Origin: a virus
DNA: 42,814 nucleotides
IMG/VR virus record: IMGVR_UViG_3300037258_000245
Location: 1-42,814 of that record
Direction: 5' to 3' (one strand)
Within the stretch, counting starts at the first letter, position 1. The number at the start of each line of letters is the position of its first letter. Below the pieces are notes generated by a model. The model did no database searches, was not told the origin of the DNA, and worked only from the letters and a program-made list of their open reading frames with translations. A program made the position numbers and the translations under genes. This document shows, piece after piece, positions 1-42,814 of this stretch.

Positions 1-30
1 TGGCTATAGCCCATAGGGGGGCTCATGAGG

Positions 31-36
31 TATAAT
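31..36 (+). promoter_or_regulatory. Putative -10 box of a plus-strand promoter
   Basis: A perfect TATAAT lies 47 bases upstream of the first gene. No good -35 box is visible at the usual distance, but the window edge is close. A reverse-oriented copy of the recurring CCGTTTAC motif (about 39-47) lies just downstream, over the expected start of transcription, where a repressor could act. Confidence 0.45.
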
Positions 37-82
37 GCGTAAACGGGATTAGCCGTAACTAGGGAACAGGAAACAGGAAACT

Positions 83-1411
83 ATGTCAGAACCTCGCGTG
101 ATAGTTGGAGGGCGCGATCTGGCCGAGCTGGCAGGCGATGGCCTGCCAGACCTCTCCGTGCCAGAGACGATGGCGCTCGCGGCTGCCGCCGTGCACCGTG
201 CGGTGTTGCAGCGGGCCGGTACCAACGCTGACGCTGCCCGTCGTGAGCCCCCTCAGGAGATGGACTACAGCGACGCCAGTGGCTACCGCTGGCGGGGCAG
301 CGTGAACTACATCATCGACTCGATGTGGAACACCCTCGATGAGCCGGAACCGGCCATCAAGGCGTTCAAGCGGGAGCTGAACTGGTACCTGCGCGCCAGC
401 GGAAACCTGGTGTGCACCAACCAGGGCAACCGGGTCACGCCGTCCACCTGGTTCGTCCGGGCGGACTTCAATGACGTGCCCCCGGCTGTCGCGCCTAAGC
501 CAATTCCGCCGCGCCCAGCTGAGAAGAAGCTGACCAAGGCCGAAGCTGGCGAAGACCGCTCCCCCGCCCGGGTGGAGACGGCACTGGCCCCGTTTGTCTG
601 CACCTGGGCAGCGCCCGGTCGCCCTGGCGGGATCTGTGGCGAGCGGCGGGGCAGCCAGTCCTGGCTGAACAAGCACGTCTACGACGACCACTGCACAGCG
701 GAGAGCTGGATCGCTACCGCGATGGAAGAGCTGAATGAGCCCGCGTTCATCGTGCAGATCCACGCCATAGCCACCAAGCATGGCTACCCCGGCTCAGCCG
801 CCTACACCGGCCGCATCCTGCATGAGATGGTGGAGGAAGGGGAGGCTGGTGGTCGTGAGACCCCCAGCGGGCAGTGGAAGTTCTGGCTGCCTGTCCCGCC
901 GGACACCGCTGCTCCGGTCGCCCCCGGTGGTGAGCCGCAGCCCAGCCCACAGCTGTACCCATGCCGTGAGCCGGATTGCCCTCGTCCGCCGATGGACGCC
1001 GGGGAGCGCCGCCGCCACGAGGACACCATGCATCCCGAAAGCCCGCACCGCGAATGGTGGTGCCCGCTGGATGAGATGCACTGGTACTCCAAGGCAGCTC
1101 TGGCCCGGCACCTGGACAAGTCACACGAACTGCCCGCCTCCGACGACCTGTACCAGGAGATCATGGATGAAGCCTTCCACCCCGCACCCGAGCCTGAGCC
1201 AGAGCCAGAAGACCTGGCTGTGGTGGTCCCGGCTGACGCCATGATCGGGGCCACCCCCGACCAGGTGATCACCTGGTTGCGGGCTAACCTGACCGGCGCA
1301 GATGCCGGGCGGGTGGCCGTGCTGGAGGCCGAAGTGGCCCGGCTGAAGGAAGAGAACACACGACTGTCAGTCCAGCTGCGGCGGGTGCGGCTGGCCTTCG
1401 AAGGGACCTAG
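83..1411 (+). CDS. Multi-zinc-finger protein with C-terminal coiled coil, function unknown
   Basis: This 442-residue protein has three zinc-finger-like Cys/His clusters. They lie at about C173/C185/H198/H203, C294/C299/H312/H317 and C327/H343/H348; the last two resemble C2H2 fingers. Proline-rich linkers separate them, including an acidic EPEP run near residue 370. The last 30 residues are heptad-like and probably form a coiled coil, suggesting a dimer. The N-terminal 110 residues contain a W/Y-rich stretch of unknown fold. The start follows a repeated GGAACAGGAAAC ribosome-binding region. The cluster spacing suggests nucleic-acid binding, but no family was recognised. Confidence 0.8.
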   Translation: MSEPRVIVGGRDLAELAGDGLPDLSVPETMALAAAAVHRAVLQRAGTNADAARREPPQEMDYSDASGYRWRGSVNYIIDSMWNTLDEPEPAIKAFKRELNWYLRASGNLVCTNQGNRVTPSTWFVRADFNDVPPAVAPKPIPPRPAEKKLTKAEAGEDRSPARVETALAPFVCTWAAPGRPGGICGERRGSQSWLNKHVYDDHCTAESWIATAMEELNEPAFIVQIHAIATKHGYPGSAAYTGRILHEMVEEGEAGGRETPSGQWKFWLPVPPDTAAPVAPGGEPQPSPQLYPCREPDCPRPPMDAGERRRHEDTMHPESPHREWWCPLDEMHWYSKAALARHLDKSHELPASDDLYQEIMDEAFHPAPEPEPEPEDLAVVVPADAMIGATPDQVITWLRANLTGADAGRVAVLEAEVARLKEENTRLSVQLRRVRLAFEGT

Positions 1412-1417
1412 GAGATC

Positions 1418-1774
1418 ATGGTGGCCCATCGCGTCACAGCAGCACAGGTAGGTGCTGACCGCATCGCGCGGCTTAGCACCGGGAGCCTGCCGTCGAAAGC
1501 TACCGGCGAGTTCCTGCACGATACTCACCTGCTGGCGGGCTCGATGGGCCACCCTGATGCGGTCGACCTGTCTAACGGGCGGCTGGCCTCGATGCTGGCC
1601 CGCCGGATGGCCAACCAGCACGGCTGCCGGGCGTGGGCTCGATGCTGGGACCGCAACCACCGCCGCGACGCCGCTTACCTGGCGCTGATGCTGGGCGTGC
1701 TTGGGCTGGATGGTGCGCCGCCTCAATGCACCACTGACGACTACGCCCTGCCCGGCACGCGACATGCACGATGA
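1418..1774 (+). CDS. Hypothetical protein, 118 aa
   Basis: An Arg/Ala-rich soluble protein with no signal peptide or membrane segment and no recognised domain. The start lies seven bases after the preceding stop, next to a GGAG motif within that stop region. The stop overlaps the next start (ATGA), so the two are probably translationally coupled. A Trp/Arg/Cys cluster around residues 70-80 is the only notable patch. Coding is supported by G/C-rich third positions and tight packing with its neighbours. Confidence 0.65.
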   Translation: MVAHRVTAAQVGADRIARLSTGSLPSKATGEFLHDTHLLAGSMGHPDAVDLSNGRLASMLARRMANQHGCRAWARCWDRNHRRDAAYLALMLGVLGLDGAPPQCTTDDYALPGTRHAR

Positions 1775-2415
1775 GCGAGCAGATTCCGGGCCACGGCGGG
1801 TTCACTAAGGTCGCCCTGGCCCTCGCGGGCCGCTATGGGCTCAGCCGCCGGGGCAAGCCCTTCACCCGGCAACAGGTGTGGTCGTGGTACACGCGCCGGG
1901 GGAGCAACGGCTTTCCCGCTCCGGTACGGGTGGACGGGCTGTTGCAGTTCCCGCTCGATGCGGTGCTGGAGTGGTACGCCACCTATGTGCCCGCTGTAGG
2001 CGGGAGACCAGGGAAAGAAGGGAACGCCGGGCAGGGACGGGAAGGGTTACCGTATGAAAGAATGCACGCACCAACCACACCCAATCGAAAGGGTCTAAAC
2101 GAATGGTGCGAGCACGCATACGGATCGCGTTTGCGATCTTGGCGGCGGCAGCTCTGGCCGCACTGGTGGCGACCGCCTCTCCAGCCAGCGCCACCCAGGT
2201 CACAGGCCACATCTGCACCGCCAACGGCCAGCACATGTGCATCAACACAGCGAACTTCAACTTCGGCACCAGCGCGGTATCGGAGGCGGTGGGGGGCCGC
2301 ACGACGTGCGCGCCTCAGGCCGGGACCACGGGCGTACTGCAGCTGTGCGGTTCCAACAAGCCCGACAACAACCGCTGCCTCTCGCCCAACCCGTCCGGCA
2401 ACTCGCTCACACTGA
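1771..2415 (+). CDS. HTH-like DNA-binding protein with doubtful C-terminal half
   Basis: The first 80 residues read like a small excisionase/AlpA-type helix-turn-helix protein: an R-x-Q-V-W-S-W-Y segment, then a G-F-P-A-P-V-R-V-D-G-L-L-Q-F-P wing-like part and an L-E-W-Y helix. It is coupled to the upstream gene by an ATGA overlap. After about residue 110 the frame runs 313 bases inside the well-supported secreted-protein gene. Composition there becomes Pro/Arg/Thr/Ser-rich, typical of an out-of-frame reading. The genuine protein may therefore be about 110 residues, or the overlap is real. The reading is confident only for the N-terminal part. Confidence 0.55.
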   Translation: MSEQIPGHGGFTKVALALAGRYGLSRRGKPFTRQQVWSWYTRRGSNGFPAPVRVDGLLQFPLDAVLEWYATYVPAVGGRPGKEGNAGQGREGLPYERMHAPTTPNRKGLNEWCEHAYGSRLRSWRRQLWPHWWRPPLQPAPPRSQATSAPPTASTCASTQRTSTSAPARYRRRWGAARRARLRPGPRAYCSCAVPTSPTTTAASRPTRPATRSH

Positions 2416-2612
2416 TCATCACGGCCTGCTCCGGGGTGATCGGTGACCAGTGGACCACCATCGACAACGGTGACGGGACCAGGTCCCTGGTCAGCGTTCA
2501 CTGGAGCGGGTACGAAGCCGCCGGGGACAACGTTGCCGGTGACATCTGGATTCGCACCACCGTCCCGCATGCGGGCTGGTACTACCGGCTGCAGCCAGTC
2601 GACACCCCCTGA
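2103..2612 (+). CDS. Secreted protein with lectin-like repeat pattern
   Basis: This 169-residue protein begins with a classic Sec signal peptide: a basic start (residues 1-7), an Ala/Leu/Val-rich core (8-26) and an A-S-A-T cleavage-like site near residue 30. The mature part holds Cys pairs and a pattern (G-x-N-x-x-x-N-R-C-L-S, then I-T-A-C-S, then D-Q-W-T) reminiscent of ricin-B-type carbohydrate-binding repeats in secreted actinobacterial proteins. That assignment is a resemblance only. It is probably exported from the infected or lysogenic host and may act at the cell surface. Its start lies inside the overlapping HTH-like frame. Confidence 0.75.
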   Translation: MVRARIRIAFAILAAAALAALVATASPASATQVTGHICTANGQHMCINTANFNFGTSAVSEAVGGRTTCAPQAGTTGVLQLCGSNKPDNNRCLSPNPSGNSLTLIITACSGVIGDQWTTIDNGDGTRSLVSVHWSGYEAAGDNVAGDIWIRTTVPHAGWYYRLQPVDTP

Positions 2613-2630
2613 CCAACGCGGGTGTCCACG

Positions 2631-2675
2631 TGGGCGACCGGGTTCCCTTCAAAGGGGGGAGCCCGGTCGCGCCCA
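2631..2675 (+). terminator. Intergenic hairpin, likely terminator
   Basis: An inverted repeat between the secreted-protein gene and the phosphoesterase gene pairs TGGGCG-ACCGGG-TTCCC with GGGGA-GCCCGGT-CG-CGCCCA around a TTCAAAG-type loop. There is no T-tract, as is common for terminators in GC-rich actinobacterial DNA. Confidence 0.55.
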
Positions 2676-2694
2676 CCAGGAAGGGAAAAGGGAA

Positions 2695-3456
2695 ATGGAA
2701 GGACCCAAGCGGGTCGCGATAGCGGGTGACTGGCACGGCAACACCAGGTGGGCAATCGAGTCCATCAAGGTGGCCGCGTCAGCCCTGGGGGATGAAGACG
2801 AGAAGGTCATCGTGCACCTGGGTGACTTTGGGTACTGGCCAGGCGAGAAATCCGGCCGGTACTACCTGGACACCGCAGAAGAAGCACTGGCACTGTTCGG
2901 CGTCCAGCTGTGGTTCCTGGACGGCAACCACGAAGATCACCACCGGCTCTCTCTGATGGCTCAGCAGGGCAAGCCAGTGCGCATCCGCAACCACATCTTC
3001 TGGCTGCCCCGGGGCACCCGCTGGACCTGGCATGACCGCACCTGGCTGGCCCTCGGCGGCGCCCACAGCATCGACAAGGCTGAGCGCACGGAAGGGATCG
3101 ACTGGTTCAGCGCCGAGGCCATCACCCGTGCCCAGGCAGACGCTGCCATCGCTGGCGGCCACGCCGACATCATGCTGACCCACGACTGCCCAGCCAGCGT
3201 CCCGCTGTACCTGCCGGTGCCGGGCGACAGGAGCTGGCTGGCTCAGCTGCCTGCCTGCGAGGCACACCGCGAGCTGCTGGATGAGGTGGTGCGCGAGGTG
3301 ACACCCAGCTACCTGATGCACGGGCACTACCACATGAGCTACGACAAGACGGTGAACATGAGCTACGGCCTGCTGCGGGCCACCGGGCTAGCGTGCGACA
3401 CCATGGCGGGGAACCTGCTGCTGCTGAACACCGAGACGATGGCCTGGGAAGTTTAA
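2695..3456 (+). CDS. Metallophosphoesterase
   Basis: A 253-residue calcineurin-like phosphoesterase. The metal-binding motifs appear in order: G-D-W-H-G-N (D12, H14), G-D-F-G (D44), G-N-H-E (N78, H79), L-T-H-D (H163) and H-G-H-Y-H (H209-H213). This matches the family's D-x-H / G-D / G-N-H-E / H / G-H-x-H pattern. It should hydrolyse a phosphomono- or phosphodiester in the cytoplasm using two metal ions; the substrate cannot be told from sequence. The ATG at 2695 follows a strong AAGGGAAAAGGG site and is preferred over farther upstream in-frame codons, which would run through the preceding hairpin. Confidence 0.92.
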   Translation: MEGPKRVAIAGDWHGNTRWAIESIKVAASALGDEDEKVIVHLGDFGYWPGEKSGRYYLDTAEEALALFGVQLWFLDGNHEDHHRLSLMAQQGKPVRIRNHIFWLPRGTRWTWHDRTWLALGGAHSIDKAERTEGIDWFSAEAITRAQADAAIAGGHADIMLTHDCPASVPLYLPVPGDRSWLAQLPACEAHRELLDEVVREVTPSYLMHGHYHMSYDKTVNMSYGLLRATGLACDTMAGNLLLLNTETMAWEV

Positions 3457-3499
3457 CCGGGTAGCGGGGCCAGACCGCGTCAGGTAGGTTTCGGGTTGT

Positions 3500-3581
3500 G
3501 GGGCGGGTCCGCCTCCGGCTCCGCGCTTTCCTTTCCGTAAGTAACTCCTGCTGGGGTCTGCTGGAGCCGGAGGTCCGCCCC
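3500..3581 (+). terminator. Long hairpin downstream of the phosphoesterase gene
   Basis: GGGGCGG plus CCTCCGGCTCC pairs with GGAGCCGGAGG plus CCGCCCC around a loop of about 40 bases. It probably ends the first transcription unit, and the next promoter follows directly. No gene is supported between 3457 and 3637. Confidence 0.5.
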
Positions 3582-3596
3582 TTCCGAAATAAGCCG

Positions 3597-3625
3597 TTTA
3601 CATATGGCGTTACATCCGGTAAGCT
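3597..3625 (+). promoter_or_regulatory. Sigma-70-type promoter for HNH gene and tRNA array
   Basis: TTTACA (3597-3602) and TAAGCT (3620-3625) are separated by exactly 17 bases. The expected transcription start (about 3632) is only some six bases before the HNH start codon, so the message may be almost leaderless. The -35 box lies within an AAGCCGTTTACAT block repeated exactly at 13671. Confidence 0.65.
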
Positions 3626-3637
3626 ACTAGCAGGCAG

Positions 3638-4072
3638 ATGGAAACCAGGGACTGGTGGGCATCCGAGTGGGACCGGTCAGAATACGACCGGGATCGCTAC
3701 GAAGCAGCGAAGCGGAAGCTGATCGGCCTGCTGGGTGGTAAGTGCGCAAAGTGCAACACAACTGAAGATCTCCAGTTCGACCACGTCAGTCGGGCGCTGA
3801 AGGAATTCACGATCACTGCGCGGTGGAACCGGGGAGATGCGGAGCTAGCAGCAGAGCTGGCTAAGTGCCAGCTTCTATGCAGACTCTGCCACCGACAGAA
3901 GACCAGTTCAGAGATCGGGGTCGAACACGGTGGCGGGGTTTCCGGAAAGCGGAACTGCCCTTGCGAGCCGTGCCGAGCGCGGAAACGTGAGTACAACCGT
4001 GAGTGGAAGCACCGCAGACGAGCGGGGGAGCCAACGGCTAGGCGATCGGTCTCCAAAACCGGTGAGAACTAG
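3638..4072 (+). CDS. HNH endonuclease
   Basis: A 144-residue HNH-family nuclease. C36-x-x-C39 and C81-x-x-C84 form the zinc ribbon that holds the active site, D48-H49 is the catalytic His region (F-D-H), and H85 ends the motif (L-C-R-L-C-H). A second C-P-C-E-P-C cluster (C107-C112) is followed by a very basic tail for DNA binding. Such genes can be packaging nucleases or homing nucleases; its position at the head of a tRNA array, far from packaging genes, favours a homing or accessory role. The last 17 codons, including the stop, lie inside tRNA-Trp, an unusual overlap. Confidence 0.88.
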   Translation: METRDWWASEWDRSEYDRDRYEAAKRKLIGLLGGKCAKCNTTEDLQFDHVSRALKEFTITARWNRGDAELAAELAKCQLLCRLCHRQKTSSEIGVEHGGGVSGKRNCPCEPCRARKREYNREWKHRRRAGEPTARRSVSKTGEN

Positions 4073-4093
4073 GTTCGACTCCTAGCCCCCGTG
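4022..4093 (+). tRNA. tRNA-Trp(CCA)
   Basis: A cloverleaf with acceptor GCGGGGG/CCCCCGT, anticodon stem TCGGT/ACCGG and loop CTCCAAA (anticodon 4053-4055), and T-arm CTAGG-TTCGACT-CCTAG. The discriminator is G and no CCA is encoded. The 5' 51 bases overlap the HNH coding region. Confidence 0.93.
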
Positions 4094-4157
4094 CTCGGCA
4101 CCAACCTGCGGGTGGACGTGCTAGCAACTAGACAACTGGAACTGAAGACCAAAGTTC

Positions 4158-4218
4158 GCCGGGGTCGGGCGGGCACCAGTGCCCTCCTAGGGAGGGCCAG
4201 CAGCCCGCCTCCCCCGGC
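4158..4218 (+). ncRNA. Rod-like RNA hairpin of unknown role
   Basis: Three stacked helices form a 61-base rod: GCCGGGG/CCCCGGC, then GGCGGGC/GCCCGCC, then GCCCTCC/GGAGGGC around a tiny loop, with one internal bulge region. It lies between two tRNA genes. It could be a transcription terminator, a processing signal or a small RNA. The bases from 4219 to 4345 show nothing further that can be named. Confidence 0.4.
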
Positions 4219-4345
4219 GAGATAAGGCCCCCCTGTGAGGGTTAGAGCAGGTAGCAGCCATAGCGCACGGCGGCGATGAACCCATGGGGGAAGAAGTGTG
4301 CAGGTGACCGGTCACCGAATTGCAACGGCCCGACCGGCACCGCGA

Positions 4346-4418
4346 GGGGCTGTAGCTCAGCTGGCAGAGCGCCGCCATGGCATGGCGGAGGCCGCGCGTT
4401 CAAGTCGCGCTAGCTCCA
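4346..4418 (+). tRNA. tRNA-Ala(GGC)
   Basis: Acceptor GGGGCTG/TAGCTCC keeps the G3:U70 pair that marks alanine tRNAs. The anticodon stem is CCGCC/GGCGG with loop ATGGCAT (anticodon 4379-4381). The discriminator is A and no CCA is encoded. Confidence 0.93.
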
Positions 4419-4420
4419 CG

Positions 4421-4543
4421 GGACGGAAGCCGAAAGGCTGGAAACCCGCAGCGGGGACCGGAGACATCCTAGGTGAACGGTCGACGGGCGAAACTGCGGG
4501 GAAGAACCCGCCTCAGCCTGGCTGAGGGTCAATGGGACCGTCC
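4421..4543 (+). ncRNA. Closed multi-branch structured RNA, family unknown
   Basis: GGACGG (4421-4426) pairs with CCGTCC (4538-4543) and encloses three branches. One is AGCC-GAAA-GGCT, a GNRA tetraloop hairpin. The second is CCCGCAG/CTGCGGG (4445-4451 with 4494-4500), containing an inner ACCG/CGGT helix. The third is CCTCAG/CTGAGG (4511-4527). No coding frame with a ribosome binding site is present. The GCGAAACTGCGGGGAA segment faintly recalls group I intron cores, but no P7-like G-site was found, so no family is assigned. Confidence 0.45.
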
Positions 4544-4671
4544 ACCAGCATCCTGCTCCTTGACGGGCCGCCCCGGGTCACACCGGGTAGCGGGATAGCC
4601 CCCGTCTTGACGGGCAGGAGGGTAGCCAGGTGCGGGATAGGGGTGGCCCCCCTTGCCGATACCTGGCGCTC

Positions 4672-4742
4672 GGTCAGTAGCTCAACGGCATAGAGCAGCC
4701 CCGTGAGGGGAAGATTCTCTGGTTCAAGTCCAGGGCAGACCA
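4672..4742 (+). ncRNA. tRNA-like RNA lacking an anticodon loop
   Basis: The D-arm (GCTC/GAGC) and T-arm (TCTGG-TTCAAGT-CCAGG) are normal. The acceptor GGTCAGT/GCAGACC has one A-A mismatch and one G-U pair. In place of the 17-base anticodon arm there is only CCCC-GTGA-GGGG (4699-4710), a helix capped by a GNRA-type tetraloop, so no anticodon can be presented. It is either a decayed tRNA gene or a tRNA mimic. Confidence 0.5.
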
Positions 4743-4743
4743 C

Positions 4744-4826
4744 GTGGGGAGTCGGAGAAGGGGAGAAATGCCCCTGAGAGCAGTCCCACTCGCCTGACGG
4801 AAGCAAGCTGTCAGGAACGCCCCCAC
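4744..4826 (+). ncRNA. Second closed structured RNA
   Basis: GTGGGG (4744-4749) pairs with CCCCAC (4821-4826) around two hairpins: GGGG/CCCC (4760-4774) and CCTGAC/GTCAGG (4793-4815). It begins two bases after the tRNA-like RNA and ends four bases before tRNA-Ala(TGC). It could be a spacer with processing signals or part of a longer RNA that includes the tRNA-like element. Confidence 0.35.
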
Positions 4827-4830
4827 TCCA

Positions 4831-4903
4831 GGGCTGTTAGCTCATCTGGTAGAGCACCTGCTTTGCAAGCAGGGGGTGCGCGGTTCGAGCCCGCGACGGT
4901 CCA
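4831..4903 (+). tRNA. tRNA-Ala(TGC)
   Basis: Acceptor GGGCTGT/ACGGTCC with G3:U70. The anticodon stem is CCTGC/GCAGG with loop TTTGCAA (anticodon 4864-4866). The T-loop is TTCGAGC and the discriminator is A. Confidence 0.93.
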
Positions 4904-4986
4904 CGAGCTGGGAAGCGCCGGTTCGATTCCGGTCCGCCCCGAAAGGGGCGGTGGTGTTAAGTGGCAAGCACGCCCGGCGTTTTACT
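4904..4986 (+). ncRNA. Candidate circularly permuted tRNA gene
   Basis: The 3' half of a tRNA comes first: anticodon-stem strand, variable bases, T-arm GCCGG-TTCGATT-CCGGT (4917-4933), 3' acceptor strand CCGCCCC (4934-4940) and a G at 4941. After AAA comes a 5' half: acceptor strand GGGGCGG (4945-4951), T8, D-arm GTGT/GCAC with a GTGG-containing loop, and an anticodon-stem strand (4973-4978). The acceptor strands pair perfectly, and the anticodon strands pair across the halves (CCCGG with CTGGG, or CCGGC with GCTGG). The anticodon cannot be fixed; a GTTTTA run after the stem would suit Lys(TTT). The alternative is two unrelated tRNA fragments. Confidence 0.5.
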
Positions 4987-5065
4987 GCTGACCACCACTG
5001 AGGGCCGCCTGGTTCCGGTGGTAAGACAGCCGCACCGGAGCTAGTCAGCCTGGTGGTGGGTCAGC
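4987..5065 (+). repeat. Inverted repeat after the permuted tRNA candidate
   Basis: GCTGACC (4987-4993) pairs with GGTCAGC (5059-5065), extended inward by ACCAC/GTGGT with one bulge. The helix would close off the RNA immediately after the anticodon region of the permuted tRNA candidate and may serve processing or termination. Confidence 0.45.
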
Positions 5066-5125
5066 AAACCCAGCCTTGCCCGTACCACTTGTTCATGGGG
5101 GCCGGAGCGGGCGGGGCTGGGGTAA

Positions 5126-5199
5126 CAGCGTGTGGCGCAGCTTGGTAGCGCGCCTGCTTTGGGAGCAGGAAGTCCCCAGTTCAAATCTGGGCACGCTGA
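5126..5199 (+). tRNA. tRNA-Pro(TGG)
   Basis: Acceptor CAGCGTG/CACGCTG. The anticodon stem is CCTGC/GCAGG with loop TTTGGGA (anticodon 5160-5162). The T-arm is CCCAG-TTCAAAT-CTGGG and the discriminator is A, as expected for proline. Confidence 0.93.
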
Positions 5200-5306
5200 C
5201 GAGTCGCCTTGGCAGCAGGCGCGCTCCCGGACAGAAACAGACGGCAGAGCCGGGGGGAAGGATCATCCACCCATCCGTCAACGTGGGTGATTTAGCTGCC
5301 CCAAAT

Positions 5307-5380
5307 CGGGATGTGGCGCAGCTTGGTAGCGCGTCGCGTTCGGGACGCGAAGGTCGCAGGTTCAAATCCTGTCATCCCGA
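5307..5380 (+). tRNA. tRNA-Pro(CGG)
   Basis: Acceptor CGGGATG/CATCCCG. The anticodon stem is TCGCG/CGCGA with loop TTCGGGA (anticodon 5341-5343). The D-arm is almost identical to that of the neighbouring tRNA-Pro(TGG), suggesting duplication. The 202 bases that follow hold no supportable gene. Confidence 0.93.
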
Positions 5381-5582
5381 CTGGCTGGCTATCGCTAGCC
5401 GCAGAGGCCCCCGGGTCCGTGGGGACGATCAAGTTACGGCCAACGGAGGGCTGGCGTACCTGCGAAAGTGAGCGCCGCAGCATCCCCCCTTTACGGGGCA
5501 ATGCGACAGGCCAGACGAGTAGTGGATCTGCGGAGGCGACAGGGTCGTCGAAGCGGGCTGCGGGCCAGCCCCCCATGAACTT

Positions 5583-5656
5583 GCTCGTGTAGCTCAGTTG
5601 GAATGAGCGCTCGGTTGAAACCCGGGAGGACTCCGGTTCGGCTCCGGACGCGAGCA
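5583..5656 (+). tRNA. tRNA-Phe(GAA)
   Basis: Acceptor GCTCGTG/CGCGAGC. The anticodon stem is CTCGG/CCGGG with loop TTGAAAC (anticodon 5617-5619). The T-loop is TTCGGCT and the discriminator is A. Confidence 0.92.
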
Positions 5657-5674
5657 CTGCATAGTTATGCACTA

Positions 5675-5746
5675 GACCGTATGCCCGAGTGGCTTAGGGG
5701 TCCGCCTGCAAAGCGGAGCACACCAGTTCGATCCTGGTTACGGTCT
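5675..5746 (+). tRNA. tRNA-Cys(GCA)
   Basis: Acceptor GACCGTA/TACGGTC. The anticodon stem is TCCGC/GCGGA with loop CTGCAAA (anticodon 5708-5710). The discriminator is U, the main identity base of cysteine tRNAs. Confidence 0.93.
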
Positions 5747-5767
5747 CTTTCGGGGGAAGGTGGCAAC

Positions 5768-5896
5768 ATGATCAAGTGCCAGACCTGCGGCGGCAAGGGA
5801 ACGGTCCCCGGCAGCATAGGCCGCCCCGACCTGAATTGCCCCAACTGCAAAGGGAAGGGCGAGCACCCAAAGCCGAAGGGCTGGGTGGGAAAGTGA
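5768..5896 (+). CDS. Two-knuckle DnaJ-type zinc microprotein (copy 1)
   Basis: A 42-residue protein made of two C-x-x-C-x-G-x-G knuckles (C4/C7 and C24/C27) joined by a short linker. These are the repeats that bind zinc in the central domain of DnaJ/Hsp40, where pairs of knuckles fold together; here they stand alone with no J domain. The ATG at 5768 has a GGGGAAGG site. It lies between tRNA-Cys and tRNA-Gly(TCC) and is probably co-transcribed with them. Similar proteins occur at 9709, 14273, 14547, 15171 and 30869. Role unknown; RNA or protein binding is an inference. Confidence 0.8.
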   Translation: MIKCQTCGGKGTVPGSIGRPDLNCPNCKGKGEHPKPKGWVGK

Positions 5897-5900
5897 GCAT

Positions 5901-5972
5901 GCCGCGCTAGCACATCGGCTAGTGCACCTGCCTTCCAAGCAGGCAAGCGGGGTTCGACTCCCCGGCGCGGCT
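5901..5972 (+). tRNA. tRNA-Gly(TCC)
   Basis: Acceptor GCCGCGC/GCGCGGC. The anticodon stem is CCTGC/GCAGG with loop CTTCCAA (anticodon 5934-5936). The discriminator is U, normal for bacterial glycine tRNAs. Confidence 0.93.
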
Positions 5973-5993
5973 CGCAGGAGAGGAGGGAACCAG

Positions 5994-6089
5994 ATGGGAA
6001 AGCACGAGAAGCCGCTCAGCCGTAACACCGGCAAGGGCGGAGCAGGTGGGGCGCACGAGAAGCCCGGCACCGACAAGAAGGACAAGTGA
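5994..6089 (+). CDS. Small Lys/Gly-rich hydrophilic protein, 31 aa
   Basis: A tiny charged protein (MGKHEKP... ending KDK) that starts after an excellent AGGAGGG site with normal spacing. H-E-K-P occurs twice, separated by a glycine-rich stretch. It is probably disordered, and no function can be proposed. It sits between tRNA-Gly(TCC) and tRNA-Lys(CTT). Confidence 0.6.
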   Translation: MGKHEKPLSRNTGKGGAGGAHEKPGTDKKDK

Positions 6090-6113
6090 CCAACCCCGGC
6101 TCCGGCCGGGCTA

Positions 6114-6186
6114 GCGCCGCAAGCTAAACAGGTGAAGCACCCGGCTCTTAACCGGGGGATATAGGGTTCGAGGCCCTGGCGGCGCA
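6114..6186 (+). tRNA. tRNA-Lys(CTT)
   Basis: Acceptor GCGCCGC/GCGGCGC. The anticodon stem is CCCGG/CCGGG with loop CTCTTAA (anticodon 6147-6149). The discriminator is A. Confidence 0.92.
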
Positions 6187-6187
6187 C

Positions 6188-6259
6188 TCCCTGGTGGTGT
6201 AACTGGCAACACGACTGGCCCTGGACCAGTTATTTGAGGTTCGAATCCTTGCCGGGGAG
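6188..6259 (+). tRNA. tRNA-Gln(CTG)
   Basis: Acceptor TCCCTGG/CCGGGGA. The anticodon stem is ACTGG/CCAGT with loop CCCTGGA (anticodon 6221-6223). Position 33 is C rather than the almost universal U. The discriminator is G. One spacer base separates it from tRNA-Lys. Confidence 0.85.
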
Positions 6260-6325
6260 CGGGTGGCAGGGGGGTGCCCTTAGCTGCAAGCCCAGGGCGA
6301 CGCCTCCCCCCTGCCCACCTACAAT

Positions 6326-6400
6326 GCCTGTGTAGCTCACGGAAGGCAGAGCGCCGCTCTCGTACAGCGGAGGCAGGCCGTTCAACCCGGCCCACAGGCT
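6326..6400 (+). tRNA. tRNA-Thr(CGT)
   Basis: Acceptor GCCTGTG/CACAGGC. The anticodon stem is CCGCT/AGCGG with loop CTCGTAC (anticodon 6361-6363). The T-loop is TTCAACC and the discriminator is U. This is the first of three threonine tRNAs. Confidence 0.92.
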
Positions 6401-6420
6401 CGTTAGGGAAGGGAGAAGGA

Positions 6421-6582
6421 ATGATTCAGTTCTTGAAGAAGCTGCTGGGGTGGGCCATCGTTATCTGGCTGCTCATCAAGGCCCCGTCTTTTGTCGCCTG
6501 GGCTTTGCACACCGCCTACGACCTCTTTAACGAGGTCGCCAGCGGCCTGATCTCCATCGCGCACAGTTTCGGCGCAGGCTAG
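6421..6582 (+). CDS. Small single-pass membrane protein
   Basis: 53 residues. A short basic start (K6, K7) is followed by a hydrophobic segment at about 8-30, interrupted by K20, and an amphipathic C-terminal part. The start has a GGGAGAAGGA site. The last base of the stop codon is the first base of tRNA-Thr(TGT), so transcript processing must separate them. Inner-membrane location is inferred; no family was recognised. Confidence 0.7.
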   Translation: MIQFLKKLLGWAIVIWLLIKAPSFVAWALHTAYDLFNEVASGLISIAHSFGAG

Positions 6583-6656
6583 CCTCCCTAGCTCAAGTGG
6601 ACTAGAGCAGTGGCTTTGTAAGCCGAAGGTTGCCGGTTCGAGACCGGCGGGGGGCT
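6582..6656 (+). tRNA. tRNA-Thr(TGT)
   Basis: Acceptor GCCTCCC/GGGGGGC. The anticodon arm is GTGGC/GCCGA (one mismatch at the base of the stem) with loop TTTGTAA (anticodon 6617-6619). The T-arm is GCCGG-TTCGAGA-CCGGC and the discriminator is U. Confidence 0.9.
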
Positions 6657-6673
6657 CGGAAAGGGAGCACACC

Positions 6674-6823
6674 ATGGGAGCCCACAAAGGCAAGCAGTAC
6701 AAGGACAAGCCGTCTAAGCAGCGGTACTGGACACAAAACCACCGTAGGATTAACAAGAAGCGGCGCATTCTGCGCTGCAATGGCCAGGCATTCCTGGACC
6801 GCTGGGTAGCCCGGTACGGATAA
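6674..6823 (+). CDS. Small basic protein, 49 aa
   Basis: A strongly basic protein (MGAHKGKQY..., with K-K-R-R near the middle) carrying aromatic residues and a single Cys. It has an AAGGGAG site before the ATG. The charge suggests nucleic-acid binding, but no motif is recognisable. It lies directly after tRNA-Thr(TGT). Confidence 0.6.
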   Translation: MGAHKGKQYKDKPSKQRYWTQNHRRINKKRRILRCNGQAFLDRWVARYG

Positions 6824-6846
6824 GGAAGGGAAAGCAGGGGAGTGCA

Positions 6847-7095
6847 ATGCAGGAGATGACAGGCCAGAACCTGAAGCTGAAGTACCGGGCACCCAAGCCG
6901 AAGGGCTCCAACCCGGCGAGGGCAGGCGGGAACTCTGGCGCAAGCAGGAGCAAGCCGGTCCGCACCAAGGAACAGGTTGCAGCTGCCCACGAGGCCACCC
7001 GGGTTAACCAGCGGGTGATGGTCCTGGTGGACGGGCGCCACCGTCGGTTCATGACGGTGGCCGAGTGGGAAAGGATGGCGGAAGAGCGCACATGA
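6847..7095 (+). CDS. Basic protein with short folded C-terminus, 82 aa
   Basis: The N-terminal 45 residues are rich in Lys, Gly, Ser and Pro and probably unstructured. The C-terminal part (V-M-V-L-V-D-G-R-H-R-R-F-M-T-V-A-E-W-E-R) looks like a small beta-hairpin plus helix. An AGGGGAG site precedes the start. The stop overlaps the next ATG, indicating coupling with the gene at 7092. Function unknown. Confidence 0.65.
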   Translation: MQEMTGQNLKLKYRAPKPKGSNPARAGGNSGASRSKPVRTKEQVAAAHEATRVNQRVMVLVDGRHRRFMTVAEWERMAEERT

Positions 7096-7421
7096 TGAAG
7101 ACCAGCGAGATGGCAGCCCGGGTGCTGGAGGCTATCCCCAGCCGCCGGTTCTGGGTCAAGAGCACCTACCACGGTGGCCGGGGCATGGAGCGGCACTGCG
7201 TGCTAGGAGCCATGGACGCCGCCGGGATTCCCCAGCGGGACCGGAACCGGTTCGCCAGGGCGTTCCAGCGGGTCGCGAACAGCCAGTGGCCAGAACGCCG
7301 GTGGCGGAAGGACGGCCCCATCACGCCGCTGGGCATTGCGGCCTTCAACGACCACCCCGACACCCGGTACGCCGACGTGCGCATCGTGCTAGAGAAGCTG
7401 CGGGCTGACGAGTCCGCCTGA
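7092..7421 (+). CDS. Small protein of a C-x-x-G-A / F-N-D family (copy 1)
   Basis: 109 residues. Its pattern (H-C-V-L-G-A-M near residue 35, A-F-N-D near 83, then a helix ending E-K-L-R-A-D-E) recurs in the protein at 16507 and recalls small actinobacterial proteins often labelled DUF6197. That label is from memory and unverified. The start overlaps the previous stop (ATGA); an upstream in-frame ATG at 7065 lies inside the previous gene and is less likely. Function unknown. Confidence 0.7.
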   Translation: MMKTSEMAARVLEAIPSRRFWVKSTYHGGRGMERHCVLGAMDAAGIPQRDRNRFARAFQRVANSQWPERRWRKDGPITPLGIAAFNDHPDTRYADVRIVLEKLRADESA

Positions 7422-7446
7422 CCACCGGCCGGGCAACCGGCCGCAC

Positions 7447-7519
7447 GCCCCCTTAGCTCAGCGGCCAGAGTGTCTCCATGGTAAGGAGAAGGTCTACGGT
7501 TCGATTCCGTAAGGGGGCT
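7447..7519 (+). tRNA. tRNA-Thr(GGT)
   Basis: Acceptor GCCCCCT/AGGGGGC. The anticodon stem is TCTCC/GGAGA with loop ATGGTAA (anticodon 7480-7482). The T-arm is TACGG-TTCGATT-CCGTA and the discriminator is U. With CGT and TGT it completes a threonine set. Confidence 0.93.
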
Positions 7520-7593
7520 CGGTGACCTCCAGGTTTTACCCATACGGCCATGGCGCTGCCTGGGGGTCGCCCCGAGGAAGGGAATGATGCGAG

Positions 7594-7938
7594 TTGTTCA
7601 ATCAGGGCGGGCCGGTCACCGAATACAAAAACGATGTTGGCCCTGGATGGCACGGTCTGCTGGACGAGATGCACACAGCACTGTCAGCGATCAACCCGGC
7701 CTACCAGACCGTCCAGGTCAAGGAGAAGTTCGGGTGCTTGCGGGTCTACCTGGAGCACGCCCCAATCGAGATCGCCAGGGTCCTGGGCCGGTTTGAGGCC
7801 AGGTCAGGTGAGACATGCGAGCAATGCGGCAAGCCAGGGGTATGCCAGGCCACCAAGGCACACGGCTGGATCAAGACCCTTTGCCGCTCATGCCGGTATC
7901 CTGAGGCTCATGTAGCCGATGGTGAAACAGCAGGATAG
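7594..7938 (+). CDS. Zinc-ribbon protein starting at TTG, 114 aa
   Basis: The body (W-H-G-L-L-D-E-M-H..., V-K-E-K-F-G-C-L-R-V-Y) is followed by a zinc ribbon: C-E-Q-C-G near residue 74 and C-R-S-C near 97. This K-E-K-F-G plus zinc-ribbon arrangement is familiar from small phage proteins of unknown function. No ATG or GTG is available in frame. TTG at 7594 is the likely start, placed 11 bases after a GAGGAAGGGA site. It lies between tRNA-Thr(GGT) and tRNA-Gly(GCC). Confidence 0.75.
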   Translation: MFNQGGPVTEYKNDVGPGWHGLLDEMHTALSAINPAYQTVQVKEKFGCLRVYLEHAPIEIARVLGRFEARSGETCEQCGKPGVCQATKAHGWIKTLCRSCRYPEAHVADGETAG

Positions 7939-7995
7939 TGGCCACCGCGCTCCTGCTGGACGGCGCACAGCGCGTCGCCAAGAGCGGTGGCACAT

Positions 7996-8068
7996 GCGGA
8001 TGTGGCGCAGTTGGCAGCGCGTCACCTTGCCAAGGTGAAGGTCGCCGGTTCGAACCCGGTCATCCGCT
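7996..8068 (+). tRNA. tRNA-Gly(GCC)
   Basis: Acceptor GCGGATG/CATCCGC. The anticodon stem is TCACC/GGTGA with loop TTGCCAA (anticodon 8029-8031). The discriminator is U. Confidence 0.93.
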
Positions 8069-8151
8069 CGGCTGGGTCACGATGCGAACCAAGGTGCAGC
8101 GGCTAGCCGCCAAGGTACCGGCCGATTCCGGTGATCGTGACCCAACTGCTT

Positions 8152-8236
8152 GCGCTGGTGGCTGGAATTGGCAGACGCGCCTGGCTCAGACCCAGGTGTC
8201 CGAGAGGACGTGGGGGTTCGAGTCCCCCCCGGCGTA
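8152..8236 (+). tRNA. tRNA-Leu(CAG)
   Basis: A class II tRNA with a long variable arm (GTCC/GGAC type). Acceptor GCGCTGG/CCGGCGT. The anticodon stem is CCTGG/CCAGG with loop CTCAGAC (anticodon 8187-8189). The discriminator is A, essential for leucine. It is the only leucine tRNA found. Confidence 0.92.
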
Positions 8237-8240
8237 CAAA

Positions 8241-8316
8241 GGCTGGCAGGTATGGGCGATACGTCCTGTGCAAGGCCGCGTAAGGGGCCACCCCCCGGGG
8301 GGAGCACCTGCCAGCC
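8241..8316 (+). repeat. 11-bp perfect inverted repeat between tRNA genes
   Basis: GGCTGGCAGGT (8241-8251) pairs with ACCTGCCAGCC (8306-8316), enclosing about 54 bases that contain a further C-run/G-run hairpin. It begins five bases after tRNA-Leu. It may direct RNA processing or end transcription. The rest of the gap, to 8427, shows no gene. Confidence 0.5.
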
Positions 8317-8427
8317 CCCGGTGAGGTACCGAGCCCTGGGCAATGGGACGATCCCAAAAGCGCGCACCCGGGAGCCTGCGGAGGAGGCGGGCATGTTGAC
8401 CCCTAGCAGACCTCACCTTCAAAATAT

Positions 8428-8516
8428 GGAGCCTTCGCCTAGTCCGGTTTATGGCGCCGCCCTGCTAAGGCGGTTCAGGGGCAACCCTGTCGAGCGTTCG
8501 AATCGCTCAGGCTCCG
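8428..8516 (+). tRNA. tRNA-Ser(GCT)
   Basis: A class II tRNA. Acceptor GGAGCCT/AGGCTCC. The anticodon stem is CCGCC/GGCGG with loop CTGCTAA (anticodon 8464-8466). It has a long variable arm, T-arm GAGCG-TTCGAAT-CGCTC and discriminator G, as in serine tRNAs. Confidence 0.93.
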
Positions 8517-8538
8517 CGTTAACGAAAGGAGAGAGAGG

Positions 8539-9018
8539 ATGAAGCTGGCGACAGCGCTCAGCGAGTTTTCCGACATGAAGAAGGAGGTAGCCCAGCTGCG
8601 GGCCAGGGCTAAGGCCAACGCCATCCACCAGGAAGGCGAACAGCCGGTTGAGGACCCGAACGAGCTGGCTACCCAGGTCCGGGCATTGATGGTCAGGCTG
8701 AGTGCCCGTGCCGCCGAGATCAACATGACCAACGCGGCCACCACGGTCAGTGATGGCCGCACCATCACCCAGCTGCTAGCCAAGAGGGACCAGCTGAACG
8801 CCGAACGCGGGTTCATCAGTGACCTGGCCGACTGCGCCACCCCCAGCCAGCGCAGCCTGTACGGGCGCCGGGCTCGATCCGAGCTGAAGGACGAGACCCT
8901 GCTGGACGTGCCGGTCCTGCGAGCCGAAGCTGACCGGCTGGCCCGGGAGTACCGGCAGCTGGACGACACCATCCAGGCCGCCAACTGGGCCACCGAGATG
9001 GGCGAACTGAAGCCGTAG
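8539..9018 (+). CDS. DIP1984-like helical protein
   Basis: A 159-residue all-helical protein. The pattern M-K-L-A-x-A-L, R-A-R-A-K-A-N-A near residue 25, the V-E-D-P-N-E-L loop, N-M-T-N-A-A-T-T-V-S-D-G-R-T-I-T-Q-L-L-A-K-R-D, R-S-E-L-K-D near 115, and the terminal D-D-T-I-Q-A-A-N-W-A-T-E matches the DIP1984 (septicolysin-like) family as I recall it. Members are full-length at about 150-160 residues and widespread in bacteria, without a firmly known function. An AAAGGAGAGAG site precedes the ATG. Its position between serine tRNAs is unexpected for a host-like gene. Confidence 0.8.
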   Translation: MKLATALSEFSDMKKEVAQLRARAKANAIHQEGEQPVEDPNELATQVRALMVRLSARAAEINMTNAATTVSDGRTITQLLAKRDQLNAERGFISDLADCATPSQRSLYGRRARSELKDETLLDVPVLRAEADRLAREYRQLDDTIQAANWATEMGELKP

Positions 9019-9254
9019 GGGGAAGTCGGTAACCGTGGTACACGGTTCTGAGGCGAGCGTGAGATTCTACCCTTCAGGGTTTGCACCCCTGCCACTTGGA
9101 GATGCGCCGGGCCGCATCAGCAGTTAACAAGGCAGCCCAGCACGATGCACTCATGGAACAGGGCAGCATTACCGCGCACTACCATCACGCTGATCAGGTA
9201 TCGTGGAACGGTGAGGGCGGGTACGGGGATTTTCCCCCCACACAACAGGTTCAA
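9019..9254 (+). other. Gap with hairpin and T-arm-like segment
   Basis: No protein gene is supported here. A 7-bp hairpin AACCGTG/CACGGTT lies near 9031-9047. A T-arm-like CAGGG-TTTGCAC-CCCTG follows about 40 bases later, but no matching acceptor or anticodon arm could be built. This may be a decayed tRNA. Confidence 0.3.
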
Positions 9255-9341
9255 GGCACCGTGGCCGAGTGGCCTAAGGCAATCGTCTCGAAAACGATAG
9301 GGCGTGAAAGCGTCCCGTGCGTTCAAATCGTACCGGTGCCG
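9255..9341 (+). tRNA. tRNA-Ser(CGA)
   Basis: A class II tRNA. Acceptor GGCACCG/CGGTGCC. The anticodon stem is ATCGT/ACGAT with loop CTCGAAA (anticodon 9289-9291). It has a long variable arm, T-arm GTGCG-TTCAAAT-CGTAC and discriminator G. Confidence 0.92.
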
Positions 9342-9400
9342 CACGGGTGCGAGCTGAGGCTTGTATTGCACTCCCTTGCCCAGCTCGCGCCCATCCACAG

Positions 9401-9475
9401 GGGCATGCAGCTCAGTCCGGTTCGAGCAGCTTCCTGATACGGAGAAGGTCGGAGGTTCAATTCCTCCCATGCCCA
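9401..9475 (+). tRNA. tRNA-Ile(GAT)
   Basis: Acceptor GGGCATG/CATGCCC. The anticodon arm is GCTTC/GGAGA (basal mismatch) with loop CTGATAC (anticodon 9436-9438). The discriminator is A, and this gene is followed directly by CCA, unlike most tRNAs in the array. Confidence 0.88.
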
Positions 9476-9479
9476 CCAC

Positions 9480-9551
9480 GCCGAGGTAGCTCAGTGGCAG
9501 AGCGCTGCGCCCATAACGCAGAGGTCATGGGGTCGTTCCCCGTTCTCGGTA
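9480..9551 (+). tRNA. tRNA-Met or tRNA-Ile2 (CAT), first copy
   Basis: Acceptor GCCGAGG/TCTCGGT. The anticodon stem is CTGCG/CGCAG with loop CCCATAA (anticodon 9512-9514). Position 33 is C and the T-loop starts with G, both unusual. It lacks the initiator G-C triplet and first-pair mismatch, so it is elongator Met or Ile(k2C). The discriminator is A. Confidence 0.8.
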
Positions 9552-9557
9552 CGACGC

Positions 9558-9631
9558 GGGGCGGTAGCTCAGCTGGTCAGAGCAGCGGACTCATAATCCG
9601 CCGGTCCTGCGTTCAAGTCGCAGTCGCCCTA
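9558..9631 (+). tRNA. tRNA-Met or tRNA-Ile2 (CAT), second copy
   Basis: Acceptor GGGGCGG/TCGCCCT. The anticodon stem is GCGGA/TCCGC with loop CTCATAA (anticodon 9592-9594). The T-arm is CTGCG-TTCAAGT-CGCAG and the discriminator is A. It is an elongator type; together with the copy at 9480, one may read methionine and the other AUA. Confidence 0.88.
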
Positions 9632-9708
9632 CGAGCCCCGCAAGCATTAAGGTGATGCAGTCGGCCTTTACCCGATGGAACAGGGGTCAGTACCTTGGCG
9701 GGGCACGC

Positions 9709-9858
9709 ATGAAGATAAAGGTGAAGGTGCAGCGGAAGACCAAATGCCCGAACTGCGGTGGCCGGGGCAAGATCCAGGTCCGGGTACCAGCGGGCCGTGG
9801 CTGGAAGGACGCCGGGCAGTGCCCACGATGCAAGGGCACCGGCAAGATCTACGAATAG
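9709..9858 (+). CDS. Two-knuckle DnaJ-type zinc microprotein (copy 2)
   Basis: 49 residues: a basic Lys/Val-rich start, then C13-P-N-C16-G-G-R-G and C38-P-R-C41-K-G-T-G knuckles. The linker between them (I-Q-V-R-V-P-A-G...) matches the DnaJ zinc domain, where the equivalent strand reads V-x-V-x-I-P-x-G. The ATG at 9709 is preferred because it gives a compact domain; an in-frame start at 9652 beside an AAGG would add 19 residues. It follows the two CAT tRNAs. Confidence 0.8.
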   Translation: MKIKVKVQRKTKCPNCGGRGKIQVRVPAGRGWKDAGQCPRCKGTGKIYE

Positions 9859-9868
9859 GAAAAAGGAA

Positions 9869-10006
9869 ATGGCCGAATGGGGAACCTGCTGGAAATGCCG
9901 TAAGAACTCCGCAATAGCGGGTAGCCTATGTGCTAGCTGTACTCGCGCTGAGCGGGAACAGCGCAAGGCCGAGAAGGAAGCGCGTAAGAAGCGCAAGAAG
10001 AAGTGA
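9869..10006 (+). CDS. Zinc-ribbon microprotein with Lys/Arg tail
   Basis: 45 residues. C7-x-x-C10 and C21-x-x-C24 form a likely zinc ribbon (T-C-W-K-C-R-K, S-L-C-A-S-C-T-R), followed by a helix that ends in ten mostly basic residues. An AGGAAAAAGGAA site precedes the start, ten bases after the previous stop. The basic tail suggests RNA or DNA binding. Directly downstream is tRNA-Glu(CTC). Confidence 0.75.
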   Translation: MAEWGTCWKCRKNSAIAGSLCASCTRAEREQRKAEKEARKKRKKK

Positions 10007-10010
10007 GCAT

Positions 10011-10085
10011 GCCGGGTTCGTCCAGCCAGGCCCAGGACGCCAGCCTCTCAAGTTGGTAACGCCGGTTCGAATCCGGTACCCGGTA
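10011..10085 (+). tRNA. tRNA-Glu(CTC)
   Basis: Acceptor GCCGGGT/ACCCGGT. The anticodon stem is CCAGC/GTTGG with loop CTCTCAA (anticodon 10047-10049). The T-arm is GCCGG-TTCGAAT-CCGGT and the discriminator is A. Confidence 0.91.
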
Positions 10086-10086
10086 C

Positions 10087-10129
10087 GGGTGGTGGGGTGT
10101 GTTTTTGTTCGTCTCCTGCTCCACCACCC
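10087..10129 (+). terminator. Hairpin between the two glutamate tRNAs
   Basis: GGGTGGTGG (10087-10095) pairs perfectly with CCACCACCC (10121-10129). The loop holds a run of five T. It may slow transcription or guide processing. Confidence 0.4.
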
Positions 10130-10135
10130 CCCCCA

Positions 10136-10208
10136 GGCCCCATCGTCTAGCGGTCCAGGACGCCGCCCTTTCAAGGCAGTAGCACGGGTTCAAATCCCGT
10201 TGGGGCTA
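10136..10208 (+). tRNA. tRNA-Glu(TTC)
   Basis: Acceptor GGCCCCA/TGGGGCT. The anticodon arm is CCGCC/GGCAG (one C-A mismatch) with loop CTTTCAA (anticodon 10170-10172). The T-arm is ACGGG-TTCAAAT-CCCGT and the discriminator is A. Confidence 0.9.
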
Positions 10209-10257
10209 CGCGGTACCAGCAGGTAAGGTTAGGAACTCAGGAAGGGAAAGCCGCCCC

Positions 10258-11865
10258 ATGAGTGGCGCACAGAAAACCGAGCTACGCGCGGCTCTAGACA
10301 GCCTTATGCGCCAGCTCATCGACGACCGCAAGGAACAGGAAGGTGAACAGGAAGTGACAACCGCAACCGCCAAGACCGGCCGGGTCATGACCCAGGCCGA
10401 CAAGGACACCGCACGGCTGCTGGAGGTACTCAGCGAGCTGGGCGGGGCAGCGGTAGGGGATGACTCCATCGAGTTCGCAGGCGACAAGATCCGTCTCCCC
10501 GCGCACCTGGCGGGACCCGGTGGCATCGAGCGAGCCTGCAAGACGCTGCGGCAGTACGAGGAGCAGCAGGAGAAGAAGATCGACTTCTCCCGCACGTTCC
10601 CCTACCGCCCCTTCGACGGGGCAGCGGCCTTTAACCGGGCCATGATGCGGGTGTTCGGCACCGCAGGCATCGGCAAGAGCTGGTTCGACTTCTTCGGCCA
10701 GGAGCACCGGCCGCAGCTGATCTCCATCCCCGTGGGCGTGAACGAGTCCATGCAGGTGCCCTGGGACGAGATCCACTTTGAGATGCTGGATGCGGACTTC
10801 GAGATCGGGATGGCGAAGGACCCGAACAAGGGCTTCCTGTCGCACATCACCGTGACCGCCCCCCGCAAGCACCAGGCCCGCATCGAGGGGTTCTTCCGGG
10901 CAATGGAGGAGGAGCTGAAGGAGCGCTCCATCTACCGGGGCCGGGCCATCGACGGGAGCGACAACCCCGGGTTCTGGGACGAGCAGTCGGTCGACCCGAC
11001 CCGGTGCGTCTACAACGACGACACCCTGGTCGACCTGCACGCCAACATCTGGTCGGTGATTGACCACTCCGACCAGATGCGGATGAACCACCTGCCACTC
11101 AAGCGGGCTTTCCTGCTGGAGGGTCCGTACGGCACGGGCAAGACCCAGGCCGGTGCACTGACCGCTCAGCACGCCGTAGCCGCCGGGTGGACCTTCATCC
11201 TGGTGCGGCCGGAAGACAGCCCCCTGGAGGCACTGAGGACCGCCCAGCTGTACTCCCCGGCGGTCGTGTGGATCGAGGATGCTGACAACCTGGCCAACGC
11301 CCAGCACTCCCGGGCTCGTATCTCCACCGTGCTGGACGCGATGGACAACGCAGCCGTCAAGAACACCGAGGTGATGGTGGGCTTCACCACCAACTTCCCC
11401 GACGTGATCGACAAGGGCATGCTGCGGCCAGGCCGGATCGACGCCGTCATCCACCTGGGTGCGGTGGCCCCGTCCAAGCTGAAGGACCTGGTGGAGTCGC
11501 ACATTGCGGCAGCGCTGCGGCCGGACATCGAGTACACCGACGAGCTGGTTGAGGCGTTCGATGGCTACGTGCCAGCGTTCGCCGTGGAGGCCATCCGCCG
11601 GGCAGTGCGCTACTCCATCGCCAAGAACCAGGGCCGCCCCTCCAAGGTCACCACCGCTGACCTGGTGGAGGCAGCCCGGGGTCTGCGCCGTCAGAAGGAG
11701 ATGATGGAAGCTGCCGCCGAAGGCAGCGACGACGCCACCATCGACGCCCTGCTGCGGCGCCAGGTGCGGGCCGAGATGGAGCAGGTCAACCAGCGCACCG
11801 TGCTGGAGGGCGTCGGCACCCCGTTCAAGGTCGTGGACGAGAACGGCCTCGCCCGGCGTCGCTAA
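10258..11865 (+). CDS. AAA+ family ATPase
   Basis: 535 residues. The first 280 residues have no recognised fold. An AAA+ module follows: Walker A G-P-Y-G-T-G-K-T (289-296), Walker B V-V-W-I-E-D-A-D (336-343), sensor 1 F-T-T-N (376-379) and an R-P-G-R finger (390-393), then a helical lid. This resembles FtsH/CDC48-type AAA proteins that remodel protein complexes using ATP; no protease or helicase domain is attached, and Walker B reads E-D. The C-terminal 60 residues are helical. The ATG follows a GGAAGGGAAAG site. A strong hairpin follows the stop. The substrate is unknown. Confidence 0.92.
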   Translation: MSGAQKTELRAALDSLMRQLIDDRKEQEGEQEVTTATAKTGRVMTQADKDTARLLEVLSELGGAAVGDDSIEFAGDKIRLPAHLAGPGGIERACKTLRQYEEQQEKKIDFSRTFPYRPFDGAAAFNRAMMRVFGTAGIGKSWFDFFGQEHRPQLISIPVGVNESMQVPWDEIHFEMLDADFEIGMAKDPNKGFLSHITVTAPRKHQARIEGFFRAMEEELKERSIYRGRAIDGSDNPGFWDEQSVDPTRCVYNDDTLVDLHANIWSVIDHSDQMRMNHLPLKRAFLLEGPYGTGKTQAGALTAQHAVAAGWTFILVRPEDSPLEALRTAQLYSPAVVWIEDADNLANAQHSRARISTVLDAMDNAAVKNTEVMVGFTTNFPDVIDKGMLRPGRIDAVIHLGAVAPSKLKDLVESHIAAALRPDIEYTDELVEAFDGYVPAFAVEAIRRAVRYSIAKNQGRPSKVTTADLVEAARGLRRQKEMMEAAAEGSDDATIDALLRRQVRAEMEQVNQRTVLEGVGTPFKVVDENGLARRR

Positions 11866-11871
11866 AGGGAC

Positions 11872-11916
11872 CCGCCAGCCTGTCCCCGTGAGGTGGTCAC
11901 GGGGACAGGCTGGTGG
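11872..11916 (+). terminator. 20-bp stem-loop terminator after the ATPase gene
   Basis: A 20-base arm ending in CCCCGTGA pairs with TCACGGGG and its continuation around a five-base GGTGG loop, with a single G-T pair. No T-tract follows, which is usual in GC-rich actinobacterial phages. Confidence 0.75.
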
Positions 11917-11938
11917 CTCAGCAGGGAAAGGAACAGGA

Positions 11939-12511
11939 ATGAACGACGAAGCGATCGGGGCGCTGCTGACCGCAACGCTGACCGCCCGCACCGAATGGGA
12001 CGAGCACCCCGAGCTGTACTTTCTGACCGAGAGTGACGACAGTGCAGCCCTGGTGACCGTGGGCTTGTCAAGCATGTGGTGGGATCTGGCCCCGCCACCG
12101 CAGCTGCTGATGCGGCTGGGGGAGGGGCTGATGCACTACCACAGCCTGCCCGACTCGATCCTGGAGATGCCGAAGCCCCCCGTGCCCGAGCTGCCACCCG
12201 GCTGGATCGGGATGGCTTTCCGGTTTGAGGGCTGGGGCGTGAACATCACCGCAGCTGAGCAAAACGACGACCCAGCGGTGGCTGAGCGGCTGAAGCGAGC
12301 CGTAGCCGAGCATGACCTCTACCTGCAGCCGGAGCGCATCGAGGCCCGCCACATCATGGCCTTCACTACCGCTGACCGGTTCTACCACGTGGAGCAGGAG
12401 CGGGACTGCGAGGTCGTCATGATGCCCAGCGGCGACCCGGGGGGCACTATTGCCGAGGCTCTGATGCTGATGACGTTTGGTTTCAAAGCCGCTACCGCTG
12501 AGAGGCAGTAA
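11939..12511 (+). CDS. Hypothetical acidic protein, 190 aa
   Basis: A well-behaved acidic globular protein (M-N-D-E-A-I-G-A-L-L...), with an internal W-W-D-L, an aromatic M-A-F-R-F-E-G-W-G-V strand and a C-terminal E-A-L-M-L-M-T-F-G-F helix. It has no signal peptide or zinc motif. The start at 11939 follows AAAGGAACAGGA and lies just after the preceding hairpin. No family was recognised. Confidence 0.82.
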   Translation: MNDEAIGALLTATLTARTEWDEHPELYFLTESDDSAALVTVGLSSMWWDLAPPPQLLMRLGEGLMHYHSLPDSILEMPKPPVPELPPGWIGMAFRFEGWGVNITAAEQNDDPAVAERLKRAVAEHDLYLQPERIEARHIMAFTTADRFYHVEQERDCEVVMMPSGDPGGTIAEALMLMTFGFKAATAERQ

Positions 12512-12521
12512 ACGGTATACT
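12507..12521 (+). promoter_or_regulatory. Possible promoter -10 with adjacent CCGTTTAC motif
   Basis: TATACT (12516-12521) lies seven bases before the initiator tRNA. The reverse complement of CCGTTTAC directly precedes it. No good -35 box is visible, so the promoter call is weak. Confidence 0.35.
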
Positions 12522-12527
12522 TGGTTA

Positions 12528-12602
12528 CGCGAGGTGGAGCAGTTCGGTAGCTCGCCGGGCTCATAACCCGGAGGTCGCGTGGTTCAAATCCCGCCCTCGC
12601 TA
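12528..12602 (+). tRNA. Initiator tRNA-fMet(CAT)
   Basis: All bacterial initiator hallmarks are present: a mismatched first pair (C1-U72), an A11-U24 pair in the D-stem, and three G-C pairs in the anticodon stem CCGGG/CCCGG with loop CTCATAA (anticodon 12562-12564). The T-stem GCG-T-GG/CCCGC needs one bulged T. The discriminator is A. A TATACT box with a reverse CCGTTTAC motif lies just upstream (12507-12521). Confidence 0.9.
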
Positions 12603-12606
12603 CGGA

Positions 12607-12646
12607 CCCTAGGGTCTGCACCGCTCGGGGGGTGCGGACCCTAGGG
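12607..12646 (+). terminator. 16-bp stem-loop after tRNA-fMet
   Basis: CCCTAGGGTC-T-GCACC pairs with GGTGC-G-GACCCTAGGG, with one U-G pair, around a short GC-rich loop. It may be a terminator or processing structure between tRNA-fMet and tRNA-Asn. Confidence 0.55.
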
Positions 12647-12654
12647 GTCACCAT

Positions 12655-12725
12655 TCCGGTGTCGTTCAACGGCAGGACACCAGGCTGTTAACTTGGCTAT
12701 CGTGGTTCGATTCCACGCGCCGGAG
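12655..12725 (+). tRNA. tRNA-Asn(GTT)
   Basis: Acceptor TCCGGTG/CGCCGGA. The anticodon stem is CCAGG/CTTGG with loop CTGTTAA (anticodon 12687-12689). The T-arm is CGTGG-TTCGATT-CCACG and the discriminator is G, as expected. Confidence 0.93.
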
Positions 12726-12830
12726 CGCTGGGTCAGGGGCATGAGGGGCAGGAGCCCTGCGGTCTGCCCGCACCGCGAGCACCAAGCGGGACAGCGTGAG
12801 GGGTTACCCTGGCAGCCGCCTCACGCACAT

Positions 12831-12903
12831 GACCCTGTAGCACAATTGGTAGTGCGCCACCCTGTCAAGGTGGAGCGTGCCGGTTCAAGTCCGGTCAGGG
12901 CCG
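12831..12903 (+). tRNA. tRNA-Asp(GTC)
   Basis: Acceptor GACCCTG/CAGGGCC with a mismatch at the second pair. The anticodon stem is CCACC/GGTGG with loop CTGTCAA (anticodon 12864-12866). The discriminator is G, as expected. Confidence 0.9.
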
Positions 12904-12934
12904 CGCAGGAACAGGAAGAGGAAGGGAGAACCCC

Positions 12935-13279
12935 ATGGGAGTGTGGGGACCGAACAACAAGGCCGCCTGGGAAAAGGAGCGGGCCAAGCAGCAGAAGGGC
13001 CGCAAGGCTGACATCGCGGCTGCCCGTGCGCAGCGCATGGCTGACGAGAAGCACCAGCGCGAGATCGATCAGCACAAGTGGAACATGAAGGAAGCCCGCC
13101 GGGTCGAGAAGGAAGTCGCCAAGCGCCGGGTGCAGACCATCAAGGATGAGCGCGCCCGGGCTGCGGAGAAGGTCAAGGCCGACAAGGAGCGCAAGGAGAA
13201 GGCCAAGCGCGACAAGGAAGCCAAGGACCGCGAGAAGCGGATGCGGAGCCAGGGCAAGAAGAAGTCGGGCTGGTTCTAG
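12935..13279 (+). CDS. Long charged helical protein, 114 aa
   Basis: After a short G-V-W-G-P start, the whole protein is a Lys/Arg/Glu/Ala-rich helix, probably a single charged helix or coiled coil, ending G-K-K-K-S-G-W-F. A GGAAGAGGAAGGGAG site precedes the start. It is followed four bases later by a similar protein at 13283. Overall charge is strongly positive, which fits nucleic-acid or ribosome association, but this is only inference. Confidence 0.75.
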   Translation: MGVWGPNNKAAWEKERAKQQKGRKADIAAARAQRMADEKHQREIDQHKWNMKEARRVEKEVAKRRVQTIKDERARAAEKVKADKERKEKAKRDKEAKDREKRMRSQGKKKSGWF

Positions 13280-13282
13280 CCC

Positions 13283-13546
13283 ATGTTCCGCAAGCCGAAG
13301 CCGCCAGGTGCCGCGCTGAATGACCCCCGCTACCAACGCAACAAGGCCACCCACGACGCAGACGTGATCCGCTACAAGATGGTCCAGCGGGTCAAGCGGG
13401 AGCAAGCAGCGAAAAAGGCCGCCGCCGCCAAGGCAGCCAAAGACCAGAAGGCCGCGCAGAAGCGCCAGCGTGAAGAACAGCGTAAGATCCGCCGTGAGAT
13501 GGGCAAGGCCAACGCTGCAGCCCGTAAGGCCCGTAAGGGCAAATGA
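13283..13546 (+). CDS. Basic helical protein, 87 aa
   Basis: The N-terminal M-F-R-K-P-K-P-P-G-A and a Y-Q-R-N-K segment lead into a Lys/Ala/Arg-rich helix that ends K-A-R-K-G-K. It is a probable partner or paralogue of the upstream charged protein, with four bases between stop and start. No recognised domain. A strong hairpin follows. Confidence 0.72.
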   Translation: MFRKPKPPGAALNDPRYQRNKATHDADVIRYKMVQRVKREQAAKKAAAAKAAKDQKAAQKRQREEQRKIRREMGKANAAARKARKGK

Positions 13547-13549
13547 GCG

Positions 13550-13588
13550 TCCCCCGGGAGGGACTTCCCCGTTTGCTCTCCCGGGGGA
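13550..13588 (+). terminator. 11-bp stem-loop before tRNA-Val(GAC)
   Basis: TCCCCCGGGAG pairs perfectly with CTCCCGGGGGA around a 17-base loop. It lies directly after the basic-protein gene and probably terminates or separates the mRNA from the tRNA. Confidence 0.6.
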
Positions 13589-13592
13589 TCTA

Positions 13593-13665
13593 GCCCCCGT
13601 AGCTCAGTGGTCAGAGCGCCACCATGACACGGTGGAGGTCCCTGGTTCGGCTCCAGGTGGGGGCA
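13593..13665 (+). tRNA. tRNA-Val(GAC)
   Basis: Acceptor GCCCCCG/TGGGGGC. The anticodon stem is CCACC/GGTGG with loop ATGACAC (anticodon 13626-13628). The T-arm is CCTGG-TTCGGCT-CCAGG and the discriminator is A. Confidence 0.93.
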
Positions 13666-13676
13666 CATATAAGCCG

Positions 13677-13705
13677 TTTACATCGGCCCCGTAATCAGGT
13701 ATAGT
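13677..13705 (+). promoter_or_regulatory. Sigma-70-type promoter
   Basis: TTTACA (13677-13682) and TATAGT (13700-13705) are spaced by 17 bases. The preceding AAGCCGTTTACAT block is identical to the one at 3591. It should drive the gene at 13756 and the downstream tRNA/microprotein run. Confidence 0.75.
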
Positions 13706-13755
13706 TGGGTATCACGTGAGAAACAACTCACCCCCAACAGGAAGAGGAACAGGAA

Positions 13756-13938
13756 ATGCCCGAGGGAAGCAACAAGGCACGCTACGACGTCCGGGTCCAG
13801 GTCCGGGGCTCCTTCGACACGCAGAAGGAGGCCGACGCCCTGGTCGCCAAGGTGACCGGCACGACCGACGAGGACAAGAGCTTCGTCTCCGAGGCCGTCA
13901 CCTCCCGCACCACCCGGCGTGACCGCGAGTGCTACTGA
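13756..13938 (+). CDS. Hypothetical protein, 60 aa
   Basis: A small alpha/beta-type protein (Y-D-V-R-V-Q-V-R-G-S-F-D-T strand, then an acidic helix K-E-A-D-A-L-V-A-K-V) ending D-R-E-C-Y. It is the first gene after a well-formed promoter, with a GAAGAGGAACAGGAA site. A strong hairpin follows, so it may be a single-gene transcript. The V-x-V-x-G-S-F-x-T-x-x-E-A start recalls small dsRBD-like or ACT-like folds, without proof. Confidence 0.72.
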   Translation: MPEGSNKARYDVRVQVRGSFDTQKEADALVAKVTGTTDEDKSFVSEAVTSRTTRRDRECY

Positions 13939-13951
13939 TCCATCCCTGAGA

Positions 13952-13997
13952 GGCCCCCGACCTCACCCCCTCGGCGTTCTGCCTGGGGTCGGGGGCC
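13952..13997 (+). terminator. 11-bp stem-loop terminator
   Basis: GGCCCCCGACC pairs perfectly with GGTCGGGGGCC around a 24-base loop, right after the gene at 13756. Confidence 0.65.
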
Positions 13998-14003
13998 AAT
14001 CTA

Positions 14004-14076
14004 GCGCCCATAGCTCAACGGATAGAGCACCTGGCTACGGACCAGGCGGCTGGGGGTTCGAGTCCCTCTGGGCGCG
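14004..14076 (+). tRNA. tRNA-Arg(ACG)
   Basis: Acceptor GCGCCCA/TGGGCGC. The anticodon stem is CCTGG/CCAGG with loop CTACGGA (anticodon 14037-14039). A34 would be edited to inosine by the host TadA. The discriminator is G. Confidence 0.93.
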
Positions 14077-14108
14077 CGTTAGAGAAGGGAAGCGAAAGGG
14101 GTGCACCA

Positions 14109-14246
14109 ATGGCGTTCGATGTGCGGCTGCACTGTAAGGACGGCTGCAGCCGGACCAAGCTGGTCAAGTGCAACACCCTGCGGGATCGCGCTAGGGCGAT
14201 GACGCGGGGCTGGGCATGTGGCCGGTGCAAGAGGAAGGGCAAGTAG
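14109..14246 (+). CDS. Zinc-binding microprotein, 45 aa
   Basis: Cys residues at 9, 13, 21, 37 and 40 (H-C-K-D-G-C, K-C-N, A-C-G-R-C-K) allow one zinc site, closed by the terminal C-G-R-C-K-R-K-G-K. The rest is basic. It has a GAAAGGGG site before the ATG. It is the first of five small genes packed between tRNA-Arg(ACG) and tRNA-Val(CAC). Function unknown. Confidence 0.72.
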   Translation: MAFDVRLHCKDGCSRTKLVKCNTLRDRARAMTRGWACGRCKRKGK

Positions 14247-14272
14247 CCCCAAGGAAGGGAAAGGAAGCGCAG

Positions 14273-14455
14273 TTGAGCAAGCGAGTCGGGGGCGGTGGCA
14301 AAGCCCCCAAGCCATGTCCGCAGTGCACGGGCAACGGAGCCCCGAAGGGGAAGATCCCCGCAGGGACCAAGCCAGGCATTGGCGGCACCAAGAAGCCGGT
14401 CTACAAGACCTGCCCCACCTGCCACGGTAACGGCACCGTATCGAGCCGAACCTAG
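14273..14455 (+). CDS. Two-knuckle DnaJ-type zinc microprotein (copy 3, TTG start)
   Basis: 60 residues with C15-P-Q-C18-T-G-N-G and C47-P-T-C50-H-G-N-G knuckles and a flexible Gly/Lys/Pro linker. TTG at 14273 is chosen as the start because a long GGAAGGGAAAGGAAG site lies just before it and no better codon exists; an ATG upstream would overlap the previous gene. The second knuckle's C-H-G-N-G-T matches DnaJ closely. Confidence 0.75.
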   Translation: MSKRVGGGGKAPKPCPQCTGNGAPKGKIPAGTKPGIGGTKKPVYKTCPTCHGNGTVSSRT

Positions 14456-14471
14456 GGAGAGCAGGGAGGAT

Positions 14472-14546
14472 ATGCCAGACCCGATTCTGATCCCAACCAC
14501 AGCCAGGCCCAAGCCGAAGCCCAAGCCCAAGCCGAAGCCGAAGTAG
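14472..14546 (+). CDS. Pro-Lys repeat micropeptide, 24 aa
   Basis: A 24-residue peptide whose second half is an alternating P-K repeat, encoded by a tandem CCGAAG/CCCAAG array. GGGAGGA sits at good distance before the ATG. The stop is immediately followed by the next ATG (TAGATG). The repeat would form an extended, very basic tail, and binding to RNA, DNA or membranes is possible. Confidence 0.6.
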   Translation: MPDPILIPTTARPKPKPKPKPKPK

Positions 14547-14729
14547 ATGGCAAAGAAGCCGAAGAAGCTAGGGCGGCAAGGTAAAGTGCGCTGCCGTCAC
14601 TGCAGCGGAACCGGCAAGGTGGAGAAGCGGATAGCTGACCGCCGCACTGGTAATGCTGACATCCGGCTAGTTCCCTGCCCAAAGTGCAAGGGCAGTGGAT
14701 ACTGGAAGGGTGACCGGGGCTCCTTGTGA
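14547..14729 (+). CDS. Two-knuckle DnaJ-type zinc microprotein (copy 4)
   Basis: 60 residues: a basic N-terminus (K-K-P-K-K-L), then C16-R-H-C19-S-G-T-G, a linker rich in Arg and Asp, and C44-P-K-C47-K-G-S-G. It begins directly at the stop of the P-K micropeptide and is probably translated by re-initiation. The S-G-T-G and K-G-S-G pairs are classic Hsp40 knuckles. Confidence 0.8.
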   Translation: MAKKPKKLGRQGKVRCRHCSGTGKVEKRIADRRTGNADIRLVPCPKCKGSGYWKGDRGSL

Positions 14730-14738
14730 GCCCCTCCC

Positions 14739-14810
14739 GGGCGATTGGCTCAGCGGGAGAGCGCCTCGTTCACACCGAGGAAGTCAGTGGTTCGATCCCA
14801 CTATCGCCCA
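14739..14810 (+). tRNA. tRNA-Val(CAC)
   Basis: Acceptor GGGCGAT/ATCGCCC. The anticodon stem is CCTCG/CGAGG with loop TTCACAC (anticodon 14771-14773). The discriminator is A. Confidence 0.92.
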
Positions 14811-14811
14811 C

Positions 14812-14876
14812 GAGAACAGGCGGGGAACGAGTCCCCTCAAACCAAAGGCTAGTCAAGGCGAGGACAGCCTGTTCTC
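14812..14876 (+). repeat. 10-bp inverted repeat between tRNA-Val and tRNA-His
   Basis: GAGAACAGGC (14812-14821) pairs with GCCTGTTCTC (14867-14876), enclosing a smaller GGGGA/TCCCC hairpin. It fills the gap between two tRNA genes. Confidence 0.5.
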
Positions 14877-14880
14877 CCAT

Positions 14881-14954
14881 GGTGGGCGTAGCTCAGCTGG
14901 CAGAGCGCACGATTGTGGGTCGTGTAGTCGCGGGTTCGATCCCCGCCGTTCACC
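14881..14954 (+). tRNA. tRNA-His(GTG)
   Basis: Acceptor GTGGGCG/CGTTCAC, with G-1 at 14881 opposite C73, the histidine identity pair. The anticodon stem is CACGA/TCGTG with loop TTGTGGG (anticodon 14915-14917). Confidence 0.92.
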
Positions 14955-14960
14955 CCCGAT

Positions 14961-15041
14961 GGGTCGTTGGCAGAGTGGCCGAATGCATCCGGTTGTAGCC
15001 CGGAACCGTAAGGCGCGGTGGTTCGAATCCATCACGGCCCA
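14961..15041 (+). tRNA. tRNA-Tyr(GTA)
   Basis: A class II tRNA with a long variable arm. Acceptor GGGTCGT/ACGGCCC. The anticodon stem is TCCGG/CCGGA with loop TTGTAGC (anticodon 14995-14997). The T-arm is GGTGG-TTCGAAT-CCATC and the discriminator is A. Confidence 0.91.
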
Positions 15042-15055
15042 CCTAAAGGAGAAGC

Positions 15056-15232
15056 ATGAGCAAGTCCCACAAAGATCAGCGCAAGCACCGTCGCAAAGTG
15101 GCTGGAACGATTAAGGGACTAGCCGAGCACCGCAAGCGAGGTAAGCGCCGTGACGGAGGGAAGGGAAAGGATGCCGTTCGGAAAGAAGAAGCCAGGCAAG
15201 CACCGCTCACCGGTACCGCTGGTGAAGTGTAA
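15056..15232 (+). CDS. Basic small protein, 58 aa
   Basis: The sequence begins S-K-S-H-K-D-Q-R-K-H-R-R-K-V-A-G-T-I-K-G-L and stays Lys/Arg-rich throughout. An ideal AAAGGAGAAGC site precedes the ATG. The last 62 bases overlap the next gene in another frame, so its last 20 residues are less certain. The charge suggests RNA binding. It follows tRNA-Tyr directly. Confidence 0.6.
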   Translation: MSKSHKDQRKHRRKVAGTIKGLAEHRKRGKRRDGGKGKDAVRKEEARQAPLTGTAGEV

Positions 15233-15347
15233 GCCGTGCAATGGCTCCGGCTGGATCGTGAAGGTTATCAAGGGTGCCACGTACGACCAGCGCTGCCCGG
15301 CCTGCAAAGGCAAAGGAAAGGTACCTAAGGACGCGCCCGGGGCGTAG
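15171..15347 (+). CDS. Two-knuckle DnaJ-type zinc microprotein (copy 5)
   Basis: 58 residues: a basic lead (K-K-K-P-G-K-H-R), then C20-K-P-C23-N-G-S-G, an aromatic/valine linker, and C42-P-A-C45-K-G-K-G. A GGAAGGGAAAGG site lies right before the ATG at 15171. The gene overlaps the upstream basic-protein gene by 62 bases, an unusually long overlap for this region. Confidence 0.8.
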   Translation: MPFGKKKPGKHRSPVPLVKCKPCNGSGWIVKVIKGATYDQRCPACKGKGKVPKDAPGA

Positions 15348-15390
15348 TATTGCCCAAGTACCGTCAGGGAATGCAGGAAGGAAACTGAGG

Positions 15391-15441
15391 ATGGACCTGG
15401 CCCCCCTGGAGCTAGAGGCATACACGATCAAGCCCCTGTAG
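15391..15441 (+). CDS. Possible 16-aa micropeptide before tRNA-Arg(CCG)
   Basis: M-D-L-A-P-L-E-L-E-A-Y-T-I-K-P-L follows a GGAAGGAAACTGAGG region. The stop codon and the last codons fall inside the 5' end of tRNA-Arg(CCG). It could be a leader peptide or chance; the ribosome-binding site is the only support. Confidence 0.3.
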   Translation: MDLAPLELEAYTIKPL

Positions 15442-15504
15442 TGCAACGGATTAGCACGGTAGCCTCCGAAGCTGCAGGACCGGGTCCGACTCCCGGCGGG
15501 GGCA
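15432..15504 (+). tRNA. tRNA-Arg(CCG)
   Basis: Acceptor GCCCCTG/CGGGGGC. The anticodon stem is GTAGC/GCTGC with loop CTCCGAA (anticodon 15466-15468). The T-loop reads TCCGACT, so the near-invariant U55 is replaced by C. The discriminator is A. Confidence 0.88.
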
Positions 15505-15505
15505 C

Positions 15506-15579
15506 TGGCCTGTAGCCCAGATGGATTAGAGCAGCCGCCTCCTAAGCGGCAGGCGCGGGTTCGAGTCCCGCCAGGCCAG
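15506..15579 (+). tRNA. tRNA-Arg(CCT)
   Basis: Acceptor TGGCCTG/CAGGCCA. The anticodon stem is GCCGC/GCGGC with loop CTCCTAA (anticodon 15541-15543). The T-arm is GCGGG-TTCGAGT-CCCGC and the discriminator is G. One base separates it from tRNA-Arg(CCG). It is the last tRNA of the array. Confidence 0.91.
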
Positions 15580-15598
15580 CGTGAGAAGGGAACGAGCG

Positions 15599-16333
15599 TT
15601 GAAGACCAAGCCCAGCCGACTGCCTAAGCTGGCCACCAAGATCCCCAGTGGCGACCCCAGCTTCCCCAAGGCCCGCAGCCGCACTCTGTACTACGACTTG
15701 CGGCTCTACCTGGAGGAGAGCTGGGGTGAGGTCGTCCGGGCCTACGAGGCCAACCCTGGCGCCTTCATCAACGCCTGGCGCTACCTGGACGGCCACCCGA
15801 TCTACTGGAAGCTGGAAGCCTGGAAGAGCGGCAAGGGCACCCAGTACCCGCTGCGGCACATGCGTCACCTGGAACACGGCGACGGGTTTGGCAACGGGGG
15901 CATCTGGCTCAACGTAACCCGGGTCAACCCGGCCACCGGGGCTATCAGCCCCGACCCAGCACTCAACACCCGCACCGAGGTGTGGCTGGAGACCGGCGAG
16001 TTCAGCTGGGTCACGATGGAGCGCTTCCACATCACACCCGGCACCCACTACCACAACTACCGGCTGGATTGCGGCGGCGAGACCTACGAGGAAGCCGTGA
16101 TCAAGATGGCCCGCAAGGTACACGGCTTCTACGGTAACGACCGTCGCCGCTGCGAGCCGGAGTACTCCGAGCGCAAGCGCAAGGCCGGGACGAAGAAGAT
16201 GCGTAAGGAGCACCCGAACTGGTCGGTAGCGGTGACGAATCCCTACGCCCACGCCTGCCGCCACCGTTATCCTCCTGGTATCGCAGGCATCCTGGAGCGG
16301 GCAAAGGCCGACGAAGAACAGCGGAAGGGCTGA
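15599..16333 (+). CDS. Hypothetical protein, 244 aa, TTG start
   Basis: A well-composed globular protein with many aromatics: L-Y-Y-D-L-R-L-Y-L-E-E-S-W, then W-R-Y-L-D-G-H-P-I-Y-W-K-L-E-A-W, a G-G-I-W-L-N-V strand region and a T-E-V-W-L-E-T-G segment. The C-terminus is basic with a H-A-C-R-H-R motif. TTG at 15599 fits a GAGAAGGGAAC site; GTG at 15581 is possible but has no site and nearly touches the tRNA. No family was recognised. It begins a run of tightly overlapping genes that continues to 17712. Confidence 0.8.
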   Translation: MKTKPSRLPKLATKIPSGDPSFPKARSRTLYYDLRLYLEESWGEVVRAYEANPGAFINAWRYLDGHPIYWKLEAWKSGKGTQYPLRHMRHLEHGDGFGNGGIWLNVTRVNPATGAISPDPALNTRTEVWLETGEFSWVTMERFHITPGTHYHNYRLDCGGETYEEAVIKMARKVHGFYGNDRRRCEPEYSERKRKAGTKKMRKEHPNWSVAVTNPYAHACRHRYPPGIAGILERAKADEEQRKG

Positions 16334-16339
16334 TGGCTG

Positions 16340-16510
16340 GTGGCCAAGAAAAAGAAGAACCCTTTCAGCAAGCCCGCCCCGGTACCGCCGAAGCGGAGCC
16401 GCAAAGAGCCCCAACCCGAGATTAAGAGGAGTCGGAAGGCAGCCGCTAAACTCAGCGCGCAGTTGAAGCAGCAGCTAGAGCGCAAGGAAAGGGAGAAGGG
16501 GGACAGATGA
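16340..16510 (+). CDS. Lys/Arg-rich small protein, 56 aa, GTG start
   Basis: V-A-K-K-K-K-N-P-F leads to a proline-rich part and then a charged helix (K-L-S-A-Q-L-K-Q-Q-L-E-R-K-E-R-E-K). The stop overlaps the next start (ATGA), which supports this frame. A competing ATG frame at 16333 gives only a 30-residue unconvincing peptide. It belongs to the recurrent class of basic microproteins in this genome. Confidence 0.6.
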   Translation: MAKKKKNPFSKPAPVPPKRSRKEPQPEIKRSRKAAAKLSAQLKQQLERKEREKGDR

Positions 16511-16881
16511 ACGAGGACGGGCACCTAACCGATGCCGCTGAGGCAACCGGCTACCTGGCCGACATTGCTGAGCGAATGCAGTACGAATGGAACAAGTGGG
16601 GCTGGGTCCAGGGCAAGCTGGGCGACCAGACTTCGGGGTACTGCCTGATGGGCAGCTACCAGAAGGCCACCGGCATCCTCACCGAGGGCGAGCCCCTGAT
16701 GTGGGCGTTCCGGGAAGCCGTGAGCCGCTCGATCCAGCTGCTGTTCCCGATGGAGCCGCACTGCTCGGTGGAGGGCTTCAACGACAAAGAGGGCCGCTCC
16801 GAAGAGGACGTCCGCCTGGTTGCTAAGCATGCCGTGATGGGCATTGTGGACCTGATGGAGACCGACGATGGCAACCCGTGA
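16507..16881 (+). CDS. Small protein of a C-x-x-G / F-N-D family (copy 2)
   Basis: 124 residues. Y-C-L-M-G-S-Y near residue 45 and G-F-N-D-K-E-G-R near 90, followed by a helix E-E-D-V-R-L-V-A-K-H-A-V, match the layout of the 7092 protein (H-C-V-L-G-A, A-F-N-D). The pair probably belongs to one family, possibly DUF6197, but this is unverified. It is coupled to the upstream gene by ATGA; the next gene starts inside it. Function unknown. Confidence 0.75.
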   Translation: MNEDGHLTDAAEATGYLADIAERMQYEWNKWGWVQGKLGDQTSGYCLMGSYQKATGILTEGEPLMWAFREAVSRSIQLLFPMEPHCSVEGFNDKEGRSEEDVRLVAKHAVMGIVDLMETDDGNP

Positions 16882-17014
16882 GCAGGTGTGGAAGGAACGC
16901 GCCCAGAAGGAGCGCGCTGCCCAGGTCGCCCTGAGCCGTAAGCAGGCCGCAGAGGCCCGTAAGGCCGCAAAGGCCCGGCTGGAGGCGAGGAAGAAGGCGA
17001 AGAGTGGCCGCTAA
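16868..17014 (+). CDS. Basic helical microprotein, 48 aa
   Basis: One continuous Ala/Arg/Lys/Glu helix (V-W-K-E-R-A-Q-K-E-R-A-A-Q-V...) ending K-A-K-S-G-R. It starts inside the previous gene (14-base overlap) and overlaps the next by 11 bases, indicating coupled translation. It resembles the proteins at 12935 and 13283. Confidence 0.6.
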   Translation: MATREQVWKERAQKERAAQVALSRKQAAEARKAAKARLEARKKAKSGR

Positions 17015-17171
17015 CTGCGCCAAGGCAGGAACCTGCGAGTGCGATTGCCACATGTGCCAATACGGCTCGCATGACCAGTGCCAGCGCTACGGCCATAACG
17101 ACGGGGGCTGCCACATGAAGTGCAGCCCCCCGAAGGGGAACGGGAACGGAAAGGAGGCAGCCCGTGCTTAA
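17004..17171 (+). CDS. Cysteine-rich metal-binding microprotein, 55 aa
   Basis: Nine Cys and four His occur in 55 residues: C-x(5)-C-E-C-D-C-H-M-C near the start, D-Q-C-Q near residue 26 and G-C-H-M-K-C near 37. This dense C-x-C / C-H-x-C pattern resembles metallothionein-like or multi-zinc proteins and differs from the knuckle family. GTG at 17004 follows a GAGGAAGAAGG region and overlaps the upstream stop; the 3' end overlaps the next start by eight bases. Confidence 0.65.
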   Translation: MAANCAKAGTCECDCHMCQYGSHDQCQRYGHNDGGCHMKCSPPKGNGNGKEAARA

Positions 17172-17397
17172 CGCCCGCCGGATCGAGCTGTACACCCTGG
17201 TGCTCACCGGGTACAAGACGAGCGACGGGTTCTACCGGCTGACCCCGGCCCAGCGCCGTCGTGTCCGCCGCAAGGAGAAGGCCCACGACCACCCACCCGA
17301 CTTCGCTTGCCAGCGGTGCCGCCCAGGAACACTGAAAGACCCGGTGCCCGCCGTTGCGGCGAGCACCGGGCCTAAGACGAAGTGGGAAAGGGACTAG
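17164..17397 (+). CDS. Basic protein with C-x-x-C motif, 77 aa, GTG start
   Basis: The start GTG has a near-perfect AAAGGAGG site. The sequence contains L-T-P-A-Q-R-R-R-V-R-R-K-E-K, then F-A-C-Q-R-C-R-P-G, a single Cys pair, and a hydrophilic tail. The R-L-T-P-A-Q-R-R-R-x-x-R-K pattern is common in small phage proteins that bind nucleic acid. Function unknown. Confidence 0.72.
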   Translation: MLNARRIELYTLVLTGYKTSDGFYRLTPAQRRRVRRKEKAHDHPPDFACQRCRPGTLKDPVPAVAASTGPKTKWERD

Positions 17398-17403
17398 GGG
17401 AAG

Positions 17404-17712
17404 ATGGGACTGCGCGATGAGCACCGCGTCGTCATCCCGTGGTTCTCGGAGTACTCGGGATGCGGTGTCTCGCTGGAGGATATCCACGTGAGGATGCTGA
17501 AGCTGGGCATCCCCGCCAATGCCCGGCTTCACGCCGCGAACGTCCCCGGGTACTGCGAAGGTGACGAGGAACACTGCGACGGGTGCAACCCCGTGGACGG
17601 GATCGAGCTGGTGGCTACTTGGCCAGCGGAACCGGTGCCGTCACCTGAACCACAGGAGGCGTCACCGGGGACACGTGCTGACGGATCAGCAGCGCGCCCA
17701 GAGCCACGATGA
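17404..17712 (+). CDS. Hypothetical protein, 102 aa, convergent with holin gene
   Basis: M-G-L-R-D-E-H-R-V-V-I-P-W-F-S-E-Y-S-G leads a small domain with Cys at 20, 51, 58 and 61 (a C-D-G-C pair). The C-terminal 30 residues are Pro/Glu/Ala-rich. It ends 98 bases inside the opposing holin-like gene, so this low-complexity tail is the less certain part. It is the last gene of the rightward block. Confidence 0.65.
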   Translation: MGLRDEHRVVIPWFSEYSGCGVSLEDIHVRMLKLGIPANARLHAANVPGYCEGDEEHCDGCNPVDGIELVATWPAEPVPSPEPQEASPGTRADGSAARPEPR

Positions 17713-17995
17713 CGGCGTTCACGGTGCCGACCAGGCCCGCACTCACGCTGGGGACCTGGAAGGCCACCAGCAGCAGGATGAGGGCCTGGGAGGCACCCGT
17801 GATGGCTGCGATCTGGAACGGCCGGGTGCCGACAGCCACGATGAGCGCCAGCACGGCAGCCACGGCAGCCTCAATGCCACCGGTCTGCCCGGCGGTCAGG
17901 TTCAGCCCGATGGCCAGAGCCAGTGCCAGTGCGGCCTGCACCAGGGAGCTGGTCATGGGCAACTCGGTCTTCAGCCAGTTGATAAAACCGGACAT
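17615..17995 (-). CDS. Holin-like membrane protein
   Basis: 126 residues with an N-terminal amphipathic stretch and three to four hydrophobic segments (about 18-36, 43-62, 67-85 and 88-106), ending in a short Pro/Val tail. Size, topology and location beside a glycosidase-type lysis protein fit an actinophage holin that permeabilises the host membrane. The start has a GGGAGGTACAA site. It is the last gene of the leftward late operon and converges with the gene at 17404. Confidence 0.75.
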   Translation of the reverse strand: MSGFINWLKTELPMTSSLVQAALALALAIGLNLTAGQTGGIEAAVAAVLALIVAVGTRPFQIAAITGASQALILLLVAFQVPSVSAGLVGTVNAVIVALGALLIRQHVSPVTPPVVQVTAPVPLAK

Positions 17996-18021
17996 TTGTA
18001 CCTCCCGAAAGGAGAATTCCG

Positions 18022-18114
18022 GTGAACCGGAAGTGCTTCAGGTGCCGTGGCAACCGGAATATGCCATGCATCTGCATCTTCAAGTGCGATTCCCCCCTGT
18101 GTAAGGGGCGCTAG
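18022..18114 (+). CDS. Cys-rich microprotein inside the lysis region, 30 aa
   Basis: V-N-R-K-C-F-R-C-R-G-N-R, then P-C-I-C-I-F-K-C-D-S-P-L-C-K-G-R: six Cys in 30 residues, enough for one zinc site. A perfect AAAGGAG site precedes the GTG at correct spacing. It lies on the opposite strand to the flanking lysis genes, entirely within the gap between them, with its stop one base from the opposing stop. Confidence 0.55.
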   Translation: MNRKCFRCRGNRNMPCICIFKCDSPLCKGR

Positions 18115-18115
18115 C

Positions 18116-18565
18116 TCACCACTGCCCGTACAGGATGTTCGCGTCTACCTTGGCGGTCAGGCCGCCTTGGTACTGCACCGCCCACAGGTGGGTGGTGTAG
18201 TTCGGGCGCAGCTTGTTGCCGTCCAGGGTGGCCAGCCAGACCTCATACGTCAGCTCAGCGCAGCGCATCCGCACAGTCGCCAGGTCGGACCTGTTGCAGT
18301 AGACCCGGGCTCGCATGCCATGGGCCTGCCGGGCGGCCACCCAGGAGCGCAAGGCACCGCCGAGATAGGCCGGGTTCCCGTTCTCAAAGTCGATGCAGCC
18401 CGCGTAGGCAGCTGCCGCGCTACCGCCTACGACCGTGATCCAGCGCACTGCCGCAAACCGCTCCGCCTGGGCCGGGGTGGCCTTGTACAGGCCATCGGCA
18501 TACAGGCACGCATGAGCCCCCGTGGGGATGTTCGCGGGGGTAACCGCGTCGTAGAAGATCATCAT
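18116..18565 (-). CDS. Glycoside-hydrolase-like lysis protein (candidate endolysin)
   Basis: 149 residues: F-Y-D-A-V-T-P-A-N-I-P at the start, a V-V-G-G strand, I-D-F-E-N-G near residue 79, R-A-R-V-Y-C-N, E-V-W-L-A-T-L-D-G and a terminal W-A-V-Q-Y-Q-G...V-D-A-N-I-L-Y-G. This is the layout of single-domain TIM-barrel-like lysozymes of the DUF1906/GH25-like kind found in actinophages, with acidic residues at strand ends as candidate catalytic groups. It probably cleaves host peptidoglycan. No separate binding domain is present. It lies just upstream of the holin-like gene in the late operon. Confidence 0.75.
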   Translation of the reverse strand: MMIFYDAVTPANIPTGAHACLYADGLYKATPAQAERFAAVRWITVVGGSAAAAYAGCIDFENGNPAYLGGALRSWVAARQAHGMRARVYCNRSDLATVRMRCAELTYEVWLATLDGNKLRPNYTTHLWAVQYQGGLTAKVDANILYGQW

Positions 18566-18593
18566 TACACCGCCTCCGGGTTAGGGTGAGGAC

Positions 18594-18755
18594 ATGGAAA
18601 AGGAAAAGGAAGGCTGGTCAGAGGTGGATGAGGTAGCCGCCCGGCTGGCGCTGATCGACTACAAGCTGGCGCTGATGCAGCGCAAGATCGTTGCTGCCCG
18701 TGCGGAGGTCTACCAGACCGCCACCCGCGCCGGGATTCAGCTGCCGGAGTGGTGA
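18594..18755 (+). CDS. Small helical protein on the opposite strand, 53 aa
   Basis: M-E-K-E-K-E-G-W-S-E-V-D-E-V-A-A-R-L-A-L-I-D-Y-K-L-A-L-M-Q-R forms a likely long amphipathic helix. It starts 28 bases from the divergent lysis gene and ends overlapping the opposing membrane-protein gene by 19 bases. The GGGTGAGGAC before the ATG is a modest ribosome-binding site. Composition is typical of real coding sequence here. Function unknown. Confidence 0.6.
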   Translation: MEKEKEGWSEVDEVAARLALIDYKLALMQRKIVAARAEVYQTATRAGIQLPEW

Positions 18756-19039
18756 GAGAAGGGCTGGCAGCCCAGGTCGGGCGCCAGGCCATCGAGCGTG
18801 GCATGCAGCTTCTGCTCGTAGGCTCGTGACGGGTTCGACTTCGCATCCCCGACCGGTGGCTTGAGCGCAGCCAGCTCACCTAGCGTGGTGCAGATCCGCT
18901 GGACCGCTATCTCGCCCTGGCGCTGCTGTTCGCTCTTGAACTGCTGCACGTAGATGTAGGTGGAAGCCAGGTTGGCGATGCCCATGACGAGCACCGCCAC
19001 GATCACCACCCACCAGATGCGAGCCTGCACATTCAGCAC
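18737..19039 (-). CDS. Membrane-anchored protein with periplasmic helix, about 100 aa
   Basis: The start region (V-L-N-V-Q-A-R-I-W-W) runs directly into a transmembrane helix (about 8-28), then Q-F-K-S-E-Q-Q-R-Q-G-E-I and I-C-T-T-L-G-E-L, and ends in a Gly/Ser/His tail. A GTG at 19039 overlaps the upstream stop; a GTG at 19030 would give 97 residues. The layout mirrors the upstream protein at 19033, including Y-E-Q-K-L-H-A-T-L versus Y-D-Q-Q-V-H-A-A-L, so the two are paralogues. They may be lysis accessory (spanin- or holin-like) proteins. Confidence 0.72.
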   Translation of the reverse strand: MLNVQARIWWVVIVAVLVMGIANLASTYIYVQQFKSEQQRQGEIAVQRICTTLGELAALKPPVGDAKSNPSRAYEQKLHATLDGLAPDLGCQPFSHHSGS

Positions 19040-19323
19040 CCCAATCCCACCCCAAGGTTGCCCAGCGCGGCATGGACCTGCTGGTCGTAGGACAGCGCCG
19101 GACCTGGTGCCGGGATGGCTTCCACCTGATGCAGCACCGAGCACACCCGGGCTGCCTGCAGCCGCTGCGTCTTCAGCGCCTGCAGGGTCTCCCGGTGGTC
19201 GGCCTGGCGCTGGCTTGAGCCTGCGAACGTGGCAACCAGGTTCCCGGCACCGACCACCAGCACGAGCGCCAGGAGTACACAGAACACAACCATGGTGCCC
19301 CGCGTGACCTGTGGTCCGGTCAT
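19033..19323 (-). CDS. Membrane-anchored protein, paralogue of the downstream gene
   Basis: 96 residues: a short cytoplasmic start, one transmembrane helix (about 11-31), a Q-R-Q-A-D-H-R-E-T-L helix, a V-C-S-V-L-H segment and a Y-D-Q-Q-V-H-A-A-L-G-N-L-G-V-G-L-G-C end. The conserved Cys positions and ending match the downstream gene. It overlaps both neighbours by a few bases, indicating coupled translation. A role in lysis or envelope remodelling is inferred from position only. Confidence 0.75.
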   Translation of the reverse strand: MTGPQVTRGTMVVFCVLLALVLVVGAGNLVATFAGSSQRQADHRETLQALKTQRLQAARVCSVLHQVEAIPAPGPALSYDQQVHAALGNLGVGLGC

Positions 19324-19685
19324 GGTTCGGCTCCGGCATCGACGGCTCCTGAGTCCATCCCCTCCACCTGTTTCTTTAGTCCTATGACGTCTTTGCGCAG
19401 GCGCAGAACGTCGGATGCGGTCTGATGGACGACATCATGCATCGACGAGCCGCCGTTGGGCTTGGTTTCTTCGACCACGGCGGACACCATGGTTTCGAGC
19501 CTGGTCAGCCGGGCAATGAACCCTGGCCTGGCCGGGAGGCCATCGCGTGCTGGCTGACCGTGGTAGTCATCCAGGAACCGCCAGATGCTGCGCGCCGTCC
19601 GCCACGCCATGCGGATCGCCCAGCCCAGCAGGGTGAACACAGCTACAGCCATGGCAACCAGCGCCGTAACCCACGCTGGATCCAC
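19320..19685 (-). CDS. N-terminally anchored coiled-coil protein, 121 aa
   Basis: One transmembrane helix (about 5-25) is followed by a basic stretch R-M-A-W-R-T-A-R-S-I-W-R-F, a Pro/Gly linker, and a helix V-L-R-L-R-K-D-V-I-G-L-K-K-Q-V-E likely to be a coiled coil. This resembles small membrane proteins found beside holins in actinophages. It overlaps the next gene by four bases. Confidence 0.72.
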   Translation of the reverse strand: MDPAWVTALVAMAVAVFTLLGWAIRMAWRTARSIWRFLDDYHGQPARDGLPARPGFIARLTRLETMVSAVVEETKPNGGSSMHDVVHQTASDVLRLRKDVIGLKKQVEGMDSGAVDAGAEP

Positions 19686-19697
19686 GGCTGCCCCCCC

Positions 19698-20909
19698 TCA
19701 TGTGCTAACCCAGGCAATCTCCAGAGTCGGCAGCTGCCCAGCCGTAGCGGTGGTGTTGGTGGAATAGCTGGTGTTGATGTAGCCCTGGATGTAGTCCAGG
19801 CCGCCCGCGAGGGGGACCAGAACCGAGCCACTGACTCCGGTGTTGATGCTGGACGCGGCCCAGGTGGTAGCGGAGGTGCGGTAGAGGGTGCCGGAGCGGA
19901 AGATCAGGGTCTGGATCTGGTCCGTCGCCCCGCCTGCCCCGGCGAACGCAGTACTGGTTACTTCATACCAGCCGGTGGCACCCACCGGGCACAACCACGA
20001 CCACGCAGGCTGGGTAGCTGTCAGGGTCGCGGACCAGCCACCGTAGGGGTCCTCCAGGATGTCGGTGGCGGTGGTGCCAAAGTGGATCAGGGTCGTAGCC
20101 CCGGCAATGGACTGGCTGGCGGATTGCTGAGCGCGCAGCATGACCTTACCGGTGACAAAGGTGAACGGAGCCTGGATCAAGGTGTTCATGGCTTGGGGGA
20201 TCTCTGCTGTCCCGGCCGGGAACACCGGCAGCGGCACCGGCACCGGAGTCAGGTACGACGGGCCGAGGAAGCCACCCGTGGAGATGCCCAGCCCGTCCAT
20301 CCAGTAAGGGCCGACGTTGGCCACGCCAGCCTGCTGGCCAAACCAGTACTGGGTCAGCGCTCCGGTGGTGTTGGCCCCGGTGAAGGTCTGTGTTTCGGTG
20401 GCTACGTAGCCGTTGGGGTCGTTGTAGAGCGTCAGCGATATGACCCCCACCGTGGCGCTGCCGGTGACGAACCCCTCGATCCGGAACCACTGGTTCAGTG
20501 GAATCGAGTTAGCCGTAGCCCCCAGGACCGCGTTGGCTGCGTTGATCAGCTGGATCTTCCCGCTGGTGGTGATGCCGATGGCCGCCGCCAGCGACCCGCC
20601 CGAGCGCAGCGCCATCGGCCGCAAGTTGGCAGACGGGAACGCCGTGAAGTACAGGTACTGCCGGTAGAACACCGTGGTCTGGGTGCCGACCGTGGTGGTC
20701 CACTCGGCCAGTGCCGTGGTGGCTGTGGAGCCGGTAGCCACTTTGCAGCTGGTAGCACCGAGCACGGCGTGCGTGGAGTCGAACTGCAACGTGGTGCCGG
20801 TGCCAATGGACACCACATCGAACGGGTCCCCGGCGATGGCGGTGTTGGTGGTGGCAACGTTAGTGCCGGAGGCAATCCCGCCAAACTCATTGGTGACGAC
20901 GACCGCCAT
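19698..20909 (-). CDS. Minor tail protein with lectin/glucanase-like domain
   Basis: 403 residues rich in Thr, Ser, Ala and Gly, as in phage tail-tip and fibre proteins. Residues 1-215 show alternating beta strands with F-Y-R-Q-Y-L-Y-F, W-F-R-I-E-G and I-S-L-T-L-Y-N, the pattern of a concanavalin-A-like jelly roll. The C-terminal half (W-S-W-L-C-P-V-G-A-T-G-W-Y-E-V) is a second beta domain. It is placed directly after the tail-tip genes and probably contacts host cell-wall sugars. Confidence 0.82.
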   Translation of the reverse strand: MAVVVTNEFGGIASGTNVATTNTAIAGDPFDVVSIGTGTTLQFDSTHAVLGATSCKVATGSTATTALAEWTTTVGTQTTVFYRQYLYFTAFPSANLRPMALRSGGSLAAAIGITTSGKIQLINAANAVLGATANSIPLNQWFRIEGFVTGSATVGVISLTLYNDPNGYVATETQTFTGANTTGALTQYWFGQQAGVANVGPYWMDGLGISTGGFLGPSYLTPVPVPLPVFPAGTAEIPQAMNTLIQAPFTFVTGKVMLRAQQSASQSIAGATTLIHFGTTATDILEDPYGGWSATLTATQPAWSWLCPVGATGWYEVTSTAFAGAGGATDQIQTLIFRSGTLYRTSATTWAASSINTGVSGSVLVPLAGGLDYIQGYINTSYSTNTTATAGQLPTLEIAWVST

Positions 20910-22046
20910 TTAGGCGCCCTCCCAAACGACGACCATGCGGCACTGGTTGTCGAGCCCGGTACCGTAAGCCACCGAGCTGCCGCTGGACTGGGTGACCATC
21001 AGCGCCACCTTGTCCCCGGCATTGAGCCGCACGTGGCGCTGCACACTGACCCCGGTGCCGCTGGTGTCGCCACCGGACAGCCGGTGGACCACCTCACCCC
21101 AGACCACGGTGCCCCCGTTGACAGCCAGCCCGGCACCGTAGGCCCCGCCGTTGGCGTTGGTACCCATGTTGAGCTGCCCGTAGACAAAATAGTTGCCGCT
21201 GACCGGAGCGGTGTACCCGGCGGAAGCTCCGGTAGTGAACGCGGAGTAGTTGTCCACGGTCGTAGCGGTGAACGGCAATGCTGTCGCCGCCGGGAAGGTC
21301 TGGCTGGCCAGCGAGCCCGAGCCGGTGTAGGTCGCACGGCAAATCGGCGGATAGAGCAAGAACTTAACCGTGTCGCGGATGTTCGCGTTCAGAAAGGTGC
21401 TGGTGATGTAGGGGTTGGCCGGGGCGCCGGGCACTGGCCAGGTTGGGTTGACCGGCACCGGCAAGCTGACCGTGCCCGATGTCGCCGCCACCCACCGGAT
21501 CGAGGCGTACGGAAAGGTACCAGCACCGTCCTCCACGTTGACCGGGGACCCGGTGAACTGCGCCGCCTGGCACTGCACAAAGTCCCCGCTGCCGCCGATG
21601 GCTCCGGTCTGGACCATCTTGTACAGGTCGACCGTCTCTGGCACGGCAATGTGGGTCGAGCCGTTTTCCATCCGGGGGCCGACCGTCGTGCCGAAGCTGG
21701 AGCCGTTGCTCTGGCCGGAAAAGCTGGCCCGGAACAGAGCCTCGGTGGAGGAGTTGTAGGCGAAAGCGACCGACAGTTTGCACAGGTACCAGCCTGCGAC
21801 CTGGGCAAAATACTGGCTGGCGGTGCCCAGGTTGTGGCCGTTCCAGTTGTCGTAGAACTCGGTTTCCATGGTGATTGCGTCGTCGCCGCCGCTGGCAAAC
21901 GATCCACCGGTCTGGTTCGACAGCGAGGCCACCGGCCGGTAGGTCAAAAAGGCTATCGCCTGGTTGACGTCGTTGGTCAGTTGCCAGCTGCGGACAAGCT
22001 GGCCCGTAGCCCAGGTCGAAGGCGTCGGCGGCAGCGTGATCGGCAT
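20910..22046 (-). CDS. Minor tail protein with two beta-rich modules
   Basis: 378 residues in two similar modules. Each begins with a linker (L-T-N-D-V-N-Q-A-I-A-F-L-T-Y-R-P and L-N-A-N-I-R-D-T-V-K-F-L-L-Y-P-P) followed by a C1q/TNF-like sandwich with G-W-Y-L-C-K-L-S-V or G-N-Y-F-V-Y-G-Q-L and a final V-V-W-E-G. The modules appear to be an internal duplication. It should form trimeric appendage parts on the tail tip. It is separated from the neighbouring tail gene by a single stop region. Confidence 0.82.
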   Translation of the reverse strand: MPITLPPTPSTWATGQLVRSWQLTNDVNQAIAFLTYRPVASLSNQTGGSFASGGDDAITMETEFYDNWNGHNLGTASQYFAQVAGWYLCKLSVAFAYNSSTEALFRASFSGQSNGSSFGTTVGPRMENGSTHIAVPETVDLYKMVQTGAIGGSGDFVQCQAAQFTGSPVNVEDGAGTFPYASIRWVAATSGTVSLPVPVNPTWPVPGAPANPYITSTFLNANIRDTVKFLLYPPICRATYTGSGSLASQTFPAATALPFTATTVDNYSAFTTGASAGYTAPVSGNYFVYGQLNMGTNANGGAYGAGLAVNGGTVVWGEVVHRLSGGDTSGTGVSVQRHVRLNAGDKVALMVTQSSGSSVAYGTGLDNQCRMVVVWEGA

Positions 22047-22055
22047 TGCTTCTCC

Positions 22056-25000
22056 TCACCAGGCCAGGATGTTGATGCCGTTGAGCTGCCCCAAGATCGG
22101 GTCATCCACAGTGAGGGCGCTGTCCTCCGGGGCCAGGTCGACCAGGGCTGTCAGCGTGGCTACCAGCGCTGTCGCGTCGAACTGGAAGTTGCGGTTGGTC
22201 TGGGTGATGCGGCCGGTGATCGACACCAGCTGGGCACTGGCGGTTGGCATCCGCAGGTTGACCACCACCATGTCCCCCACCGAAGCCCCCGCCACAAACG
22301 GCCACGCCGCAGGCTGGCTGGCCGCATTCACCGTGACCGACGCCACCCGCAACCGGGGCAGCGCGTTGACCTCAGCGATGAAGTTTGCCAGGTCGGCTAC
22401 GGTCGGTCCCAGCTCATAGGCCGACAGCGCATCCGCCTGCAGGTAGGCGGTGGCCTGGTAGGTCTGGTCGCCGTAGGAGTTCTGGCTCATCTGCTCCAGC
22501 ACGGAGTCATCAGGCACCGTGACCGACTGGTCGTCTAGCTGGGTCAGCGCAATGTCGTTCACCACGCGGGCTGGGTCGTAGTCGGGGGAGTAGTCGTTCC
22601 CGAACGGGATCTCCCCCGCCGCGACGTTGTCCCCCAGCACCCAGGAGATGGGCAGGTTGTAGACATACGACTTCTGCCAGTAGTTGATGTCGCCGTTGGG
22701 TGAGATGTAGAGCAGCGATGGCACTGTTGATGCGGCGATGTTGGTGACTGCGGTCGCGGCAGGCTGGCCACCGATGTCCTGCATGGAGACAACCTTGGAC
22801 TGCTCCGGGTTGACCGGGTTGATCAGCCCCTGCAGGATCATCTTCGGGGCTACGATGCCGGAGTAACCCAGCAGCCGGGAGACCCGGGTGTCGTCAGATT
22901 CGCCGTCTGGCTGCTGGCCGTTACCGCCAGCAGCGAAGTTGAACTTACCCGAGTAGTACCAGCTCAAGATCCGCACCGAGGGCACGATGTAGCCATACAC
23001 GCTGGCGTGGCCGGAGAAGCCAGCGTAGAACCCCTCAGTGGCGACCGGGTTCGCTATGCCTCCCACGGAGAAATACTCAAACGTCGGTGGCAGCGGACTG
23101 GAGAAGGTGCCGGTGGCCACGATGGCCCCGCCGTCAAAGTAGGCCGTGTAGCTGTTCTGGTCAAAGGAGATGGCGCAGTGGCTGGGGGTGCTGGTATTGC
23201 GCAGGTCAAACGAGCTTTCGATGGTGACGGTGGTGCCTGCACCAGTCTGGTCGAACCACACCAGCAACAGGTGCCCGGTGGCGGAGTCGAGGTCCATCTT
23301 CAAGACGCGCTGGGTGTTGTTGCACAGGCCGAAGATCGTGCCGTCGACCGGTGGGGTGGCTGCCGTCATCTGGAAGAAGCAGGAGATGGTCACCCCGGTG
23401 GTGATCGGGGGGAAGTTGGTGTCCTGGACCTGCAGGCAGTAGCCGATGGTGTTGGAGCTGCCCGCTGAGCTGAACGTCTGCCCCCACATGCCAGGGCTGG
23501 CGCTGGTGCGGGAGCTGGTGGTGATGGTGGTGACCTGGTCCCCGGGCAGCCCGTCTGCATTCTGCCCGAACGCCTGAGCCGCCTGGCCGTTGTTGTTGCC
23601 GTTCTTGCTCAGGGTGACGTTCAGGACGTTGGTGTTGCCGGGGGCGTAGTTGGACGCTCCGGTGGTGGAGCGCAGGTTGATGTCTTCTTCAGCATCGGCC
23701 AGGGGCCAGTAGGCGTAGGGGTGGTCGGTCAGCTGCTCCTCCCGCAGGGAGGACTTCAGCTGCCGGTTGGCGTAGGCCCAGATGTCCGCCGTGGTGGCCT
23801 GGCTCTGGCCACGGTAGGTGTTGGCGTCCCAGCTCGGTGGCCAGCGCTGGAAGTACCCCGCCAGCGGGATGAACCACGGCGTAGCGACCGGTGGCCCGGT
23901 CCGCGAGTAGGCCCACGGGTTGAGCACATCGAGCGTAGCCCCGTTCTCCGCCGTGAACGACGCGGCTGAAGGGATCGCCACGTAGGCATCCGCACCCAGG
24001 CTGGGCTGCGGGACTGGGTAGGCCGCCTGAGCGTAGAAGACCAGCGACGAGGCCGGGGTGCCGCCCGCCTGGATAACTACCGCGCACCATGCGGTGGTGG
24101 GCGGGGCAATGCCGGACACGGTAGACAAACCCGCCACCGGGGTAGTGACCATGGAGCCCACGTTGTCCGCCAGGAACGCGAACGACGAGCTGAAGAACAG
24201 CAGGTTCACATACACGCCGGAGCCGTAGTCCGTAGAGCACGCCAGCCACGCCGAGGCGGTGTAGTTAGTGCCGGGGTCGGCTGGGATCGAGGCTCCGGTG
24301 TCCAGCTGCGGAAAGGCCGTCACCCCGTCGCCTGACCACTGCACCGACCAAGATCCGCCAGCCCACATCATGCGGGTGCGGTAGGGGGTGCCGGAGTCAA
24401 TCCCGGCAAAGTCCCCGCTGCCCGGCGGAATCAGCGCCTGGTCAGGGTCGTCCAGGGTGACCTGGCCCTGGCCCGTTTGCAGCTGGTCCAGCATGTACTG
24501 CTTGCCTTGGGTCATCTGGGTCATCAGCACCCGGGAGCGCACCGAGTCCAGCTCATTGAACTGGCTCCAGGTGATCTGGTCTGCCGGGACGCCGGGGCCA
24601 GTGTCCAGCACTAGCTCATGAGCCACGTAAGGCCAGTTAGGGTTGCCGCTGATCACCGGACTGGAGCCGGAGACGTAGATCGCCACCGACGCACCCGACC
24701 AGTCCACGGCAGCCGTAGTCGCCCAGGAGGCGTTGGTGGCTCCGGTGGTGACCTGGGTTGCCCCGTACACCACAAGGTCGGAGGTCGCATCAACGCCGTT
24801 GTCGGCCAGCTGGGCTACCTGGTTCAGCCAGCCACCATCAGCCAGGGTGGGAATGTTAGAAACCGAGTCGGAGGTGGACCCGGTGATGATGATGGCCTGG
24901 CCGTCTGGCGGGGCGCCCAGCGGCACGCTGAGGCTTAGCGCCGGGGACGACTGCCCGAGGCTGAACACCGGTCCTACCGCCGCGAAGGGGGAGATCCCCG

Positions 25001-27581
25001 AGACGTCGTAGATCACCGCGCCGAGGGCCATGTAGGAGTCGGTCGGCACGACGGACACGTAGGTAGCAGCCCGGGCAGCTGGAGCTGCCCAGATGGTAGT
25101 ACGGGTCACCCCGGCGGCGGTGGTGGTGATGGTCGGCGCCCCGACCGGGAACCACCAGTTATGGGCGTCGTCAGCCACGGTCACCGTGGTGCCGGTCTGG
25201 GTCACGGTGTCGCTGGTCATGGCGACCCCGGCATCCGGGGTGAAGTAGATGTTCGCCTGCCCGGCCGCCGCTGGGCCGATGGAGGCCACCGTGAAGACCT
25301 GCCCCGGGTTGAGCACGTCGGTAAAGGTCTGGGCGACCTGGATCGTGGCGTAGACCGACGAACCGGTAGACAGGGTGAAGTAGTTGTTCGCGCTGGGCGT
25401 GCCGGTGGTGGCACCGCTCCACCAGCCCTGATCCTGGCGGAGGCCAATCACCGCCACCATCCAGTCCCCGGCTACGTTGGTCACGCCGACCTGCAGCGGG
25501 TACTGCGGAGGCGACGGCACCACGAACCCGACCTGAGTGCCGTGGCCGTTGTGCCCGGCTAGCGTCACCCCGACTGCGGGGGAGGTGCCGCCAAAGGCCG
25601 GAGCCCCTGAGGCCAGGTAGGCCACCTCGGTGGAGTAGTAGCTAGGCAGCACCCCGTACAAGATGTCGTAGGTGATGTAGACATACTGCGCGTTAAAGAA
25701 GTTACGCGCTGCGTTAATGTCCGACACCATGTCGGACGGCGACGAGCAGGTGTTGATGGTGACGCAGATCTGGCTGGCGGGGGTTGTCAGCAGCCACGAC
25801 GGTGCTGCGGCGATGTCACCGGGGAATCCCGCCTGGGTGTTCTCGCAGACAATGATCTTGTCCTGCGCGGAGATCACACTGGTGAAGAATGTCTCATCGG
25901 GCACCACACCCGGGTTGAGCACCACCACCGACCCGGCACTGGCCCCGTGCACGTAGTCCACAATGGTGGTGTAGTAGGTGTCGAACGACGCCGCACCGTT
26001 GACCTCGTCAAAGAAGATGCTCCTGACGCCATACAGCGTAAACCAGGTGTCGATGTCGGCTTCGATAGCGGAGACGGGCCGGTTACCAAAGCTGGTGAAC
26101 ACGTAACCACACAGCGTGATGCCAGCGTTGATGGCGGCGGGGATCACCACGGCGTAGTTGGCGTCGACAATCACGCCCGGTCCAGAGTTGACGTTGGCGA
26201 TCATCAAACCTGTGGTAGGAGCGCCACCAATCAGGGTGTTCCAGGCGGTCGCCCCGGCGCCGAACGGGTAGATGTAGGTCGGCACCATGGTGAACTGGGT
26301 CTCGATGGGCACCGGGGTGAGCGACACCATCACCATCGCCCACGCCGACGAGGTGATGGTGCCGTGGTAGGCGGTGGAGGTGACCGCTGCCGCCGCGAAG
26401 CCCGCCATCGAGGTGAACTGCCCGCTGCCCGCCTGGAACCCGGCGATGGTCGCCCCGGGTGACCCAGACCAGGTGATGGCACCGCCCGCCGCGACGTTCG
26501 CCTCCAGGGCGATGACCACCTCAGGTGCCTGCACCAGGGTCCCTGAGGTGATCGAGGGGGAGGTGGAGGTGCCCGTGGTAGGCGTGGGGATGGCGTCCAC
26601 GGCAGCTGCGTTAGCAACCCCCTTACAGCCGAACGCAGCGATGCCCTTCGCGGTGGCTGCCGCTGCCCCAAAGGTGACCACGATCACCCCGGTGCCGTTG
26701 GTGAGCACCGCGCAATTCAGCGCCACCCACATAGCCGCCCGCACGCCCGTGGAGGTCTGCGTGGCGACCGGCAGGTAGGTGTTGCCCTGGCTGTCGTTCA
26801 CCCCGGCGATAGCGTTGGCGGTCACGGCCTCACTGATGCCGACAATGATCGCGTCGCCCAGCCCGGAGGTGGCGCTGACCGTCAGCGAGACCTGGTTGGT
26901 GGAGCTGGTGGAGGTGGTGTGGCCCAGGGCGTAGGGGGTGCCCACCGCCGGAACCACCGCGTAGAACACCCCGGCGTAGCACATGGTAACCGCGTCGGCC
27001 TGGGCAGCGGCGGTCCAGCTCAGCGACTGACTGTCGGTGATGGCCATCGACACCGCGTTGCCAAACGAGCCGTTAGCCGACACCAGGCACACCAGCAGGC
27101 TCCCCGCAGGCGGGCTGAAGCTGGCCGTGGTCAGCGCGGTGGCGCTGGTGGTGGACTTAGACGGCGGGGCGGAGGAGTCCTGATACAGAAAGTCGCCCGA
27201 CAGTGGCTTAAACTCCGCTGCCGCACACCCACCCTGAAACGAGCCGTTCGTCCCCAGCAGCTCGGTGGAAGTGGTGGAGGTGACTCCGCCGGTAAACGTG
27301 CCGTAGGCACAGATGTTGGTGTTGTCGACCACGTTGTCGTAGAAGGCGGTCTGGCCCACCGCCGCCATGGTGGAGTTGGTGCCGTTGGTGCACGCTCCCA
27401 GGGTGATGGAGCGGGTGACCGTGGTGGTCAGGTTCACCTCGTGCGCTGCAGCTGCGCTCTGGGTGGCGGTGGCTCCCAGCGGCGAGGCGTTCGGGTTGCG
27501 CAACACGATGACCCGCATCACCATGCCGGGGGTGGCCCCTGCTCCTCCAGCGGTGGCGGTAACCGTCATCGCTGTGGTCAC
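22056..27581 (-). CDS. Giant tail protein with spherulin-4-type glycosidase domain
   Basis: 1841 residues. Repeated Ala/Thr/Gly-rich beta modules fill about 1-425. At about 430-665 is a domain matching spherulin-4 glycosidases: V-P-T-Y-I-Y-P near its start, N-S-G-P-G, G-Y-V-F-T-S-F-G-N-R-P, I-F-F-D-E-V, V-V-L-N-P-G and V-C-E-N. About 1285-1540 resembles a LamG/concanavalin fold (Y-A-Y-W-P-L-A-D at its start). The C-terminal part is a tail-hub-like domain. The four-base overlap with the tape measure gene fits the usual order. Probably a tail-associated polysaccharide-degrading or -binding protein. Confidence 0.85.
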   Translation of the reverse strand: MTTAMTVTATAGGAGATPGMVMRVIVLRNPNASPLGATATQSAAAAHEVNLTTTVTRSITLGACTNGTNSTMAAVGQTAFYDNVVDNTNICAYGTFTGGVTSTTSTELLGTNGSFQGGCAAAEFKPLSGDFLYQDSSAPPSKSTTSATALTTASFSPPAGSLLVCLVSANGSFGNAVSMAITDSQSLSWTAAAQADAVTMCYAGVFYAVVPAVGTPYALGHTTSTSSTNQVSLTVSATSGLGDAIIVGISEAVTANAIAGVNDSQGNTYLPVATQTSTGVRAAMWVALNCAVLTNGTGVIVVTFGAAAATAKGIAAFGCKGVANAAAVDAIPTPTTGTSTSPSITSGTLVQAPEVVIALEANVAAGGAITWSGSPGATIAGFQAGSGQFTSMAGFAAAAVTSTAYHGTITSSAWAMVMVSLTPVPIETQFTMVPTYIYPFGAGATAWNTLIGGAPTTGLMIANVNSGPGVIVDANYAVVIPAAINAGITLCGYVFTSFGNRPVSAIEADIDTWFTLYGVRSIFFDEVNGAASFDTYYTTIVDYVHGASAGSVVVLNPGVVPDETFFTSVISAQDKIIVCENTQAGFPGDIAAAPSWLLTTPASQICVTINTCSSPSDMVSDINAARNFFNAQYVYITYDILYGVLPSYYSTEVAYLASGAPAFGGTSPAVGVTLAGHNGHGTQVGFVVPSPPQYPLQVGVTNVAGDWMVAVIGLRQDQGWWSGATTGTPSANNYFTLSTGSSVYATIQVAQTFTDVLNPGQVFTVASIGPAAAGQANIYFTPDAGVAMTSDTVTQTGTTVTVADDAHNWWFPVGAPTITTTAAGVTRTTIWAAPAARAATYVSVVPTDSYMALGAVIYDVSGISPFAAVGPVFSLGQSSPALSLSVPLGAPPDGQAIIITGSTSDSVSNIPTLADGGWLNQVAQLADNGVDATSDLVVYGATQVTTGATNASWATTAAVDWSGASVAIYVSGSSPVISGNPNWPYVAHELVLDTGPGVPADQITWSQFNELDSVRSRVLMTQMTQGKQYMLDQLQTGQGQVTLDDPDQALIPPGSGDFAGIDSGTPYRTRMMWAGGSWSVQWSGDGVTAFPQLDTGASIPADPGTNYTASAWLACSTDYGSGVYVNLLFFSSSFAFLADNVGSMVTTPVAGLSTVSGIAPPTTAWCAVVIQAGGTPASSLVFYAQAAYPVPQPSLGADAYVAIPSAASFTAENGATLDVLNPWAYSRTGPPVATPWFIPLAGYFQRWPPSWDANTYRGQSQATTADIWAYANRQLKSSLREEQLTDHPYAYWPLADAEEDINLRSTTGASNYAPGNTNVLNVTLSKNGNNNGQAAQAFGQNADGLPGDQVTTITTSSRTSASPGMWGQTFSSAGSSNTIGYCLQVQDTNFPPITTGVTISCFFQMTAATPPVDGTIFGLCNNTQRVLKMDLDSATGHLLLVWFDQTGAGTTVTIESSFDLRNTSTPSHCAISFDQNSYTAYFDGGAIVATGTFSSPLPPTFEYFSVGGIANPVATEGFYAGFSGHASVYGYIVPSVRILSWYYSGKFNFAAGGNGQQPDGESDDTRVSRLLGYSGIVAPKMILQGLINPVNPEQSKVVSMQDIGGQPAATAVTNIAASTVPSLLYISPNGDINYWQKSYVYNLPISWVLGDNVAAGEIPFGNDYSPDYDPARVVNDIALTQLDDQSVTVPDDSVLEQMSQNSYGDQTYQATAYLQADALSAYELGPTVADLANFIAEVNALPRLRVASVTVNAASQPAAWPFVAGASVGDMVVVNLRMPTASAQLVSITGRITQTNRNFQFDATALVATLTALVDLAPEDSALTVDDPILGQLNGINILAW

Positions 27582-29761
27582 GAGCGCCTCCCGTACGCAA
27601 AAAGGCCGTTACCTTGGTTGAGCTGAACGTAACGAAGAATAGCCTCCTGGACGACCGGCTGAATCCCCTGCAGGAACTGGGGGCTGGTCAGCGAGCCCAT
27701 GCCCGGAGCCATCGCAATGGGCACCTGAACGTGCAGCTGCGGTGCGATCTGGGTCGTGGCGAGCGCCAGCGTGCTGGTGCGGCCACCCATCACCCCAGCC
27801 AGGGAGTTGACCGCCGCGTGCACCTGCGGAGCACCCTGCAAGATGCCCCGGGCCATGTCCTGCGCAAAGTGGCGCCCCCGGACCTCTGGTGCCCCCGAGC
27901 CCGACAGCTCGCCCCACTTAGCAGGCGACAGGCCAAAGAACCCGGCAATCTTTGACGCGATGCCCGAGGCAGCAGAGATCACCGAGCCAATAGCCGACAG
28001 CATGCCCCGGGCCAGGGACTCGATGGCCCGTGCCCCAGCGCCAAACAGCATCCCCGGCAAAGCAGCAAGCGCAGCAACAATCCGGCCCGGGACCGACCGG
28101 GCAACCCGGACCACGGCGTTCCAGGCGGCGTCCCAGATGGCCTCGACCCGGTGCCCAAAGCTGATCATGATCGCACCGACGTGGTTCATGCCTGCGTTGG
28201 CCACGGTCGAGATGAACCGCCACGCAGCCTCGATAGCCTCACCGATCAGCCGCCATTCCTTCACGGTGAACGACCACAGGTTGTCCCACTGGTGCTCGAT
28301 GCTGTGCGCCGCCTGCTCGATCTGCTGCTTGGATTCAGAGCCCAGCTTCTTAATCCAGGCGAGGGCGTCGCTGATCCACTGCTTAGTGTTCTTAAAGGCC
28401 GCACTCAGGTCGTCCCACATGTTCATCACGTTGCGGATGGCGTACGCGGTGCGGTTGATGACGCCAGCCAAGATGTCGAACAGGATATTGATGGCGTGGA
28501 TGACGTCCTTTTTGGAGAAGGACTCCATCAGCTGGGCCACTGCTCCGGCTACCCGGCCGATGCCCCTGGCTATCGCCTGGATCGACGGCCCCTCCAGCGT
28601 GTGCAGGAACTTAGCGAACTCCTGCCAGCCGGTCAGCGGCGGGGCTTCGATCTTGTTGCCCTTCAGGATGCCCTGGGGCAGGTCGGGAGCCTTCGGCCGT
28701 GGGGCAAAGAACTTGTCCAGCTGCTTGAGGACCTTGTCCAGGGCGGTGGCAGCGGTATCGGCAAACGGCTTGATCTGCGGCAGCAGCTCGTTGGCGATCT
28801 TGAGGCCGTCATTGAGGACCTTGAAGGCGTCCGGCTCAAACGCCTTGGACATGGCCTCATAGGCATCCTTGAGATGGCGGATGCCTAGCACCGCACCGCG
28901 CTCTGCCGGGTCCAGCTTGGCCAGCTCTTTGCGGTTGTCACCTAGGGCCTTGGTGACTTTCTCAAAGGCTGGCTTAGCCAGCAGCGCAAAGGCACCGATG
29001 CCTGCCCCCGCCGCCAGGAACCCAGTAGCGAGCGCACCAACCCAGGTGACCAGTCCGATGATGGCCGGAGCTATCACCAGAGCCCCAGCGCCAAACGCAC
29101 CCAGCGACCCCGTCAAGGCCGACAGTGAGGCTTCGCCCTCTTCGGACTCCCCGACGAACCCCACAATGGACTGCCAGAACTTACCGCCACGGCCAAAGTT
29201 GGAGAAGAACCCGCCCACTCCGCTGGAGCCTTCGGCCTTCTGAGCCTCCTCGTCTGTGTGGGTAAAGAAGCCAACAATGGCGGTGTGCATCGTGCCGATG
29301 CGCTCCACCACCGAGCCCACCATCTCCCGGAAGTGGCTGAACCGCTCGGTGGCGCGGTCGGTGGCTTCGGAAGTGTGGCGCATGTCCTCTGTGGCGGTCT
29401 TCAGCTTCTCGTGCAGCTTGCTGGCTTGGTCCCCGGCCGCCTTGATGTCCTCGGTGACGCGGGTGGTAGAACCGTGCACCTGGTCCCCGGCACCCTTAAC
29501 CTCATCCAGCCGGGTGCGGACCTGGGCCAGTTCATCGGCGGTCTTAGCGTCGGTCAGGTTGGCGTCGTTCATCTTGCCGCGCAGCTTGTCGATCTCCTTA
29601 GCGGCAACATCAGCTGCGGCGGCCATAGCCAGCAGGTCGCGGGTGGCCTCCTGGACCTGCTCGGCAAAGTGACGAGTCTCGTCGGTGGCCTCCTGGAGGT
29701 GACGGATGTAGTCAGAGACGTCAGCGATGAACTTCTGGGTCACCGGATCGAGATCAGCCAT
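27578..29761 (-). CDS. Tape measure protein
   Basis: 727 residues. The first 190 residues are a long heptad-rich coiled coil (D-Y-I-R-H-L-Q-E-A-T-D-E-T and A-S-K-L-H-E-K-L-K). Gly/Ala-rich hydrophobic segments follow at about 225-270, then helical repeats with Trp, and a second G/A-rich stretch near 555-620. This is the usual architecture of siphovirus tape measure proteins, which set tail length and later reach the host membrane. The length is moderate, predicting a fairly short tail. It follows the chaperone genes after a plus-strand island. Confidence 0.9.
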   Translation of the reverse strand: MADLDPVTQKFIADVSDYIRHLQEATDETRHFAEQVQEATRDLLAMAAAADVAAKEIDKLRGKMNDANLTDAKTADELAQVRTRLDEVKGAGDQVHGSTTRVTEDIKAAGDQASKLHEKLKTATEDMRHTSEATDRATERFSHFREMVGSVVERIGTMHTAIVGFFTHTDEEAQKAEGSSGVGGFFSNFGRGGKFWQSIVGFVGESEEGEASLSALTGSLGAFGAGALVIAPAIIGLVTWVGALATGFLAAGAGIGAFALLAKPAFEKVTKALGDNRKELAKLDPAERGAVLGIRHLKDAYEAMSKAFEPDAFKVLNDGLKIANELLPQIKPFADTAATALDKVLKQLDKFFAPRPKAPDLPQGILKGNKIEAPPLTGWQEFAKFLHTLEGPSIQAIARGIGRVAGAVAQLMESFSKKDVIHAINILFDILAGVINRTAYAIRNVMNMWDDLSAAFKNTKQWISDALAWIKKLGSESKQQIEQAAHSIEHQWDNLWSFTVKEWRLIGEAIEAAWRFISTVANAGMNHVGAIMISFGHRVEAIWDAAWNAVVRVARSVPGRIVAALAALPGMLFGAGARAIESLARGMLSAIGSVISAASGIASKIAGFFGLSPAKWGELSGSGAPEVRGRHFAQDMARGILQGAPQVHAAVNSLAGVMGGRTSTLALATTQIAPQLHVQVPIAMAPGMGSLTSPQFLQGIQPVVQEAILRYVQLNQGNGLFAYGRRS

Positions 29762-29800
29762 GTCCGCCTCCTCTCAAGGGAAATAAAAGGTGCCCTTAAC

Positions 29801-29827
29801 CCGTTTACATATGTGTAGGGGTAAGAT
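29801..29827 (+). promoter_or_regulatory. CCGTTTACAT motif and possible promoter of a plus-strand island
   Basis: CCGTTTACAT (29801-29810) repeats the block seen at 3594 and 13674. A TAAGAT (29822-29827) follows at a spacing too short for a standard -35/-10 pair, so the element may be an operator and the promoter is uncertain. The island's first gene begins at 29855. Confidence 0.4.
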
Positions 29828-29854
29828 CTACCCCACAAGGAACGGAAAAGGACA

Positions 29855-30094
29855 ATGAGGATTTTCTACTTCGGCCCCTTCGGCCTGGTCTTTGTCGCCA
29901 TCTGGGCGCTCTGGCAGGCCGTCAAGGTCGCCATCATCGTCACGGTCGGGTTTGTGGTCGCGCTGATCGCGCTGGTTGCATTGGTAGCGCGTGGCATCGG
30001 CCGCTTGTTCGGCCACAGTGCCCCCCGGCACAGTCGCACCGCCTTCGGCAAGGGTGGCTGGGCCTGGGAGTCCATCGTCAAGGCTTGGATCTAA
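29855..30094 (+). CDS. Membrane protein with two helices, 79 aa
   Basis: M-R-I-F-Y-F-G-P-F-G-L-V-F-V-A-I-W-A-L-W begins a first membrane helix (about 6-22), followed by a second (about 24-46), then a basic C-terminal region with H-S-A-P-R-H-S-R. An AAGGAACGGAAAAGG site precedes it. It opens a six-gene plus-strand island inserted in the minus-strand tail operon. Function unknown. Confidence 0.75.
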   Translation: MRIFYFGPFGLVFVAIWALWQAVKVAIIVTVGFVVALIALVALVARGIGRLFGHSAPRHSRTAFGKGGWAWESIVKAWI

Positions 30095-30109
30095 CGCAGA
30101 GGAGCACCC

Positions 30110-30328
30110 ATGCAGCCGCTACAGCCGGAGGCATGGGAGCCCCCGGTCCAGCAGGTGTCCTGCGGTAGCCGCAGGGACCTGTTCAAAAAGCAGCGCCGCC
30201 ATGGCCCCTGGCTCGATGCCGGGCTCGACGTCCGGCATGACGAGCAGGGCGGGTTTGTGGCCGCCCACATCACCATCTGTGGCACGTGTGGCCGGGAGCG
30301 CTGGTACAAGCAGCAGGAGGAGCTATGA
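30110..30328 (+). CDS. Small protein with C-x-x-C motif, 72 aa
   Basis: A W/P-rich start, then R-R-D-L-F-K-K-Q-R-R-H-G-P-W-L-D, G-G-F-V-A-A-H-I-T-I-C-G-T-C-G-R-E-R-W-Y. One Cys pair (C57, C60) plus C18 may hold a metal. An AGAGGAG site precedes the ATG; the stop overlaps the next ATG. Function unknown. Confidence 0.72.
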   Translation: MQPLQPEAWEPPVQQVSCGSRRDLFKKQRRHGPWLDAGLDVRHDEQGGFVAAHITICGTCGRERWYKQQEEL

Positions 30329-30447
30329 AGTGCAACTGCGGGGCGGCAGTGTCGCCCCTGCTCAGGGTGTGCTCGCGCTGCTTCCAGGCACTGTGGGCGG
30401 CGTTCTGGGCCACCATGGACGACGCCACCGGGGTGCCGGGCAAATGA
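30325..30447 (+). CDS. Zinc-ribbon microprotein, 40 aa
   Basis: M-K-C-N-C-G-A-A-V-S-P-L-L-R-V-C-S-R-C gives C3/C5 and C16/C19, the short zinc-ribbon pattern of many small phage and ribosome-associated proteins. The rest is a short helix. Both ends overlap neighbours by four bases or fewer (ATGA), so it is translationally coupled to the peptidyl-tRNA hydrolase gene that follows. AGGAGGAG provides the ribosome-binding site. Confidence 0.68.
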   Translation: MKCNCGAAVSPLLRVCSRCFQALWAAFWATMDDATGVPGK

Positions 30448-30866
30448 GCAACACCAAGCAGGTGATCGTGATCCGCAAGGACCTCAAGATGCGGCGCGGC
30501 AAGGAAATCGCCCAGGGCGCCCATGCGTCCATGCGTCCATGCGTCCATGGCCTTATCGGGGCCATGCTCCGCGAGGTTATCGACCCGGAGCATGCCGAGC
30601 CCTGGGAGCACATTCCGCTGCCGCTCACCGCTGTCGAGCGCGCCTGGCTGGCGGGCAGCTTCCGCAAGGTGGTGTGCCAGGTGGACTCAGAAGCCGGGTT
30701 GCTGGAGGTCTACGAGGCCGCTAAGGCAGCCGGGCTGACCGTGCACCTGATCACCGATGCCGGGCTGACCGAGTTCGGTGGCCAGGCCACAGACACAGCA
30801 CTGGCCATCGGCCCCGATTACGACGACCGGATCGACCTGGTAACTAAAGACCTGGAGCTGTACTGA
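30444..30866 (+). CDS. Peptidyl-tRNA hydrolase, PTH2 type
   Basis: 140 residues. The order K-Q-V-I-V-I-R-K-D-L-K-M-R-R-G-K-E-I-A-Q-G-A-H-A-S, then K-V-V-C-Q-V-D-S-E-A-G-L-L-E-V-Y-E-A-A-K-A-A-G-L, T-D-A-G-L-T-E-F, T-A-L-A-I-G-P and a terminal L-V-T-K-D-L-E-L-Y matches the archaeal/eukaryotic-type Pth2 family (usual length about 115-120). This family releases tRNA from stalled peptidyl-tRNA, recycling tRNAs. A 24-base stretch of three ATGCGTCC units just after the A-H-A-S motif adds residues that other members lack. ATG at 30444 overlaps the previous stop. Confidence 0.88.
   Translation: MSNTKQVIVIRKDLKMRRGKEIAQGAHASMRPCVHGLIGAMLREVIDPEHAEPWEHIPLPLTAVERAWLAGSFRKVVCQVDSEAGLLEVYEAAKAAGLTVHLITDAGLTEFGGQATDTALAIGPDYDDRIDLVTKDLELY
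30525..30551 (+). repeat. Three-unit ATGCGTCC tandem repeat inside the hydrolase gene
   Basis: Three consecutive eight-base units preceded by CC and followed by ATGG. Three units (24 bases) keep the frame; gain or loss of one unit would shift it. The repeat lies right after the conserved A-H-A motif. Confidence 0.8.
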
Positions 30867-30868
30867 AA

Positions 30869-31039
30869 ATGCCGAACCCACGTAAGGCCATCCGCCTGCG
30901 CAAGGCCATGCAAAAGGCCGTGCGGACCTGCCCGGTGTGCCGGGGCGAAAAGAAGATCACCGACAAAGACAGCTGGGGCAAGTCGCGCAAGCGGAACTGC
31001 ACCTACTGCCTGGGTACCGGAAAGGTGGTAGGCAGGTGA
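30869..31039 (+). CDS. Two-knuckle DnaJ-type zinc microprotein (copy 6)
   Basis: 56 residues: a basic N-terminal helix (R-K-A-I-R-L-R-K-A-M-Q-K), C21-P-V-C24-R-G-E-K (first knuckle degenerate, Gly replaced by Lys), and C44-T-Y-C47-L-G-T-G. It is the only member outside the tRNA array and sits directly after the peptidyl-tRNA hydrolase gene, keeping the association with tRNA functions. The stop overlaps the next GTG start. Confidence 0.78.
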   Translation: MPNPRKAIRLRKAMQKAVRTCPVCRGEKKITDKDSWGKSRKRNCTYCLGTGKVVGR

Positions 31040-31224
31040 GCAAGACGGGGCCGCTAGAGGCCACCGTTGTGGGCAGCTACAGCGGCAGCCGCCAGCTCTG
31101 GCGTGTCCATCACCCCGATGAGCGGGTCGCCGTCTGCTGGCTCAGGGCCAAGCTGGGCGTAGATGGTGCGGCCAACTTTGCGGCCAGTGCGCCACGGCTT
31201 CTCGCGCAGGTCCACCACCTTTAG
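31036..31224 (+). CDS. Small protein, 62 aa, GTG start
   Basis: V-S-K-T-G-P-L-E-A-T-V-V-G-S-Y-S-G-S-R-Q-L-W-R-V-H-H-P-D-E-R-V-A-V-C-W-L looks like a small beta barrel (SH3-like) of about 60 residues. It overlaps the previous stop by GTGA. Its own stop overlaps the stop of the opposing HK97-gp10-like gene, so the island ends here. Function unknown. Confidence 0.65.
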   Translation: MSKTGPLEATVVGSYSGSRQLWRVHHPDERVAVCWLRAKLGVDGAANFAASAPRLLAQVHHL

Positions 31225-31736
31225 AGGAAGCCCATCTCACGAGAAAAAGCGCCGATGGCAGCCCTGTGCAGGGTGCCATCGGCGCGCATGCGTTTGATAC
31301 CCGTACGCATGTAGCTGCGCTCGGGCAGGTGCACGTGACGTGCAAAGTGGACCCCGCCTGGACCCTCCCAGCGCAAGAACCCCGGCATGGTACGGCCGGT
31401 CCTTTTGTCCACATAGGTGTGCTTAGCCCAGATGTCCCCACCGTACTCCTGGATGCGGGCGTACACCGTGGTGGGGCCGTCGCTGCCCATCCAGCGGTAA
31501 GCACCCACCGGGCGAGCCCTGTGCACCCTGAAGCTAGCCCGCAGCCGTCCGCTCTCCAGGGCCGGAGGCTGCCCCGGTATCGACGGGTGCCCCACGGTGC
31601 GGGTCAGCTCTTCTCGCTTGATGCCAGAGTCGAACGCAGAGATCATCGCGTCGGCTGCTGCGCGTCCAGCCGGGTCGTTCACCCGGCGGGTGAGCTTGGA
31701 CAGGTAGTCCGGCAGCTCCTCGGGGCTAATTGCCAT
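31221..31736 (-). CDS. HK97 gp10-like tail/neck component
   Basis: 171 residues: a helical start, H-P-S-I-P-G-Q-P-P-A-L-E-S-G-R-L-R-A-S-F, Y-A-R-I-Q-E-Y-G-G-D-I-W-A-K-H, and a late H-L-P-E-R-S-Y-M-R-T-G-I. This matches the HK97 gp10 family (putative tail-completion or neck protein), with its signature Y-A-x-I-x-E-x-G-G and L-P-x-R-x-Y-M-R-P-like motifs. It usually lies before the major tail gene; here it sits after the chaperone, a rearranged order. Its start overlaps the end of the frameshifted chaperone product by 11 bases. Confidence 0.8.
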   Translation of the reverse strand: MAISPEELPDYLSKLTRRVNDPAGRAAADAMISAFDSGIKREELTRTVGHPSIPGQPPALESGRLRASFRVHRARPVGAYRWMGSDGPTTVYARIQEYGGDIWAKHTYVDKRTGRTMPGFLRWEGPGGVHFARHVHLPERSYMRTGIKRMRADGTLHRAAIGAFSREMGFL

Positions 31737-32291
31737 TCTCGATCCTTTGAATGGTCAGCGCCACCGGCAGCAGCCACGCATCAACATCGAGTGGCAGTGC
31801 TTCCGCCTGGTCGGGGTGGAGCTGGAACTTAATCAGGTAAAGGATCTTCTTCAGCGTCAGTTCGCTGAGGTTATCGGGGAGGCGGCGGCCTTTGCCTTCG
31901 AGGAATGCCTTGAGGTAGTAGAAGTCGTCCGGGCTGCTTTTGGGTCTTGGTCCAGCTTGGCCTTGTAGGGGACGAGCGCACCCTCCAGCTCGTTCCAGTC
32001 GTCAATCGGCAACAGCTTGAGGCTCTCCTCGTAGGCGGGAGAGTCGTGTTCGTCACGGGAGGGGTCTTGCTTCGGCAGGGTGTAAGGGTAGCTCCAGGCC
32101 ATGATCACCCGAGCCGCCACCACGTAAATCTGAAAGTCCATGTCCCCAAAGGAGAACACGGTGGTGGGCCGCTCGGCGTCGCCACCGAGTGGCAGCCGCA
32201 CCGCTCCGCGCATGGCTAGCTTGTCGCCTGCGGTCAGCTGGCCGATGTCTTTCATCTCGATCCACTGACCACTTTGGGTCTCTAGCTTCAC
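31726..32291 (-). CDS. Tail assembly chaperone, -1 frameshift product
   Basis: The upstream frame (118 codons) reaches a C-CCA-AAA slippery heptamer at 31938-31944. A -1 shift there opens a second frame of 70 codons that reads S-S-P-D-D-F-Y-Y-L-K-A-F-L-E-G-K-G-R-R-L-P-D-N-L-S-E-L-T-L-K and stops at 31726. The combined 188-residue protein is the G-T type chaperone that loads the tape measure protein. The site lies between the major tail and tape measure genes, exactly as in other long-tailed phages. The new frame is well composed, unlike the unshifted tail. Confidence 0.85.
31857..32291 (-). CDS. Tail assembly chaperone, unshifted (G-type) product
   Basis: 144 residues. The first 118 are a compact domain: W-I-E-M-K-D-I-G-Q-L-T-A-G-D near 10, F-S-F-G-D-M-D-F-Q-I-Y-V-V-A-A-R-V-I near 47, W-S-Y-P-Y-T-L-P and L-P-I-D-D-W-N-E-L near 94. 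The final 26 residues after the slippery site (Thr/Ser/Ala-rich) look like a short non-conserved tail. It is probably made in excess over the shifted form. A start codon in context GTG-AAG is used. Confidence 0.85.
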   Translation of the reverse strand: MKLETQSGQWIEMKDIGQLTAGDKLAMRGAVRLPLGGDAERPTTVFSFGDMDFQIYVVAARVIMAWSYPYTLPKQDPSRDEHDSPAYEESLKLLPIDDWNELEGALVPYKAKLDQDPKAARTTSTTSRHSSKAKAAASPITSAN

Positions 32292-32321
32292 TGCAAGCCC
32301 CCCAGGCTCTAGTGATTGGGT

Positions 32322-33602
32322 TTAATAGACGGGCACGCCGTTAGCGACGCTGACGCTGATTGGAGAGTACCCCCCCGACCAGCCCACGTTGGAGGTGTTA
32401 GCGATCAGCTTGGCGGTTACGTCGTAGCCAAACAGCGCACTGGCTTCGTTGATGTTGGCGGTGTCGAACGCGCCAAGCAGCACGTTGATGTTGTAGGTGA
32501 TGTTGCTAGCTCCGGCTAGGCCGTTACTGTAGGTGATCTGCAGCTGCGGCTGGGTGTTGTTCAGCATGTAGTTCAGCGCACTCTCATCCACCGAAGGCAT
32601 GAAGGTCAGCTTGGCGGTGGCGGTGAACTTGCCCCGGGCGATGGTGTAGGGGTTCTGGAAGCCATCCGTGGTCGGGATCGGCTGCACCACCCGGTTGAGC
32701 TGGAACTCCCACTCCGCGATGTCATTGACCTGGAAGGTCGGCAGCGTGCCTGCCAGGGCAATGGTGGAGCGCCAGTTAGGCGTGGCCCGCACGCTGGAGA
32801 CCGCCAGCGCCGGGATGGCGCTCGCGGTTGAGTAGACATAGCTGGTCATGTTGCCCGCGTGGGTGAAGATCCCCTGCGCTGAGCCGGTGAGGGTCATCTG
32901 GGAGACGCAGCCGAACGCATACTGTGCTGCCCAGTTACCCGCTGCCCCGGGCACCTGGGTCCGGTCGGTGAAGGTGTGGCTGGGTGGCTGGCCGTTGTTG
33001 GCACCGTCGTTGCTGTTCAGCACCGTGAAGGTGTTGGTGTAGGTGCCTGCGGCGACGGTGGTGTTCTGCACCACAGCAGCACTGGAATGCTGGAACCGCA
33101 GCGGGGTCGCAGCTGACAGCGCGATGGTGGTGCCGGTCGAGCCTGAGGTGACCTGCACAATCTCGGCCGGGCCGGTGGATCCAGCCTGGAACACCTGGAT
33201 GAACATGCCAGTGGTGAAGCTCGCCCCGCCGGAGACCACCGTCAAGGTAGACGCCCCCGCCGTGCCAATCGCATTCAGCGTGGCGGTCGGGGTGGTGGAG
33301 GCAGCCGACTGGGTGTAGTCGCCCAGGATGTTGTAGAGCATGTGGCCGATGGTGTCGCCGTACACCGGGCCGCCAAAGCTCGTCTCTGCCCACAGCGGAC
33401 CCTGGATCATGTCGTACTCACCCGACATCGACCCGCGCCATGCCTCGTCCATCACCCAGACGGGCTTGTCGGATGGGGCAAAGTTGGTCATCGGGATGGT
33501 CACGGTGGGGCTGACTGCCGTGCCGTACGTGGTCTCCCGTGCAATCCCGACAAACCGCTCGGAGACGGGGAACACGGCGGTGGGCACTGCTGGCTGTGGC
33601 AC
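32322..33602 (-). CDS. Major tail protein
   Basis: 426 residues. After V-P-Q-P-A-V-P it reads F-V-G-I-A-R-E-T-T-Y-G-T-A-V-S-P-T, the N-terminal signature of actinophage major tail tube proteins. E-T-S-F-G-G-P-V-Y-G-D-T-I-G-H-M-L-Y near residue 80 and repeated Thr/Ala/Val-rich strands follow. The GTG at 33602 has a GGAGG site at correct spacing, so longer upstream readings are rejected. The C-terminal third may form an extra Ig-like surface domain. Position next to the chaperone fits. Confidence 0.85.
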   Translation of the reverse strand: MPQPAVPTAVFPVSERFVGIARETTYGTAVSPTVTIPMTNFAPSDKPVWVMDEAWRGSMSGEYDMIQGPLWAETSFGGPVYGDTIGHMLYNILGDYTQSAASTTPTATLNAIGTAGASTLTVVSGGASFTTGMFIQVFQAGSTGPAEIVQVTSGSTGTTIALSAATPLRFQHSSAAVVQNTTVAAGTYTNTFTVLNSNDGANNGQPPSHTFTDRTQVPGAAGNWAAQYAFGCVSQMTLTGSAQGIFTHAGNMTSYVYSTASAIPALAVSSVRATPNWRSTIALAGTLPTFQVNDIAEWEFQLNRVVQPIPTTDGFQNPYTIARGKFTATAKLTFMPSVDESALNYMLNNTQPQLQITYSNGLAGASNITYNINVLLGAFDTANINEASALFGYDVTAKLIANTSNVGWSGGYSPISVSVANGVPVY

Positions 33603-33755
33603 GCCATCCTCCAAAGGATGATCTAGTAAGCTACCTAAATGAGCGCGCGCAGGGCGTAGGCACCGCCGCACATCTTTCTACGACAATCCAGGGCGCGACT
33701 TGCCTGTCCCCAAGCTGTCCCGTTCCGACTCCGCTAGCCAGCCCTTCCCAGGCCG

Positions 33756-34256
33756 TTACGACTGAAGCTCCTCGATAATTGTGGCTGTGATCTCCGCGTC
33801 GTAACGGTTCCACCGCTGGTCGGCGGTGGCGCGAATCCCGGCAAACCGCCAGTTCATCCGCTCCCCAACGTCGATCAGCTGGCTGCCGACCCCGGTCAGC
33901 GGGTCGTAGATCACCGCTGGGTTGGCGCTGGAGCGCAGCGTGAACATCACCACGTCGATCACAGCCGGGAAGCTGATGTCAGCGTCGGGATCGGACTCGT
34001 CGTTAAACCAGGTCAGCCAGATGGCCAGCTCGTGGGTCAGGGTCTTCCAGCCTGCGCCGATGCCGGGGGCCGCATTGACCCGGGGCATGGCCTGGCGGTC
34101 TTCGTTGCCTGAGGTGGGCCAGATGTAGGCAGCGGGGTTGTCTTCTTCGTACGGGTCCAGCGGCGTGATGTACGCCTGCAGGGTGTTGGCGTTGCCGGGG
34201 ACGATCAGCCCGTCCAGCAGTCCCTTGATCCACAGCTGCGTGCTGTTCAGCGGCAC
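33756..34256 (-). CDS. Tail terminator / head-tail completion-like protein
   Basis: 166 residues: K-G-L-L-D-G-L-I-V-P-G-N-A-N-T-L-Q-A-Y-I near 10, P-A-A-Y-I-W-P near 41, H-E-L-A-I-W-L-T-W-F near 75, I-D-V-V-M-F-T-L-R and a terminal E-I-T-A-T-I-I-E-E. The fold (helix, strand, then long strands with a C-terminal strand) and place upstream of the major tail gene suggest a tail terminator. It starts at GTG overlapping the end of the basic protein at 34257. Confidence 0.7.
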   Translation of the reverse strand: MPLNSTQLWIKGLLDGLIVPGNANTLQAYITPLDPYEEDNPAAYIWPTSGNEDRQAMPRVNAAPGIGAGWKTLTHELAIWLTWFNDESDPDADISFPAVIDVVMFTLRSSANPAVIYDPLTGVGSQLIDVGERMNWRFAGIRATADQRWNRYDAEITATIIEELQS

Positions 34257-34388
34257 TCAGTGGCCCTTCCGCAGCTGAGCCCGGATGCGGCGCTCCCGCT
34301 CCTTGCGCTCCTGCTCCTCGCGCAGGCGCCGCTCCCGGTCTCGCCGGGCCTGCTTACGGACGACCTGCATCCTGGTTTCAGGCTTCAC
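34257..34388 (-). CDS. Arg-rich small protein between connector genes, 43 aa
   Basis: V-K-P-E-T-R-M-Q-V-V-R-K-Q-A-R-R-D-R-E-R-R and onward is one Arg/Glu helix ending Q-L-R-K-G-H. The GTG at 34388 follows TAGGAGAACCGG, a good site at the end of the previous gene. The next gene starts immediately after its stop. Such charged helices could bind DNA at the head-tail junction, but this is a guess. Confidence 0.6.
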   Translation of the reverse strand: MKPETRMQVVRKQARRDRERRLREEQERKERERRIRAQLRKGH

Positions 34389-34397
34389 CCGGTTCTC

Positions 34398-35330
34398 CTA
34401 CCAGACGCGAGCGTACGGCTTGCACAGCGCACGAGCCGCAGCGTCCAGTGCATCAGAGCCCGATGCTGTCGCCTGGCCGGTGCCTGCGATGTTCTGGATG
34501 GTGGTGGCGGTGGCGCCCCGGGTCAGGGCCTGGCTGACCGCAAACAAGATTGTCGCCTGCTGCAGCTGCTCGGGGATGGTGGTGAGCACCACCCCAGCCC
34601 CATGGCCAAACTGCAGTGGCGTGGTGAGGGTCACGATGCCCGGCCCGGATGTCGCGCTGGCTGCTGCTACGGTCACGCTCTCCTGGTCAGCGGAGTCCTT
34701 CAGCACGCCGCAGGCTCCCTGGCCCCCGGAGGTAACCGGAGCCCAGCCGGTGACGTCGTCTACGGCCAGCGTGGAGTCCCCGGCGCTGACCTCGGCGGTC
34801 AGCGAGGTGTGTGGCCAGCCATTGACGTAGGTGACCTGCAGCGCGATGCCGTTACGCCCGTAGGCCCAGGTCAAGATCCCCGGCTGGATCAGCACCCCCT
34901 GGCCACCTTCACCAGCATCCGATGGCGCCGAGGTGCCATACAGGCCGATGATCGGCCGCTCAATAGCGAACTGCTCAGCGGTCAGCGGCTGCCAGTCCGG
35001 CGGAAAGGTCCCGGCTGCGTTCCACTGCCCACCCAGCACCGCGATCACGGGCGAGCGCTGCAGGACGATCTTACCGACAAACGTCTGGTTATTGATGGTC
35101 ATGTAGTAGTCCGGCCCGTACTGGGTCTCGGTGTCTACGGTGGCCCGGATGATGTTGTTACAGGCGGTATCCACCATGGAGGAGGCACGAGCGCAGATGT
35201 TGATCTGCTCGGCGTATTGCTCAGCGGTGGCAGCCTTGGGCGACGGGATGGTCTTCCAGGAGATGCCCGTGGGAGCGTTGAGCAGCAGCTGTGGCGTCAC
35301 GTAGGGGGTTCCCGGGCCGTAGACCGCCAC
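34398..35330 (-). CDS. Head-tail connector (adaptor-like) protein
   Basis: 310 residues: P-Y-V-T-P-Q-L-L-L-N-A-P-T-G-I-S-W at the start, A-E-Q-Y-A-E-Q-I-N-I-C-A-R-A-S-S-M-V-D-T-A-C helix, then Y-G-P-D-Y-Y-M-T-I. Beta-rich middle parts with W-A-Y-G-R-N-G-I-A-L-Q-V-T-Y-V-N-G-W-P-H-T-S-L follow, and a helical end Q-A-T-I-L-F-A-V-S-Q-A-L-T-R-G. This layout resembles actinophage head-to-tail adaptor proteins. A GTG with a GGGAGGTGGG site starts it. The gap to 35508 may hold a tiny gene but nothing firm. Confidence 0.72.
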   Translation of the reverse strand: MAVYGPGTPYVTPQLLLNAPTGISWKTIPSPKAATAEQYAEQINICARASSMVDTACNNIIRATVDTETQYGPDYYMTINNQTFVGKIVLQRSPVIAVLGGQWNAAGTFPPDWQPLTAEQFAIERPIIGLYGTSAPSDAGEGGQGVLIQPGILTWAYGRNGIALQVTYVNGWPHTSLTAEVSAGDSTLAVDDVTGWAPVTSGGQGACGVLKDSADQESVTVAAASATSGPGIVTLTTPLQFGHGAGVVLTTIPEQLQQATILFAVSQALTRGATATTIQNIAGTGQATASGSDALDAAARALCKPYARVW

Positions 35331-35508
35331 ACCCCACCTCCCGCGTTAGGATTGATCTCACGCGCGCTCAGGCCCCCGAATGGGGGAGCACCGACGCCCG
35401 ACTATCCACTCCCTGCCTAGTCAGCCCTGCGGCCGAACAGGCTCTGACATCCCGAACCTGGCCACCGGCGCCCCCAGTCCGACAGAGCTAGCCGCGTCCC
35501 TTCCGGCC

Positions 35509-36132
35509 CTACCGATGCTCAGCACACCGCTTAGGTGCGGGTCCCTTAGGCTTGTCGCGGGTGGGGGACCCGCACACAATGCAGCTCCCCGCACTGGGGA
35601 CCGCCCGGGGAGCTGGCTTGGTCACCTTTGGCCGCTCTTCTCGCCCGACGTGGCCGTTGCCGTTGATCAGGTGCTCCAGCTTGGCGATCCGCTCCAGCAG
35701 CTCGGCCTTCTCTTCGGCTGCGTTCTGCGCCGCAGCAGCAGCCACCGCTGTCTGTGAGTCCGTCGCCAGCTGCCCCATGTTCTGCTGCGCCAGGGCCATC
35801 GCCATGCCCTGCATCGAGCGGGCCATGGCCTCGCCACCACGCTTTTCCATGTCTGTGCTGTGACGCTCTTCGTCTGGGGTTTGCGGGATCTGCTCCGGGG
35901 TCGCAGACCAGGTGCTGGTGTTGTACTCGTGCTTCACCCGGTCTTTGTCGGTCCAGCTCACCGTGGACGACTTGATGTCGGCCATCAGGTGCCCTGAGCA
36001 CAGAGGGCAATCGAGCTTCCAGATCTTGACCGGGGCTCCCTGGATAACGGGTCGGCTGTGGGTGTTCCCACAGCCTCCGCTATCGCGGGGAACAGCAACG
36101 CTCATCACGTCACTGCGGGCGTACACGGCCAT
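35509..36132 (-). CDS. Zinc-finger protein in the connector region, 207 aa
   Basis: Two Cys clusters: G-G-C-G-N-T-H and L-D-C-P-L-C-S-G-H-L near 20-50, and C-I-V-C-G-S-P...C-A-E-H at the end (184-206). Between them is a long Met/Gln/Ala-rich helix with a coiled-coil part near 140-160 (E-E-K-A-E-L-L-E-R-I-A-K-L-E-H-L). It may be a structural or scaffolding-type protein. Its ATG lies just after the preceding gene's stop, whose GGAG acts as its binding site. Confidence 0.75.
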   Translation of the reverse strand: MAVYARSDVMSVAVPRDSGGCGNTHSRPVIQGAPVKIWKLDCPLCSGHLMADIKSSTVSWTDKDRVKHEYNTSTWSATPEQIPQTPDEERHSTDMEKRGGEAMARSMQGMAMALAQQNMGQLATDSQTAVAAAAAQNAAEEKAELLERIAKLEHLINGNGHVGREERPKVTKPAPRAVPSAGSCIVCGSPTRDKPKGPAPKRCAEHR

Positions 36133-36134
36133 GC

Positions 36135-36407
36135 TTACTCCTCTTCAGTCTCCCTGCCGCATTTAGGGCAGGTCTTACTCCAGCTCTGCCAGAGCCGGAT
36201 GCACTCGGTACACCACCGGCCAGCTTTCGTGCCGATGGCTGCCGTCAGCGAGCCGTTGATGATGCCTGCTCGGCCGTTGGACGAGCGGGCGATCATCTTG
36301 GCGTGGTCGTCGTCTACGTTCACGTGGCCGCTGCGCTTGCCGTAGTACTCTTTCCCGTCTGGGAACTTGAGCGAGTTGCAGCCCACCGGCAGCTGTACTT
36401 GCGGCAT
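36135..36407 (-). CDS. Zinc-ribbon protein, 90 aa
   Basis: The N-terminal L-K-F-P-D-G-K-E-Y-Y-G-K-R-S-G-H-V-N-V-D-D-D-H-A is followed by W-C-T-E-C-I-R-L-W-Q-S-W-S-K-T-C-P-K-C-G-R-E-T (C67/C70 and C81/C84), a zinc ribbon, and an acidic end. Such proteins are common near head genes of actinophages. A GGGGGA site precedes the ATG, and a bidirectional TATAAT/ATTATA element lies just upstream. Confidence 0.75.
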   Translation of the reverse strand: MPQVQLPVGCNSLKFPDGKEYYGKRSGHVNVDDDHAKMIARSSNGRAGIINGSLTAAIGTKAGRWCTECIRLWQSWSKTCPKCGRETEEE

Positions 36408-36419
36408 GAATCCCCCAGG

Positions 36420-36425
36420 TATAAT
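36420..36425 (+). promoter_or_regulatory. Putative -10 box for the 36452 gene
   Basis: A TATAAT lies 26 bases before the plus-strand gene at 36452, whose AAAAGGAAAAAGGAA site follows. CTTGCG-type bases sit roughly where a -35 is expected, but the match is poor. Confidence 0.4.
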
Positions 36426-36451
36426 CAGGCCGGAAGAAAAGGAAAAAGGAA

Positions 36452-36775
36452 ATGGACACTGAGATAGCTAAGCTGTGCCGCAACCTGCTAGGCAGGAAGC
36501 CACCACCGACGCTAAGCCCTGCAGCGCACTACAGCGAGGTCCTGCATGGGTGGATGTTTGGGGTCGGTGCGCTGTTCACACTGATCGTCATCCTGTTCAC
36601 CTGTGCCGGGATAGCGACCGGCCATATCAAGAACCCGTTTGCCCCGTTCATCCGTGCCTTCGAGAAGCGCCAGGCCCACAAGCACCGGATGCGGGAGCTG
36701 GAACTGACCTACGCCCACAAGCGGGACGACCCCGAATACACCGCCTACCTGGAGAAGCAGAACAAGCAGCGGTAG
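36452..36775 (+). CDS. Single-pass membrane protein with charged C-terminal helix
   Basis: 107 residues: an amphipathic N-terminus, one transmembrane helix (about 33-55, F-G-V-G-A-L-F-T-L-I-V-I-L-F-T-C-A-G-I-A) and then a long cytoplasmic charged helix (F-I-R-A-F-E-K-R-Q-A-H-K-H-R-M-R-E-L-E-L-T-Y). It lies alone on the plus strand between two minus-strand structural genes with its own promoter-like box, as moron genes do. Its stop abuts the opposing stop at 36776. Confidence 0.75.
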   Translation: MDTEIAKLCRNLLGRKPPPTLSPAAHYSEVLHGWMFGVGALFTLIVILFTCAGIATGHIKNPFAPFIRAFEKRQAHKHRMRELELTYAHKRDDPEYTAYLEKQNKQR

Positions 36776-36850
36776 CTACGTGCACTTGTGCGGCACGGTC
36801 ACCCAGCCATGCTTAGGGCACCGCACCTTGAGAACGGGCTTCTTTGCCAT
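36776..36850 (-). CDS. Zinc-knuckle micropeptide, 24 aa
   Basis: M-A-K-K-P-V-L-K-V-R-C-P-K-H-G-W-V-T-V-P-H-K-C-T: a C-x-x-H...H-x-C arrangement that could hold one zinc. It begins inside the 3' end of the glycosyltransferase-like gene and ends exactly next to the opposing gene. The upstream G-run offers a weak site. Confidence 0.45.
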   Translation of the reverse strand: MAKKPVLKVRCPKHGWVTVPHKCT

Positions 36851-37514
36851 CGCGTACCCCCCGTACGGTTTCCAGGTCAGCAGCCAGCCGGGTGTCGCGC
36901 CATTCCTGGTACTTGATCTGATCGTGGCCACCTCGGGCTATGGCCATGTTGTTCACGTGGTCACGGGGTGACTTACCCAGTGTCCAGTGCAGGTGCTCCA
37001 TCACTACGTCCTCACAGTAGGTGAGGCACCCCGCACCGTGGCCCAGGTCAGCCCAGGCGTTGTCGATGTAGAAGTGGTCCATCGCGGGGCACGCCATCCA
37101 GCCCAGCGCCGAGACGATGTCGCTGGAGATGGCTACGTGCTCGGGAATGTCCGCCCGCAGCAGGTCGTTCGGGTAGGCGTAGCCGCTGCCCAGGGCGTCG
37201 ATAGCGGCCACGATAGAGGCATCCCAGCCCGGGGTGATCGGCAGAACGTCGTCCCCCAGAAACATCAGCACCCGGTAGTCGGTGACCTTGCGCATGGCAG
37301 CGTGGTTCATCTTCGGCACCAGGAACTGCCGGGGCAAGGTCATGACTTCCCACTCACCCACGGCCTTGCGGTTGTCATCTAGCAGCGGGTCGTCGTCGTC
37401 CATGACGAACAGCAACTCAGTGTCACCGCTCATGGTGCGGCCAGCCGCAGCGGTAAACCGGGCCAGGCTGGGTGCTCTCTCGCGCGTGGGCACAATCACG
37501 CACATATCGGCCAT
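36813..37514 (-). CDS. Glycosyltransferase-like protein (GT-A type)
   Basis: 233 residues. M-C-V-I-V-P-T-R-E-R-A-P-S-L at the start is the usual GT-A nucleotide-binding strand and loop. F-V-M-D-D-D-D-P near 36 and F-L-G-D-D-V-L-P near 85 supply acidic residues for metal/nucleotide-sugar binding. C-E-D-V-V-M-E-H-L-H-W-T-L near 167 resembles the acceptor side. It is the leftmost member of the sugar cassette. Its start is just after the stop of the small protein at 37515. Confidence 0.78.
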   Translation of the reverse strand: MADMCVIVPTRERAPSLARFTAAAGRTMSGDTELLFVMDDDDPLLDDNRKAVGEWEVMTLPRQFLVPKMNHAAMRKVTDYRVLMFLGDDVLPITPGWDASIVAAIDALGSGYAYPNDLLRADIPEHVAISSDIVSALGWMACPAMDHFYIDNAWADLGHGAGCLTYCEDVVMEHLHWTLGKSPRDHVNNMAIARGGHDQIKYQEWRDTRLAADLETVRGVRDGKEARSQGAVP

Positions 37515-37670
37515 TCACAGCTCCAGAATGTGTGCTAGGGCGTAGTGGCCATCGTAACCCGCCATCGTCCAGAACCTGGCACCGCAATGGCAGCGCTTAC
37601 GCAGCCCGTACAGCGGCAGCGGGATGGCTGGCACCCACTTCCCAGCATGATTGAGCTGGGTGTCGCTCAC
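37515..37670 (-). CDS. Small protein with C-x-C motif, 51 aa
   Basis: V-S-D-T-Q-L-N-H-A-G-K-W-V-P-A-I-P-L-P-L-Y-G-L-R-K-R-C-H-C-G-A-R-F-W with a helical end A-L-A-H-I-L-E-L. GTG at 37670 overlaps the epimerase stop (GTGA), and its own stop lies one base from the next start, so it is embedded in the glycan operon. Function unknown. Confidence 0.65.
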   Translation of the reverse strand: MSDTQLNHAGKWVPAIPLPLYGLRKRCHCGARFWTMAGYDGHYALAHILEL

Positions 37671-38668
37671 ATCAGCCTCTCAGTCCACGTACGCGGGGTC
37701 TGATCAGTGGGCAACTCGATGGGCAGGTGGTAGGTAAACGGCCGGGGACCCCGCTCCCCGATCCAGGCTGCCAGCTTCTCCAGCCCGTCCCGCAGGTCCC
37801 AGGTGGGCTCGTAGCCCAGCATGGCAGCCGACTTAGAGCAATCGCACGTAGCGAAGTGGACCTCGGCGGGCCGGGGAGGCATGTACTGCGGCTCCAGATC
37901 GGAGCCGGTGACATCGAGGATCAGGGTGGCCAGGTCGGTGATGGTCTCACCGTCACCCGATGGGCCAAGGTTGAACACCTCGCCGTGGGCGTAGCGGGAG
38001 GTGCACGCCTGGGCCAGGGCCGGGACCACGTCGCCAATGTAAGACAAGCAGCGCCGCTGGTAGCCGTCGCCGTAGATGATAGGTGGCTTCCCGCTCAGCA
38101 CCCGGTTGATCATGATGGCGGCCACGTTGCGGTAGGGGTCCCAGTATTTCTGGCCTGGCCCGTACACGTTGTGCGGCACGACGATGACCCACTCCAGCCC
38201 GTGCAAGCGGCAGATGGTCTTCACGGCCTCTTCAGCGGCTACCTTAGCGCAGCCGTAGGGATCGACCGGAGCGGTGTCCATCTCCTCACGGAACGGGACA
38301 CCCTGGGCACCGTAGCGCGACATCGAGGAGCAGAACACAAAGCGCTTCACCCCGGCAGCGATAGACGCCCGTACCAGCGCCACCGTGGACATCAGCGTGT
38401 GCTCATATACCAGCTGCGGGCTGAACACGCTCAGTCCCTCGTAGGGGGCGGCAGCGCAATGCACCACCACGTCGGCGTCCCTCAGGAACTGCCGGTAGTG
38501 GGTGACCGCCTGGCAGGTGGAGCGCATCCAGCGCGCCTCCGCCGGGACGTTAGCCTCGTCGCCTGACAGCATGGAGTCAATCCCGGTAACGGTCCAGCCC
38601 TCAGTGATGGCGTGGCGGGCCAGCTGGGAGCCGATGAATCCGGCAACCCCAGAGACAAAAACCTTCAC
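37667..38668 (-). CDS. NAD-dependent sugar epimerase/dehydratase
   Basis: 333 residues, an extended short-chain dehydrogenase. G-V-A-G-F-I-G-S (7-14) binds NAD; the D-A-D-V-V-V-H-C-A-A strand follows; S-S-M-S-R-Y-G near 114 gives the Ser, and Y-x-x-x-K (Y-G-C-A-K near 138) is the catalytic pair; P-H-N-V-Y-G-P-G follows. The fold fits UDP-glucose 4-epimerase-like enzymes that alter nucleotide sugars. It pairs with the epimerase at 38665, overlapping by four bases. Confidence 0.9.
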   Translation of the reverse strand: MKVFVSGVAGFIGSQLARHAITEGWTVTGIDSMLSGDEANVPAEARWMRSTCQAVTHYRQFLRDADVVVHCAAAPYEGLSVFSPQLVYEHTLMSTVALVRASIAAGVKRFVFCSSMSRYGAQGVPFREEMDTAPVDPYGCAKVAAEEAVKTICRLHGLEWVIVVPHNVYGPGQKYWDPYRNVAAIMINRVLSGKPPIIYGDGYQRRCLSYIGDVVPALAQACTSRYAHGEVFNLGPSGDGETITDLATLILDVTGSDLEPQYMPPRPAEVHFATCDCSKSAAMLGYEPTWDLRDGLEKLAAWIGERGPRPFTYHLPIELPTDQTPRTWTERLM

Positions 38669-39513
38669 GCCAGCACCTCAGCAAAGTAGTCCTCCAGCTT
38701 CACGGCTGGAGCGCAGAACGAGCGCAGCAAAGATGGGTCGGCCACCAGGCACGGCAACCCTGCAGGCATCCCTTTCTGGGTGCACACGGCCGGGCCGTAC
38801 CCGGCGGCATCGCCCATCATATGCACCAGATTGACCAGGGAGGTGCCCCGCCCAGTCCCCAGGTTCACCGGCCCGTCGATGCCTTGCTCCGCCATGGCCA
38901 GCACAGCGCGAGCTACGTCACGCACATGAATAAAGTCACGCACCTGAGTGCCGGGTCCCCAGATTTCCACGGGGTCAGCCCTGCGGCGGATCTGGTCGGT
39001 GAACGACGTGATGGCGAAGCCATCCTTCATCCCTGGTCCGTAGACACTGAAGGGCCGCACGATGCTGACCGGGATGCCAGCGTCTGCCGCCACACCGGCC
39101 ACCAGCTCACCGGTCAGCTTCGTCCACCCGTACAGCTCGTCGGGCCAGCGTGGACTGTAGGGGTCAATCTCGGCTTCCTGCAGCCGCCCCGGCGTGCTGG
39201 AGAGCTTCGCCGGGTAGGCGCAAGAGGAGGAAAAGTACACCACCCGGCCAGGCTGGCTGACCGCAGCCCACTCGAACAGGCTCGCGTCAATGGCCAGGTT
39301 GGCTGCGTGCTCCAGCGGAGCCAGCTCCACCACGCGCCGCCCGCCGACCACCGCTGCACAATGCACCACCAGGTCGTAGCTGGCAACCGGCAGACGACGC
39401 ACATCGGTACCGGTCTCGATGTCTGCTCCGGTCACTGACCAGCTGGCCTGCTCCAGAGCTGCAGCGACATGGCCCCCGATGAACCCCGCACTGCCGGTCA
39501 CCAGCGCCTTCAC
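38665..39513 (-). CDS. NAD-dependent epimerase/dehydratase (second copy)
   Basis: 282 residues. G-S-A-G-F-I-G-G (7-14), L-V-V-H-C-A-A-V near 48, S-S-S-C-A-Y near 94 and Y-G-W-T-K near 128 give the complete SDR set; R-P-F-S-V-Y-G-P-G near 151 and V-R-D-F-I-H-V-R-D-V-A near 191 are typical of sugar-nucleotide epimerases. It may act sequentially with the 37667 enzyme on one nucleotide sugar. Its ATG overlaps the upstream methyltransferase-like gene. Confidence 0.9.
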   Translation of the reverse strand: MKALVTGSAGFIGGHVAAALEQASWSVTGADIETGTDVRRLPVASYDLVVHCAAVVGGRRVVELAPLEHAANLAIDASLFEWAAVSQPGRVVYFSSSCAYPAKLSSTPGRLQEAEIDPYSPRWPDELYGWTKLTGELVAGVAADAGIPVSIVRPFSVYGPGMKDGFAITSFTDQIRRRADPVEIWGPGTQVRDFIHVRDVARAVLAMAEQGIDGPVNLGTGRGTSLVNLVHMMGDAAGYGPAVCTQKGMPAGLPCLVADPSLLRSFCAPAVKLEDYFAEVLA

Positions 39514-40220
39514 AGCGGTAGCTGCCTGTCAACCTCATTGAGCACGTAGTCGCTGTAGCGAGGGTGATCAAACAGGTGCAGCACATAGATGCCCTCAGCC
39601 CAGGCCGCACCGTCAATCCTCGGCTTCAAGTGCAGGCCGTTCAGTTTGGCCATCTTGCGGTAACGGTGAGTAGCGTTGAACTCGGCTATTGCGGCCAGCT
39701 CCCCGACGAAGTCACAGTGGTACTCGTCGTGGAAGCCCACCGTGTCGTCAAAGAAGCACATCACCCGGGGCAAGAACCGCTGGACAGGGGCCATGCCGAG
39801 GGTGTTCAGTGCCTTCATGGTGGAGGAGTAGTAGTCCAGGTCGAACGCCAAGAACCCGATGGGGGGCTGCTCGGCAACCATGAAGGCAGCGAGGATGGCC
39901 TCTATCTCACCGATCATCAGCTGTGTCTCGGGCCGCATGCGCTCCCGCAGCAGTGGCTCATTCATGGTGAAGAAGCCGCCACGCCACACATACCCGAGGT
40001 CACGGTAGTCGCTCGAATGGGGCAATCCCACAGCCCGGTCAAACCCGGCGACGGTGATCTGGACGCCCCGGTGCTCCTGCTCCGCAGCCATGTTTTCCAG
40101 CTCGATAAGCCCATGGCCGCCCGCCACGCCCAGCTCGGCCGCAGTGAAAGCAGGCAGGCGCAAACCGACCGCCGTAGTGGTGGCGCGCTCTAGCCCGTAG
40201 GCGTACCCCTCATATCCCAT
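39510..40220 (-). CDS. Putative SAM-dependent methyltransferase-like protein
   Basis: 236 residues. G-V-A-G-G-H-G-L-I-E-L-E-N near 31 looks like the SAM-binding strand and glycine loop. G-F-L-A-F-D-L-D-Y-Y-S-S-T-M-K-A-L near 125 resembles the acidic motif of TylF-like sugar methyltransferases, and M-C-F-F-D-D-T-V-G near 155 adds metal-site residues. ATG at 40220 is preferred because the previous gene stops there; an earlier in-frame start would overlap by 50 bases. Its place in the sugar cassette suggests modification of a sugar or nucleotide-linked precursor. The exact family is uncertain. Confidence 0.72.
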   Translation of the reverse strand: MGYEGYAYGLERATTTAVGLRLPAFTAAELGVAGGHGLIELENMAAEQEHRGVQITVAGFDRAVGLPHSSDYRDLGYVWRGGFFTMNEPLLRERMRPETQLMIGEIEAILAAFMVAEQPPIGFLAFDLDYYSSTMKALNTLGMAPVQRFLPRVMCFFDDTVGFHDEYHCDFVGELAAIAEFNATHRYRKMAKLNGLHLKPRIDGAAWAEGIYVLHLFDHPRYSDYVLNEVDRQLPL

Positions 40221-40845
40221 CTGCTGCCCCCATCCGGTGTGACCACACGACCACAGTGGGCTCGTCCACAAAGGTCCAGCGGCACCCGGCCGCGATCCAC
40301 CGCTCCACCAGTGCGCCGTCTGACTCGTAGCCGTCAGGCTGCCAGCCGCCGTGCTTCAGGATCATGGCCCGGTGCATGATGGCGTTGGTGTCGGTCTCAC
40401 CCCGGCGTGGCGGTGCGCTGCCCGAAGGCTGAGCGTGCGTACCGCCCAGGTACCAGCGGCTGGTGGCGAAGTCCGCCCCGGTGGTCTCCAGCGCCGCCAC
40501 AAAGGTGGCAATGTGATGCGGCAGGTAGGTGTTGTCGTCGTCGAGGTAGCAGACGTATTCACCCGCCGCCAGCAGGCTGCCGACCTGGCGCGGAACAGCC
40601 CCGACCCCACCGTCGCCGTGAATCTGGGACCAGTTGCGGCCTAGGTTCACCAGCATCCGGTTACCCGTGCCCCAGGTGTAGCCAGCCTTCAGCATCACAT
40701 CGTTCAGCACGGGGTCTCGCCCATCGGTGACCACGATGTGCTGAATGTCGGGGTAGGTCTGCACGTCGAGCGACGGAATCGCCACATCGGTGATGGTGCG
40801 GGGCCGTCCCCAGGTGGCGGTCACCACGGTGACCAGGGGGGCCAT
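40210..40845 (-). CDS. Glycosyltransferase family 2-like
   Basis: 211 residues: P-L-V-T-V-V-T-A-T-W-G-R-P near the N-terminus, P-S-L-D-V-Q-T-Y-P-D-I-Q-H-I-V-V-T-D-G, G-E-Y-V-C-Y-L-D-D-D-N-T-Y-L-P near 95 (D-D-D for metal and nucleotide sugar), and D-G-A-L-V-E-R-W near 180. This is the standard GT2 (GT-A) arrangement, slightly shorter than usual. It should move a sugar from a nucleotide donor onto phage or host glycans. One base overlaps the next gene. Confidence 0.87.
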   Translation of the reverse strand: MAPLVTVVTATWGRPRTITDVAIPSLDVQTYPDIQHIVVTDGRDPVLNDVMLKAGYTWGTGNRMLVNLGRNWSQIHGDGGVGAVPRQVGSLLAAGEYVCYLDDDNTYLPHHIATFVAALETTGADFATSRWYLGGTHAQPSGSAPPRRGETDTNAIMHRAMILKHGGWQPDGYESDGALVERWIAAGCRWTFVDEPTVVVWSHRMGAADGI

Positions 40846-41984
40846 TACGGCAGGCTCGCTTCAGCCTCTTTCAGCACTGGCTCAAAGTACTCGGTGAGCA
40901 CGTGGTCGGCGTCGTAGTTCACCGCAAACTCGCGGCACTGCTGGCGCAGGGCGCCCATGCCGCCGTCCTCACGCAGCTGCCAGGCAGCCTCGTAGGCATC
41001 GGCAATGTCAGCCATGGCGGGCTGCCCCCACCAGCCCTGGTGCGCTGGCACCCAGAACGGCTCGGTGGGGACCTTCCAGCCTGGACCAGCTAGCTCACTC
41101 ATCGAGGCCACGTCGCTGACGACCACCGGCACACCGCAGGCTTGGGCCTCGATGATCGGGATGCCGAAGCCCTCGCCGTAGGAGCAGTTTGTGTACAGGT
41201 CCAGCGCACCGTACCAGCTGGCCATGTTCTCGGATGTCATCATGCCGCAGGCGTAGGCGTACTGGTCAGGGAAGAAGACGTGCTTCTCGATGCCACACGC
41301 ACGGGCCAGGGCGTTGAGGTCAACCGCTGAGGGGTCAGCCACCGCCGCATGCACCAGCAGCTTGGAATCCGGGTGCCGCTCGCGGAACACCGCGAAGGCC
41401 CGGAACTGCTCTGGGTAGCTCTTGCGCATGACGTCTTTGTTGAAGGCGTTGAGCCCGATCAAGAACGTCTCGTCGGACGCGCCGACCACGTCACGCTGAG
41501 CCTTGGGGCTCTCCGGCGGAGCGAAGATCCTGCAGTCAATCCCGTGCGGGATGTAGCGCGGGCTGAACCCAGCCGCCAGCAGCTGGGCCTTGCCGAACTG
41601 AGACATCGCCACTGGCATCGCCCCGGTATGGCGCAAGCTGGCCTGCTCCCGGGAGTTCATCGGAGCACAGTCAATCGGCACCCAGTGCATGGTGTTGCAC
41701 TTCGCGATTACCTGCGGGTTCAGGGCGTAGCTGTCACACAGCGTGAACAGCAGGTCCGCTCCCGTCTTGTTGTAGTGGTCGAGCAGGATGTCGCTTCCGA
41801 ACCCGTCCCGCCAGGCAGGCAGCACCGGGATGCCTTGCCAGTTCAGCACTGCCCCCGCGTGGCCCGAGGGGGCAAACGAAACCACCTCGTGCCCCAACTG
41901 CTGCAGCCGGGGCAGCCACAAGGCAGTCTGCTGCCCGTAGCCCGTACAGGCGTACGGGGCATTGCTGTGCCACAAGATCATCAT
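40845..41984 (-). CDS. Glycosyltransferase family 4-like
   Basis: 379 residues in two Rossmann-like halves (GT-B). G-Y-G-Q-Q-T-A-L-W-L-P near 15 is the acceptor-side loop, H-G-I-D near 153 marks the domain junction, and E-G-F-G-I-P-I-I-E-A-Q-A-C-G-V-P-V-V near 275 is the conserved E-x7-E donor-binding motif. ATG at 41984 gives a proper N-terminal strand (M-M-I-L-W-H-S-N-A); the longer reading passes through a terminator hairpin and is rejected. First gene of the glycan cassette as transcribed. Confidence 0.9.
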   Translation of the reverse strand: MMILWHSNAPYACTGYGQQTALWLPRLQQLGHEVVSFAPSGHAGAVLNWQGIPVLPAWRDGFGSDILLDHYNKTGADLLFTLCDSYALNPQVIAKCNTMHWVPIDCAPMNSREQASLRHTGAMPVAMSQFGKAQLLAAGFSPRYIPHGIDCRIFAPPESPKAQRDVVGASDETFLIGLNAFNKDVMRKSYPEQFRAFAVFRERHPDSKLLVHAAVADPSAVDLNALARACGIEKHVFFPDQYAYACGMMTSENMASWYGALDLYTNCSYGEGFGIPIIEAQACGVPVVVSDVASMSELAGPGWKVPTEPFWVPAHQGWWGQPAMADIADAYEAAWQLREDGGMGALRQQCREFAVNYDADHVLTEYFEPVLKEAEASLP

Positions 41985-42014
41985 TGCTGCTGTTCGCCCC
42001 CCGGCGAAGAAGGA

Positions 42015-42060
42015 AATGGGGCTCCCGCAACCTCCCGGGGGAGACTGCGGGAGCCCCATT
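42015..42060 (-). terminator. 15-bp perfect stem-loop before the glycan cassette
   Basis: AATGGGGCTCCCGCA pairs perfectly with TGCGGGAGCCCCATT around a 16-base loop with its own C-run/G-run. It follows the stop of the 42069 gene on the minus strand and probably ends or attenuates the tail-fibre transcript. Confidence 0.75.
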
Positions 42061-42068
42061 GCTGCTTA

Positions 42069-42356
42069 TCAGCTTGAGTAGAGAGTAGCGAAGCTCTCGT
42101 CAAGCCGGTAAATCGTCACCGAGGACACGCTCGACTCCCCGGCCAGCGCCGCCCCCATGACTCCGAGCCAAGTCTCCCACTGCGTCTGGGTCGCAGCGTC
42201 GTTCGGACCCTCACTGCCAGGCGCGAAGATGTCCACCGAGAACCCGTCCACGGTGGGGATTACTTCTGGATTTGGGGCAATCGTCACTCTGTAGACAGGG
42301 TAGGTAGTCGGATTTACGGCCGGACCCAGGAAGCTCGCATACGGTGCTCCGCTCAC
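42069..42356 (-). CDS. Hypothetical structural protein, 95 aa
   Basis: P-Y-A-S-F-L-G-P-A-V-N-P-T-T-Y-P-V-Y-R-V-T-I-A-P is followed by a compact strand/helix part ending S-V-T-I-Y-R-L-D-E-S-F. The GTG overlaps the upstream stop, so it is coupled to the fibre-like gene. It may be a small tail-associated or chaperone protein for the upstream fibre. No family was recognised. Confidence 0.7.
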   Translation of the reverse strand: MSGAPYASFLGPAVNPTTYPVYRVTIAPNPEVIPTVDGFSVDIFAPGSEGPNDAATQTQWETWLGVMGAALAGESSVSSVTIYRLDESFATLYSS

Positions 42357-42814
42357 GCCACGCCAGTCCAGAAAGCGTAGGCAGAAGCCACGACGCTACT
42401 GGACAGAGCGAGCGAGGTGGGCAGTACCGTCAGGGACGTGCCGTTAATCGCGAACTGATAGTTGGACGTGACGGCGTTCGGCCCGGCCACCGTCACGACG
42501 TCCGAGGCGGTGACGGTGACGCCGGTAGCGGTACGGAAGACCGGCGTGGTGGTAGAGCTGCCGAGCAGCACACCCACGTAGTACGCCCCGCTGGCCGCAG
42601 TCGTGAACGGCACGGTGAGCGGGCAGGTAGCGAACCCCGCCACGGTGGCCGAGTTGCCAATCTGGGTCGTGGACGCCACCAGCGTTGCCGTGCTGGTGCT
42701 GTTGACCAGGTACAGCCCGGCAAAACTCGCCGTGGTGGATACCGCCGTGCCAGCGGCCTGGTAGTTCAGGTAGATATTGCTGATCACCGTGTTAACGTTC
42801 AGGTTCAGCGCGGC
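42353..42814 (-). CDS. Tail-fibre-like structural protein, partial at right edge
   Basis: The frame stays open to the window edge, so the true start is outside; the visible part encodes at least 153 residues. A-S-F-A-G-L-Y-L-V-N, P-L-T-V-P-F-T-T-A-A-S-G-A-Y-Y-V-G-V-L-L-G and T-T-P-V-F-R-T-A-T-G form the Ser/Thr/Val-rich beta sandwich common at the C-terminus of actinophage tail and receptor-binding proteins (strand, G-x-Y-Y-V-G, T-P). Its GTG at 42787 is only an internal codon. It ends four bases into the next gene. Confidence 0.8.
   Translation of the reverse strand, partial: AALNLNVNTVISNIYLNYQAAGTAVSTTASFAGLYLVNSTSTATLVASTTQIGNSATVAGFATCPLTVPFTTAASGAYYVGVLLGSSTTTPVFRTATGVTVTASDVVTVAGPNAVTSNYQFAINGTSLTVLPTSLALSSSVVASAYAFWTGVA

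Follow-up and report, generated by a model that had tools for sequence, protein, structure and literature searches.

DnaJ-type zinc-module microproteins within and beyond a phage tRNA array: probable accessory genes of a variable island

Introduction

Why does a phage genome carry several microproteins with DnaJ-type zinc motifs, most of them between tRNA genes? The initial annotation of this DNA regarded six such proteins as an expanded family and as a possible new system that binds or matures tRNAs. Here we analyse the whole stretch of 42,814 bases, an IMG/VR virus record referred to as the window, and compare its microproteins and their neighbourhood with those of other phages. Proteins of this kind linked to tRNA genes were not reported in the literature that we searched.

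Results

The left part of the window contains a dense tRNA array

The GC content of the record is 63-66% in 4-kb steps. Its left part carries genes for a metallophosphoesterase and an AAA ATPase (10258-11865; identity taken from the names of phage relatives), mixed small genes and tRNA genes on the plus strand. The right part lies mostly on the minus strand, with long genes that probably encode tail proteins, further structural proteins and glycosyltransferases; a small plus-strand cluster at 29.8-31.2 kb includes the peptidyl-tRNA hydrolase gene described below. ARAGORN detected 32 tRNA genes on the plus strand between positions 4022 and 15580, interleaved with about 20 protein genes. All 20 amino acids are covered within these 11.6 kb. 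The Rfam gathering score was reached by 28 of the 32 tRNAs, the others being those for Trp (4022), Ala (4346), Phe (5583) and Ser (8428), and no other tRNA of the array is specific for Trp or Phe. An HNH-type ORF (3638-4072) at the array edge overlaps tRNA-Trp by 51 bases, and a DUF6847 protein (PF20935, 138 bits) is encoded within the array at 8539-9018. Several small ORFs contain CxxC pairs or several cysteines without a CxxCxGxG pair (7594-7938, 9869-10006, 14109-14246, 17004-17171, 30110-30328 and 30325-30447). Judged by sequence, the region appears rich in small possible zinc proteins.

Six microprotein ORFs are real phage genes

Six plus-strand ORFs of 42-60 codons were found where the initial annotation had placed them, five of them between genes of the array. 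The first (5768-5896, 42 aa) starts 20 bases past tRNA-Cys and ends 4 bases ahead of tRNA-Gly(tcc). The second (9709-9858, 49 aa) is located between tRNA-Met and tRNA-Glu. In the interval from tRNA-Arg(acg) to tRNA-Val(cac) lie an ORF with a TTG start (14273-14455, 60 aa) and, directly ahead of tRNA-Val(cac), a further one (14547-14729, 60 aa). The fifth (15171-15347, 58 aa) is flanked by tRNA-Tyr and tRNA-Arg(ccg). The sixth (30869-31039, 56 aa) lies, as initially described, next to the gene of an archaeal-type peptidyl-tRNA hydrolase (Pth2; plus strand, 30444-30866; NCBIfam TIGR00283, 89.4 bits, cut-off 82), and it starts 2 bases past the stop of this gene. All were thought to contain two CxxCxGxG knuckles, which was confirmed for the five array ORFs, while 30869 has one complete (CTYCLGTGK) and one decayed knuckle (CPVCRGEKK).

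GC content at the third codon position is 0.67-0.84 compared with 0.49-0.66 at positions 1 and 2, as expected for coding sequences. Five frames of the window contain the strict double knuckle, whereas 100 dinucleotide shuffles yielded no such frame. Upstream of 5768, 14273 and 15171 there are purine-rich stretches resembling Shine-Dalgarno sites. The start of 14547 abuts the stop of a tiny frame that ends in KP repeats (14474-14546). This arrangement and the 2-base spacing behind Pth2 suggest that 14547 and 30869 may both be translationally coupled to their upstream frames.

The microproteins carry a net charge of +6 to +14. A basic tail, as proposed initially, was not found: basic residues are mostly N-terminal or lie between the knuckles, and many knuckle-free neighbours, such as those at 6674, 13283, 15056, 16340 and 16868, are equally basic.

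Sequence supports and predicted fold suggests a stand-alone DnaJ-type zinc module

The best Pfam match of each of the six was the DnaJ cysteine-rich domain (PF00684) or Anti-TRAP (PF15777), always below the cut-off. PF00684 scored highest with 9709 (31.3 bits) and 15171 (30.1 bits), and none of the six reached its gathering cut-off of 32.7. The microproteins contain at most two motifs instead of the four CxxCxGxG motifs and J-domain of the full DnaJ architecture. In a profile search of the PDB the DnaJ zinc domain was the best match (1exk, E 1e-7), and UvrA, anti-TRAP and Q-lambda were also found. The Q-like PHROGs 6060 and 127 were among the better sequence matches, PHROG 6060 with E-values down to 3.4e-6. 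The NCBIfam RtpA model gave at most 22.4 bits compared with a cut-off of 65.

The AlphaFold model of 9709, calculated from a 15-row alignment, consists of four strands (mean pLDDT 83, pTM 0.50). Its top Foldseek matches were anti-TRAP (probability 1.00, E 0.037), DnaJA2, BSD2, a human DnaJ zinc domain and UvrA. Probabilities were 0.98-1.00, with E-values of 0.037 or worse that are not significant alone, and the module is small; VIA-align Z-scores of up to 4.5 are modest even at this size. The weaker model of 14547 (pLDDT 73) matched DnaJA2, Q-lambda and UvrA. A C-terminal helix following the zinc motifs is absent from these models, which represent two of the six proteins. Since the alignments used for modelling include sequences selected by the motif, motif and fold are not independent lines of evidence. 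Sequence supports and the predicted fold suggests a stand-alone DnaJ-type zinc module, which was part of the initial proposal, and each chain would bind one zinc ion.

The six microproteins show no detectable relatedness beyond the knuckles

To compare the six proteins outside the motif, the knuckles were fixed in place, the remaining residues were shuffled and pairs were scored as z. Pairs among the six gave z-scores of -1.3 to 1.9, so that no similarity outside the knuckles was detected by these anchored shuffles and an origin by recent duplication is not supported. An alignment of all six also showed too little conservation for a pattern scan. The designation as an expanded family is therefore not borne out, and the six are probably separately evolving accessory phage genes.

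Outside the window, 14547 weakly resembles a protein of Streptomyces phages of the Loccivirinae, with which it has an N-terminal KKPKxxG in common. Alone among the six it scored with four Loccivirinae members (z 2.6-4.3; tblastn E 0.3). A single z near 2-3 means little because many pairs were compared; what stands out is that 14547 is consistent with all four proteins, which are themselves related (z 8.5 to 14.5). The Loccivirinae protein is encoded in 21 Streptomyces phage records, corresponding to 16 distinct phages by name. In all four loci checked (Beuffert, Blueeyedbeauty, Comrade and an environmental relative) it is flanked by tRNA-Gly(gcc) and tRNA-Gly(tcc). In Comrade, Jada, Faust and Blueeyedbeauty one member has its nearest tRNA at a distance of about 250-270 bases, and a second member in Comrade and Jada is 10-11 kb away from any tRNA. 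Across five members the four cysteines do not vary but the knuckle glycines do, and the second knuckle of the Comrade protein has kept its cysteines without the glycines. Conservation of metal binding would produce such a pattern. The gene upstream of the Loccivirinae protein had no match in Pfam.

Double-knuckle microproteins of other phages are mostly located away from tRNAs

A scan of viral contigs with the knuckle pattern returned at least 120 stretches, and a GC-rich version of the pattern matched five contigs. Among the matches listed, 38 distinct double-knuckle microproteins of up to 85 aa were contained in fetched viral loci. Three had a tRNA within 1 kb, against an expectation of 0.75 derived from the proportion of bases close to tRNAs (P about 0.04). 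The other 35 had no detected tRNA within this distance, a statement on the fetched flanks, because tRNAs past the ends of short loci are invisible. Conversely, no double knuckle was found in the whole genomes of NootNoot and Jay2Jay (44 tRNAs each), at 60-120 kb of Erdmann (28 tRNAs) or at 80-140 kb of Myrna (31 tRNAs), and Pfam searches of the whole Erdmann and Myrna records gave no match. A sub-cut-off Pfam stretch of NootNoot, 1.7 kb from a tRNA, was discarded as a CxxC protein lacking the GxG parts. In the window itself, knuckles occur in 5 of 15 small genes inside the array and in 1 of 8 other small plus-strand genes, which is not a significant enrichment (Fisher p = 0.29). These counts derive from a hand-made list instead of a gene finder, with entry 14474 in the wrong phase; dropping a single entry would leave the conclusion unchanged.

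Pth2 is also encoded by Mycobacterium, Sinorhizobium, Xanthomonas and further phages. No double knuckle was present at nine other phage Pth2 loci, and a recurrent pair of the two genes was rejected. A weak likeness to 30869 was noted for gp59 of Curtobacterium phage Commonplace (locus L132, 4031-4159), a 42-aa protein annotated as 'RNA binding protein', in which one knuckle is complete and the other decayed (CPVCLGRKK).

The tRNA-adjacent neighbourhood that the initial annotation suggested looking for in other phages is thus not a general feature and was recovered for the 14547-like protein of the Loccivirinae. Since many phages encode such microproteins at sites remote from tRNAs, a new tRNA-binding or tRNA-maturing system is not supported.

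Comparison with related contigs reveals expanded intervals in the window

A relative of 64 kb and 57% GC (G001) is collinear with most of the window and contains three tRNAs. It has neither a stand-alone double-knuckle ORF nor a tblastn match to Pth2. Intervals of the window are expanded relative to G001: between matched segments, the gap from the phosphoesterase to the 7594 gene measures 36 bases in G001 and 4.1 kb in the window. The islands may have been gained in the line of the window or lost in that of G001. G001 does contain a double knuckle within a long open frame (1,220 residues) at 18877. A second relative (G004, 99 kb) has a single tRNA, directly followed by an HNH-type gene (49941-50309) that matches the window ORF at 3638-4072. 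The only strict double-knuckle ORF of G004 (125 aa) lies 1.1 kb from this tRNA.

Used as a single-protein query, the AAA ATPase found no relative in viral contigs. In viral contigs, an alignment of it with the G001 protein retrieved G001 itself as well as G004 and a third, remote sequence; in genome contigs it retrieved nothing. The tail protein at 32322 matched two viral contigs and, remotely, a phage; it had no match in genome contigs.

Discussion

Our data are best explained by DnaJ-type zinc-module microproteins that are probably accessory genes in a variable island of tRNAs and small ORFs. Their position among tRNA genes would then reflect that such an island gathers both tRNAs and small ORFs, and not an action on tRNA. 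Each ORF would encode one DnaJ-type zinc module, in which two CxxC pairs jointly hold one zinc ion and fix a small platform of beta-hairpin type, flanked by basic residues. Such a module may serve as a small adaptor or competitor that docks on a macromolecule of host or phage transcription or translation, in a mode resembling that of anti-TRAP, the zinc element of Q-lambda and BSD2. We infer this role and the class of target from the anti-TRAP analogy and the fold matches; taken by itself, the adaptor mechanism is possible rather than probable.

The microproteins might instead act on the phage tRNAs by binding or protecting them or by assisting their maturation, and Pth2 would then belong to the same set. 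This would explain why five of the six are found between tRNAs and one behind Pth2, and their positive charge would suit it. The fixed position of the 14547-like protein between tRNA-Gly genes in the Loccivirinae and the lack of stand-alone microproteins in the collinear, tRNA-poor G001 point in the same direction. This Loccivirinae placement, the slight excess of tRNA-near microproteins among the matches listed and the G004 ORF 1.1 kb from the only tRNA of that genome count against the island reading. We nevertheless consider such a function unlikely. Most double-knuckle microproteins among the matches listed lie away from tRNAs, NootNoot, Jay2Jay, the arrays of Erdmann and Myrna and nine other phage Pth2 loci are devoid of the double knuckle, array enrichment is not significant and basicity is common to knuckle-free neighbours. 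Adjacency alone gives no support for a tRNA function. If there is one, the most plausible candidates are 14547 and the related proteins of the Loccivirinae. There is a slim chance that 14547-like zinc microproteins are a genuine partner of tRNA arrays in phage lineages that are not related, with either tRNA or a host factor that depends on tRNA as their target; the conserved tRNA-Gly placement within one subfamily may be plain inheritance.

Two further explanations take the zinc module itself as their starting point. As regulators resembling anti-TRAP or Q, the proteins would either block a transcription regulator or recruit one, for instance to permit read-through of the structured tRNA array or of late genes. 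Anti-TRAP and the Q-like PHROGs are among the better sequence matches, anti-TRAP is the best Foldseek match of 9709, and Q-lambda is among the best of 14547. Moreover, anti-TRAP is a protein of 53 residues with the same two motifs that is made in response to uncharged tRNA-Trp, and its oligomers and function require zinc (PMC2896485). The low RtpA scores, the helix missing from the two models and the much greater length of Q proteins, which have additional domains, make this doubtful. Alternatively, in line with the sequestration of zinc or chaperone surfaces that the initial annotation also considered, the microproteins could be decoys that mimic the zinc region of DnaJ and thereby engage DnaK or DnaJ clients of the host, or they could act as thiol or zinc buffers. 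The DnaJ zinc domain is indeed the best PDB sequence match, and the fold matches include BSD2, a stand-alone DnaJ-type zinc domain bound to the large subunits of Rubisco. With no more than two of four motifs, no J-domain and PF00684 scores below cut-off for all six, this explanation is highly improbable.

The preferred reading, accessory genes of a variable island, places the microproteins among proteins of a known kind: phages commonly encode DnaJ-type zinc modules as separate proteins, hardly any of which has a name. The microproteins have CxxCxGxG in common with DnaJ, and the predicted beta-hairpin zinc fold resembles that of DnaJ; the client-binding domains are missing here. Stand-alone occurrence, small size and two motifs are shared with anti-TRAP, whereas the microproteins are strongly basic. 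Q-like antiterminators are DNA- and RNA-polymerase-binding proteins, and the microproteins correspond to their zinc element alone; likewise, BSD2, Q-lambda and UvrA belong to other contexts and have only the small module in common with them. Among phage proteins with DnaJ-type motifs previously noticed in annotation are a small CxxCxGxG zinc protein of Bacillus phage Riggi (PMC3853051) and Commonplace gp59; the gene of the latter follows a DNA primase operon, and the annotation shows no tRNA in its vicinity. A parallel in placement is the Loccivirinae protein (e.g. Beuffert gp181), which has two CxxC pairs, the KKPKxxG N-terminus and a site between tRNA genes; its identity to 14547 is 25-35% and the phage backbone differs.

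These comparisons suggest that the tRNA adjacency of stand-alone zinc modules is mostly a matter of address. The Loccivirinae protein, present in culturable Streptomyces phages, is the place where a link to tRNA is testable.
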